NCBI GenBank assembly: GCA_964035545.1
Contig: OZ037767.1
Span: forward strand, 19,663,628 to 19,727,627
Source: Bugula neritina
Lineage: Eukaryota; Bryozoa; Gymnolaemata; Cheilostomatida; Bugulidae
Length of the DNA stretch: 64,000 nt
Direction of reading: 5' to 3'
Under the pieces are notes generated by a model. It saw nothing but the letters and a program-made list of their open reading frames with translations. It was not told the DNA's origin and searched no databases. Positions within the stretch are counted from its first letter, which is position 1. Every line of letters starts with the position of its first letter. A program made the translations under genes and the position numbers. Of the stretch, positions 1 to 64,000 are shown one piece after another.

Positions 1-4
1 ATAG

Positions 5-1101
5 GTGGACAGATTCATGTTTGAAGGCGTCGAGCTTGACCTCCGCCAATCTTGTGCTGTATTTATTACAATGAACCCAGGCTATGCTGGGCGTACAGAG
101 CTGCCTGATAATCTAAAGGCTCTCTTCAGACCAGTGAGTAGGAGTTGTTTTGTCATGTTTTCCGATTTGCACCTTGTGATGACCATCTCTAAATGAATTG
201 TATTTAGAAAAAACTTGGTACAACTTTAAGCTGACAAAAGAAGTCGATTGACAAGGCTTTTCCCACAAAGATAATTTTCAAAACTTTCATCAATGATGGT
301 CGCTTTTTTATAACAATAAAATTATATTTTCCGGCCAGTGATTAAATGAGAGCTATGTATAGCCTATATTCACGACAACCACCTCATATAAATTACAGGT
401 GGCTATGATGGTGCCCGACTATGCTCTTATTGCTGAGATCTCGCTCTTCTCATTTGGTTTTTCTGATGCCAGAGTTCTGGCAAAGAAAATCACTTCTACC
501 TTCTCTCTTAGCTCTGAGCAACTCTCATCACAAGATCATTATGACTTTGGTGAGTGACTGTAGATTGATAAGATCATTATGACTTTGGTGAGTGACTGTA
601 GATTGGTAAGCTTATTAGTCGCCATTTCATGTGACAAAGATTAGTCATATCACTCATGAGACGTTTGCTCATTAAATGGCATCTGTTAGTTTAAAGTATA
701 ATTATTTCTAAAATTAAAATACAGTTGAAATGAAAAACTATGAAATCCTTTATCTTCAGTGCATAGATTTCATGATACATTCTTGGTTTAGGGAAATTTT
801 ATCATGTCCCTGTAGTTGTAATAATTGTAGTGTTTTTGTATGTGTAATAGTTGCAGTGTTTCTGTAATTGTTATAGTTATTGTGTTTCTGCAGGTAAGAC
901 CTGTATTCTGTGTATTTTTCAGGTATGAGAGCAGTCAAGTCTGTGATATCAGCCGCAGGTAACCTGAAAAGACAGAACCCTACAATGAGTGAGGAGTTGA
1001 TTTGTCTGCGGGCTATCAGAGACGTCAATGTGCCCAAGTTCCTTATGGAAGATCTTAAGCTGTTTACTGGCATCGTCAGTGATCTCTTCCCTAATATCAA
1101 G
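5..1101 (+). CDS. DNAH1: DNAH1 exons 1-3: end of AAA1 and AAA1-AAA2 linker
   Basis: Exon 1 carries [18 protein letters not shown], the AAA1 segment shared by all dynein heavy chains downstream of Walker B. An in-frame TAG at 2-4 means the exon must start by splicing after the AG at 3-4, so position 5 is its first base. Exon 2 (399-549) continues with the [19 protein letters not shown] segment. Exon 3 (923-1101) holds [13 protein letters not shown]. The end of exon 2 and its donor are duplicated in tandem in the following intron. Splice assignment is firm because the translation is continuous across every junction. Confidence 0.88.
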
Positions 1102-4100
1102 GTGTGAAAAATCATAGAACTTAGGCCACAGTCTGAACTCTGACACCAATATAAAATAAGTAGCAAAATAACAATATAATTTAGTAGTTTCGTGTTTTAC
1201 ATTTTGATTGGCCAATAATATTTTAGGAAGAGCCAATTGACTATGGAGAACTAGAATCGGCGCTGAGAAAGCAATGCCTAAAACTACACTTGAAGGATGT
1301 AGACTTGTTCATACACAAGTGTATTCAGTTGTACGAGACAACGGTGGTACGACATGGCCTCATGTTGGTTGGCCCTACTGGTTCCGGTAAAACTAAGGTA
1401 ACTCGTCATGATAATTCATATTCAACTTTTGGGCAATTGTTGTTATACTTTTGTGTTTGAGTGTTGCTATCACTGCGTTTTCATTGCATTGAATGGATTC
1501 CTACAAATCACTTGACAATGGATTTGTGGTTGTGGTAGTATTCAATTGACACTATGCCCATGCATTGAATGATAAATTCATTGCATAATGTGAACTAAAT
1601 GCCAATAGCTAAAAAATTGTGCTTAGAAAGTGATTTTAACACAATTATTTTGATGACTTGCTTGTATAATGTGAAAAATGGAAGAAATTGTTAGATTGGT
1701 TTTCATTGAAAGTCGTGAACATGTAAAGGCATTTCAATTGACCCTTTTCTGTCAGGTTTTTAAAGTTTACTATTCCATAGCTTGTTATCTGGATAATTTA
1801 CACTAAAAAAAACCGAGTGTGTCTACTAAGGATAAGAAATATAGCATGCGTTTACTTCTTTATTTTTTATAACTCTGCTAGTTGTTAATTTTGATGCTGA
1901 TAATATTTATATGTTGCAGTGCTATGAAGTGCTGAAGAACGCACAGACATCCTTGAATGGAGTAGAGTCACCTTCTGGAGACCTGTTTGTGCCCACCCAC
2001 AGCTATGTGTTGAATCCTAAGTCTATCACTATGGGCCAGCTGTATGGAGAGTTTGATCTCATGACCCATGAATGGTGGGTAGATAATGTTTAATGCTGTC
2101 AGATTACATAATCCGATATTCTGACAGAAAGGGTGTTAGTTTCTTTTTATTGCTATACCCAAAAGTTTTTTTTACAAAATTTAATTAACCAGATTGTACA
2201 CATTGAATTTTATGTTAGACAGGCATACTGTTTCATTATAAAAATTAAACGACTTAGTGTGACCATTCAATTTTTACGAGATGCCGGGCTAGTAATTTTA
2301 AAGTTGAAACATAGCTTGTATTACTCTGTTGTAACTTCTAATAATTTAACATGGTTTTTATTGCCTTGTTGTATCTACTGCTGTAACAGGGTCTATATTG
2401 CTGTAAAAGAGACTCGAATGCTGTAAAAGGGTCTGTGCTGCTGTAAAACAATTCTGGATGTTGTATTGTAGGACTGATGGTATTCTCTCAACACTCATCA
2501 GACTGGGTTGTGCTGCCGATGACGTTGACAAGAGGTGGTTTGTGTTTGATGGGCCAGTAGACGCTGTCTGGATTGAGAACATGAACACCGTACTGGATGA
2601 TAACAAGAAACTCTGTCTTAGCTCTGGAGAGATCATCAAACTTACTAATGTATGTACACCTTCTCTACAACCTTGTATAAACTTACTAATGTATGTACAC
2701 ATTCTCTCCAGTATCTGTACAAACTACATGATGTTGCATAACTAATACATTGAATGGCAATACTGGTTGATACTCAATCTCTTGGAGATTTTCAATTTGT
2801 ATGCACATAACATTCTAGTTTTCTTTCTATTCCTTACCACATATATTACTGAGTTTCAACATATAACCCTTACCTACATCATTTAGATTGCGTTTCTTGC
2901 AGGCTATGACTATGATGTTTGAAGTTCAGGATTTAGCAGTTGCCTCCCCTGCTACTGTGTCTAGATGCGGTATGGTTTATTTGGAACCTGGAAATCTTGG
3001 ACTGGAGCCATTTGTGGATTGTTACTTGAAGTGTCTTCCTGACCTCATTTATCCGTTCAAGGACAAGTTCAAGACTCTGTTTGACCAGTTTATGGAGGTG
3101 AGAGTATATCTGTATATAATACTGTAAGGTGAGAGTATATATTATACTGTAAGGTGAGAGTATATTATACTGTAAGGTGAGAGTATATTATACTGTAAGG
3201 TGAGAGTATATTATACTGTAAGGTGAGAGTATATTATACTGTAAGGTGAGAGTATATTATACTGTAAGGTGAGAGTATATTATACTGTAAGGTGAGAGTA
3301 TACTATACTGTAAGGTGAGAGTATACTATACTGTAAGGTGAGAGTATATTATACTGTAAGGTGAGAGTATATTATACTGTAAGGTGAGAGTATATTATAC
3401 TGTAAGGTGAGAGTATATTATACTGTAAGGTGAGAGTATATTATACTGTAAGGTGAGAGTATATTATACTGTAAGGTGAGAGTATATTATACTGTAAGGT
3501 GAGAGTATATTATACTGTAAGGTGAGAGTATATTATACTGTAAGGTGAGAGTATACTATACTGTAAGGTGAGAGTATACTATACTGTAAGGTGAGAGTAT
3601 ATTATACTGTAAGGTGAGAGTATATTATACTGTAAGGTGAGAGTATATTATACTGTAAGGTGAGAGTATATTATACTGTAAGGTGAGAGTATATTATACT
3701 GTAAGGTGAGAGTATACTATACTGTAAGGTGAGAGTATACTATACTGTAAGGTGAGAGTATATTATACTGTAAGGTGAGAGTATATTATACTGTAAGGTG
3801 AGAGTATATTATACTGTAAGGTGAGAGTATATTATACTGTAAGGTGAGAGTATATATTATACTGTAAGGTGAGAGTATATTATACTGTAAGGTGAGAGTA
3901 TATATTATACTGTAAGGTGAGAGTATATTATACTGTAAGGTGAGAGTATATTATACTGTAAGGTGAGAGTATATTATACTGTAAGGTGAGAGTATATATT
4001 ATACTGTAAGGTGAGAGTATATTATACTGTAAGGTGAGAGTATACTATACTGTAAGGTGAGAGTATTTCTGTTGCAGCCTGCCATCCAGTTTGTACGAAA

Positions 4101-7100
4101 GAACACCACAGAAATTGTTGGCACAGTTGATAGCAGTCTTGTGTTAAGCCTGTTCAAGATGATAGACTGTTTCCTCTCCCCTTACGTACCTAAAGAGGTA
4201 AGAAGCTCAAGCTATATTTTAACTTTGACATTTCAAAGACTTTCTTCAACCTTTTAGCTGCATTTACACCTTTTTACCAGTTGTTAATTTCTACTTTTGT
4301 ATTTGCAACTCAACATGTAGCTGAGCAGTTTTGCATTTCTCCTGTTAGACTATTTTTGTTAAAATGTAGTTACTGTAATTTCGTAGTTTTAAAGTTCTTT
4401 TTTTCTCATAACAGATTTTGATATTAGGCTCAGATCCTAATGCACCAGTTTGTGTAAGTTTGAGACCGTATCACTGGCAACCCTTCTCTCTGCATGCAAA
4501 CATTATGTTACATCATGTGCCATTGCGCCCAAACAAAGTTTTGCATGTTGTCATATGAGTTTATACTTGTTGTCCTACAATTCAGGGTTCATTGAAAAGT
4601 TCGCTTTACTCTGATACATTCCCAAAACTGGTTTGCATCGAAACTGCATAATAAATTTGAGACACGATTTTATATAAAATATGATAACTGTTCTAAAAGA
4701 TAAATCAATTTCATTTTCCTTTTTTCTATATCTGTATAAATTGTTTAATTGTGATTTTGATAGTAAAGTTTTTCATATCGTATAACATAACCACTCTGGT
4801 GGTTGTAGTACTGTGCCATGGTTATGAGTTGCATACTGATTATGTATTGTGTTGTCATCTAGTGTACATATATTCATGCTGTTATATTTTACTGTAATGC
4901 ATATAGCGATACTACGGCAACCAATCGTACAAGGTAACCACTGAATCTCTTGCTAGTTGAAACTTATTATTTCTGTGTTTTGTTCACGAGGGTGTTGGTT
5001 ATTACTAGTATTTTATTATGTTATAAGAATGTCTGTAAACTCATAAACCTTTTCTTTCAGTTCTCTGTTTAGTAAACTTTGAAAATTGTATTATCCAAAT
5101 ACTTAGTTGTTTGCTAGATCCGGGAGGAGGAAGGGCGGTACTAGCTACACCCGTATCAGAGTTTTTCTGATAGACAGTTAGGTTTTTCAGGCTGCAAAGT
5201 CATGTGAAAACACACTGCAACATGTTTAGCAAGCATATTATCTTTTACTAGTATAAGCATATTATTAAACTAAGTGTAGTTTGGCTACTATAACTTCTGT
5301 CTCTCTACTTGACTTCATCTACCTACCTAGCTAGATACTTGCATGCTAGCATCATCATCTTTCTAGAAAGTTCTTTTAATGGGCGAAATGGTCTACAAAT
5401 ATTTTCTCAAGAGACAAAATGGTACCAACTTTAACTGCTTCCATGTATAACTAGAAAATGCCTTAGTAGCTATGCTAGAATTAGTTTATGGTTCAAGTAT
5501 GTCAATCGCAGCCACTGGCGTGATGTTTGTTGAATGTTACACCTTTTTGTTTCTGTTGATGTGTTAAAAGTGAATAGGTATACTCACTATAATTGAATGA
5601 ACTGATTGTAGGAACCAATACAGATTCCACAAGAGAGATTGGACCGGATTGGAGAGCTGATTGAACCGTGGTTTATATTCTCTCTTCTCTGGTCTGTTGG
5701 GGGAACTGTAGACAATAATGGCAGGAAGAAGTTTGATGCATATCTTAGAGAGCAGATGAAAGAGCATTCGGTTGGTGTATAGAGTCTATTCCACATATTA
5801 ATTGGTGACAACTAGAATTTTTACAATATCTTTGCTAATTGCGCGTTATCAATAGATATCTGAAATGGTGAACACAATGCGATAAGTTACAACAGTAATT
5901 AATTCCTTTTATCTTGGTGTGATTTTTTATTTATCTGCTAGAATTTTTTTAATGTATTTCTTTTTTTATTTTATCTGCTAGCAATTTAGTTTATTTTAAT
6001 TCCTTTATTTTTGTGCTAGTTTATATACATATATATTATAGCAAATATCAATGTGACATATCGCAATACAAAATTTTTAAGATCACATTATGACAAAAGT
6101 AACATTTGTAATTATGTTATACATGTATAGTCTTATTGAAAACACTTTCTTTTATCATTGAGTACCTGGTTATCTTTACTTCAGCCACTACTACTTGCAA
6201 ATTAATAGCAGTATTGCTAGTAATAAAAATGATTATTTATATTATTGCTAGTATCACTATTTATGGTGGTTATATTAGCATTACTACTTGTATTAGTAAT
6301 AGCATTAGTAAGAAGCTTTACTTACTATTACTTTATGGCAAATATTTTAACCATACCATTTTTCGTCGTGTTGTACACTACAATGTGTGTATTGTAATAT
6401 TGTAGTAGACTGTAACATATTTTATGTCAGCATTTGTTTGCGGGACATTTATTGGACAGTATGTGCCTGAGTTATACTCTGCAGTCTTTCAACTTTGTTG
6501 TTATAGATCGGGTTGCAGTTCCCAGAGCAAGGACTTGTCTATGACTACAAGCTAAATGATGCCGGGCTGACTAGTGCCAACATGGATGATGGTGAAGATG
6601 ACGATGACGCCAACAACAAAAAGGAAAAGGTCTGTTTTAGATTTTTAGTTCATTCTACAATTTTGTTAAAGATCTTTATTTATTCTTACACTTAGCGAGA
6701 GAAATGGAATATTGTAGAAACTAAGAAAAAGTTTGTGTTCTTATTGAAAAAATGGCAAAAGAAGTTGTGTTACTAAGAAATTTTTAGCTTATGCCCCAAC
6801 TCAAAATTTTATATATAAAGGCAATTAAAAATCTAGGCTATTAAAGCTTCTCCATTATTGGCTACCACACTTATATGTTAGTTTGGTCTGAATACTACAA
6901 TAAAAGTGTTAAATTATACAGGATGTTTGTTGGCAAAACTGGATGCATGGTCTAGAGAAGTTTGAGGTGCCGGCCGAGGCTAAATTCTCTGATATCATCG
7001 TACCGACACTGGATACAATCAGGAACTCTTTCATCCTGGAGAAACTTTTGACTAACAATAAAACTGTGAGTAGTAAAATAGCTAGTGACTAATAACTAGC

Positions 7101-10100
7101 AACTAATAACTGATAACTAATAACAGCTGCTGTGGCCACATAGACATTTAATTTAAGACTATAAAATGTTTGTATAAAAGTATTGTAAATTGTCTGTTAC
7201 AAATTTAGTAATAATAGTAACTCTCATTATGGTATGTATATGGAATATATAAGTAAGGCATACTGTAAGCTTCTTATAGATCACTTACTCATTTTTTTTA
7301 GGTTTTGTGCGTCGGCCCCACCGGTACTGGAAAATCATTGGCTATATCAGATAAACTAATCAACGGCATGCCGAGTCAGTATGTCCCAGAATTCATTGTC
7401 TTCTCAGCCAAAACCTCTGCCAATCAGACTCAAGATCTGATTGATGGTAAGCTAGACAAACGAAGGAAGGGAGTGTTCGGGCCCCCTTTGGGAAAACAGA
7501 TGGTGTTCTTCATTGATGATTTGAACATGCCGGCTCTAGAGGTCTATGGCGCTCAGCCTCCTATTGAACTCATCAGACAATGGTGTGACTTTAAAGGATG
7601 GTATGACAGAAAGGCTATTGGTAAGAATTACATCACAGTGCTTGATACTATCATATGATCTGTTAAAATAAAATACTTTTCTGTAAAACTACTTAATAGC
7701 AGTTTAGAAAAAGTAGAAGGTATAATATATATTGTCAACAATTGACTTGTACATCACAACAGCTTATGCCAGTTCAGGTGACAAAAAAGTATATGCACTA
7801 AATAGTAAAGCATTACTACTAACGCAGACTAATCGCCTGAGTTACTAGTTGGGTTGGGATTTAAGGGTTTGGGTGGGAATGTGGGTTGGGAAAATTTAAC
7901 ATCAGTGTGCTATTTTTACCTACTTTGCTATTTGTGCCATTATTACCTGTGGCATTTTTACCTGTGACATTTTTACTGGACACCAACTCTGACTAATTAC
8001 AACGTGTCGAAGTTAATTGTTTGTTGCTTCTAAGGTGACTTCCGAAACCTGGTTGATGTTAACTTTGTGGCTGCCATGGGGCCACCTGGTGGTGGGCGTA
8101 ACCCCGTGACTCCTCGTCTTATGCGACATTTCAACTTCCTGTCTTTTACTGAGTTGGAAGATGAATCACAGATTAAGATCTTTGGAACTATTCTGCAGTC
8201 CTGGACATGTGAGTTTGTTAGTTAGTAGAAAGGTTTACTGACTACTCTACAGTAACTATAAGCATCACTCGGTCAGCTTCAGTTGTTAGAATTAGAACAA
8301 TTAGTGTGTTTATTCGATCAACTGTATTACAGGTAGTTTATAGTTGAATGTAGTTGGAACTAACAACTAAACAATTCTTAATTTACCATTTAATGTGTAA
8401 AATGATACGGAGTGATAACTGAAGCTGATGTTTTAGATGGAAAATGTTTACGGCAACTTTTAAGCACAATATTTTTACTAACACAAAGTTCTTTAATCAC
8501 ATACTACTATCAATTATATAATTAAACAATTTTTTTGCTATGTATAATCGTTATGCTTTATGATTCCAGCTCAAGCCCCGCCCATTGTCGAACACAATAT
8601 CCAGCTTACAAAGACTACAATGTCAGTCTATTCTACAATCACCAACACTCTTTTACCTACACCAGCAAAGAGCCATTACACTTTCAACCTGCGAGATCTG
8701 AGCAAAGTCTTCCAGGGAATTCTCATGTTTAACCCAACAAATATGCCAGTTAGTTTCATGCTGTCTGCATATACTACATTACAGTGTAACTTGAACTTAT
8801 CACTTATTAAGTCAAGCATGTCAATGGAGTAGATGTGGTCTAGGGGTTAGAGCGCTGGCTCAGTAAACACAAGGTCATGGGTTCCATACCCAGTTAAGGC
8901 CATTGGTGATGTTAGTAAGAGTATCCAGTCATAAATGCTCCTGTGTGACATATGAATAAGTCCTTAGCTCGATTTCACGAACCCTTTTCATCAGGGGTTT
9001 CTCAAAGGGATAATAACTATAAAGTTGCATGAATTTGTTGTTAAGTCAATCGCATCACTACGAGAAAATTACATATAAATTTGTCCTTCTGTTATTCTTA
9101 GGACCTGCCAGCACTACTTAGACTCTGGTACCACGAGAGTTGTCGGGTTTTCCAAGATCGTCTCGTCAATAATGAAGACAGGCAGTGGTTTGATGATCTG
9201 TGCAAACAGAAGATGAAGGAAGACTTTAGCCAGGAGTTTGAGGAGGTGGTGGTCCAGTCCCCCTTACTCTACGGGGATTTCATGACTGGGGACACAGGCA
9301 CTTATGATGAGATTGTTGATCACACTAAAGTATGTCATCTTTGAACAGCTAATTATTAAAATATTGTGGACCACTTTTCGTTTTGCTATTTCTCTAAATT
9401 ATTTCGACTCTATAAATATGTCACACTCAATAACACAATAACAACTAGCATGCCACACCAGTTGTTGTGAACCAATGAAATCAATATCAATATTATCTGC
9501 TGAAACTTGCAGATGGTGAAGGTCATTGATGAGTTCCTGGATGACTATAACCAAGTCAACACGGCGCAGATGAAGCTAGTTCTGTTCAATGACGCTGTGC
9601 GCCACGTCTGCAGAATTGGGAGAATTGTCAGACAGCCTCTGGGCAACGCCCTTCTACTTGGCATGGGAGGTGAGAGCCTGAAAATAGTGTTGACTTATAA
9701 AGTTTTCAGCTACTATAAAATAGCATTACATGACGCATTATAAAATGATATACCTTATGCTATGATCAGTAAGTGTGCAAGTCAGTACCACTTTGGCATA
9801 TATATAATTCATTTTATTTAATCATTATTCTTTGGTGTTTTACATCATGTTACGGTTCAATGTGCTTCTCTGTAGGCAGCGGCAGGCAATCTCTTACTCG
9901 TCTGGCAGCGCATATTGCCGACTTCACCTGTTTTCAAATTGAGCTGAGCAAAAACTATGGTATGACCGAGTGGAGAGACGACCTCAAGAAGGTCATGCTA
10001 CAAGCAGGTCTCGAGAGCAAAGCAACGGTCTTCCTGTTCAGCGACACGCAGGTATGTAACTTCTTACAGGAGAGCATAATTCCCTACAGGAGAGCATAAA

Positions 10101-13100
10101 TATTCACAGGAGAGCATAACTATTTACAGGAGAGCATTTCTCTTTAGAAGAGATCATAACTCCTTACATGAAAGCACAACTCCTTACAGGAGAGCACGAC
10201 TCCTTACAGGAGAGCATAACTACTTTGCATCACACCACAGTGTGATAAGCCACTATTGGTTAACTATTCCAGTAAAAAAAACCTAACAATCAAGTAACTG
10301 ATAAATTCTAAGGCGGGTGTAATAGAAGCGTTTATGTTTGCATGCTCTATCATGCTACAGTTGCATTCCTGGAAGATATCACACAATTTTTATTTGATTA
10401 GTCATATAAATGTTTAATTTATAATTATGCATATGAGAATAAATAAGAGATGGGAGAAAGTGTTTAAAAGCACTACCCACTAGATAATTGCTACACAGTA
10501 GTATTTCTGTACTGTAGATAAAGTCCGAGTCCTTCCTTGAAGATATTAACAACATTCTCAATGCTGGTGACGTCCCAAACATCTACTCCTTTGACGAGTT
10601 GGACCAGATCTATACAGCCATGAAGCCTATAGTCCAAGATGCAGGCCAGCAGCCAACTAAAACTAACTTGTTCTCAGCCTACACTAAGCGTGTCAAGGCT
10701 AATCTACACACCGTCATCACAATGAGGTTAGCGGCAGCAGCAGCAGCAACTCCTCATTCTGTTGTATTATCACAATGGATATTTGATAGTATGAATTTTG
10801 AAAGGCTGTTTTTCACCTGGAACTTTTACACATCTTTAAACAACACAACATTTTTTTCAATCTTATTAACTAATAAGAGTTTTATGGCATAGAAATGCAA
10901 GGGTGTCTCTCTAATGCATTACTTAGTGAATTGTTGAGACACTCTGTGAACATGTCTATCTACATCACAGAATATTTCTGCATAGTACACACAATATTAT
11001 GTTGGTTATAATTAACAAATCTCTTTTTAAAGCCACAACGAAGTGCGAGGTGACAGGAGATCTTTTCAATAGCATTTTGTGGATTGAAATCAACCTTTTG
11101 CCATAGTTAAGGTCAATCTACATGCATATATTCACTTAATCATAAAAATCTTATTCATACAGTTTTACAGTTTGCTTTTATCAAACAAGAAGGTGCTCTG
11201 GTAGAATTTCTAGGCCGAGTGTTTTTGTTTACTTGTTGGTGGAATACTAATTTAGTAGTGCTATTTGGAGTTATCTTCTCTATAGAGTATTCACCACTTA
11301 TGTGTGTCTGTAGCCCTATAGGGGAAGTATTCACCACTCATGTGTGTCTGTAGCCCTATAGGGGAGGTATTCACCACTCATGTGTGTCTGTAGCCCTATA
11401 GGGGAGGTATTCACCACTCATGTGTGTCTGTAGCCCTATAGGGGAGGTATTCACCACTCATGTGTGTCTGTAGCCCTATAGGGGAGGTATTCACCACTTA
11501 TGTGTGTCTGTAGCCCTATAGGGGAGGTATTCACCACTCATGTGTGTCTGTAGCCCTATAGGGGAGGTATTCAGAGCTCATGTGTGTCTGTAGTCCTATA
11601 GGGGAGGTATTCAGAGCTCATGTGTATCTGTAGCCCTATAGGGGAGGTATTCAGAGCTCATGTGTATCTGTAGCCCTATAGGGGAGGTATTCACCACTTA
11701 TGTGTGTCTGTAGCCCTATAGGGGAGGTATTCACCACTCATGTGTGTCTGTAGCCCTATAGGGGAGGTATTCACCACTCATGTGTGTCTGTAGCCCTATA
11801 GGGGAGGTATTCACCACTCATGTGTGTCTGTAGCCCTATAGGGGAGGTATTCAGAGCTCATGTGTATCTGTAGCCCTATAGGGGAGGTATTCACCACTCA
11901 TGTGTGTCTGTAGTCCTATAGGGGAGGTATTCACCACTCATGTGTGTCTGTAGCCCTATAAGAAAAGTATTCACCACTTATGTGTGTCTGTAGTCCTATA
12001 GGGGAGGTATTCAGAGCTCATGTGTATCTGTAGCCCTATAGGGGAGGTATTCAGAGCTCATGTGTATCTGTAGCCCTATAGGGGAGGTATTCACCACTTA
12101 TGTGTGTCTGTAGCCCTATAGGGGAGGTATTCACCACTCATGTGTGTCTGTAGCCCTATAGGGGAGGTATTCACCACTCATGTGTGTCTGTAGCCCTATA
12201 GGGGAGGTATTCAGAGCTCATGTGTATCTGTAGCCCTATAGGGGAGGTATTCACCACTCATGTGTGTCTGTAGTCCTATCGGGGAGGTATTCACCACTCA
12301 TGTGTGTCTGTAGCCCTATAAGAAAAGTATTCACCACTTATGTGTGTCTGTAGTCCTATAGGGGAGGTATTCACCACTCATGTGTATCTGTAGCCCTATA
12401 GGGGAGGTATTCAGAGCTCATGTGTATCTGTAGCCCTATAGGGGAGGTATTCAGAGCTCATGTGTATCTGTAGCCCTATAGGGGAGGTATTCAGAGCTCA
12501 TGTGTATCTGTAGCCCTATAGGGGAGGTATTCACCACTTATGTGTGTCTGTAGCCCTATAGGGGAGGTATTCACCACTTATGTGTGTCTGTAGTCCTATA
12601 GAGGAAGTATTCACCACTTATGTGCGTCTGTAGTCCTATAGGGGAGGTATTCACCACTTATGTGTGTCTGTAGTCCTATAGGGGAAGTATTCACCACTCA
12701 TGTGTGTCTGTAGTCCTATAGGGGAGGTATTCAGAGCCCGCCTGCGACAGTTCCCGGCGCTGGTAAACTGCTGCACCATTGACTGGTTCTCTCCCTGGCC
12801 ACAAGAAGCTCTACAGTCTGTTGCCTGGAGATTCCTTGGAGATCTCATTGATCTTGATGAACGAAGCAACATTGACGGAATCGTAAGTTTTACTTCTTTC
12901 TTCATTTTAGTATTTTTTCTGTTGACTATATTATACATGTTAATAGTATATCTGTTGACTATATCGTACATGTTACTAGCACATCTGTTGAATATATTAT
13001 ATATGTTACTAGCACATCTGTTGAATATATTATATATGTTACTAGCACATCTGTTGAATATATTATACATGTTACTAGTATATCTGTTAACTATAGTGGA

Positions 13101-16100
13101 CATATGCATAAGTTACTCTTTAATAATAACATAATATTTTATTATTGACAACTTTCTTGTTGACTGTTAGCCAAAGGAAAACTCCTTGCGTGGTCATGTG
13201 GTAAGATTCGTTGTTAATCAACATATTTAGCCTCTGTTATCATTTATTTTATAGTTTATTTATTATTTCTGAATATTACTAACACATTTCTGTAGTCAGT
13301 GCTCTACACACAATAAATTTCATCTAGTTGAATTACTGTTTTATCTCTAATTTTAGTATTTAGTTCCATTTGCTTTTGCAGGTGTTAGTTTCATCCCAAT
13401 AATATCAGTTTCCTATTTTAAAGAACCTTTTTGGATTTCTATCTTATTTTAGTTCTATACTAATTTTTTTTCAAATGTCTACTCAGAACAGCTGTTTGTC
13501 ATATTAGTCAGACAGGTTTACATGTACGGTAAACAGTAGCTAATTATGTGACAGTAAATAATTATGTGACATTACTAAATATAGATGTCGATGGAAAACT
13601 TCTCCATTATGTGATTGATTAGTGAAAGCTACATTAGTCATATAGTATCCTTGTCTGACTTACTCATGCTCTGGTTCAGGTGAAGATGTGTCAGATTATC
13701 CATGAAGACGTCGTGCAGTACTCTCAGAAGTTTCTGGATGAACTCTCCCGATACAACTATGTCACCCCGACCAGCTACCTTGAGTTACTCGGCATATTCA
13801 GTAAGCTCATTGGCATCAAGAAGAATGAGCTGGTTGTTGCTAGGAAACGCACAAAGACTGGTCTGGATAAGGTGAGTATAACATGCTGTTATAGACACTT
13901 CTGTATACTTTCTTTTGCTTTCTAGAGAAATAAGACGTATTTTGCTTACAAAACTAAACAAAAGCTAAGTTTAGGTTGACTATTGCTTTGAAGTTTGTGT
14001 TTAAAAAAGGAACATGTTTTATTTTGTGCTGTGATTGTCACAAAGAGCACCATTTTTAGTCTCAGTCTTTCCTTCACAGAGCTAGCCGGTGGTGTGGTGG
14101 ATAAGTCCTACTACTTACATCAGGCTTGTTGATGTTACAAAGGGTTGAACCCCAGCTTTAGGCAAACCTGATTGTCAGTGTAGTTCTGGTCGACAAATAA
14201 ATTTGATTAGATTGAAATTATGTAAAGATCTGCTCTAAAACACTTGTTATATTCTGCAGCTGCTATCTACAGCAGACGAAGTTGCGAAACTGCAGCAGGA
14301 ACTAGAGACCATGAGACCTTTGTTGGAAGAGGCAGTAAAAGAAGCAGAAGTTACTATGGTGCAAGTAAGTCCTGTCTAAAACACAACTAGGGTTGGGGAC
14401 TGAAACTTTGAGTTGTTTTTGAGTTGGTGTTTATTCTTATTCGAAGTGTTATTTACAAGGTTTTTTGTGACAATTGACTTTGAAATATATCTCTGATGGT
14501 TATAACTATAATTAACAGTCAAACAGTAATTAGTTGAAAAAAGCAATAATCTGGTAATTAAGAATAACATTTATTAGCGGCATTCGTAAAGTTAAGGGAA
14601 TTTATAGAATTATTACTTTCAATACTTGAAAGTAAAACGTAAAATATGCTGTACATTTTTATACAAACTAAAATAAGAGTTTAAATTGACTGTTGAGTCT
14701 ATTGAGTTATGTACTGACAGATCACCAAGGACACGGCCGTGGCTGAAGAAACCAAGGCAGTTGTACAAAAGGAAGAGAACGAAGCAGCGGAGAAAGCTAG
14801 GGACACTCAGGCTATTGCGGATGATGCTCAAAGAGACCTGAATGAGGCCCTCCCCGCACTCGTGAGTTAATATAATGTGTCTGCTTGAACAAATGTGTGT
14901 CATTGGAAAAGTTGACTTGGCGCTTAAAGCATTTGTTAAGAGTTAAATAATAACTCATCAAAGGAGTCAATGGATGTTGATGAAAAAGAGAATTAGCTAC
15001 TTGCAACATCTGTTGATGAAGCCTTAATAGAATCTCAATGCTTAAACCCCAACAGCTAACAGTCTGTGTTTTATTTTTTATAGGTTCCATACTTGTAGTT
15101 TACCACAAAAACTTAACAATTTTCATATATCATATTATTATGAGTTGGAAGCATAAAACTACAAATTGCTATATACTTATCCCTTGTATTAGGCATACAT
15201 GAATCGAAACTGTTTAGGCTTGTAAATTCCAAAGTTACTTGAGCTCTCTGGCTGGACTTCATATGAGCATTATAAACATTCTTTGGTATAAACCTTAATT
15301 TCTGTCATGGTGTGGGCCATGGTATTTTGTTCTGTGCTGATGAGGTAACAAACCCTGAACAGCTGTTGTACACGGATTGAGTTAAATTTAGATAGTAATA
15401 CTAACAGTTCATTTATTTTCTGTTTTCAGGACGCTGCGTTGGCCAGTCTGAAGTCTCTCAACAAGACTGACGTTGTGGAGGTGAGAGCCATGATGAGTCC
15501 ACCAGCTGGTGTGAAGACGGTGATGGAAGCCGTCTGCATCATGAAGGGAATCAAACCTAAGAAGAAGGACGGGGAGAAGCCAGGCCAGAAGATTGATGAC
15601 TACTGGGAGCCTGCCAAAAGTTAGTTTTTCACGTCTTCCTTTTCTCACAGTAGATTCAGATTTCTATTGTTTCAATTTTTATCGCAAAAATCGTCATAAT
15701 CTGTAAATGTAGGCTGTGAATAGTTATTTTTTTGTAAAATTTCACACGTTTAATTTTATTTTGAATTTTATTGGGAAATCCTGGTGTTGAACATGTTATG
15801 TCACCATCATTTTCAGACTAAGTAAAAGTTCAACTGTGAGCTAATCTCCTGAATGACATCATATGACGCTACTCAATATTACATGACGTCATAATTGGTC
15901 ATATATATCAACTGTTGGGCCCTAAACAGGCTAAACTAGTCAGCTGCGCTGACTCAATCTACACACAACATACATCCTGCTGCTGGTATATATTCCTGCA
16001 TAATCTATAGTTTTCTTCTGCTGGTTAAAAAAACATTTTTTTCGTGATTTTAGGTATTTTGAGTGACCCAGCCCGGTTCTTGGAATCCCTGTTTAAGTAC

Positions 16101-19100
16101 GACAAAGACAACATACCTGAAGCTGTTATTACCAAGATCCAACCGTATATTGACAACCCGGTATTCACTCCTGCTAATATTGAGAAGGTGTCTAAAGCCT
16201 GCACTTCCCTGTGTCAGTGGGCCAGGTAGATAGACACATTATAGTATTATATAAGCTATAGCGTAGTGTATTCACTATAGCATATGTGCTACAGCATATG
16301 TAATAGCTGAATACACAACATTGCTTGTAATAAGTAATCTGTTGCTGCAGTTAGCTTTTTGTTATTAGATTTTTAAACTATGCAAATGTTGAAGGGAAAA
16401 AACATTGCGAACCTATACTTACAGAGCTAAATATCATATACTTACAGAGCTATATATCATATACTTACAGAGCTATATAACATATACTTACAGAGCTAAA
16501 TAACATATACTTACAGAGCTATATATCATATACTTACAGAGCTATATATCATATACTTACAGAGCTATATATCATATACTTACAGAGCTAAATATCATAT
16601 ACTTACAGAGCTATATATCATATACTTACAGAGCTATATAACATATACTTACAGAGCTAAATAACATATACTTACAGAGCTATATATCATATACTTACAG
16701 AGCTATATATCATATACTTACAGAGCTATATATCATATACTTACAGAGCTATATAACTTATACTTACAGAGACATATAACATATACTTACAGAGCTACAT
16801 ATCATATACTTACAGAGCTATATATCATATACTTACAGAGCTATATATCATATACTTACAGAGCTATATATCATATACTTACAGAACTATATAACATATA
16901 TTTACAGAGCCATGCACAAATACCATTTCGTGGCAAAGTCAGTGGCACCAAAGAGAGAGGCTCTGAGACTTGCTCAGGAATCTTTGGCCGAGACGCAGAG
17001 AATTCTGGATGCAGCGAAAGCTCAGCTACAGGAAGTTGAAGAAGGTCTGGCCACGCTGCAGGCTAAATTTGACGACTGTACACGGAAGAAAGAGGAACTG
17101 CTGAACAAGTGTGAAGAATGTGAAGGAAGACTTGTTCGAGCTGATAAGGTGGGCGTTATCTTAGATTCGTTTATTGAAGCATTTAATCACACAGTTCATA
17201 AGTGTTAGTTGTAGTAATCGATACGTTGGGTTTTTATCAATTCTTTATTTCATTATGTTTCTAAATATTCCAGTAGAAACCTAACTTTGTTTTGTCTATT
17301 AATTTAAATTTTGCTACATGTTTTGAGTTATATTTTATTCATCAAGTTTATTGAAAAAGGAATAGATGCTAGTAAATGAAATTACTTTTTGTTACTACTA
17401 CAACTCTATTTATTTGTAATGTATGTGAGTAAACTAGTGACTTTTCTTTCAGCTGATTGGTGGATTAGCAGACGAGAAGGGAAGATGGGAAGAGTCTGTT
17501 GAGAGACTTGAGAGAGAGATCGATTTGATTGTTGGAGATGTGTTGATCTCCTCTGGTGCTGTAGCATATCTTGGTCCATTCACGGTTAGTATGTAACGCG
17601 TAGAGATACGTGGCGAGTAGAACATTAAAAGTTTGCAACCTGTGTTCTGTTTTCAGTACTAGAAAACGATAAAGTTTTAATTGAACTACTATCTTGCAGT
17701 CTTATACAGGTGATGGTGATATTATAGTTACTTGGCTGTGCACTGTCCACTAGTCAGACATAAACTACTTCTATAAAGTATTTCTTTCTGTTATACTAAT
17801 ACATAGGATTACATTGTAGGGTGAGTTCCGAAATGAAATGATGTCTAATTGGCTGAAGAAGTTGGGTGATACTGAAGTGCCCCACACCGATGAGCCCAGT
17901 ATTGTAAGCACTCTAGCCGATCCAGTGAAGGTCAGGAGCTGGCAGATAGCTGGCCTTCCCAAAGACACGCTGTCGGTAGAGAATGGCGTTGTCACCCAGT
18001 TCTCCCGGCGGTGGTGTCTATTTATAGATCCCCAGGGACAAGCCAACAAGTGGGTCAAGAACCTGGTAAGTTTCATCCTATCTTCGTCTATTGTGAAAGG
18101 TGTTTGCTTTACTGGCTTAAAATATCACTATTAGAGATTCCATAATAACAAAATTTCAGCCAGTCATTGTAGTTCAATCCTTTATTGCATCGATGTTTGA
18201 ATGAGCAACGTATGTTTTTGGTAAAGCCATGTCTAAATTGGTAGTAAGAATTTACTAACAACATTTGATAAAATTGTATCAAAATAGGCTATTAGCTTCA
18301 TAATCTGGAATTAGCAGACTTCTGGAGTTAACAAACATAAGGCACAGGGTTTGTTCAGTCTGTCACTCTGATACCGACTGTAACTAGTTAGTCTTTAAGT
18401 TGTGTAGTGTTGATATTACCCAGTAGCCGGAGGTCTCGGGTTCGAATCCCAGTGTGCGCAAAAGTTTTACAGGTTGCTAGTGATTATTGTCGAATGTGTG
18501 TAGGAGCGTGAGGCGGGACTGGACGTCATTAAACTGTCTGACAGAGACTTTCTCAGATCCTTAGAGAACGCCATTAGGTTTGGTAAACCCTGCCTACTCG
18601 AGAATGTTGGAGAGGAACTGGATCCTGCCCTAGAGCCAGTCTTACTCAAACAGACTTTCAAACAGCAGGGTAAGAGAGTTGTACTCATACTTTAATTCTG
18701 CATATACTTGATGTTGCATATACTTGACGCCTGCATATACTTGACATCTGCATTTACTTGACGTCTGCATATACTTGACGTCTGCATATACTTGACATCT
18801 GCATATACTTGACGTCTGCATATACTTGACGTCTGCATATACTTGATGTCTGCATATACTACCTGAAGTAAATAAACGTTTATCCATGTTTTCACACTAA
18901 AGGAAGTCTGGTGCTGAAGCTAGGAGATGCTGTCATACCATACCACGAGGACTTTAAGTTCTACGTGACTACTAAACTGCCAAACCCTCACTACACGCCA
19001 GAAGTCTCGACTAAGGTTACTTTAGTCAATTTCACTCTGTCTCCTAGTGGCTTAGAAGATCAACTTCTGGGTGGGTATCTTGTTATGTTCACTTGGAGCA

Positions 19101-22100
19101 AATAGTTGTTGTATCACATATATGGCATGTCTTTAGCGTAAGCTTAAATTGTTTCACAAAGTTGAATAAATCTGTTTTATTATCGAAGTTTTAATCACTT
19201 TATCTTTTGGATTACTGACTTCTTTTAAGTTGTCATTTTAGTATTTAGCATTAAATCAAAGACTATGCATTTTGTTGAACTAATTTTAGACAAAAAAATT
19301 AGTAAACTACACATCAAACATTTGGTTCAGGCATTTGCCAAATTATTGTAGGTCTACTCTGTTCAGTTTTATTTGTCTTTTAAGAGTAAAACTGCTTAAA
19401 AGGTGCTGCAGGGGTTTTTCTTTCAGCCAACTCAACTTTAATTTCTTGAAACATTGTTCACATTAATGGATATAACTAGTATATATTCAGATAACTAATC
19501 ATAACTTCAACTATTATATTAGTAGGGTTGTAGTTTCATTAAACTGACTCTGTGCAGGTATTGTGGTGGCTGAGGAAAGACCAGATCTGGAAGAAGCAAA
19601 GAATCAGCTGATTGTAAGCAATGCTAAAATGAAGCAAGAGTTGAAAGAGATTGAGGACAAGATTCTAGAGAGGCTGAGCAGCTCCGAGGGAAACCCAGTT
19701 GATGACATTGACCTTATCAATGTGCTAGAGGCATCTAAGGTCAAATCTCAGGAAATCAAGGTATGATCGTTAGATCTAAACTTCAGGCTGTTAATGATTC
19801 ATTCCTGTAGTAAATTACATTTTTAAAGCAGTCATCTCAAAATTTAGTACAATTTTAACTTTTTTAAATTTTCTCATTGTATAAAACCCCAAAAAGTTAA
19901 TTAATAATTAAACATTTTGAACCCAATACTCATTTTAAAATTTTTTCTGCCAGTTATTAGTGAACATGATTATAAATACTGTCTGTCTCGGTTCAGCAGA
20001 TTAAACCTGACACTTTTTTTCAGGCCAAGGTGGTTGTAGCCGAGCAGACTGAGAAGGATATTGATGAAGTGAGAAGTAAATATATTCCGGTAGCTGTCAA
20101 CACGCAGATCCTGTTCTTCTGTGTTGCTGACATGGCTAACATCGACCCCATGTACCAATACTCCTTGGAGTGGTTTATCAGAATCTTCCTCGGTGGTATA
20201 GCTAACGCAGAACGGGCAGGTTAGTGCTGCAGGGCCTAAAGCTATTGCCAGTTACATATTTATATTGTATCAGCTTTCAATCGTTGCTAAGTTTTAGAGA
20301 TAATATCAATACAGTAAAAGAGGAAATGAATAGCGGGTGATAACTGGAAAAGCTCTTTTGAAGTAAAGTTTCAAAATGCAAGCTCTTATCAGTGTTACTG
20401 TCTTGTTTCACGTCAAGAATGCTTAGTAGTTCTAGTAGTTTGCCAACTGGCTTTTTTATTTGTTTTTGTTAAAATTATAGTAAAAGTTTTAATGTATTTA
20501 AAATATGAAGACAGTGCACTGCTAAATTCATGTACCTGATTTTTGCCAATTGTTTTTCTGTCTCTTTTGTTATATTGCGGAAGAGATAATTGAAGTGATC
20601 GTAGGCTTATTATTGTTCATGTACACAGCCTGTATTGGATTTGCTGTAGATAACCTTTCAAAGAGAATAGAGAATATCAACAACTATTTTACGTTCAGTC
20701 TGTACAGTAATGTGTGCAGATCTTTGTTTGAGAAGGACAAGTTGATGTTCGCCTTTCTCCTGTGCACAAGAATTCAGGCTAATCAGGGTCTCATCAAACC
20801 AGTGAGTCTATAAACTTGTTTTCCTTTTATTTTTGAATAAAATTTTGTCGGCGTTTGTGAAACACTAGTCAGCTATAGGTTGAACCAAGGTTGCTTATGT
20901 AGAAGTTTTAGTTTTAAAAAAACTTTGCTCATTTGTGTGCAGTCAAAGAATTTATATGCTATGAAATAACCTGTATAATACTCGTATATTCATACATTCA
21001 TACATCATGGTGTGATTATAACAGGATGAGTGGAGATTCCTTATAGCTGGTGGTCCTGCCAAAGCAGTGGAGTTTGTCAACCCGTCTCCTGACTGGATAT
21101 CATCTAGAATATGGTTTGATATTCTCAGTCTGACAGGGTTGGAGACATTCTTACCTGTTGTGGAAACATTTGCCGAGAATGTGGAGGGTTACAAGGTATT
21201 TGTTTTCTGTCATCATTCTATGACTCTGATCAATTTCCTTCTAATAAATATTATGCGAGATATAAAAGTAAAACTCACTAACAAATTAATCTTGAAGTTG
21301 TTTTCTCCTGTAGAGAATCTTTGACAGCGCTGACCCTCATTTAGAGGAGCTGCCCGGAAAGTGGAACTCTGAAATGGATGACTTCCAGAAAATTATTATT
21401 CTCAAATGTCTGCGACCAGACAAAATAACCAATGCTATGCAGGAGTACGTTGCCAAGTACCTTGGTCAGCGATTTATTGAGCCCCAGGTGAGCTTTATTC
21501 TCTGTTAGGTGAGCTTTATTCTCTGTTGGATGAGCTTTGTTCTATATGTTAAGTGAGTTCTGATTTTATTCTGTTAGGCAAATTAACACCAAAACGCAGC
21601 TGACTTTTTCTTATTTTCAACTGTTTCCTATAATAATTTTTTTGTCATTTCATTGACAATCATGTATAACTTTCTAAATGTGATGATTTAAAAAGGCTTT
21701 GAAATAGAAAAAGATGAACCAAGTTACTATCATTTCAGTTGCAAATGAAGTTTTCTTTGAAAACTTTTTGTTAGGGTCTTGTCTGTGTGGTTGGCCTTAA
21801 TCACTAAAACTGTGAAGCTTCTTCAGATTTTCTCTTGAGATCTGAGCCTCTCTTAATAATTGAGGTACACATTTATTATTAAGCTGAATATCATACTCTT
21901 CCCATTACAGACCGCTGACTTGAGTGCTGTCTACAAAGACTCCTCCCCCACCACTCCTCTCATCTTCGTTCTCTCACCCGGAACTGACCCTGCTGCTGAT
22001 CTCCTCAAGTTTGCAGAAGACATGAAGTTTAGCAAGAAGCTGTCATCCATCTCTCTGGGTCAAGGTTAGAACTAAGCTTGTCACTGCAGTGACTACACTG

Positions 22101-25100
22101 TGAGTTTTAAGACTCAGTGTAGTCACTGTGAGTTAAGGACACTGCGGGTTTAAATCGCAGTGTAGTTACTATGATTCCAAGACACAGCACAGCTACTAAA
22201 TGTGTTTATTATATTAAAATTGTCACCAACTCTGAATTCTGTTATAATAGATATCTATAGTATATCAAACTAGCTTTCTGCTAGTTGTCAATAGAAAGTA
22301 TATATTTATATTTATGCATATAACAGTTCTGTCAGGTCTTCCAGTAGGAAAAGTACTTTGATTTGATTTTATGGAATTAGCACTTTTAGGTAAGTAACAG
22401 CAGAGTTGTATATTATGTTGGCTTCATGACTTGAATGTTACACTAACTATTTGTAGGTCAAGGACCCAGAGCCGAGACAATGATGAGATCAGCCATGGAG
22501 AGAGGAAAGTGGGTGTTCTTCCAGAACTGCCATCTTGCGCCTAGTTTCATGCCGAGTCTGGAAAGAATGATAGAACAGATTGATCCCGACAAGGTGGGAA
22601 TTTCTCTATGTGGGTCATTCTACTTAATTTAGTACACACTGGATATCTTCAGTTTTTAGCTATTTTTCACCATTTAACTGCTAATGAACATAGGTTTTTG
22701 ATCAAAACTAGTAAAACACCAATAAATACACCCAAATAATCAAAGTTCCTTTTAATTTTGCTTCATTTCCCATGTTTTTTCCTAATTATTTAGCTAATTT
22801 TGGTCGTGGATCGTTACGTTTTTTTCGTAACGGTCCGCACTCCTAATAAGCTAAATAAATACGAAAAAACATGGGAAATGAAGCAAAATTAAAAAGAACC
22901 TTAATTATTTTGGTGTATTTATTGGTGTTTTATTAGTTTTGGACAAAAAGCAAAGTTCAATACCATTTAAATTGTGAAAAATAGCTAAAAACTGGAGATT
23001 TCAGTGTGTACTAAATTAAGTAAAATGACCCATGTATGTATCTACACTACTTGTCTAATACTATGTGACACAATTCCTTAGTCTAACATCACATGGCACA
23101 GTGCTGAAGAATCACCAAACATTCCGCTGTGTCCCTTTCAGGTTCACCGAGATTTCCGACTCTGGGTGACTAGCATGCCTTCGCCAAAGTTTCCAGTTTT
23201 TATTCTGCAAAACGGCTCTAAGATGACCGTGGAGCCTCCTAAAGGGATAAAAGCGAACCTCTTGAAATCTTACTCCAGCTTTAATGACGACTTTCTCAAC
23301 TCTTGTGGTGAAAAGGTAGAAATTATGAATATCTATTTATAAAGTTTTTTATTTTATTATTATATTATATTATTTCATATGAGAAAGCTGTAACTACCAA
23401 TACTTGGAATTTCTATATTGACTTAAATACTATTATATTCTTACTCCTACCTAAACGAAAACTTACACTATTTGAACTGTAAATTAGTTCTAACGTTACT
23501 TTATTAACTTTGAATTGTTGCTACATTGTCTAAAGGCTATAGGATTTGTTTAGTATTAAATACTCAGCTTAATATTTTATGTGCAGTCCATCTTCCTCGT
23601 AATTTTATTGATTTCATAATTTCAAATGTATAACGAATCTATTTATTTGGTTTTTATTAGCCACTGGTGAGTATTTTAGTTGCATTTTGGTGCTCCTGTT
23701 TTCTGTTCTACAATTCATGGTTATGTCTAGAGCTCTGCTACTTTAGCCTCAGTCCCATACCAACTGTAACTGAGTGTTTTATAAGGAATACGTGATAGTT
23801 TCATATAAGAGCCAGTTTATCACTTCCTCTTACAACTTGCTTTCATATTCACTGTATGGTGCAGTCTTTTCTTTTCCTCGTTGCTAAAGTATATTTATCA
23901 TTAGATTTGTGGGCATTATATTTACTAACATGTCTTTGTTTTCTTCATTTATCTCAAATTCCCTTTTTGAGTGCAAACCACTTATTTATATAAGAAAGCA
24001 GCAATATCCTGTTTAATTAGTGAAACAAACTCAACAAATTTGTATGCACATTTCCTCACTTGTGCTACTTCATTTTTCCCGCCTTTTCAAAGTTTGTGCC
24101 ACTTTCTGCTACTTCAACAGATTTCTGTGTGATTACAAAGTGCAAGTTTTTCTATATCAGTTGTTTGATGAACACAACTGACAATTTGTGGTGGAGTTGT
24201 TCTTATAAGTTTAAAGTTTGTTATGCAACTCTGTGTAATATCTATTTTTGAGAGTATCCAAGTTTTAGTTTTCTTCTCACAGTAAAACAACGTATTTTAG
24301 CTTTAGAACTATGGAGGAGGATTATGTAAAAAAAAACTTCCGCATAGATTTTAAGTTAATTCCAAATCATGAAAATCTTACATTCAAACAAATGCATATA
24401 TCATATATGTGTATATATACTGTATATATTTCTGGTATTCAGCACTTTCTATAATTAATTCTTTTATATATTAAAATGATAACTTCCTGAAAGCAAGTGT
24501 TTTGCGTATATTTCCGTTAATAATATGTACTTGTTGAAATTGGCCTATTGTACTAGCTATTATAATGGCTGCTATTATTTTCCTATTTCCCAGATAGAGT
24601 TACAACATTGAGGTGTTGGCTTGAACTGTCTGGAATATTCCCATGTTATCTTGTAGAATCAGACATTTAAGCAAATGCTCTTGTCATTGTGTCTTTTCCA
24701 CGGAGTTGTGTTGGAGAGACGAAAATTTGGAGCCCTGGGTTTCAATATTCCCTACGAGATGACGGATGGTGATCTGCGTATCTGCATTTCTCAACTGCAG
24801 ATGTTCCTTACAGAGTATGATGACATTCCATACAAGGTGAGTCATTGTGTATAAAGTGAAATATTTTGTATAAGATGACACACTCCTTATAAGGTGACAC
24901 ACTCCTTATAAGGTGATACACTCCTTATAAGGTGATACACTCCTTATAAGGTGATACACTCCTTATACGGTGACACACTGCTTATAATTTGTGGGTCATT
25001 CTGTATAAGATGAGATATTCCAGGAATTATAAGAGAAAAGTATATGTATTTTGGGAGTTACTACTGAAACAGCAACAATGGTGACCAAAATTCTTATTTT

Positions 25101-28100
25101 TCCTATTTTAATCAGTTTTTATTTACCTAAAATATTAATGAACCTTTGAAGGTATACAATGCATTGATATCTCCAGTCTCCACTATATATGCAGGTGTTA
25201 ATGTATACAAAGCATTGATATCTTCATTATATATACAAGTGTTAAGGTTTACAATACATTGATATGTTCACTACCTATATATTAAGGTATACGACACATT
25301 AATATTTTCACTATACACACAGGTGTTGAGATACACAGCCGGACATATCAATTATGGAGGTCGAGTGACAGACGACATTGATAGGAGGTGTATGATGAGT
25401 GTTCTGGGAGAATTCTACTGTTCAGATATCCTCAATGAGGAACACAAGTATTCACAATCTGGCATATACAAGCAGATCAGCCCAGCCCTGGATCACCATG
25501 TAAGTGTAGTATGTGCTGGCAGTGTAGGTACAATATATACAATGTAAGTACAATATAAACAATATAAGGACTCGGCTGAAGTAAATCAAATGAATTAGTT
25601 TTATAAACTATGGCACATGTGTGTAATATTGTGTTGTACTATGTTGATATGTAATGTATTATTAGCCAGTGTTACATTGCCATTATACTTGTAGGATTTG
25701 TCAGGTTAGCTCAAAAACATTATATAAGCTCAAGGATTGTCTGTTCTTTGAATCAAATGAAATAAACCTCATTTTCAGATATTCCAAGATATCTATTTGT
25801 TAGGTAGTAGTAGCCAGTTAGCTTCGCTGCTGTTTCTAACCAGCGTGAAACGTATAGCTTGTGTACTTTTAGGGGTACATGGAGTATGTCAAAAGTTTAC
25901 CTATCAACGACACACCAGAAATATTTGGTCTCCATGACAACGCAAACATCACCTTTGCTCAGAATGAGACGTACGCATTACTGGGCAGTTTAGTGAAACT
26001 ACAGCCGAAAGCGTCGTCAGGAGGGGGCAAATCTAGAGAAGAGGTATTATCATGAATACAAACACTTGCAATGTAGTTGTTTCTTTTCATTTATTTTGAA
26101 AAAATTAGCCAAATTTCATTGTCAAAATCAAATGTCCTAAAAATATATTGCAAGCTTTAAGTATTTAAACATATATGCAGCAGAAAAAGTATTGTAAGGG
26201 CGAGCATATTAATTTTTTTTCGTATTATATGCTTTTACTTTACTTTCTACTAGATTTACATTTATAATTGTGTATAGTAAATGAACACCTATTTTCAGAA
26301 TGCTTGTCGCAGCCATGTAGTGCGTTTATTGTAACTCTTATATAGATAATGGAAGAAGCAGCAAAAGACATTCTGTCTAAAGTACCAAAACCCGTTCCTA
26401 TTGGTCCAGTCATGGAGAAATATCCCGTTATGTATGAGCAGTCGATGAACACTGTCCTTGTACAGGAAGTCATCAGGTGAATGACCTTGAATCTTCGAAT
26501 TTATCTGATATAAGCGAAGACAACCTAGCAAATACGATACAGTACTCTTTCTGTGTCTCACGGTTCCATATTTCACAAAATCTCCTAAGTCCCTAGAATG
26601 ACTTGTACCACTGTTTTGTGGCTCATGTATGTGTGTATGTATAGGAACAAAATGGTTGAATTTAACGAATTCATGAGTTAAATCTGTTATTCTACTATGT
26701 CACGAATTGGAGTTTCGAGACTTACTGAGATATAGAGAGAACACCATGTAATATTATATTATAATATGTTATGTTATATTGGTTTAGCATTATATTATGT
26801 TATATTGTTATATTATTATATTGTGTTTTATTCAGCATAGTGTATTAAGCATAGTATTTAATGTATTGCAGATACAACAAACTTCTAAAGTCTCTGCACA
26901 GCTCTCTAAATGACCTCCTGAAAGCTCTCAAAGGTCTGGTCGTCATGTCTCAGGCCTTAGAGGACATGGCCAACAGCCTCTTTAATAACATGGTGCCCGG
27001 CATGTGGTCAGGAAAGGTATGACGACTTCTGTATAATATGTAGGCCTATTTTGTAATAATGGAAGAAGTGTGGCTGTTTGGAGAGCAAAACGTGCCAAGG
27101 AAACTTTTACTTGATGAACAGATTTTTTTTACCACAGCAATACTTATGGAGGGTCAGCTTTCACTTACCTTTGTATTTTTATAATCATCGTTTAATGCAT
27201 CAATTTTCTTTAACCAAAAATGAAACATAGTACTGCTCTGATTTACAGACCATTTGCTAGAACTGATGGTTTAGTCTTGACAAATCAGAATATTGTTTTT
27301 ATCAACAATATTTATCTTTTAATGTAAATTTTATAGGCGTATCCTTCCTTAAAGCCTTTGGCCTCCTGGGTGTTGGATTTAGTAGAGAGAATGGACTTCA
27401 TTCAGAACTGGATAGACCAAGGGATACCACCTATTTTTTGGATCTCAGGCTTCTTCTTCCCTCAAGCCTTCCTCACCGGAACCCTTCAAAACTATGCTAG
27501 AAAGAAGGTTATTTCCATCGACACCATTTCCTTTGGTTTCCAGGTTTGTTTAATGAGTCAAATTTTCATGCAGCTGTTTTACAAAGATTCATTGTAGATA
27601 CAACCATAGTCTACTATGTGTTTGTTTGGTGTTTTTATGCAGTATATTATGTTGGTTGAATGCATTTTGATAACATGCAATTAGTATGCTTTTGTTTTTA
27701 TATTATAATAATTTGTAACTAATGGAGCAGAAATTACAATTATACTAACCAAATAAAGAGCACAGTGCGTAATCTACCTACAAATGAAGAAACAGACAAT
27801 GTAGCCCCGAGAGTTATCTATTCGCTATTTAAAATACTAAAGTCTAAACTGTTGCAGGTGATGAGAGAAACAGCAGCAGAACTCTCCTCAGGTCCCGAAG
27901 ACGGTTGTTACATTCGAGGTCTGTTTGTTGAGGGAGCTCGGTGGGACGTTACGGCTCACATGCTCACAGAATCTCGGGCTAAAGAGCTTTATACAGAGAT
28001 GGCCTGCATCTGGCTAGTCCCTGAGGCTAATAGAAAGGCACCAGATACGGGGATATATAGATGTCCGGTTTATAAGACATTAACAAGAGCAGGTTTGTTG

Positions 28101-28475
28101 TCAATATGACAGTTTACACTATGTGCTTGCTCAGCAAGAAGCTCTATTACCTTGCTTGATAACTTAAATCATACTTGCAGTGTTTATTTTTAGTTCATCT
28201 TATATAAATGTTCATACATGCAATACTTTTAATAAACGAGTCTAAAAATAGCTCTATAAGCCTTACTGTTTTCTGCCCCCAATTGCTGTCAGTCAAAGTA
28301 GAATCATAGGATTGTGCACAGTATAATGATTAAGTATATGTCTGTCTGTTCAGGTACTTTGTCTACCACCGGCCACTCCACCAACTTTGTGTTTTGGGTG
28401 GAAATACCCACGGACAAGGAGCAGCAACACTGGATTAAGAGAGGCGTGGCTATGTTGTGTGCCCTCAACTATTAG
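5..28475 (+). CDS. DNAH1: Dynein axonemal heavy chain 1-like, 3' part of gene (45 exons)
   Basis: Motor subunit of an inner-arm axonemal dynein; it couples ATP hydrolysis to microtubule sliding in cilia and flagella. Exons: 5-133, 399-549, 923-1101, 1227-1397, 1920-2074, 2472-2649, 2903-3097, 4078-4197, 5612-5770, 6507-6629, 6922-7065, 7302-7620, 8035-8208, 8570-8748, 9102-9329, 9513-9669, 9876-10051, 10518-10726, 12714-12882, 13680-13871, 14260-14364, 14721-14861, 15430-15619, 16054-16225, 16908-17148, 17453-17584, 17820-18065, 18504-18669, 18903-19070, 19558-19760, 20024-20219, 20650-20801, 21025-21195, 21314-21487, 21911-22064, 22457-22593, 23142-23315, 24657-24836, 25323-25499, 25873-26043, 26346-26476, 26872-27016, 27337-27543, 27858-28092, 28354-28475. 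All junctions are GT-AG, phases agree, and the sum is 2,598 codons plus stop. The ending [15 protein letters not shown] and the AAA3 and stalk motifs fit DNAH1 better than DNAH3, 7 or 12; that choice rests on memory of the families. The N-terminal tail and the AAA1 P-loop lie outside the window. Confidence 0.9.
532..607 (+). repeat. 38-bp tandem duplication spanning DNAH1 exon 2 end and donor
   Basis: The 38 bp beginning AAGATCATTATGACTTTG at 532 recur at 570 with near identity. Each copy holds the last exon bases followed by GTGAGTGACTG, so there are two equal donors (GT at 550 and at 588). The first gives the conserved protein. Using the second would add 38 nt and shift the frame. Confidence 0.9.
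1227..4197 (+). CDS. DNAH1: DNAH1 exons 4-8: AAA2 module
   Basis: Exon 4 ends with the AAA2 P-loop GPTGSGKT. Exon 5 (1920-2074) carries [16 protein letters not shown]. Exon 6 (2472-2649) has the Walker B region with [17 protein letters not shown]. Exon 7 (2903-3097) has the [12 protein letters not shown] motif. Exon 8 (4078-4197) closes the module with [16 protein letters not shown]. The tryptophan codon at the exon 5/6 junction is split TG|G. AAA2 in dyneins binds nucleotide structurally. The intron after exon 7 is almost wholly a donor-bearing minisatellite. Confidence 0.9.
2638..2707 (+). repeat. 41-bp tandem duplication spanning DNAH1 exon 6 end and donor
   Basis: AAACTTACTAATGTATGTAC occurs at 2638 and again at 2679. 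It contains the last 12 exon bases and the donor GTATGT. The upstream copy keeps the reading frame. Confidence 0.88.
3098..4066 (+). repeat. 23-bp minisatellite of donor-like units, DNAH1 intron 7
   Basis: About 42 units, mostly 23 bp with a few of 25 bp, each containing AAGGTGAGAGTAT. The first GTGAGAGTAT at 3098 is the real donor after exon 7 (GAG|GTGAGAGT). The array runs into the acceptor tract TTTCTGTTGCAG of exon 8, so it makes up essentially the whole intron. The units are very homogeneous; single-base variants (TATAC or TATAT) recur in blocks, which suggests recent expansion. Confidence 0.95.
4415..4453 (+). CDS. Candidate 39-nt cassette micro-exon in DNAH1
   Basis: A pyrimidine-rich tract ending CATAACAG precedes 13 open codons, followed by GTAAGTTT. 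The segment is phase 0 at both ends and sits between two phase-0 exons, so including it would add [13 protein letters not shown] without changing frame. The canonical protein reads well without it. It may be an alternatively used exon or a chance AG...GT pair. Only transcripts can decide. Confidence 0.35.
4907..4933 (+). CDS. Candidate 27-nt cassette micro-exon in DNAH1
   Basis: Nine open codons (RYYGNQSYK) lie between ATATAG and GTAACC. They are phase 0 at both ends, in the same intron as the 39-nt candidate. The segment is richer in G+C than the flanking intron and its codons look coding-like, but the upstream pyrimidine tract is weak. Confidence 0.3.
5612..9329 (+). CDS. DNAH1: DNAH1 exons 9-15: AAA3 module
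   Basis: Exon 9 holds [17 protein letters not shown]. Exon 10 (6507-6629) holds [12 protein letters not shown] and a strongly acidic insert ([15 protein letters not shown]) in the AAA2-AAA3 linker. Exon 12 (7302-7620) has the AAA3 P-loop GPTGTGKS, Walker [13 protein letters not shown], and [12 protein letters not shown]. Exon 13 (8035-8208) has [19 protein letters not shown]. Exon 14 (8570-8748) has [16 protein letters not shown], and exon 15 (9102-9329) has [16 protein letters not shown]. The nucleotide-binding residues are present, so AAA3 looks functional; in dyneins this site gates motor release. Confidence 0.9.
8831..9010 (+). repeat. tRNA-derived SINE-like sequence
   Basis: TGGTCTAGGGGTTAGAGCG resembles a tRNA A box, and GGTTCCATACCC about 45 nt later resembles a B box. 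No acceptor stem can be paired, so this is not a functional tRNA gene. A non-tRNA body follows. It sits in a DNAH1 intron. Confidence 0.5.
9513..12882 (+). CDS. DNAH1: DNAH1 exons 16-19: AAA4 module
   Basis: The AAA4 P-loop GGSGRQSL is split across exons 16 (9513-9669) and 17 (9876-10051). Exon 17 also holds [15 protein letters not shown] and the FLFSDTQ Walker B segment. Exon 18 (10518-10726) holds [17 protein letters not shown]. Exon 19 (12714-12882) opens with [20 protein letters not shown]. The serine of SPIG is split AG|T. The acceptor of exon 19 is the last of 36 near-identical copies. Confidence 0.9.
10052..10221 (+). repeat. About 20-bp tandem repeat starting at DNAH1 exon 17 donor
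   Basis: Units carrying CAGGAGAGCATAAC repeat about eight times directly after exon 17. The first, degenerate unit appears to be the exon end plus donor (CAG|GTATGTAACTTCTTA). Junction origin is plausible but less certain than for other arrays, because the donor itself is not kept in later units. Confidence 0.7.
11281..12740 (+). repeat. 40-bp array, 36 copies of intron end plus exon 19 start
   Basis: Each 40-bp unit combines about 16 nt of intron end (ending GTGTCTGTAG) with about 24 nt matching the first bases of exon 19 (CCTATAGGGGAGGTATTC). Acceptor-like TGTAG|C/T occurs every 40 bp from about 11313 to 12713, 36 times. The last is the true acceptor. Units come in two versions, TTCAGAGC (like the exon) and TTCACCAC, arranged in higher-order blocks. 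Confidence 0.96.
12918..13100 (+). repeat. Tandem repeat in DNAH1 intron 19
   Basis: About five units of roughly 35 bp sharing ATCTGTTGACTATATTATAC or close variants, with CATGTTACTAG. It lies between exon 19 and the 30-nt micro-exon candidate. No clear splice-site copy. Confidence 0.75.
13171..13200 (+). CDS. Candidate 30-nt cassette micro-exon in DNAH1
   Basis: Ten open codons ([10 protein letters not shown]) are flanked by CTTGTTGACTGTTAG and GTAAGATT. The segment is phase 0 on both sides and sits between phase-0 exons 19 and 20, at the start of the stalk. Base composition is more coding-like than its surroundings. The protein is also continuous without it, so it would be optional. Confidence 0.4.
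13680..17584 (+). CDS. DNAH1: DNAH1 exons 20-26: stalk coiled coil and microtubule-binding domain
   Basis: Exons 20 (13680-13871), 21 (14260-14364) and 22 (14721-14861) encode the ascending stalk helix, a Glu/Lys/Ala-rich heptad region (for example [20 protein letters not shown]). Exon 23 (15430-15619) and exon 24 (16054-16225) form the microtubule-binding tip, with [19 protein letters not shown] and IDDYWEP, and include the Lys-rich KPKKKDGEK loop. Exon 25 (16908-17148) starts with the [10 protein letters not shown] segment and returns as the descending helix. Exon 26 (17453-17584) ends at AYLGPFT. The exon 25 acceptor lies at the end of a 22-copy acceptor array. Confidence 0.9.
14083..14215 (+). 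repeat. tRNA-derived SINE-like sequence
   Basis: TGGTGTGGTGGATAAG (A-box-like) and GGGTTGAACCCC (B-box-like) are separated by about 50 nt and followed by an A/T-rich tail. There is no complete cloverleaf. It lies in intron 20 of DNAH1. Confidence 0.5.
16411..16907 (+). repeat. 23-bp array of acceptor-like units before DNAH1 exon 25
   Basis: Twenty-two units with ATATACTTACAGAGCTA. The last, ATATTTACAG|AGCC, is the acceptor of exon 25, and the AGCT after each internal TTACAG mimics the first exon bases. The array fills most of the intron and carries no long pyrimidine tract. Confidence 0.94.
17820..19070 (+). CDS. DNAH1: DNAH1 exons 27-29: AAA5 module
   Basis: Exon 27 (17820-18065) holds [17 protein letters not shown] and the [15 protein letters not shown] segment. 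Exon 28 (18504-18669) holds [19 protein letters not shown] and [11 protein letters not shown]. Exon 29 (18903-19070) holds [19 protein letters not shown] and [11 protein letters not shown]. These are the most conserved AAA5 blocks of axonemal dyneins. The module has no P-loop, as is usual for AAA5. Confidence 0.92.
18395..18465 (+). repeat. tRNA-derived fragment with B box
   Basis: GGGTTCGAATCCCAGTG is a near-consensus tRNA B box with pairing T-arm ends. The upstream part does not form a cloverleaf. Probably the head of a decayed SINE. Confidence 0.4.
18690..18860 (+). repeat. About 20-bp tandem repeat in DNAH1 intron 28
   Basis: Nine or so units of CTGCATATACTTGACGT and close variants between exons 28 and 29. 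No splice-site copy is evident. Confidence 0.85.
19558..22593 (+). CDS. DNAH1: DNAH1 exons 30-36: AAA5-AAA6 region
   Basis: Exon 30 (19558-19760) begins [17 protein letters not shown] and carries the [12 protein letters not shown] loop. Exon 31 (20024-20219) has [20 protein letters not shown]. Exon 32 (20650-20801) has [20 protein letters not shown]. Exon 33 (21025-21195) and exon 34 (21314-21487) form the middle of AAA6. Exon 35 (21911-22064) has [18 protein letters not shown], and exon 36 (22457-22593) has [17 protein letters not shown]. The exon 34 donor is repeated three times in tandem. Confidence 0.92.
21485..21550 (+). repeat. 21-bp donor triplication after DNAH1 exon 34
   Basis: CAG|GTGAGCTTTATTCTCTG is followed after 21 bp by a second GTGAGCTTTATTCTC, and after another 21 bp by a decayed copy (ATGAGCTTTGTTC). 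The second donor, at 21509, would add 21 nt: seven codons, one of them TAG. Confidence 0.85.
22611..23032. mobile_element. 422-bp foldback (long inverted-repeat) element
   Basis: The left arm starts TGGGTCATTCTACTTAATTT and the right arm ends with its near-perfect complement, AAATTAAGTAAAATGACCCA. The two arms pair along almost all of their about 200 bp, centred on a small palindrome CGTTACG...CGTAACG at 22812-22832. It has no coding capacity and looks like a foldback or MITE-type element inserted in intron 36 of DNAH1. I could not define a clean target-site duplication. Confidence 0.85.
23142..28475 (+). CDS. DNAH1: DNAH1 exons 37-45: C-terminal domain and stop
   Basis: Exon 37 (23142-23315) begins [19 protein letters not shown]. 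Exon 38 (24657-24836) has [19 protein letters not shown]. Exon 39 (25323-25499) has [14 protein letters not shown]. Exon 40 (25873-26043) has [18 protein letters not shown]. Exons 41 to 43 carry [26 protein letters not shown] and [19 protein letters not shown]. Exon 44 (27858-28092) has [10 protein letters not shown], and exon 45 (28354-28475) has the [11 protein letters not shown] ending. The stop TAG is at 28473-28475. Confidence 0.92.
24831..25010 (+). repeat. 20-bp array after DNAH1 exon 38 donor
   Basis: About six units with TATAAGGTGACACACTCC follow the real donor TACAAG|GTGAGTCA. Most units keep an AAG|GTGA donor-like core. Edge units (TATAAGATGA) are decayed. Confidence 0.82.
25190..25340 (+). 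repeat. Degenerate repeat leading to DNAH1 exon 39 acceptor
   Basis: About four divergent units of roughly 45 bp, each with a CAGGTGTTA-like start, ATACAA and CATTGATAT-TTCACTA. The last ends ACACACAG|GTGTTGAGATACACA, the real acceptor and exon start. It seems to be an old duplication of the acceptor region. Confidence 0.6.
26597..26745. repeat. Dispersed repeat, copy 1
   Basis: Shares TTTTGTGGCT-ATGTATGT, GGAACAAAATGG or GGACAAAATGG, TATTCTACTATGTCA-GAATT and a GAGATAT-GAG-GAACAC end with 39390-39512, in the same orientation. No coding sequence. Probably an interspersed repeat family. Confidence 0.6.
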
Positions 28476-28702
28476 ACCTATCACAAGCAATGTGAGGTGT
28501 GACTGTTGTGTGATTTCAGCCTTTATGTTTCGATTTTTGATAAGTTTGAGATGTTATCGAATATTATAGATTATACAACTAAACAATCTATTTTTAACTT
28601 TGATTTTCTTTCTTTAAACGTAATCCGTCCAACATAATTCACTGTACCAGATGAATTTATTTCATTAATTTATTTATTGTTTTTGAGTGTTTCTTGGCTT
28701 TT

Positions 28703-28708
28703 AATAAA
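28703..28708 (+). promoter_or_regulatory. Candidate polyadenylation signal of DNAH1
   Basis: AATAAA lies 228 nt after the stop codon in AT-rich DNA, a plausible 3' UTR length. On the other strand, copies of AATAAA (TTTATT on + at 28656, 28669 and 28673) could serve the converging channel gene, so the two 3' UTRs may overlap. No transcript evidence is available. Confidence 0.45.
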
Positions 28709-29538
28709 ACTGGTTTAAAATCAGAGAGATTTAACACTAATGTGTGCATCCTGTATATCTATGAGTGAGACAATACTTGAGAAGATTATATGTGTCATTT
28801 GTATTATTGCTAATAACATAGAAAAGTAACAGCACAAATATTTTTGAAAAATGTTTCTTTGATTTATGAAAATTAGAAAAAGTGACCATACGATTCCACT
28901 GCTAGGCAGTAAGATTAACATGATATTATGTACGAGGGGAAAATACAGGAAGAGAGGCGTTCAATGATAAAACATGAACAATCTGAAAAGTAAACCTGAT
29001 TGATAATAAATGACTAGCAAAATTGGCGCTGAAGAAAATATCTAAAGTGAAACATTTCCTCTACCAATGCTACTACTGAGGAAATTAACCATTAGCTTTA
29101 CAGCATTTTAGAAACTGTTTTTATCATCATTTAATAAGTTTTGAAACTGCTTATCCATGTGCACCTGTTGACAAGCTAACTGTTGAACAGATAAGCAGAA
29201 CTCATGCAAAATGAACTAGTAGCATGGAATTATATAGAAACTGAAATCAATACATAATTATGAAAACTGGTGCACAGGCTATCAATATCTTGGTATAACC
29301 TGAGTTACTGGAATACAATGAATAAATAGAGTATGAAAGAAAAGTCAGATCCCCAGGGGAGAGAAACACACTATCATTATAAATTAGCACACGGTATAAA
29401 TATATTGCATAGCGGAACAGGTGAATGATGAGGAAGCATATATAAGCTACCATCTCTATATGTTATATGTTTTTGTGCTTCTAATTATAAACCACTGGCA
29501 ACATTTGTGGGAGAGGAAATGGTTAGATAGCAGCTGCA
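28709..29538. other. Tail-to-tail intergenic / 3' UTR region
   Basis: AT-rich stretch between the dynein polyadenylation signal and the channel stop codon. It probably contains the channel 3' UTR. No coding segment, RNA gene or array was recognised. Confidence 0.5.
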
Positions 29539-32500
29539 TCACGTAGATTTTGAACTTGACTCTGTTCTATGCCGTGTACTGTCAGACTTCTCATACTCCA
29601 TCTTAACTCCGCCCACAGTTGACGTCATCGTAGTCTGTCTCTGTAAAACCCTTGGTGGTCCACTTGACTCATCTATTATGGACGGACCACTTATTGCTTT
29701 TCGTAGCTACAAAATATTATTCAAAATCAAGATGGTGCAAAAGGTTTTTTGCTAAAAAGATTAGAAAAGTTATCAGGAGCAACGAGATTTGCTGCTGAAA
29801 CTTGATATTCAAGAAAAGCTACAGAAGGATCATATATCTCCTTGTTTTACATTTTCACTTTTTGAAAACTTCATTTGGTATGAAATCAAAGTGCAAACTA
29901 AAAAAGAAATTTGAAAACAATATATAATTAAACCATAGGTTGTGGAAACAACTCCAACAGACAAAGGTGGTTACAGTGTGTAGAGTTGTGGAGGAGTATA
30001 CAGTGTGTAGGGCTGTAGAGCCTCCTAATTGGCTGTAGAGTTGAACCAGTCAAGAAAATTCAATCATAAATTGACAACATGAAAATTTCTATTGAAAGAA
30101 AACTTATTCACTAGAAAAAAGCAAAGCTACAACAAAAATATATGAAACAATATTAATTATACATCACCTTCAAAATGTTTCTGCAGCTAATAAAAAGTAT
30201 TAACAAGTTAAATTATGAAAAGGGATTTAATTTTATCTCTACGACAGAAGAATTTTGGAGTTGTCCTAAAAACATTTTGACAAAATTCGAAAGTTTTCTT
30301 ACAACTTCAAAACTAAGTCAACTATACACACACTGAACAAGTTAGAGTTCTTTCAATTACATAAAATTGAATATATATCTTGCAATTTAAATACACCTAC
30401 ATTGGTTAAACGAGTGTTTAGAACAATCACCCACACTTCAGACAAAATTTTAGACACTAAATTCAACACAGGAACATTTTCTTCTACACACACAAAATTC
30501 CAGCTTATTTAAAACGGAAACAAGAATTAGAAAGATCTTAAGCAACAGTTGAAGAGAAAGCAACTTCAAACTAGTCTAAGAAATTAGTCTAAATGGGTTC
30601 ACACTCGCAACACCCTCACCGAGTTTCTCATGTATTTCATACAGCTAAACAAAGGCGATATTAAAGCACATGTAACCATATCAGACTCATGCACAGCAGG
30701 AGTAGGTAGCTTCCTAACATTAGATTACGATGGAGGAGCAAAATTATACTTTACCCACAATTAAAAATGCATGTTAACTTATCATCAATATATGATATCC
30801 ACCATTACAATATTAGCAATATCACTAAAGCACACAATATGTACAATGGAAGAGTTATGTTTACCTCTTTGAGAGAGACAACTCCCACGAGTCTACCAAC
30901 ATTAGTAACGTAAGCATGGTTTAATCCCAGTAAAGAGAATAGAGAATGCACCTGCAATAGTCAGTTACTAAAGACTAAAAAATCGGGAGTGGAAATCAGG
31001 TAACTACAGCAAATACAACACAAAGCATAAATTGAGTTTCATGTGAAAACATGCATTACATCCATCCTATGAGTATTATAAATATAACATACAACATCTT
31101 GTTTAATTGCAGTAGAAATTGAATTATTGACTTAAACAGCTTTATCGAAATACTATCTACTTACTCGGTTTACTTACTAATGTACATAGTAAGTTTAGCA
31201 ACTTGACAACTTAGTGACTTGGCAACCAGCAGCCTAGCAACCCAGTAACTTAGCAGCCCAGTAGCTTAGCAACTCAGTAGCTTAGCAACTCAGCAGCTTA
31301 GCAACCCAGTAGCTTAGCAACTCAGTAGCTTAGCAACTCAGCAGCTTAGCAAAATGGTAACTTAGCAGCAAAAGAGCTTAACAATCTGCTGGTTTAATCA
31401 CTCCCTTAGTTAATCAGTCATACTAATCATAGATAGAATACCCTTCTAAGAGTTTTCTAGCAAACACAATTTAGCCCTATAGAATTAACTTATAAAACCC
31501 ACCTTATAAAGGGATGTTCTAAGGACTAGTTGAAATGGTGCTGGGTCTATTTGACACTGCTCAAAGTCTATCTTACTACTCAGTCTCTCTGCCTCCCACT
31601 TCAATTGCTGCAAGTAGTTCATGAGAAGCTGTTTTTAAAACAGACTTCAAGACATAAACAATATGGCAGAGATTATGCTGACTGTGAAACTTAGTTTTTC
31701 AGTCTATTTTGAAAATCATCATTAAACTAACCACACTTACCTTTTTATATCTACAAAATGATTTGCTGCAAATTAGCAAAATAAATTCAACAAAAAATAT
31801 ATTGAAGTAAGAAAAGGGGTACAACAAATACTCCGCACAGCCAACCACCTAATAACTAATAAACACTAAATACTGACTCATAACTGGTTGAGATTAGTTA
31901 CTAACTACTAATAGTTTCTATATACTAACTAAAGAGCACTAGCTACTGACTGATAACTAATAGTACTAATTGATGACTGCTGACTAATATACATGACTGA
32001 CTGAATGGAAAGTAAAGCCAACTAGGTAATTAAATAAAAATACATCAACTACAGGTAAAAGGTGATAAGCTTGATAGCAACATATGTGAACACAGGTGTG
32101 CTTTCAGTTGTGTATCACTGTAAATATTTATAGCCTATCCCATTGGCTTAGGATGTGTATCTGTATAATAAAGGTAACGTCAGGTGCTGCTAGCTTTTCT
32201 GAACAGCTAAGTTCCAAACATTCCATATATTATATTATATTATATATATATTATATATTATATTATATTATAAGTATAGTAATGTACAGAGTGTATAGTA
32301 AGTATAGTAATGTACTGAGTGTATAATAAGTATAGTAATGTACAGAGTGTATAATAAGTATAGTAATGTACAGAGTGTATAGTAAGTATAGTAATGTACT
32401 GAGTGTATAGTAAGTATAGTATTGTACTGAGTATATGGTAAGTATAGTAACGTACTGAGTATATGGTAAGTATAGTAATGTACTGAGTATATAGTAAGTA

Positions 32501-35500
32501 TAGTAATGTACTGAGTATATAGTAAGTATAGTAATGTACTGAGTATATAGTAAGTATAGTAACGTACTGAGTATATAGTAAGTATATTATTGTACTGAGT
32601 GTATAGTAAGTATAGTAATGTACTGAGTATATAGTAAGTATAGTAATGTACTGAGTGTATAGTAAGTATAGTAATGTACTGAGTGTATAGTAAGTATAGT
32701 AATGTACTGAGTGTATAGTAAGTATAGTAATGTACTGAGTGTATAGTAAGTATAGTAATGTACTGAGTGTATAGTAAGTATAGTAATGTACTGAGTGTAT
32801 AGTAAGTATAGTAATGTACTGAGTGTATAGTAAGTATAGTAATGTACTGAGTGTATAGTAAGTATAGTATTGTACTGAGTGTATAGTAAGTATAGTAATG
32901 TACTGAGTGTATAGTAAGTGTAGTAATGTACTGAGTGTATAGTAAGTATAGTAATGTACTGAGTGTATAGTAAGTGTATAGTAAGTAGCTCTTGTTCTGG
33001 ATGACAGGAAATTAGCCAATCACACACAACTGCTACGTGACCCAATAAAATATACCACAAACACACCTTACCTCATAAACAGGTAGATCCACTATTCTAA
33101 ATGGTGGCTAAGAATATATTAGAATAAAATGAGATTGATTTTATCATAACATAATATAGCTGCATATATAGCATACTGTAGATGATGCTTTTTGACTACC
33201 CATTCAATTATAGTGATAGTTGGTACTGATAGCGATACAGTATAGCATATTTAATAAAATTTGAAACTTACTCGAGGTGACTTAAACTGATTTGGCAGTA
33301 GAGCTCACCACACCAATAGTCTATTAACTAAACCATCACTTACACACACTGCTAGGGTGAGAAATAAACTAGTGAGTTCACAATGTTGGCTGCATTTACT
33401 TGGTGTTGAAACCAGATATCACACTCACAGCAAACTCTTACCAGTTTCACTGATTTCAGTCTCTGCGCTGACCTACGGGCTGACCTATGCCCACACTAAT
33501 AAATAGCCAAATATGTGAGGATCACTAAAACCATAAAGTATGATTCAGTTGGAACAAAACTAATTTCTGACTAAAATGGCTAAAGGGAAGTATTTAGGCT
33601 ACTGCGCACATATCCTGTCTGTCAAGTAATTTACAGGGTGTCTACAAACTTTTAGGTAAGCTATATGCCTCAAAGAAAAACGCTGACCTCACAATGGCTG
33701 TCAAGGTCATATTTAAAGGTCACAAACCTGTTGACTTTACAGGTAATTGACATCATCACAATTATTGCTTAATTTAGACACTTTAGTAATTGAGTAAAAG
33801 TAAGTGATTGAAGAAAAATAAGTCATATTTAAGATATAATAAAAGTAGGTTGCTTTTGATAGCCATTGGCTCTTAGTAGAACATAAACACCACCTTTTCA
33901 TGCATCTGAACCACTTTAATGTATTTGAGGTTAGTGGATGTTGAGATTTCACTACTATAAATTGTCTTAGCCAGTTAAGTGCTTTAAATATCTCACATAT
34001 AACAGAATTGAAATATAATTATTTAAATGTAGTTCTGGTGTTAGAAGCCACCCATGAGCACAGTTAGAAAGTAAGCAATCAAACCATTACCGATAGTCTG
34101 TATTAGTAGAATTAGTGCAAAACACAGTTTAGAAGAAACCAACATTTAGGAGCAGTAGTGGAGACATTGAGATTGCTTAAGCTCTTTATACTTCTTTTAT
34201 AAATTTTGGTTTGGGTTTAAAATGCTCAGAGAAGATAAATTCGCTTGCTACATTTTTAATCTAGATCACAGGCTTTTCCCAATTTCTCTATTACTGCACC
34301 TACCTCGCACTAGCTAGAAAAGAGAAAACAGAAACACAGTAATATGCCTTACAGATGAACATTCAGTTTCTAGTGGTAACGGGTGCACCATTGCTATAAA
34401 AAGATTGTAGGGCAGATGTATTTTTCAATAGCTCTAAACTATTACAAAGTTAATAAATGTCGGCATAGACATTTTTAAACCCATGGTATATCTATTTCCA
34501 GTTTGATATATCTAGACTATTTATAGACTGTTATATGATTGGATGAAATATATTTCATTTGGTGATTTTAATTATTTTCTGGTAAATGTTACTAAATGGT
34601 TAACTAATACTTTAGCATAAAATACTAGTTAATAATTTATCATTTACATCGTAAGCTGTTTCCCATTTGAAAATTTCAGGAACTGAATGTTCAACCTATA
34701 AGCAATAAAAGACAAGACAGCAAATAAAAAGATTAGACTGAGCTCTTAGCAATCATGTTGGTGGAAGGGGCGGTGCATCTTACCCGCCACGACGGTATCT
34801 CAAAGTGAACATGCCCATCAACAACATCATCTTTGACTGATGTGGAAATGAGGCTATCAGTAGTGCTGCAGTCTGACTGAAGGTGAAAGAAGAAGAAATT
34901 GGTGAGTATAATATGTTAGCAGCTAAATCCGTGACAGTAGAAAATGAAAACACATCTCCATGCTTCTCTGGTAAGGACACCTGACACACCTGACATGTGT
35001 CATCATGAGAAATCTGACAGGTATGACTCACAGCTATTACTAGCAGAGCACATGACATTGTGACACATAGTAGGACATGGTGACAGCTAGAGTGACAAGT
35101 TCAAGTACAGTGAGAACAAGTGCTGTGAAGTACATTAACAGGTGCTATAAAGTTATAGAGGTATTTGAATAATCATTTTAACTTCAAACGTGAAAATAAA
35201 AAAGTAATGCAAACACTTTGTGTAAAAAGTACACAACAAAACTGAATTTACATATTGCAGATGCACTTTCACAGAGAGAAAACAAAGTTTTTAAATGTTT
35301 TCAATTTAACCAAATGACACATTTAAAAATACACATGACTATAATACTAACAATATCATATAATGTGGTAAGGATAGGAAGGGGTGGGAAGTCAGCTATA
35401 TTTTGATGAATGGATGGAATTGAACAGCCAACTAGTATATTGACTGGCATCTATATGTGCATAACACATACTAAGTGGAAGAAGGAACAGGCAAATGGAG

Positions 35501-38500
35501 CAATTAATGGCAACAAATTTCTGTGAAAGAGCAGGTCTTAGTTGGGAAAGTATTAAGATGGATACTGTTAACATTTGCTTCTGGGTCAGCTTGGGAAATG
35601 AATAGTGTTTAAAAAAGATGTGATCTAAACGAAGAGGAGGTGGTTCATTTGGAGAGGGAGTGGTTTAATTAGAGGGGGTGTGGTCTGTTTGGAGAGGGTG
35701 TGATCTATTTGGAGAGTGTGTGGCTTAAATGGAGAGGGTGTGGTTTCAATGAATAGAATGTGATCTAAAAGTAAATATGTGATCTAAATGCTGTCACTGG
35801 TCTAAACAGAGAAGGTGTGGTGGACATAGAAAGTGTAATAACTAGAAAGATTGTGACAGTTGTAAGTGACATGGGACTGGTGAGGTGGAGGAAAATACTA
35901 AAAGTCTAAAACATTTTCCATGTATAAATTACCATAAAAATAGTTGCATATATTAATCTCAATCTAATATATAATTTTCTACAAATATTTATACAATAAA
36001 TTTCTACAAGTAGGCGCCATGCTGAATATTGATGAGTCAGCAGCTGGTGGTGGTTTATTGAATAGCTGAGCATAATATATTGGAGTTTGCAAGAAGTGAA
36101 TTAGTGATATGGTGATTTACACATGGAAAGGCATGGAAGGAATGGGATGCGGTGATGTGACTGGTATTTCAAGGTAACATTCAACTCCCAAACCTGAGTT
36201 ATCTGTCCTGAAAACTATAATAGAACACAGAATGTAACATCATTACAATGCTGAAGCTGGTATATAGACTGTTTAGAACTCGCAGAACAGAAGAAAACAA
36301 GAAACTTAAAGAGCTTTGAAACAGATAGCCACCCACTCAGGAGCTAATTAACTGTAATGTTTACCAAATCATCATCTGATTGGTCGAGTCTCTCTGATGA
36401 TGACCTTTGTTTGGATCGAAACAGCTGAGTGAGAGGTGTAGCACGGCGGTCTAAAATCATATTATTTTGCATTATATTATATTATAGGCTTCAACAGATA
36501 TAAACTAGAAAGACAGTGCAAAGCTTAAAATAGCGATGTTAAAGCCGAAGCTAACAAATTAAACAACCAGTAAAAAACTGAAATTCAATGGCTGAATAAA
36601 AGGCAGCAGCCATGGTCTAGTTACTAGTATGACAACCAGACCAGTAGAACCAATCTTAACAGAAGCTAATAGTAATGTCAGCATACAGTCTATATAATTC
36701 ACTAAATAAAATGAAGGACCCAAGTAGCAGCTCGCACAGCCTAACAGCCATTTGACATCCTGCATCCTGATGAATTCTAATATATAGACAATGCCAAGGG
36801 AGTCTTACTAGATTTGGGGCTGCCATCTGGAACGTTAGAAAGAGATTTGGATCTTGGCTTGAGTTCAGAAGACAGGTCTGGATTCGTGTTGGATTTTTTG
36901 AGAATAGATTTAGACGGGGCACTGCGCTCAGGAGCTCCTGTATTTAGAGTAGTCAACAGTAGCATCTTGCAAAGCTTTAACAAAACAGACACAATCAACT
37001 GTTGACAAAATGTTTGCTACAGCCTAAATGCAAAATCAACCATAACTTACAAACCCATATTTTTTCAACACCTCAAACACTTGGTGGATTTAAAAAGATA
37101 TAATTAAACAATAAAAAAACTAAACCGGGTGAGGTGAAATCTGCATGGTAGCCAAACCTCATCTTTGTTTGAACTTAGGAATTCCCAAGTACCCTGTTTT
37201 AATAGTTTTGGTTAGGAAAGTCACATTACGATGTGAACCAAATTTATTACGATTTAAGGATTCTAGATATTTGCCGTAAATTCGTCGTGCATGTATATAA
37301 TTAGTGTGTATATAATAGGTATGTAGTCCCATTGTACCGATAGTCTTGTATACATTCTCTCCTGCATTTTCTAGACGCTCTGCCAAAACTTCTAAGCTCC
37401 TTTCTTGTCTGTCATCCTGAATTATTAATTAAATTATTTTCATTCCAAATTTTTCGTACTATTCTTGATATACAAATACCTGTTATACTCAGTAAATAAC
37501 ATAAATACACTATTAGTTACTAGTGAATAACAGTTACACTGACAACTAGTTACTACTGACTACTAGTTACACTGACTACTAGTAACTAGTGAGTAACAGT
37601 GACACTGACTGCTAGTTACTAGTGAGTAACAGTTACACTGATTACTAGTTACAAATAACAGTTATACGAACAACTAGTTACTAGTGAGTAACAGTTATAT
37701 TAAGTACTAGTTACTAATGAGTAACAGTCACACTGACTACTAGTTACTAATGAGTAACAGGCACACTGACTACTAGTTACTAATAAGTAACAGTCACACT
37801 GACTACTAGCTACATACACTCTCGTCATCAGATGTTGAAGAAGGACTTTTCTTTCCCGCTGCTCTCTTTCTCGGAGAGGAAGAAGGTGCGGACTGTCTAT
37901 TCTTCTTGTAAGCTGCATACAGACAGTCAAGTTAGAACACAACAATAAAAGCACGCATCAACAACCTCCATATACATGTGTATTCCTACTCTCAGACTAT
38001 TCTAGGACTCTCAGACTATTCTAGTACTCTCAGACTATTCTAGTACTCTCAGACTATTCTGGTACTCTCAGACTATTCTGGTACTCTCAGACTATTCTGG
38101 TACTCTCAGACTATTCTGGTACTCTCAGACTATTCTAGTACTCTCAGACTATTCTAGTACTCTCAGACTATTCTAGTACTCTCAGACTATTCTGGTACTC
38201 TCAGACTATTCTGGTACTCTCAGACTATTCTGGTACTCTCAGACTATTCTGGTACTCTCAGACTATTCTAGTACTCTCAGACTATTCTAGTACTCTCAGA
38301 CTATTCTAGTACTCTCAGACTATTCTGGTACTCTCAGACTATTCTGGTACTCTCAGACTATTCTAGTACTCTCAGACTATTCTGGTACTCTCAGACTATT
38401 CTAGTACTCTCAGACTATTCTGGTACTCTCAGACTATTCTAGTACTCTCAGACTATTCTGGTACTCTCAGACTATTCTAGTACTCTCAGACTATTCTAGT

Positions 38501-40099
38501 ACTCTCAGAATATTCTAGTACTCTCAGACTATTCTGGTACTCTCAGACTATTCTAGTATACATACTGCCAGGTTTCTTGCCATTGCCCGGCAGCTGTTCA
38601 TTCACCACGTCTGCTGCTGCTGCTCCGCTGTTTGTGGACCTCATCTTCCTGTCTCTACCGAGGTGCTCCTCCAGCATCCTGATTAGTTCTATTCTCTGTA
38701 CGGAGCCGAGTAGGATCATGTTATCTATACAGTAAGTATAGCGTGTGACTTACACACCTATACAGTAAGTACTTACACATCTAGACATGCTATTTGAACA
38801 CATCACTACAATGTATATATAGTCAAGGTTCTTATCAGTGTGCTTGTGTGTTGGGCCAAGGTGAGACGTCCCCCATTTTATATCATAACTGAATATTAAG
38901 CATACAATACATTGGATATGAAATTGGTGCCTAGCTTTAACACAGTTTCAGTTAATATTGGTAACATACATAAGTCTAGCTGCTTAGAACTATTTCATAT
39001 TGCTTCTTGTTATGGTATATAACCATTCATACTTGAACAGTCAAATTTTTTCACATGCTAAAATAAAAATATTCTCGTATTCAACAAATTAAATGTATTA
39101 TCCAATAATATAAGTAAAGTTATTACTGATTATATATTATGGACAAAATTTTTTAGTTTATTTAGTTTCCACAGAGACAAATCATTTCTCCTCAACACTT
39201 CGGAAAAATGCTTTAAATGATATAACTCACACTATGTTATTGGTGCATTGTCTATGCTCATTACCAGCATACTATATTACATATACTGTTATACTGCATG
39301 TTATATTATGTATGCAGAACTCCTATAAATGGGATGGACAACATACAGTGCTCCCATTCTTATGACATTCTATAGGTCACGACCAGGGCTTGGACCCCTG
39401 CTTTGTGGCTTATGTATGTTTGTACAAGGACAAAATGGCCGAATCTATTCTACTATGTCATGAATTGAGGTCTCAGGACCAGAAAACTAGTGAGATATGG
39501 AGGGAACACATACTAGCCTAAGAACCTTACTTTTATTCTCTACGAGGGGAAATGTGCGCAACCCTTCATTCTGACTGAGCAGACTCCTGATGTCTTCATA
39601 GGTAGTCGACTCATGGCTGATTATCTTCACGTCTTTCACCATGATGTCTTCAGCCATAGTTCTGTGAGCACTGGTAGAGTAGGTGGGGTTAGTAGAGTTA
39701 TCAGTGTGAGATCATTGTGTCATACATACAGTATATATACAATACACAGAGTACATACCTACAGTATATATACAGTACATACACACAGAGTACATACATA
39801 CAGAGCACATACACAGAGTACATACCTACAGTATATATACAGTGCATATAATACACACAGTACATAATAAACACTAGCCCCATACCTCGAGTTATTAGGC
39901 AGAAGGTTGGGCAGGTAAGGCAGCCGTTTGATCTGTATTATGCTGTCATATATAGAGGGCTGGAGGATGTTGGCGACAGCGTTAGCTATGAGTACAGCCA
40001 GGACAGCCGGGAGAAGGTGGGAGAGCTGTCCAGTCATCTCAAACACTATCATACTGGTGGAGATGGTGCGGGTCACTGCTCCTGATAATGCTGCCGCAC
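29539..40099 (-). CDS. CLCN2: Channel exons 13-22: last helices, CBS domains and C-terminus
   Basis: Exon 13 (40099-39886) has [20 protein letters not shown] and [12 protein letters not shown]. Exon 14 (39661-39531), with [13 protein letters not shown], starts CBS1. Exon 15 (38724-38566) has [12 protein letters not shown]. Exons 16 to 19 encode a Ser/Lys/Pro-rich linker with [17 protein letters not shown]; exon 19 is only 36 nt ([12 protein letters not shown]). Exon 20 (31628-31503) has [16 protein letters not shown], and exon 21 (30951-30865) has [20 protein letters not shown], forming CBS2. Exon 22 begins LRKAISGP and ends at stop TGA 29541-29539. Confidence 0.9.
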
Positions 40100-43000
40100 C
40101 TACACACAGGTATTAGTACTCACAGGTTGTGTAGGTAGGTGTAACAGGCAGATGCAAGTTATACACCAACAGAAAAGTGATGCAATAACAGCCAGATAAA
40201 TCTGCCTATGCTGGTTTGACATTAGTAACGCACAAGTTACTCAGCTTTTTCTGTGCCTGACGTTGATTGATGGAGATTTTGGTTATAAAATGAACAAAAG
40301 AAGATTTAGGAATAGAGTTGGAGCAACACAGCAGTCATAGCAATGCGCCTTGTGAAAAAGTTACCACCCCTGGTGATACTTTAGCTACTACCCCTCGTGC
40401 TACTTCAGTTACCACTCCTGGTGCGCCCTGTGAAAAAGTTACCAACTCCGGTGATACTATAGTTACTACCCCTGGTGATACATGTAGTTACTACTCCTGG
40501 TGATACATGTAGTTACTACTCCTGGAGATACTAGTAGTTACTACCCCTGGTGATACTAGTAGTACTTACCCACAACAGCGTAACCAGCTGGTATTACTTG
40601 ATAGATCGAGTATCCATTGTTTATACCATTTGGAAAGAAGACGTACATGGCCTCCCCTACTAGTCTGCCAAATGCAGCACCTAAAGATAGTATTGTAGTT
40701 TACCGGTAAATATACATGTACTTTATACCAGTATATAATATGCACTATGTAATCGCGCATACATGTACTGTGTAGTAGTATATACATGTACTTAGCGACT
40801 CAGTGATTATATACAATACGTGTAGTGACTCACCCATAGCAAACACAGGTATAAACACACCAGATGGAACAGGAAGTGTGATGGCCACGGCTGACATCAG
40901 AAACTGTAAGAGAGAGCACCTTGTGTATGTTACTTACTATAAACACCATGTACGTTACTTACTATAAACACCATGTATGTTACTTACTATAAACACCGTG
41001 TACATTACTTACTATAAACACCATGTATGTTACTTACTATAAACACCACGTATGTTACTTACTATAAACACCATGTACGTTACTTACTATAAACACCATG
41101 TACGGTACTTACTATAAACACCGTGTACGGTACTTACTATAAACACCATGTATGTTACTTACTATAAACACCACATACGTTACTTACTATAAACACCATG
41201 TATGTTACTTACTATAAACACCACGTACGCTACTTACTATAAACACTATGTACGTGGCTTACTATAAACACCATGTATGTTACTTACTATAAACACCATG
41301 TACGTTACTTACTATAAACACCATGTACGGTACTTACTATAAACACCATGTATGTTACTTACTATAAACATCGTGTACGTTACTTACTATAAACACCATG
41401 TATGTTACTTACTATAAACACCACATACGTTACTTACTATAAACACCATGTACGTTACTTACTATAAACACCATGTACGTTACTTACTATAAACACTATG
41501 TACGGTACTTACTATAAACACCATGTACATTACTTACTATAAACACCATGTACGTTACTTACTATAAACACCATGTACGTTACTTACTATAAACACTATG
41601 TACGGTACTTACTATAAACATCATGTACGTAACGAGGGACACCCATATTGAGGGATTGTCCCACCTCGCAATGATAATCTGCTCGTCTACAGTCAGCATC
41701 TCATTGTACTTGTCACTCCACGTCACATTAGCAAAGAAATCTGACAGTGCTCGTCTGAAAGTTATCTGCAGAAACAGAAAGGATATAGAAGCGTTTTATT
41801 GAGAGGCATTAAACTACAAAATTATACCATTTATATAAAAATATTTCGTTTTAATTTCAAGCAAATAATGGCTGAGTTCATAGCCAGTTAAGTGATTTTA
41901 ATATTCATTCCCATAATTAATAATGACAAATTCCAGGGAACTTTTTTGATAGCAAAATTTGTTTTCTTGTGAATTAAAAACAAGAATAAAGCATAGCCGT
42001 GGATTTTACAAATTATGAATAGATGAGAGTCTATACTAACCCCTCCACCCATATACTGTCCAAGAGATTGAGGGCAAGTGGCTGCAGTAATAATGGAGGT
42101 GACTATCAGTGGGTATATGAACCGACTAAAACAATATGCACAGCATTATTGAGTTCATATACGACATAATATATTACAACAGAGCATTGCATTGTGTGAG
42201 TAAAAGTGTAACAATATTACAGCCGTAATGTAATATTTATATGACATGGCAGTGAAAAGTGAGCATTAAAAATTTAGTATAGTTAAACTCTTACACAGTA
42301 TACAGCTGTAATATAGATATTACATTACTCATAATTGCAATAAGAAGTGTAGCTACACAAATAGAAGCTGCAATGACTGTCCCCTAACAGAGCATGTGTC
42401 CAGAGTTGAATTAAACTCACTAGCTTTGAAGGAAGCCAGAAAACCTCTTATTTTTTCTCATCAGGAACACAAACTTGCGATGGAGCCACACGAACAGAGC
42501 TCCAGCCAAGCCGCTGAAGAACCTGCAATGAACAGCCTCCCTGATACAAGAGTGGATATGCGGGAGAGAGTTGGTAAAGTCTCACAGGAAATCAAACTTT
42601 TATGATGTATGATTGCATGTCACATCCTTAGTTCCACAAGTTACTATACTGCAAAGTACTGCACCGCAGTAAATACTTACCCGATGCCCGCAAAACACAG
42701 GAACTCTGCCGCATCAAATGGAAACTCGTGACGTAGCGTAGTTCTAAAGATGGCCGTCACCGTGTTCTCATCCTCAAACCAGATGGCACACAGTCTAAAC
42801 AATATAGCCGCACACGCTGCTGAGAAGAAGCCTCGCCAGTAGTTTCTGACAGCGAAGTACGTGGCAGTTACTTCGATACTAAACAGCACGCCCCCTATCG
42901 GGGCAGCAAAGGTGCAGGCAACTCCAGTAGCTGCTGCCGCTGCCAGCATTTCATTATTCCGTGATTCATTCTAGCAAAACAGAGTACAGTGTAATATATA

Positions 43001-43671
43001 ATATACAGTACAGTGTGGCATACAATATACAGTACAGTGTAACATATAATATAAAGTACAGTGTAACATATAATATAAAGTACAGCGTAACATATAATAT
43101 ACAGTACAGTGTGATATATAATATACAGTACAGTGTAATATATAATATACAGTACAGTGTGATATATAATATACAGTACAGTGTAACATATAATATACAG
43201 TACAGTGTAATATATATATACAGCACAGTGTAATATATAATATACAGTACAGTGTAATATACAATATACAGTACAGTGTAATATACAATATACAGTACAG
43301 TGTGATATATAATATACAGTACAGTGTGACATATAATATACAGTACATATTATTTTCCTCACCTCATAGATGCCTCTGAAAGAGCTGATAGACTTACTAA
43401 GTAGTGTGGCAACTATACTGGCTATATGAACAAACGGACCCTGCAATCAACAAGTTTATACAATAGATAAGTACACACGCAGTGTAAACTTGTACACACT
43501 TGGCACAGTTACAATTAGAGAGAATCAAGTACTGTAAATACAGCAACACACCATGAGTTCTATTCTCACTTATAACTATTTGCCCACAAGTTGGTATTAT
43601 AATAGTCGACGGAGGTTTCCAGAAAAATCATAAGAATTATCTAATATAAAAGAACCCACAGAGAAAATATA

Positions 43672-43708
<37 letters not shown>

Positions 43709-46700
43709 TATAGCCAGGGACAGGCAACTTCATAAACTGCTGACAAACTACTGACTGTTAGCAGAATAAGCCTAAAGACACAAACCTCTTTACCAAACGG
43801 CAGCCCGCTGCCGAGCGAGGTGGTGAGGCCGACCATCTTGGAGAGCAGAGTTCTGAAAGTGAGATACTCCTTGAGAATGACGCCTCTTAGAATAGTTTTC
43901 ATCTCAGGAATTCCTGAACCTGGAGGGCAGAAAGACAGACTACTGTGCAGGAGATTTTATGGATGACAACTCCAAATATTGAGTATTAAAATGATTAGAG
44001 ATAATTATGTTGGTAAATCTGCTTTTACACAAACTATGCATTCTGAGATGAGAGTTTAGGATGATTCTGGAGAGATATGAATTAGGAGTATTAATCTAAT
44101 GTTTTTACTTACCTATTGCGTTGGGAGCTACCATGTGCACAAAGTAAGTAGAGAAGAGTATAAGTATGATGGGGTAGACAATCCACGTGGTGACTTGTAG
44201 GGCGGGGTGGATCCTAGCAGCCTCCTCATACATCACATTATGGGCTGGAATATATGCAGCACTGAGGCTAAGTTTAACATCTGGTATTTTGTGAATTGTA
44301 TAGTTGACTTGTTTGAGTTTTCGATAAATTAACCCCTAAGGCCTAAAACTTTGGTTTCAGGATTCAAACTTGTTTTTGTTGACATAATTTGATGTGCTTT
44401 ACACTTGTTAGGGAAAAGAATGGGGATTGGCATATACCCTGAGTGTCACCTCAGATATATAATTGAAAAATCATGTTTAAATGGGACTCTCCTAAACTCA
44501 TGGGGACTATTATATATCTCTGTAACTGAAATGTGAGATACCACTGAATAAGCCTGAAGAGGTTAATGAATACAGATACATGGTGGGAAGAAGGCAGAAG
44601 GGAGGCCCTTGAAAATCCATCAACATACTTACAGACTATTCAGTAGTACTTTACCCATGACATGATGTAATAATAGATATATACAGATAATACACTGGCT
44701 GAGATAAGATGTGGCCATAGCAGTACAATGCAATAACTGCAGTACAATGCACTAAACAATATGAACTGACAACACGATAAGAGATGGAATTCCCACACAG
44801 CTGTTAGCTTTTCTAAAATCATTAGCACATCTCATACATTCAAAGTGACCTGTGCTCGGTTGATGCAGATTTATCAGGATTTCAATGATGTAACAAAACA
44901 GCTGATGCACATGGTTGAGTGATGCAGTCAAAACTAACCCCTTAAAACAGCTTCTCCCCCTCTGACAACACCCTAGAGGGGCACTGCCCCCTGGTGGGAC
45001 GTCAGCCTTACCTTCTAATAGATGGAGGATACAGAAGTCCATGAGGAAGCTCAGCATGGCCATAATACATCCCAGCAGAAACAAGAATATCCAGTCCTCT
45101 CCTATCTTGTTCACCACAACCCGCATGACAGCGCCACAACCTGTGGGAGAGGTAGAAAGTGTTTCTGTACCTCGGAGTGTATTCAGACATATAGACACAC
45201 AGACAGACTGGTAGACAGACACGCAGACAGACTGGTAGACAGACACACAGACATACTGGTAGACAGACACACAGACATACTGGTAGAGACACACAGACAT
45301 ACTGGTAGAGACACACAGACAGACTCACCTGAGAGACAGACTCACCTGACAGACACTTGTAGCATCTGCTCTGCTCAAAGTGCCGCAGCTTCTCAATCTC
45401 CTCTCGACTCTTGTGAGTCAGCATCTGCTGCTTCTGGAGTCTCTGCAGCTGAATCTCCCTGGCTATGGCAGCGAGGTCTTCAGTCACGTAGTGGCCACTC
45501 ATCTGCACAGACAAAATCACGTAATACAGAGCTCAGTGGGCTGGAGAATACAGAACCAGAACGTAAACTATCTCACAGTACAAGGTGCCTCTAGTTAGCT
45601 TTTGGCAAAAAATGAAGCAATTTGAGCATTATTGTGCTGCATTAATTTTGGCTTTTGCTTGTTAAGTGGCATAGCCCAGGTGTAGTGCTATATATGCTTT
45701 GTTTAGGAGGCTACTGACATAGCCAGGCTATAGGGTGTAGTCTAGTGTGAAAACAAAACAACACACTGGTGAAAAATATGTGTTGAATAAACAGGAGTCT
45801 GTCTAACAAATGGTGGAGAAATGACTCAGTACACAACATGGTATATATTATTGCTAAAGTCGAGCATTGCTCACAAATACTTGGCAAGAAAATATCTAAT
45901 TACTGTGTCACATGTGTGGAAACATACAGCAGCTGCAATAGTCTTAGTCACTGATAGAATAGTAATACTAGCAGTTCATTGCGACCCACTACTACTGATA
46001 CTATTCACTAATGTGTTGGTCACTAACAAGTGATGTATGTGTAGTAGTACATAACATAGTTATGTATAGTTGATAGTATAGTATAACATAGTATAGTATA
46101 GTATAACATAGTATAGTATAACATAGTATAGTATAACATAGTATAGTATAACATAGTATAGTATAACATAGTATAGTATAACATAGTATAGTATAGTATA
46201 ACACAGTATAGTATAGTATAACATAGTATAATATAACACAGTATAGTATAACATAGTATAGTATGACATAGTATAGTATAACATAGTATAGTATAACATA
46301 GTATAGTATGACATAGTATAGTATAACATAGTATAGTATAACATAACATAGTATAGTATAACATAATATAGGAATACAGAGTAGTTTATCACACTGAGAC
46401 AATTAATGACAATATTACAGACTTGAAAAAAGGTGAATTGTTATACTAACTCAAAACGAAATTGATAAAAATGCTCAACTTCTCAAACAGTGGTTAATGT
46501 TTCTAAACATATTGAAAAAGCATGCATCACAACTAAGTGTGATGTACAGTGTTACAATGTACTTTACAGCCATGCTAATATTGGACACATCTCCTCATTA
46601 GTACAATGTGATTCATGTCAGTACTCTGTAGTTGATAGCTAATAAGCATAATACATGTACTACAGCTAGCAACAACTACAATAGTTACCGTGGTAACCAA

Positions 46701-48008
46701 AACTTATCCACTTGCTGTAGTCTTACCCTGTAGAGAAGCTGGATGGGATCCTTTAAGTTGTTATGGAGCACCTCGAAGATGGGCACCAGCCCACCCTTAG
46801 ACGAGATGACGTACTCCATGACTATATAGTAGTATATAGTATAGAGTATAACTACAGTACACAGTATAACTACAGTATAACTACAGTATAACTGCAGTAT
46901 AACTACAGTATAGACTATAGAGTATACAGTAGCCTATAGAGTATACAGTATAGAGTATAACTACAGTATAGAGTAGAGAGTATAGAGTAGAGAGTATACA
47001 GTATAGAAGTGAAAGAGAGAATTACAAGAAACTCTCAATACAAGAAGGATTTACTCTGCCAAATGTATACACATGTGAAAGGGGCATATCAATACTTATT
47101 AGATGCTGTTTGGGTATAATTATGTAATAGAAATCTCTATCCCAATAATCTACACACACACACACACACACATACACAGGGCATAGGTATTGATTAATCA
47201 GCCTAAGGGGAGTGTGAGACCCTAAAATATGGTAAATAGTAAATTTATTGTATTATGTGAATTTGTAAGCTACAAATCTAAGAGTCTTATGCTATACATC
47301 ACAATACACATATTTTTCTAGCTATGCTAGCAGTATTAAGTTATACTAAACATTTCAATAAATTATCATTGACTGATCATTAAGTTACAGAGATAACTTT
47401 TATAGACAAGCAAATTTAGTTTAATCAACTATTTTAGTTGTAATTTAATGTGACAGCTTGAACACTGCTACCCCTGTTACCATAAATATATAAAAGTAAA
47501 TTAAAACTTGCTAATAAACTCGATTAATGCATTTATAACATCCTAATTAAAATAGAGCCAGTGATTCTTGAATATATCCATGTATAAAAGTAGGGGGGTT
47601 GATTATTCTACATCGAAAGATTGTGCTAATTATTTAACTCTGATTGTTTCTTTTGCAAAATTCAGCATATAAAAGTGCCAGGTGGAGAAAACCACTTGTT
47701 ATATTGGTGAGATTTTTACACCTGCTTTCTCTCAGTATTTTCTGGTTAACTCTTGTAACACAGACTAGTTTTATTGACTTGAATAATTACTACAAGAAAA
47801 GAAGTTTCCTAAAAATTGTGGAATTTTGCGTAAAATTTGCACAAAACTGTACAGCCAATGCACATAACACTAGATCAACAAGAAACCTTACCAGCGTTTG
47901 TTCATATCCATATTTCTTGTTACTGTTGGCCTTATCTCCATGAGGAGATGATTCTCCGCGAATCGGCTCTGACATCACTGCAAGTGTGTTTCCATCACTC
48001 TGATCCAT
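29539..48008 (-). CDS. CLCN2: ClC-2-like voltage-gated chloride channel (22 exons)
   Basis: Plasma-membrane chloride channel of the ClC-1/2/K group. Exons in order of transcription: 48008-47892, 45502-45346, 45140-45012, 44244-44113, 43919-43786, 43440-43363, 42970-42681, 42522-42421, 42125-42041, 41765-41613, 40903-40834, 40680-40570, 40099-39886, 39661-39531, 38724-38566, 37912-37820, 36937-36809, 34836-34784, 33107-33072, 31628-31503, 30951-30865, 29706-29539. All junctions are GT-AG with agreeing phases. The sum is 917 codons plus stop, close to the usual ClC-2 length. Motifs: GSGIP near residue 180, [11 protein letters not shown] near 222 with the gating glutamate, [12 protein letters not shown] near 475, and QPSIYDSI near 570. 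Introns are rich in minisatellites. Longer intron stretches (33.1-34.8, 34.8-36.8 and 46.4-46.7 kb) hold nothing else I recognise beyond the repeats listed. Confidence 0.92.
31190..31385. repeat. 15-bp compound tandem repeat
   Basis: About twelve units of AGTAGCTTAGCAACTC and AGCAGCTTAGCAACCC types in the channel intron between exons 20 and 21. Expanded from a common 15-mer. Confidence 0.85.
32222..32985. repeat. 28-bp minisatellite in channel intron
   Basis: About 25 units carrying AGTAAGTATAGTAATGTACT, preceded by a short TATAT tract. The unit has no stop codon in several - frames, so long Tyr/Thr/Leu-rich open frames arise by repetition only. They are not genes. Confidence 0.93.
35626..35835. 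repeat. Degenerate GGAGAGGGTGTGGT repeat
   Basis: About nine diverged units of roughly 22 bp with TGGAGAGGGTGTGGTCTA-like sequence in the channel intron. Confidence 0.7.
37159..37429 (-). CDS. Open segment, possible alternative last exon
   Basis: On the - strand ATTCAG is followed by about 80 open codons, beginning [20 protein letters not shown] and ending KFKQR stop. Exon 16 has a second donor-like GTATGT two bases past its in-frame end, which would join here in phase 0 and give a channel lacking CBS2. I do not recognise the peptide. It could be an intronic relic or chance. Confidence 0.25.
37490..37830. repeat. Tandem repeat next to channel exon 16 donor
   Basis: About eleven imperfect units of roughly 35 bp with CACTGACTACTAGTTACTA and GAGTAACAG. 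It starts within a few bases of the exon 16 donor but does not clearly copy it. Confidence 0.8.
37988..38560. repeat. 19-bp minisatellite next to channel exon 15 donor
   Basis: About 29 units of GTACTCTCAGACTATTCTG or CTA, very homogeneous. It begins about six bases beyond the exon 15 donor in transcription order. A splice-site core is not retained. Confidence 0.93.
39390..39512. repeat. Dispersed repeat, copy 2
   Basis: Same family as 26597-26745: shares CTTTGTGGCTTATGTATGT, GGACAAAATGG, ATTCTACTATGTCATGAATT and GTGAGATATGGAGGGAACAC. It lies next to the exon 14 donor of the channel gene. Confidence 0.6.
39718..39870. repeat. ACAGTATATATACA / ACACAGAGTACATAC repeat
   Basis: Irregular low-complexity tandem repeat in the channel intron between exons 13 and 14. 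Confidence 0.75.
40335..40565. repeat. CCTGGTGATACTAGTAGTTACTA repeat family
   Basis: About nine diverged units of 20-30 bp with CCCCTGGTGATACTAGTA, ending at the exon 12 donor (on the - strand the exon runs straight into it). It may have been seeded from sequence just downstream of that donor. Confidence 0.7.
40570..44244 (-). CDS. CLCN2: Channel exons 4-12: membrane domain
   Basis: Exon 4 (44244-44113) holds [20 protein letters not shown]. Exon 5 (43919-43786) runs [13 protein letters not shown] to PFGKE, and exon 6 (43440-43363) continues [16 protein letters not shown]. Exon 7 (42970-42681) has [20 protein letters not shown] and NYWRGFF. Exons 8 and 9 carry [12 protein letters not shown] and SLGQYMGGG. 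Exon 10 (41765-41613) ends SLVTYMMFI, exon 11 (40903-40834) has [13 protein letters not shown], and exon 12 (40680-40570) has AFGRLVGEA. The chloride-coordinating segments of the family are all present. Confidence 0.92.
40915..41636 (-). repeat. 25-bp array of donor-like units after channel exon 10
   Basis: Read on the - strand, exon 10 ends ACGTACATGATGTTTATA|GTAAGTA, and about 28 units repeat ACATGGTGTTTATAGTAAGT with 25-bp spacing. Each unit therefore holds about 18 nt matching the exon end plus a GTAAGT donor. The unit nearest the exon is the real junction. The array makes up nearly the whole intron to exon 11. Confidence 0.95.
42975..43350. repeat. 24-bp minisatellite filling the channel intron between exons 6 and 7
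   Basis: About 16 units of AGTACAGTGTAATATATAAT with T/C/G variants. It occupies nearly the whole intron, and long Tyr/Ile/Leu-rich open frames on both strands are by-products. Confidence 0.92.
43674..43702. repeat. (TA)n microsatellite
   Basis: About 14 uninterrupted TA dinucleotides in the channel intron between exons 5 and 6. Confidence 0.95.
45012..48008 (-). CDS. CLCN2: Channel exons 1-3: cytosolic N-terminus and helix B start
   Basis: Exon 1 starts at ATG 48008 and ends KYGYEQTL. Exon 2 continues [14 protein letters not shown], which matches the YEQTLMYGRY-type segment of ClC-2 proteins, and then encodes a Gln/Glu/Lys-rich helix and CYKCLSG. Exon 3 (45140-45012) holds the [14 protein letters not shown] segment that begins the membrane domain. 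ATG 48008 is the first methionine of the open exon. The promoter was not located. Confidence 0.85.
45178..45350. repeat. Tandem repeat and donor duplication after channel exon 2
   Basis: Units with AGACACACAGACATACTGGT repeat several times. Next to exon 2 the donor is doubled: on the - strand TCAG|GTGAGTCTGTCTC is followed after about 19 bp by another CAG|GTGAGTCTGTCTG. The upstream donor keeps the frame. Confidence 0.85.
46060..46375. repeat. GTATAGTATAACATA minisatellite
   Basis: Interleaved 10- and 15-bp units (TATAGTATAACATAG) in the first intron of the channel gene. Open frames of Tyr/Ile/Leu/Cys arise from repetition only. Confidence 0.93.
46727..46819 (-). CDS. Candidate alternative first exon of the channel gene
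   Basis: Starts with ATG and runs 31 codons ([20 protein letters not shown]...) to a GGG|GTAAGA-type donor in phase 0, which is compatible with exon 2 at 45502. Codon use looks coding, in an otherwise simple-repeat intron. If joined to exon 1 through the nearest AG it would be out of frame, so an alternative promoter and N-terminus is the better reading. I do not recognise the peptide. Confidence 0.5.
46830..47010. repeat. ACAGTATAACT / GAGTATAGAGTA low-complexity repeat
   Basis: Irregular short tandem repeat immediately upstream of the candidate alternative first exon. If that exon is real, this would be its promoter-proximal sequence. Confidence 0.75.
47150..47178. repeat. (CA)n microsatellite
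   Basis: About 11 CA dinucleotides in the first channel intron. Confidence 0.9.
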
Positions 48009-50860
48009 GGTAGCACCGGGTTGTGACTAGTGCTAGCAGGTGCTCTGTGGTCCTTACATCAACTGCCATAATAAAGCTGACATGTAATTTTCAGCTTCCT
48101 TACATTTATACTAATTAAAATAATAACAGGACACTACTACTTGATTTATGCTAAAACTCATTTTCTATAATTTACCCATCTACTTATTTGGACCTAAATG
48201 GGTGAATACAGGTTTTCCAAATTTCTATCCAACAGCTTATTCACAAAATATTTGTGTTTGAATTGTCTTTGATTTCACAACACATTCAATTCATACTATT
48301 AAAAAAACCATTCAGTGCGAAATTACACTACATTCCCATGCTTAGAATGGCTGCTGTGATTGTGATTGTGGTTTTATTGACCTAAAAGTCAAGGTTTCAC
48401 TAAATTAATACTGTCCCCATAAACAGATTAAACAATTATAATATATGCATGTGAGCCTAGCATAGGAAACATCTATCTGGGATGAAACCTTTACTATTAA
48501 TATTGATACTAGTATTACAGTTACTTTATTTGATTTAGGCATTTAGATTTGGCTTTACTCTTAGTATCAGTATGGCATTTAGTTTTACTATTTCAGTATT
48601 TGACTTTGAATATTACTAGTAGTATTCGACTTAGTATAGCCTAACTATAACTATAAGTATTAGTATTACTATAATTGTAATACTATTACTATTAGTATTA
48701 GTAATAGTAATATTTTAAACTTTAAAGTTATAATAATAACACTGATAGTAATACTAACTAGTCAAATAGTAATAGTACCACTGGTACCCTTAGTAATAGT
48801 ATTAGCATAAGTATTACGATTAGTATTAGTATTAGACCTGGTATTACTATTATTAATAATATTATTATGAGTATCAGTATGCCCGTTGTAATTTGTATTA
48901 CTTTACTATTACTATTAGTATTAGTATTACTATTAGTATTACTAATGACTATTAGCATAACATTAATGATTAACTATAAGTATTAGTAGTGTATTAGTAC
49001 TATTCATATTGTCTATTAAAACTATTAGTATTAGTATTAGTATTACTTACTAAACGTAAATAATACTATTTTGTCTATTGGTAGGCCTATAAGTATAAGT
49101 ATAACTATAAGTATTACCGTATTACTATTAGTATTAGTATTAGTAACACTAATAAGTAATAGTAATACTAATACTAATAGTATTAATGCTTATAATGCTA
49201 GTACTAATACAGTAATACTAATAGTAATAGTAATAGTAATACTTAATTGAATGTAATTGTATGTAATTTCATTGATTTTTTAATTTTATATTCAATTATT
49301 TTCATTTTGTCATTTTAACATGAACAAGAGCTTAATTTTCATTTTATTTTTACTTTCCTTTTGATTTAGAATTATTGTAATGCAATCACACTGTTACACA
49401 CTACTGAATAAGATTTACTACAACCATTGTCATACTCATACGGATAATCATTGTTCTTGTGATTGTCAATGTTACTCAGAGTGCGATTATCATTATCATT
49501 ATCATTATAACTTATTTATAGGTAACCTTTTCAATGGTTCTACAAGCAGCTCTGAGTTTGTGATGAATGAGTGTAGGAATTTGAAGCTTTAAATTTAAAG
49601 TTGGGGACGTCCCTTAACACCTCAAACCTCCCAAATTTTTGCACTCATTTACCACCGACTGGCAGCTGCTTATAAAACTATTTATACTTTTTCGATATAT
49701 AAGTAATATAAGTTTTTCATTACGATTGTCACACAGAAGATCATCGACTATAACCATTTATTATAAGTCGTCACTTATTGAGATCGGACTATTGATCACA
49801 GGCTCACAGGCTTCCTTTAAGCCTGTTTTTAAAACACAAATGCGCTGATAGGTAATATGATCAATGTACATACAATGTTTTATTCTCAATTTATTATTTG
49901 CTTGGTCCTCAGGTTACAGAAGCTCTTTTTTGTGTGAGGCAAACCCATATGGGGGCACAATCATTCTACGGGCAGAGTGAACTTTACTTTTTTGTCTATA
50001 TGCAGCTCTAAGTTAGGGATATAACTGAATGCGGATTCTCAAATTTTGACTCAATATTGTATTCCAAGTATCGAAACTTCAACCCCTTGCACTCTTTCAG
50101 TTACTCCCGATTCCGAGCTGCTTATAGAATAATTCATTCGGAGATGATGCCATAGATTTCCACAACTCGCCATGTGGTAATACTAATACTAGGATTGTAA
50201 AGTACTAATGGCCATTATTCATTAGTGAATGAAGTTATTTATAAAAATGCTAAAGATTTTTGATTTTATAAAGTAGTTGTAAGTAGGATTACTGTTAAAA
50301 CAATGAAGAATATAATTATTATAAGGCATATATACCTAAGAAGTTTTGCTATTGCTTAGTTAGTTTTCCATTTTTTCGTAGCACTGGCTGCACTGTTTTC
50401 TTTTTCATGTAATTCAGTGTCAACTTTCGCGCACCAAGTCAAATTTAGCATTTTTTTTATTAGAGAGTTTGCTTTTTGGTTAAAGCCTTAAAGGTGTTAA
50501 AAGTTTTTAAAACCAAATTTTTCGAAATAATCTTGACAATAGTTATAGTCATATTGAATTTGATATTCATATTGGGTAATTATAATTTAAATTATACTTA
50601 TAGCAAGCCTTATTTTGTTGAAGTATTGCTATAACTATTTTAAGTAATTTTTATTATACCTAAAATAATTATCTATTCGCTCTGCTTTGCGTTTATAATA
50701 TTAAATGTAAAGCATCAATAGATTATCTTATTCTTGTGTAAGTTTCTGCAGGAACAGGTATTCTGGGGTTGTGTAGTTTGGAAGTCTGCGTCTCACTTTT
50801 CAGCTGCTCTCTTCTATGTCTATATCTTCTCTCTTCTATATCTATATCTTCTCTCAGATT
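48009..50860. other. Intergenic region upstream of channel gene
   Basis: No coding segment recognised. About 48490-49250 is dominated by a hexanucleotide-like TAGTATTAGTATTACTAT repeat. The rest is AT-rich. Two diverged modules, near 49540-49680 and 50000-50130, share GCAGCTCT, TTGCACTC and AGCTGCTTATA. The channel promoter presumably lies just left of this region but no element is convincing. Confidence 0.6.
48490..49250. repeat. TAGTAT / TAATAC hexanucleotide-type repeat
   Basis: Long imperfect tract of TATTAG, TATTAC and their complements. Strand polarity switches near 49150, so the right part is roughly the inverse of the left. Confidence 0.85.
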
Positions 50861-50861
50861 T

Positions 50862-51844
50862 TCAATTTGTCTTCTGAGAGGCTCTATTTCGTCTCTCCTG
50901 TACTTTAGTGACTAGTTTGGGAGGGTTGGTCGGAATTTCAGAGAGCTCTGCCTTCACTGCTTCGATTATCATTATAGCTTGTTTTAGTGGCAAATTACTT
51001 ATTGAGTCTACCACTCGGCGTATAGGGTTTCTCAGTCCTTGGGTAAATTTGTCGAGTAGAAATTTGTTCCTGTGAATCTCACGGACATCAGCATATTCTG
51101 ATTGGCATGCTGCTGCTAATTCCACATAATACTCGCTTACGGTTCTTTTCTCTTACATAATGAATGATATTCAGATTTGGGCTTGCAATCTAGAGTGAAC
51201 AGTGAATATTTTTTGCAAGTCTTCTTTTAGTAGGATGTAATTTGTTGTGCAATTGACTTTTTTCGCAGATAAGGTCTTTAAAATTTCGTGAAAGCCGGTG
51301 TACGAAATGTCCTTGGTAAATATCATGCCTTTTGCTGTCGGTAAATTGGTAGGTTAAAATATGTGTTTCAAATCGGTCGATGAAGTTTTCCCAACTTTCA
51401 TTAGGTGCGCCTGAAAAGGTTTCATAATTTGAAAACTTCTGCTTGATGAAGGTCGGGGCTGGTGCGTAATGAGGGGGTTGTGTATGGGCAGTAATGGTGG
51501 CTTATGTTAAGCTGAGGCTCAGTTGGCATGGCAAGACCTGGCGGTGTTCTAGAAGTAACTGGAGGCGGTGAAAATAATGTGGCTGGCTGTATGGTATGAC
51601 TTACTAGTGGTGTTGTTGTAATTGATAAAGTATGGGTAGCGGTAGTAGTGTGGCTTACCACTTTCTGCCTAGTTCCAGTTCTAGCGTCCTTTTCCAAAAC
51701 CATTACTTTGTACCATTCAGGGAGTGAGTCCCAGAAGTCCATAACTTCCTTCACTTTATCACCATCTGCATCTTCATATGTTGTTGACCTAGCAGGTGTG
51801 GTAATCACATCAGTTGTTCTTTTAGATATTGCGTTGCTGGCCAT
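50862..51844 (-). pseudogene. LTR-retrotransposon gag-like relic
   Basis: An ATG at 51844 opens a 140-codon frame rich in Thr/Pro/Ser. A frame change near 51425 leads to a capsid-like segment (FSGAPNESWENFIDRFETHI), and a third piece at 51125-50862 has FLLDKFTQGLRNPIRRVV. The W..FI.RFE pattern is typical of retrotransposon capsid proteins, closer to Ty3/Gypsy-type than to BEL as I remember them. Frame breaks and stops show it is dead. Confidence 0.65.
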
Positions 51845-52312
51845 TCTAACTTTGGTTGTTGAAAATTAATTTGGCACCTAAATTTTATTTTGTTTTTATT
51901 TTTTACTTTTCGAATAATTTTATTATGCAATTACTGTGTGACTAATGCTCTGTTCTATAGTTATTCTGGTTTTATTGTTTAAATTGCTACCAATTATTTC
52001 TTATTTCACTGTTAATTTTCAGTTTAATTTTTATTACTTTTAATTCCCTTTTAAATAGTATCTTTCAACCTGCTCTGAAGCAAGTAATTTATCAGACCTG
52101 TGAAAAATTTTTGGTAAGTGCTCTGGGGTTGCATGAAAAGGCATTAAAAATAATAATCTTGAGCTACTTTATACCTATAAGATTTACGAAAAAGCAAATA
52201 TATGTGCATAGCTCTGGTTGTAGGCTCTTGAAACCATTGCTGATGCTAGTTTGTTTTCCTCGGCATATGCAAACTCTTAACGTCTAATCAAAGCAAGTTG
52301 TATTGTACTGTT

Positions 52313-52328
52313 GAGCAAGGTCTCGCCA
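52313..52328 (-). other. Candidate primer-binding site
   Basis: On the - strand TGGCGAGACCTTGCTC follows the presumed LTR end. It starts with TGG, as expected for pairing with a tRNA 3' CCA end. The tRNA was not identified. Confidence 0.4.
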
Positions 52329-53002
52329 CAAAAATGGTTTTGGTACGGACTGAGAAGAAGTTTTAACAAATCTCTCACTTTTATTAATTTTCTTCTAAAT
52401 CATAAAAACTACAAGTAACATAAAGAATACATATAGGTGTGCTAAAACTCATACAATACAGTTGTTCAAATACCAGCAAACATCACGATATAATATTAAA
52501 TATAACAGCAATAAAAATTGTAATAAAAGACATAAAGCATTATCAAGTTAAAAATAGCAAAGAATAATAATAAAATACCTTTATTCTCTTGACGAGCTTG
52601 CTATAATATCTTCAAAATTTAGCTCTTTGTCACTTAACAAAATAAGTAGCTCAGCTTAGGCTACATGAGTGACTGTCTTTTTGGAGTTTCAATGCTGCCT
52701 TAAATACCAGGGCAATCACAAAGAAAAGGTAATTACATCTAAATTTAGCTATAATTAGGGTCAGCTAACTATGGGGCACATGTAATGACCTCATAAAGGA
52801 AGATGGATCAGTTCCTGTCAAACCCTAAAAGCTGACTTCAACAAAGGTGGCGGTTAGGCTTTACCTATTATTAGGCAGCTGACTGCTGCACAGGAGAATG
52901 AACTATCTAATAATAACAAATATCACCATTAAAAGCTAAAAATAAAAGTTCTAGTGGTATTTGTAACAAGGGCTATCATGCTTCTTTGTTAGATCCTTTA
53001 CA
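52329..53002 (-). mobile_element. Putative LTR of a BEL/Pao-type element
   Basis: On the - strand the sequence begins TGTAAAGGATCTAAC directly after a polypurine tract, and ends before the TGG of a primer-site-like motif. Length is about 674 bp. There is no second LTR in the window to confirm the borders, so the ends are inferred from position. Confidence 0.5.
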
Positions 53003-53022
53003 CTCCCCCCTTTAATTTCACT
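53003..53022 (-). other. Polypurine tract
   Basis: AAATTAAAGGGGGGAGTG on the - strand, just 3' of the integrase frame and 5' of the putative LTR. This is the expected place for plus-strand priming. Confidence 0.6.
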
Positions 53023-53097
53023 CAGGGAAATTAACTAAACTGATTCAAAAAAATTAACTTTCGGTAGGTTCTAATTCATTTAGGGCACGTATCAAAT

Positions 53098-54003
53098 TTA
53101 GGAGGGCCTAAACAAGAAGATTAGTTTTTGAATTGGCCTCTCAAGCTGTGTTTCTGATTTTATTCTTCTACCCTTTCTGTCTAACTTTTCTGCATCAGCT
53201 ATGCTAAGCCTAACTCTCCTAACTAAGTTGTCATCACTAGGAAATACTTCCACTACTCTGCCTAATGGCCAATCTCGCCTGTTTTTGTCATCACTAACTA
53301 AAAGTACTACATCTCCCACAGCAATGTTAGCAGCCCTTTTCAACCATTTTGGCCTGGATTGAATTTGTTGCAAATAATGAGTGCGCCAACGTTTCCAAAA
53401 TTGATTTACCAACCCTTGAACTACTCTCCAACGTTTTCTACAGTATACATCTTGTTCATCAAATTGACCAGGAGGAGGCAACACTACTTTGGACTTCATA
53501 GTTAATAGTTGGTTGGGAGTTAGTGGCATTGGGTAACTTTCATCTGTTTGAGATATTAGTGGCCTGCAGTTAACTATTGCCATTACCTCATATAATAAAG
53601 TCCGCAGTGTACTAGTATCTAGCCTTGTGCTGTTTATAGCTAGCATTGAGTTTAAGACAGACCTGATTGTTCTTATGTGGCGCTCCCAGACACCACCCAT
53701 GTGACTTGAGTGGGGAGTGTTTGTAACCCACTCGAAGCTATTACTTTCAGAAAAGCTTTCAATTTTTCTAGTTGCTTCTTTTGCAACACTTGCTAGCTCA
53801 TTAGCAGCACCTATAAAATTAGTTCCCCTATCAGTGTGTAATTGTCTGATGGGCCCTCTAATAGCTATGAAACAGCGCAATGCATTTATAAAGGCATCAG
53901 ATGTTATCATTTCGGCTATTCCCCAATGAACGCGTTCAGGTGGAGGGTACACCAATGTATGCTGAACGCTTCCGTTGCTGAGTAGCTCTCGCCAAAATGG
54001 CAA
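53098..54003 (-). pseudogene. BEL/Pao integrase fragment fused to R2-type ORF
   Basis: A 301-codon open frame. The first about 35 codons (PPPERVHWGIAEMITSD) match the R2-type ORF at 61161-61270. From TSDAFINALRCFIAIRG on it is BEL/Pao integrase: LHTDRGTNFIGAANEL carries the second catalytic Asp, HSSHMGGVWERHIRTIRSVL the catalytic Glu, followed by the NRRDWPLGRVVEVFP C-terminal domain and ERPIQKLIFL end. The first catalytic Asp is absent because the upstream half is replaced, so the enzyme cannot be active. Confidence 0.85.
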
Positions 54004-55200
54004 AACATCTTTTTAGTGCAGGACCTTTTTTGAACACCTCCAGGAATCATTCATGACTTCTTTGGCTGTCTTCGTACAGTTATCTTTATAACTCTTTTGA
54101 AGCATCGCGTACTCACGGCGTTTCCGAAGCTTTCTGCTTAGCCTGCCAGAGATAACGTCTTCGGTGTTCTTCTGAAAGTTTTAGATGTTCTTTTGGCAGG
54201 AAACAACACCCTCTGCAATTGATCCACAGTCTAGCCTGTCGAGTCTCTCCTTCTTCCACTCTTTCTGGCCTATGGTGATGGGCCGTTCCTCTACTACTAT
54301 GCTGCTCACTCCCACAGTGTTAGCATCTCGAGCAAGTCTAGCATCATCAAGCATTTGGTTGAAGTCTTCATATCACAGTCTAGCTCTAATCCTTTCTGCT
54401 GATCTGTTTGGGTGCCTCACATGCAAAGCTCTATAGAGCTGAGCTTTAACTCGGTATGATAGCTCTAATTCTACCCAGTCGTGGGCTAAATCAACCAACT
54501 CGTTCTTTTCCAAAACAGATCGTTTCTTGCCCTCATCTTTAACCTCCTGCTCTCGCCCGGCTTTTTCGTGACACCACACCGTGTGCGCAGATCTCTGATG
54601 TTGTGAACATCCAATTTTGGAAGAATAACAGCTTGTACACTTTAGATAGCCGCAGAGCCACTTTGGCATGCACATGCGTACATGCGCAAGGTTCCCGTCA
54701 TCTCTTCCCCACACTCATCACACCGGCCCCGACGGTCAGGCCGAGCTTGCAAACTACTGGTTCCAGCTGCCTCTGACTGGAAGGCAGCTAAAAGCCGATG
54801 ACTTATATCATCACTATTAGCTTGTGTAACCAGTAAATAAGGCGACGCAAGGTGGGGTGTCAACCCACCTGCAGGGAGACACCTGCACTGTACAGGTGTC
54901 CCGTATTTGATTAACGTCTACACGCTTGGGCAGACGCTGGCTGGATTAGTAGTGTGGGCGACCACCTATCCGAAGATAAATGAAAGTGCTCTACTCCGGA
55001 GCCGAGTACATATGTCCCCTAATCCACACAAGTTTCTCCACGACGAGGGGCCGAGGCTTACCCCACAGTCAGCTGCAACTTCTGGCGTCTACGGCCAACA
55101 AGAACCCCAGCTGGCCAAGAGAGCTGTACCTCTCTACAAAGACGTTCCAGACAGATTAAGAGAGCTATTGCTATTTCTAAATGCTGTTGACGCAGTTGTG
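53893..55200 (-). mobile_element. R2-type non-LTR element, 5' fragment (copy 1)
   Basis: Similar over its length to 61161-62490. It holds the 5' leader and the ORF N-terminus: CDECGEEMTG, a CCHH zinc finger (C..C then GCSQHQRSAHTVW) and a Myb-like region with HPNRSAERIRARL. The RT half is missing, and the fragment ends at the junction with the BEL/Pao integrase. Frameshifts are present, for example near 54005-54030. Confidence 0.75.
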
Positions 55201-55203
55201 TAA

Positions 55204-56297
55204 ATTTTATTGAAATCCACACGACATTCTCTCTCCATCACTACTCATTTAAGTGCCAAAAGCGAAAAATTTCATAATGTTCACCCAAGTTTTTGAAAGT
55301 CAAAGAAGTTGGTGTTGAACTCTTATAGTAGACCTTTGTGGTTAAGCTAGCAAAATGCTGTTGAATATTCAATGTATGCCATTACTTAGCAAGTCGTCAA
55401 TTACTTATGAGTACACGATCAAGTTTGCACACATCATCGCGATGAAAAGTCACCACATATCTTTTTCTGACTTTAATATAGTTACTTCAATATAAATAGG
55501 TTTTTAGTTGACTTTTAGTGTCATGAAGATGATAGATGAACCATTTTTAAGGAGACTCTTTGAGGCATTGACCAATCCTCTCATCACTTTGTTGATGCTA
55601 ATTTGAAAATTAGCAATTTTATATTCATGAACTTTGATGCTTTCAAATAATCTAAGAACAACAATGCTGGTAGCTGTTATATTCCTATTAGTAAAAATAA
55701 AAACTTCATATTTATATTATGCAAGCCATAAAACAACTTTTATTCTGTTGGAGCTGTATCCGTGTACACTGATCCTGAAGGAATTAACATCTGGACTAGT
55801 TGCAAATATTGTCTTATTATATACTGATTTTATAAAGAATGGACATTTGGACTAATGCAAATATTTTCTCATTATACACTGATTTTGTAAAGAATGGGCA
55901 TCTGGACTAATGCAAGTATTTTCTCTGCCTGCTTAGCACCTATATTTGTTAGTTTCTTTTCTATGTTTATAGCACCAAAACAAACTACCCTCATTGTTAG
56001 GATCACTGTCGATATTTTTCATGAAGTCCCCAAAATGCTTTCATTGAGAAAATTTACCTTTTCAATCCCTTTTTTATCATGCTCTATAACTTAGAGATAC
56101 AGTACTAGTTGATATGGTTATACAAGGTGATCAAAAAGTTTATTGTGAAAAATATAATAAAAGTTGCATAATTTTTTAATGGGGCATTTCTTTCTCATTG
56201 TGATATTAGTCTGGGACACATTCATCCTAATGAGATGGAAATACTGTGCTATAAAAATATGCATTTACCAAGTTTACTTATATAAAATTGCAAGCAT
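55204..56297. other. Region without recognised genes
   Basis: AT-rich spacer between the R2-type fragment and a piggyBac relic. About 55765-55925 contains roughly 2.6 tandem copies of a 57-bp unit (ACTGATTTTATAAAGAATGG...). Nothing else was recognised. Confidence 0.6.
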
Positions 56298-57280
56298 TCA
56301 TTTGTGGTAAGCTGCAAAACAGTTTTTGTACATTGGTTTGTCGCAGGTATCACAGATAGTGTTTATTCATGTCTCCTTTTTCTGCTCGGCACATAAACGA
56401 CAGTGTCTATGATTTGTATGTTGACCAGGTAAATTGGTCGGTGTTTCCATGATATTTGCCTTTTTGATAGCCTGCTTTTTTGCTCCTTCTTTTCATTGGT
56501 TTTCTGCTAACAAAGTTTTGGCCAACTCAGTGATAAATGATAGAAATGGTATTTTTGTCTGTGCAGGTCGGCATGCAGTACCCAAGTATTTACCTCACTA
56601 GCCATCAAAAGGCGAAAAAATAATTTCTTCCACCACTTCTTAGATTTTCTGTCAAGTTCATATATGCTTGCCATGTAATCACCTCTTTCAACACCTCTCA
56701 TTGTGATGCGATAGAAAACTTTTAGTTCTGATCACTAACACTTCCATCTTTCAACTTCTTTTTCACCAATCATTGCTATGACAGTTACTAAGTACAACTA
56801 TTTCTTTGATATCTCACCATTTACCTCCAATGACTCCATAGTCATTAGTTTAGAACAACGATTCACCGGGTCGAAGCTTGTCAGTCATAAACTTTGACAG
56901 GTTCTTACGGCCCATGTTACAGATAATCACAGCAGCAAATTGAACTGTGCACAGCAAAGCCATCACTACATTTGGTATCTCCTAATAGATCTTCACCATT
57001 TATACCATCGTCTCTCTCTTGATCATACACAGTCAGACTTTGCGTCACCTTGTATCCACATTTTGCTTCCTTTTTGACGGATTTCAGTAGTACGTATTGC
57101 TTGAGAGATAAACACCATATAAATTTGGTCATTGACTCATCAATAGATTAATATGTGCTATCTTCTCCGCAAAAAAGAAATTTACCTTTCAAGCATTGAA
57201 TCTTTTCATCAATGTAGTAGGCTGGGCATGCATGCTTCTGTGTTTCCGCCACAGTTTTGAAAGTTTTACCCCTTCACGTC
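56298..57280 (-). pseudogene. piggyBac transposase relic, C-terminal part
   Basis: Pieces in order on the - strand: IDESMTKF followed by LSLKQYVLLKSVKKEAKCGY (catalytic-core entry of the piggyBac family), GVERGDYMASIYELDRKSKK and WWKKLFFRLLMASEVNTW, and a C-terminal Cys-rich zinc motif (HCRLC, then CDTCDKPMYKNCFAAYHK). Stops and frame changes separate the pieces. The upstream half stops abruptly at 57280, where R2-type sequence begins. Confidence 0.75.
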
Positions 57281-59860
57281 TCCTTTTGGGCACCTTTTCA
57301 CCTCAGCTTGGCGTTGGGCTACGTGCTCAGCAAGCCCATTCCACCCTTGACAAAGAGCTTCATCTCACACAGGGTGCGCGATGCGAGAGCATAGCTGGGG
57401 ATAACCAACGCCCCACGCATATCCACATGCAGATGCGCCGGGTCTAGACCCCCAGAGTCTTCGGCTAATATCCTCCGTAGTTTGTCCACATGCGCCAGAT
57501 TAACCATCCACCTGACAGAGTGCGTAGTGACATGATGACAAAATCACGGTCCGTGAAACCTATCGCCCGCAGAAAACCCGCGCTTGCTAGGCTAACTGCT
57601 CCTCTCCAGTTGAGGGTTGTACTTCTAAATTGCCAGGTGGCCTCTTCGCACAATCCTCTGCACCAATGATGAATCTCCGGGCAGTCATAATACCTGATTT
57701 TTTCTTGATGGGCCCTATCGAGATCCCATCCATCTCCCGTGATGGCAACATCACACACAATTGCTTAGTCGCCCCTCCAAGCCACAAGATCAGGTTTGCG
57801 AAAAGTCTGATGGTAAGGGATGATTGGTTCCTCTAGCTTGGAGAAACCTAATCTGCGCAACCTTTCAGAGACATACTTGGCCACGTAGTTGTGCCGTTTG
57901 ATACGTGACCCATGTGAGCGAAAGCAAGTTTGCAGTACATGACCTCGTGTGGCCGTATAGTTTGGGCCACAGGTTGAACATTTGTCTGAGTGATCGCGAT
58001 CTATCCGATGCTTCCTGCTCGGCGTAACTACAAGGTTCGCTCTCAAGAGAGTTCCCCTTACATACTCTGCACCACTGACAAGTTCGACACTGTCGGGCAA
58101 GACCCAAGCATGAGTTTTTGGTACTAGGTTGTGGTGAATCAGGATACAACCATCCGCCGACTCATGGAGTTTTTCCTCCCAGCTTTTGACTCTAGGCGGC
58201 ACCCTTTGATCCAGGGCGCTCGACCTATTCAGAGATTGAACTCGACCCGAGCGTAGAAACGCATAATTGCGTTCTCCCCATCGACTTTCGTAAAGGAGCC
58301 AATGGGAAACACTATCCTCGTACCTCATGAACTGCCGAAGCCTTCTTTTGCGTAGTTCATGAATTTCATGAATTGCACTGGCAAAATGAATATGCACCTT
58401 CAACCATTTCTTACATTCTGCTCGCACTATATAATCTAGATGCGTCAGTACTTTTCCAGTTGGAGGCGATAAGATGAGTGCGTGATAGTGTTTAGGTATT
58501 TAAAAGGTTCTTAGTAAAAATAGCCTTTGTTGCGGCTTGAGGGGTGCTTTTGATAGTTTCTTTACAGATGACTCCAAACTCTTTGCGGGATTGGTCCCGA
58601 TGTTCAACGAACCTATCTGGACACCAAGGTACTTGTAGGTGTCTACGACACTTAACGCAGGTACCTTAGCACCAGTTAGCTCTAGAAAAGGTCTATCATC
58701 GCAAACCCATTTGCCATGCAATACCTTGATGTTTAATGTGGCGCATTTGACTGGATTAGCTATCAAACCAGCCATAGAGAATTGTTTTACCAACTCACAG
58801 TTTACCTGTAGGCCGGCACTGTCTTCACTCATGATGACGAGGTCGTCCGCAAAAGCCAAGAATTTGACCCTCTCCTCTCCCAACACATACCCAATGTCTT
58901 TCCTTAGTTTTTCAGTACAACAGTCCATGACAGCATTGAACAGATGCACTGAAATCGAATCCCCCTGCTTTATACCTCTTCTTGAACTAATCGGTTCTGA
59001 CAACTTCCCGTCCAGAACAATTCTAGTACTGCTAGCCTTATAAAAATTGTAGCAATACGTAATGAAATGATCTGGTACCCTAAGTCTTCTGCAGGAGGTC
59101 CACAGTGCATCGTGCCCAACGCTGTCGAAGGCCTTCCTCAAATCAATGAATGCAACTCTCAGGTTTTTCCCCTTCTTTTTTGCGTCCGTAATGCATCTCT
59201 GAAGAATCAGAGCGTTCATGAATATTCCATCTCCCTTACGGAATCCTTTTTGCCTCTGTGAGATAGGCAAGAGTCGCTCTAGCCTATTTCCCAGAATGCT
59301 GTGGAACAACCTAGTGAAAACCGAACACACAGTAATGGGTCTGTATTCACTAGGGTCCTGTGTACCCACAACCTTTGGAACCAGAATTGTCCTACCTTCA
59401 CATATAGTTGATGGCGTTTTTCCACACAGGAGCCACAGATTAAAGAACGAGGCTAGTTCCTCAGCTTTGGTGTTATTCTTCAATTTTTTTCATGTAAACC
59501 CGTCTGGTCCTGGTGCTCCCTTGTTCTTGACTGCAAGCGCTTGTTCTATTTCTTGGGCTACTATCGGCGCCAGTAGCTCGTTTAGTTGTGGATGCTGTTC
59601 ACTACATCTAGGCATAGTTTCATCAGGGGGTCCCCTCCCTAGAAGCCCCTCCCAATACGCTTCTGCGCCTTCCGGTAGACACCCTTTGCTCTGCCCTAGT
59701 GTACCCAACAAAATTTGGTCCACTAGTCTTCCTGGATCTTTTCTAAATAGTTGTTGTGCCTTTCTATACATTCTTCTACGTGTCTGGTTTTTACTAACCG
59801 GCATTCCCTCTGGGATGTTCTTCTTGTTCGTTTGTTGCTTCAGGGGGGAAACCTCCTGAT
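57281..59860 (-). mobile_element. R2-type non-LTR retrotransposon, nearly complete pol (element B)
   Basis: Reverse transcriptase with motifs FIDLRKAFDSVGHDAL, SRRGIKQGDSIS and FLAFADDLVIM, then KYLGVQIGS; a CCHC finger (CSTCGPNYTATRGHVLQTC); and a restriction-like endonuclease with RKPDLVAW...VCDVAITGDGWD, the PD-D arrangement of R2-group elements. Segments are 59804-59490, 59483-58500, 58427-57765 and 57758-57465. Breaks are one in-frame TGA at 59490-59492, one frameshift near 58495-58500, and one in-frame TAA at 57765-57767. The 5' part is missing; it abuts element A at about 59860. The 3' tail runs to the piggyBac junction at 57281. Confidence 0.85.
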
Positions 59861-62490
59861 GAAAGTTCTGTCTAGATACTCCTGTGTAAGTTCAAGTGGT
59901 AGGTAATTTTCATTACCGGATATGTGGGTCTCATTGATCGCTTCCTTCAGGGCTTTTCTATAATCTCCTTGCTCATCGTGGGAAGGTAACCACCTCGACA
60001 CAGCTCTCCGCACCTAAACATCTAGTCTCACGAGTAGGCTTTTTGTAGGATCCCCCAAGACAAGGCTGTGAGTGAGCCTTGGCAGCAGATGCGTTCTAAG
60101 GATCTTCATGCGTTGCTGAGGTTCAAGTTGGTCAGAAGAAATATTCTGCAACCACTTCGTGACGGATTCGGTACAAGCACTATACAGCTCTCTCCTCTCA
60201 TCACGCCTAGAAGTACCGACACGAATGCCAAGGTACTTATAGATCTCCCCAGCAGCGAGCAATGGTATGGCTTGATCCTTGACGCTGAGAATGGATGGAT
60301 GAACCACCCACCTCCTGCCGGCTTTTCGCTTATGGACATGAATGTCCACAGTGGCGCACTTCTTTGGGTTCACCTCCATACCTACCCTCCTGAGATGCTC
60401 GGTGTACGCAGTAAGAAGCCTCTGCAAATTCCGTAAGTTCTCAGCAAGAAGAACTACGTCGTCTGCAAAAGCCATGTGGTTTACTCTGACTTCCCTGTTT
60501 AACTCAACTCCCAGGGAAGAGTCTAGTTTCTTGACACAGCTGTCAATGACAAGATTGAACAAGAAACAACTGAGAGGGTCACCCTGCCTAACACCCTGTC
60601 GTAGCTGGATCGGATCGAAGATCTCGTGTCCAACACGCAAGCGTGTTCGCCACCCTGAGTAGAGATCACGTAGGTTATCGACTAGGGGAGCAGGGACACC
60701 CGCACTAGGCAAGACGTTGAAGATTGAAGCATGATTCACAGTCAAACGCCTTTTTTCAACATCCACATAGCAAACACTAAGAGGGCGCAACTTAGCTGGA
60801 TTAGTGCGCTCTCTAATGATTTCTTGTAGTAGAGAAACATTGGTACCCACACCATCACCTGGCCTAAAGCCCCTTTGCATTTCGGAGATCGGAACAAAGT
60901 TCTCGAATCTCCAAGCCAATATCCTGTGGTAGAGTCTGGTGAGACAGCTAGTGACAGTAATGGGCCGGAAGGCTGCCGGGTCATTTTCACCCTGTACCTT
61001 AGGTATCAGCGTAGTAAGCCTCTCCTGTAATGCTGTTGGCGCACGCGCCACAGCCATCCAGATGTTGAACAAACAGGCTAGGCGCTCACTGGCAACCCGT
61101 TGACCTGACTCTAGGACAGCCTGTCAAGACCCGCTACGCCCCTAACTCCTCTGAGAGCTCGTGTAACTTCATCAGATGTAATCATTTCAGCTATTTCCCA
61201 ATGAACGCGTTCAGGCGGAGGGTACACCAATGTATCCTGAACGCTTCCTTTGCTGAGCAACTCCCGCCAAATTGGCAAAACGTCGTTGAGTGCAGGGCCT
61301 TTCGTTGAACACCTCCAGGTATCATCCATGACTTCTTTGATTGTCTTGCTACAGTCATCTTTATAACTCTTTCCGTTTAGCCCCTCCAGAGATACTGTCT
61401 TCGGTGTTCGTTTGAAATTTTGACGTGTTGTCTTTGCAGAAAACAACACCCTCTGCAAGAAATCCACAGCACCCTGTGAATCGTTCTCAAGTTGAGGCCA
61501 GGTGGTTTGGGCATCAATCTTGCCATTAGTCCACTCAGCTAGGAACTCGAGGTCTAGCCTATCGAGTCTCTCACTCTTCCACTCATTCTGGCCTACGGTG
61601 ATGGGCCTGTCTTCTACTATGCTACTCGCTCCCACAGAGTTAGTATTCCTTGCAAGCCTAGCATCATTAAGCATTTGGTTGAAGATGTCATACCTTGCTC
61701 TTGCTCTAATCGCTTCTGCGGATCTGTTTGGGTGCCTCACATGCAAAGCTCTGTACAGCTGTGCTTTGACTGGGTATGCTAGTTCTAATTCTACCCAGTC
61801 ATGGGCTAAATAGACTAATTCGTCCCTTTTCTAAACAGTCCGGTTCTTGCCCTCTTCTACAACCTCCTGCTCTCGCTCAACTTTCCGAAAATACCACTCC
61901 GTGTGCGCGCTTCTCTGATGTTGTGAACATCCTACTTGGGAAGGATAGCGGTTTGTCCACTCTTGATATCCGCACAGCCACTTGGGCACGCAAGCACATG
62001 AGTACATGCGCGAGGTTCCCGCTTTCTCTTCCCCACACTCATCGCACCGGCCCCGATGCTCAAGCCGAGCACGAGAACTACTGATTCCGGTCGCCCCTGA
62101 CTGGGGGCAATCAAAAGCCGACGACTTAAATTATCATCTCTGTGTGCTTTGGAAACCAGTAAATAAGGCGACGCAAAGCGGGGTGTCAACCCACCTGCGG
62201 GGAGACACCTGCACTGCACAGGTGTCCCGTATTTGTTCAACGTCTACACCCTTGGGCAGACGCTGGCTGGATTAGTAGTGTGGGCGACCACCTATCTGAG
62301 GATAGATGGAAGTACTCTATTACGGAGTTGGGCACATATGTCCCCTGATCCACACGAGTCTCTCCACGACGAGGGGCCGAGGCTTACCCCTAAAGACAGC
62401 CGCGATGCCTGGCGTCTACGGCCACCAGGAATCCCGGCTGGCGCAAAGAGCTGTGCCTCTCTACTAAGACGTTCCAGACAGGTTAAGAGA
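59861..62490 (-). mobile_element. R2-type non-LTR retrotransposon, RT but no endonuclease (element A)
   Basis: 5' leader (about 62490-62240), zinc finger and Myb-like region (CDECGEE, GCSQHQRSAHTEW, HPNRSAEAIRAR), an ORF piece at 61746-61111, and an RT piece at 61072-60014 with FRPITVTSCLTRLYHRIL, GVRQGDPLSCFLF and HMAFADDVVLLA. RT motif A is altered (VDVEKRRLTVNHAS; the usual AFD is absent). After GDPTKSL the sequence decays and passes into element B, so the CCHC and endonuclease domains are lost. It belongs to a different subfamily from element B but the same one as the 53893-55200 fragment. Confidence 0.8.
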
Positions 62491-62504
62491 TAACTGCTAC
62501 AACT

Positions 62505-62728
62505 ATGTCTGGAAGAGGTAAAGGAGGCAAAGGACTTGGAAAAGGAGATCTGCTAAGAGGCAAAAAAAGGTGTTGCGTGATAACATCCAAGGTATCACTA
62601 AACCTGCAATCCGTCTTGCAAGAGGCGGTGTGAAAAAAATCTCTGGACTAATCTACGAAGAAACCAGAGGTGTACTCAAAGTATTCCTTGAGAATGTCAT
62701 CAGAGATGCTGTGACCTACACTGAGCAC
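62505..62728 (+). pseudogene. Histone H4 relic
   Basis: Starts ATG with [13 protein letters not shown], then a frame disruption, then recognisable [12 protein letters not shown] and [20 protein letters not shown] up to VTYTEH, about residue 75 of H4. Arginine codons are missing in the RRLARRGG segment, and the last quarter of H4 is absent. It is joined directly to H2B sequence. Not a functional histone. Confidence 0.9.
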
Positions 62729-63035
62729 TGGCAATAAGAAAAAGAAGAGGAAAAGGAAAGAAAGCTATGGAATCTATATTTATAAAGTCTTGAAGCAGGT
62801 GCACCCTGACACTGGTGTCTCCAGCAAGGCAATGTCTACCATGAACAGTTTCGTCAATGATGTGTTCGAAAAAATTGCTGATAAAGCATCAAGACTTGCT
62901 CATTACAATAAAAGATCCCCGATTACCAGCCGGGAAGTGCAGACCGCAGTGAGGTTAATCCTCCCAGGAGAATTAGCCAAGCACGCTGTATCTGCGGGTA
63001 CAAAGGCAGTCACCAAATACACCAGCTCCAAGTAG
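62729..63035 (+). pseudogene. Histone H2B relic fused to H4
   Basis: Open from AAG-rich codons through [60 protein letters not shown] and AVTKYTSSK to stop TAG. The H2B fold and C-terminus are complete, but the N-terminal tail and start codon are missing and the frame differs from H4. No histone 3' stem-loop is visible after the stop. Well-preserved codons suggest recent capture. Confidence 0.88.
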
Positions 63036-63039
63036 ACGT

Positions 63040-63333
63040 CTTGAGTCCCTGATTCATACCCCATGTAAATTTGGTCATTGACTCATCAATAGATTGATAT
63101 GTGCTATCTTTTCCGCAAATAAGAAATTCACCTTTCAAGCATTGCATCTTTTCATCAATGTAGTAGGCTGGGCATGCATGCCTGTGTTTCCGCCACAGTT
63201 TTGAAAGTTGTACCCCTTCACTCGTGTCAAACAAGCTGTAATTAGTTTTGTATAAATTGAATCGTTTAAGCCAATCAGTGAATAAGTCTAGTTTAGAGTA
63301 GTCAAATTTAGTTGAAAGCTGCAACTGAAACAT
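63040..63333 (-). pseudogene. piggyBac-like transposase fragment, upstream part
   Basis: On the - strand: FDYSKLDLFTDWLKRFNLYK, LSKLWRKHRHACPAYYIDEK, then IDESMTKFTWG. About 63057-63223 is nearly the same as 57107-57280, but this copy extends further upstream in the protein and stops where the other continues. It ends at the H2B relic. Confidence 0.7.
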
Positions 63334-63774
63334 TTTTAGTGATGTATAAAATGTTGGATGTCAATTAAGTGCAATAAATATTCTCAAATAGACTAATATA
63401 TTTTTTCTTTATGATGAAATGGCTGCCACCACGTTGTTAGTTTATGTTTAATAATGCTAGCTCCGCAGCATATTACTAAACATAACAAAGCAGTAATATG
63501 ATTTCAATAAGATGCTTCAAAATACATAGCTCAAATATTACATGAGTAGCAGTAATAATGTAATGACTTAAAGCTTTTGTTAGTTCAAAAGTCAAATGTA
63601 GTTGTAGCTGTGTATTGTAATCTTCAAAAACAATTGCTAAAAAAAATTGAGCCCTAAAGACTATATCCACATGTTCAACCTTATATTTCCTATTGATATA
63701 TTTTTTCTTCAGTTTTCTATATTTTTTTCCAATTTTGGTTGAATACTCCCCCCCCCCCCCCAAGATACTGTGAT
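63334..63774. other. AT-rich spacer with poly-C tract
   Basis: No gene recognised. A run of about 14 C at 63748-63762 marks the edge of the next RT fragment. Confidence 0.55.
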
Positions 63775-63905
63775 CGAGTCTGATGAGAACAGATCCCACT
63801 GTGATGGGTCTGAAATGACTCGGGTCAGTAGTACCTAGGACTATCGGAATAAGAGTTGTCTTTTCACAAATCCTGGATGGACAGAACCACAATACAGCCA
63901 TCAGT
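63775..63905 (-). pseudogene. Non-LTR reverse transcriptase fragment
   Basis: TTLIPIVLGTTDPSHFRPIT and GSVLIRLDHSIL match the start of the RT domain of the R2-type elements nearby (the PKVVGTQDPSEYRPITV segment of element B). It is cut off at the poly-C tract, and its 5' side may continue beyond the window. Confidence 0.7.
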
Positions 63906-64000
63906 TAAAAAGATATGCGAGTTTTTTAGTTTGTCCATTATCATCCGCCATGTTGGGGCATCCTGTCCCAGTACCCCACTACTCTTCCGGGAGAAGTATT

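Follow-up and report, generated by a model that had tools for sequence, protein, structure and literature searches.

Tandem duplications that run across exon-intron boundaries have been described in lancelets, where those of the Adh3 and globin genes are known as "mirages" (PMC3087553) and similar boundary duplications were noted in the troponin C and PGBD5 genes (PMC3902484), as the available portions of these two papers relate. The AGGT model, in which introns are gained through tandem duplication, is reviewed in the accessible part of PMC3443670, and an AG/GT tandem duplication model has, according to the excerpts available, also been proposed for the mirages. The accessible text of PMC2206037 mentions tandem repeats, none of them at boundaries. 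A literature search, beyond whose reach most subscription papers lay, returned no report of boundary arrays outside lancelets. An earlier note on the DNA considered here had taken junction-anchored arrays to be undescribed, a view that the lancelet mirages, as presented in those excerpts, contradict.

The window, a stretch of 64,000 nucleotides, is part of contig C3 in a genome of 215.8 Mb and contains the 3' part of DNAH1 and a ClC-type chloride channel gene (Table 1). We studied it together with 40 kb of upstream sequence that lay outside the earlier reader's view, 104 kb in total; negative coordinates denote positions upstream of the window. Boundary arrays are confirmed in this region as a real and recurrent feature.

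Gene models and array census

Gene models were built from genomic sequence by a self-trained gene finder and by alignment to solved DNAH1 chains. The 127 exons predicted on the DNAH1 strand were filtered by the removal of 53 by score or length and of one (at -22881) as repeat-rich; exons -34198..-34110 and -2061..-1948 were then added, the unsupported exons -29009..-28946 and -934..-788 were taken out, and three acceptors were corrected (-22088 to -22142, -4431 to -4405, and 12722 to 12714). Channel exons were restricted to positions 36800-46800 and to a length of at least 60 bp, with one exon removed and one donor placed by hand. The final models comprise 73 DNAH1 exons, 45 of which fall within the window, together with 18 exons of the channel gene, and they define 89 introns of a median length of 401 bp; DNAH1 starts upstream of the window, and its modelled 3' end is approximate. 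The exon numbers used by the earlier reader were matched to these models by counting. Reading phase is consistent in 69 of the 72 DNAH1 joins, and one further join is mended when the exon 19 acceptor is set at 12714; the two joins whose phases disagree belong to array-free introns. The alignments to solved DNAH1 chains, as far as they were printed, are gap-free over the joins of exons 2/3, 6/7 and 7/8, and equally so over the upstream donors -17829, -16027 and -13420.

Tandem Repeats Finder (TRF) returned 65 rows in the window and, after merging, 60 arrays with a period of at least 7 in the 104-kb region. The 89 introns contain 42 arrays, of which 11 run over an exon edge (four of these upstream of the window); they affect seven donors and four acceptors, which is no clear difference, and a predicted donor surplus is not shown by these numbers. 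No TRF array lies wholly within an accepted exon, the repeat-rich predicted exon at -22881 having been removed beforehand. The earlier note had proposed a genome-wide comparison with shuffled introns; for the introns studied here, in 20 dinucleotide shuffles that preserved 6 nt at either intron end, the mean number of arrays was 4.5 (maximum 8), and not a single shuffled array spanned an edge (mean and maximum 0). At a second dynein locus (L030), whose 21 introns contain a single interior array, no array lies at a junction, and array density thus differs from gene to gene. A random sample composed of seventeen 10-kb stretches yielded 60 arrays, but few of its exons were trustworthy, and the junction statistics therefore do not include it. 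Ty3/gypsy-like open reading frames were read by eye in two stretches of this sample.

Splice junctions inside tandem units

The individual arrays are collected in Table 1. In seven cases of the study region (the donors at 549, 2649, 41613, 45346 and -13420 and the acceptors at 12714 and -22142), and likewise at the loci L033, L036, L042 and L045 elsewhere in the genome, the repeated unit holds both exonic and intronic bases of the boundary; homology of the flanking exons was found for DNAH1, L036, L042 and L045. The clear duplication of exonic bases thereby upholds what the earlier note had read at DNAH1 exons 2, 6 and 19 and at channel exons 2 and 10; the exon 6 donor duplication was missed by TRF. 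A further group of arrays begins at the splice site with 0-3 exonic bases (3097, 21487, 16908, -16027 and -17829). It includes three junctions that the earlier note had called clear (the donors of DNAH1 exons 7 and 34 and the acceptor of exon 25), where an array does stand at the splice site or at most 3 bp away, but with few or no exonic bases in the unit. In the intron 3098-4077, the TRF call begins 15 bp inside the intron, the first unit being longer; judged by eye, its units start with GT, finish with AG and are in register with both splice sites.

Three other assignments are weaker. The donor of exon 38, also rated clear, is a weak or decayed case, as its array stands away from the exon; the unit still reads TATAAG/GTGA, compared with TACAAG/GTGA at the exon, and the array is possibly a decayed junction array. 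The acceptor of exon 39, rated probable, is a weak example in view of its imperfect copies, and the probable donor of exon 17 is not supported: the unit of the neighbouring array carries an acceptor-like CTTACAG and no donor. The claimed series of copy numbers, from 2 to 42, is seen.

Table 1. Genes and tandem arrays in the window and upstream of it.
Feature	Positions	Strand	Description
DNAH1 (dynein axonemal heavy chain 1), 3' part	5..28456	+	45 exons modelled in window
ClC-type chloride channel gene	36809..46795	-	18 exons modelled; Pfam PF00654 (Voltage_CLC) on two exons
DNAH1 exon 2 donor (exon ends 549)	532..617	+	38-bp unit x2.3; 18 exonic and 20 intronic bases
DNAH1 exon 6 donor (exon ends 2649)	2638..2703	+	second donor lies 41 bp further along (GT at 2691)
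DNAH1 intron after exon 7 (donor 3097)	3098..4077	+	23-bp unit AG/GTGAGAGTATATTATACTGTA; 42 equal-score donors
Array near DNAH1 exon 17 donor	10057..10225	+	20-bp unit; begins 6 bp inside intron; junction excluded
DNAH1 exon 19 acceptor (exon starts 12714)	11287..12733	+	40-bp unit x36; 20 exonic bases
DNAH1 exon 25 acceptor (exon starts 16908)	16414..16910	+	23-bp unit x21.6; 3 exonic bases
DNAH1 exon 34 donor (exon ends 21487)	21486..21543	+	21-bp unit x2.8; 2 exonic bases
Array near DNAH1 exon 38 donor (exon ends 24836)	24869..24987	+	19-bp unit; begins 33 bp inside intron
DNAH1 exon 39 acceptor (exon starts 25323)	25177..25327	+	44-bp unit x3.5; 71% matches; 5 exonic bases
Channel exon 10 donor (exon edge 41613)	40924..41630	-	25-bp unit x28; 28 donors; 18 exonic and 7 intronic bases in unit
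Channel intron array	42983..43347	-	24-bp unit x15; 27 unique bases remain; neither splice site included
Channel exon 2 donor (exon edge 45346)	45315..45355	-	17-bp unit x2.4; 10 exonic bases
DNAH1 donor -13420, upstream of window			40-42-bp units; 20 donors; 18 exonic bases
DNAH1 acceptor -22142, upstream of window			array with 12 exonic bases

Of the four arrays whose repeated splice signals were scored, three carry 42, 20 and 28 donors with scores that are equal or nearly so; in the fourth (-17829, five donors), scores range from 6.3 to 9.1. Scattered unit variants occur among the array copies. Hypothetical use of the next donor would break the reading frame at all nine donors tested (at exon 6, for example, by an insert of 41 nt), and a position of the authentic junction at the exon edge of the array, as the earlier note had described it, is therefore the outcome expected from selection.

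Array placement and near-whole-array introns

The earlier note had proposed that the arrays are seeded on splice junctions, and the placement tests do not establish such a preference. Under uniform placement of the finished arrays, the 11 spanning arrays compare with 7.87 expected (P 0.10), and with 8.30 (P 0.15) when a single unit is placed in the pre-expansion intron (43 arrays, one of them from L030), a ratio of observed to expected of 1.32 (95% interval 0.66-2.37). Arrays with at least four exonic bases show no excess at all (7 compared with 7.23 expected), nor do the donor motifs of non-spanning arrays show a sense-strand bias (13 of 31); acceptor motifs in such arrays lean towards the antisense strand (12 of 30, P 0.06). 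Within a margin of 8 bp around exons, picked after inspection of the data, array edges are in excess (16 versus 10.72 expected, P 0.02), and more so after removal of four near-whole-array introns (14 versus 7.03, P 0.0027). This excess is clearest in the independent set, that is, upstream DNAH1 and the second dynein, which the earlier reader had not seen: the count within the margin is 6 of 16 (2.29 expected, P 0.0024) and four arrays span a junction (1.90 expected, P 0.044), whereas in the discovery set the count within the margin is 10 of 27 (8.43 expected, P 0.29). A junction preference of about two-fold, perhaps more, is hence possible; the edges near exons may reflect such a preference, or they may belong to junction arrays old enough for drift to have altered their exonic portion.

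A genome-wide count of the word AGGTAAGT found 2249 places at which a second copy follows the first at a distance of 6-36 bases, against 24 for the reversed word; the two words themselves occur 10,267 and 6,689 times, respectively; AGTAAGGT is a composition-matched word to AGGTAAGT, and the pair counts given here compare AGGTAAGT with the reversed word only. Among 102 array units not counted as spanning (from the study region and the random sample, with a spanning set of ten arrays excluded), GTAAGT ranks second in a list of 90 words that share its composition; further top words are GTATAG, TGTAAG, GAGTAT and GTGTAA, and the reversed TGAATG is present in one unit. These GTA-rich neighbours in the ranking point to composition as the explanation, and since arrays are rich in GTA-like words, we judge the reversed-word control to be unfair and to overstate the effect.

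The AGGTAAGT pairs that were listed (approximately the first 100, all on contig C1) fall in 21 places, of which 19 were analysed after two simple repeats had been dropped; one simple repeat (L047) remains among them. An exon ends at the first array copy in nine of these 19 loci, or ten with the short and uncertain L035, in a classification made by score and eye and not blind. This share of 9-10 in 19 resembles that of real donors among single AGGTAAGT sites, 6-7 of 15 (P 0.74-1.0), in a comparison with the first fifteen single forward-strand entries listed that could detect only a large difference. One of the single sites, L050, sits where a different array ends. At two further tandem loci, L043 and L044, an exon on the opposite strand was seen by eye. 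Exons of the tandem loci were identified by solved structures as TRRAP and kynureninase and by Pfam matches above the cut-off as caspase and OATP, with a FAT-domain match that agrees with TRRAP; L031 has an Ig_3 match below the Pfam cut-off, and a Pfam search with the exons of L033, L034, L036, L039 and L049 gave no match. TRF arrays include 26 exonic bases at L033, 21 at L036, 24 at L045 and 13 at L042. The recurrence of the arrays in unrelated genes, which the earlier note had seen in two, accordingly extends beyond the window to these loci on C1.

What is new is the presence of 42, 28 and 20 near-equal donors within single introns and of introns composed nearly entirely of array. Fewer than 60 unique bases (a threshold set after inspection of the data) remain in five of 35 array-bearing introns, namely 15, 20, 25, 27 and 52, whereas all 74 introns without an array lie above this threshold (Fisher 0.0028), the shortest of them measuring 93. 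Intron -13419..-12573 retains 15 unique bases, the channel intron 40904-41612, at donor 41613, retains 20, and intron 3098-4077, almost entirely array, retains 25. Before expansion, when they would have consisted of their unique bases plus one unit, four of these introns would have had a length of 45-56 nt, which is below the array-free minimum, and random seeding in an ordinary intron consequently does not account for them. Such introns either lost their unique body once the array had expanded or arose together with that array.

Origin of the arrays and comparison with known systems

We consider it probable that the arrays are mirages in the lancelet sense, the products of an intron-wide formation of repeats that is tolerated at exon borders and has at most a few-fold bias towards the edges. 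Short tandem arrays with a high content of GTA-like words would arise in large numbers in the introns of this genome, and a duplication that happens to run over a donor or an acceptor would leave a single intact junction beside the exon. Splicing at this exon-most site would leave the protein unchanged, which is why such border arrays could be tolerated, and the other copies would become intron. To judge from their near-identity, the extra copies may multiply and homogenise through slippage or unequal exchange, until some introns end as nearly all array; the junction arrays would then be mainly the margin of a process that affects the introns at large.

It is rather unlikely, in our estimation, that duplication in this lineage starts preferentially from splice sites themselves or from RNA or DNA structures that form at them (R-loops, U1 binding, co-transcriptional breaks). 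The surplus of array edges close to exons, strongest in the independent set, speaks for such seeding, as do the many tandem AGGTAAGT pairs relative to reversed-word pairs and the real junctions at roughly every second one of the 19 tandem loci; however, arrays with several exonic bases are not in excess, single AGGTAAGT sites have a similar share of real donors among the 15 read, the other arrays lack a sense bias, and the words enriched in arrays include several that are GTA-rich. A birth or renewal of introns, in which junction duplication of the AG/GT type made the near-whole-array introns or replaced their bodies, strikes us as distinctly improbable. The concentration of minimal unique sequence in array-bearing introns would fit it, in particular the few unique bases of -13419..-12573 and the GT...AG units of 3098-4077. 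The same picture would nevertheless result from a loss of unique intron sequence after expansion, one of the five introns (42971-43362) has an array that includes neither splice site, and the starts of the downstream exons were not found by eye to resemble the units in the three introns inspected (-13420, 41613 and 3098-4077), which leaves AGGT-type intron gain unsupported. A broader proposal, that a recurrent, genome-wide rebuilding, in which junctions are duplicated, their copies increase in number and the former intron body disappears, has turned hundreds of introns into repeated donors, appears doubtful to us; were it true, the spliceosome would have to choose the exon-most among dozens of equal sites. 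The copy numbers of long arrays are, as a matter of general knowledge, hard to assemble, but a collapse or expansion of repeats in the assembly is extremely improbable as the source of the arrays, given the cases with two and three copies, the unit variants scattered through the arrays and the like structure at other loci.

The presence of boundary duplications in several genes of a genome that is not a lancelet's suggests an origin in repeat-prone introns and not in lancelet biology. Up to 42 equal donors beside one exon offer a natural test of the choice of the exon-most site by the spliceosome, and the near-whole-array introns could serve to test whether introns grow or are renewed through tandem duplication.

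The arrays resemble ordinary intronic minisatellites or VNTRs in their units of about 10-60 bp, their 2-40 copies and their near-identical interior copies, and differ from them in that a subset includes the real splice site. With AGGT intron gain they share a tandem duplication that carries AG/GT; in that model, as the accessible part of the review presents it, exonic sequence is duplicated and a new intron results, whereas here existing junctions are duplicated. The closest counterparts are the amphioxus mirages of Adh3, the globins BflGb6 and BflGb9, troponin C and PGBD5, in which, in the portions of the papers available, the units likewise span the boundary at donors or acceptors and the AG/GT signals are likewise repeated over many units. 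There, RT-PCR indicated that the authentic junction is still used and that splicing appears regular; here, its use is predicted from sequence. Haplotypes that differ in repeat number are a trait of the mirages, and here one haplotype was read. Lancelet units are reported to measure 10-160 bp and, in those excerpts, occur in few copies, compared with up to 42 donors per intron here, and unlike the lancelet mirages so described, the arrays reported here include several cases within one gene as well as introns that consist almost wholly of array.

Arrays beside and away from splice junctions

The introns that consist almost wholly of a tandem array (fewer than 60 unique bases beside it) are not all junction-derived, since one intron of the window's ClC-type channel gene is filled by a 24-bp array that leaves both splice sites outside. 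Elsewhere in the genome, a 30-bp x19 array in a randomly sampled stretch (L026) stops, as judged by eye, some 2 bp short of what is probably the acceptor (TATTCACAG followed across the junction by ATGGACGAG) of an exon that looks coding. In the kynureninase gene (L036), an array of 27-bp units is also present in the intron preceding the mirage exon, i.e., the one whose boundary lies within a tandem duplication.

Coordinates of arrays, exon pairs and neighboring reading frames
Feature	Position	Strand	Basis
Array-filled channel intron	window 42971-43362	-	
Array, random stretch	L026:845-1421		
DNAH1 AAA1 exon pair	L009:9066-9212 (window -934..-788); L009:9352-9457 (window -648..-543)		gene-finder model
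Dynein stalk-region exon pair	L030:5171-5340; L030:5522-5691		
Two reverse transcriptase ORFs (RVT_1) and integrase-like/DUF5641 ORF	window 58503-61123 and 53101-54012	-	Pfam
Core histone ORF, H2B-like by eye	window 62715-63032	+	adjoins retroelements

Similar exon pairs and retroelement remains

Just before the DNAH1 AAA1 exon lies a similar second copy, which may be a tandem exon duplication or a pseudo-exon. A second dynein heavy chain locus (L030) carries consecutive similar exons in its stalk region; with 48 of 56 residues alike when compared by eye, they look like mutually exclusive alternative exons. The window's RVT_1 and integrase-like/DUF5641 reading frames are retroelement remains.

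Small contigs with a probable ciliate-like code

Nine small contigs (C113, C176, C161, C126, C244, C232, C291, C35, C58) contain in-frame TAA/TAG, and no TGA, within their dynein or DEAD-box matches, and therefore probably represent ciliate contamination or associates within the assembly; in some ciliates, TAA and TAG are read as glutamine.
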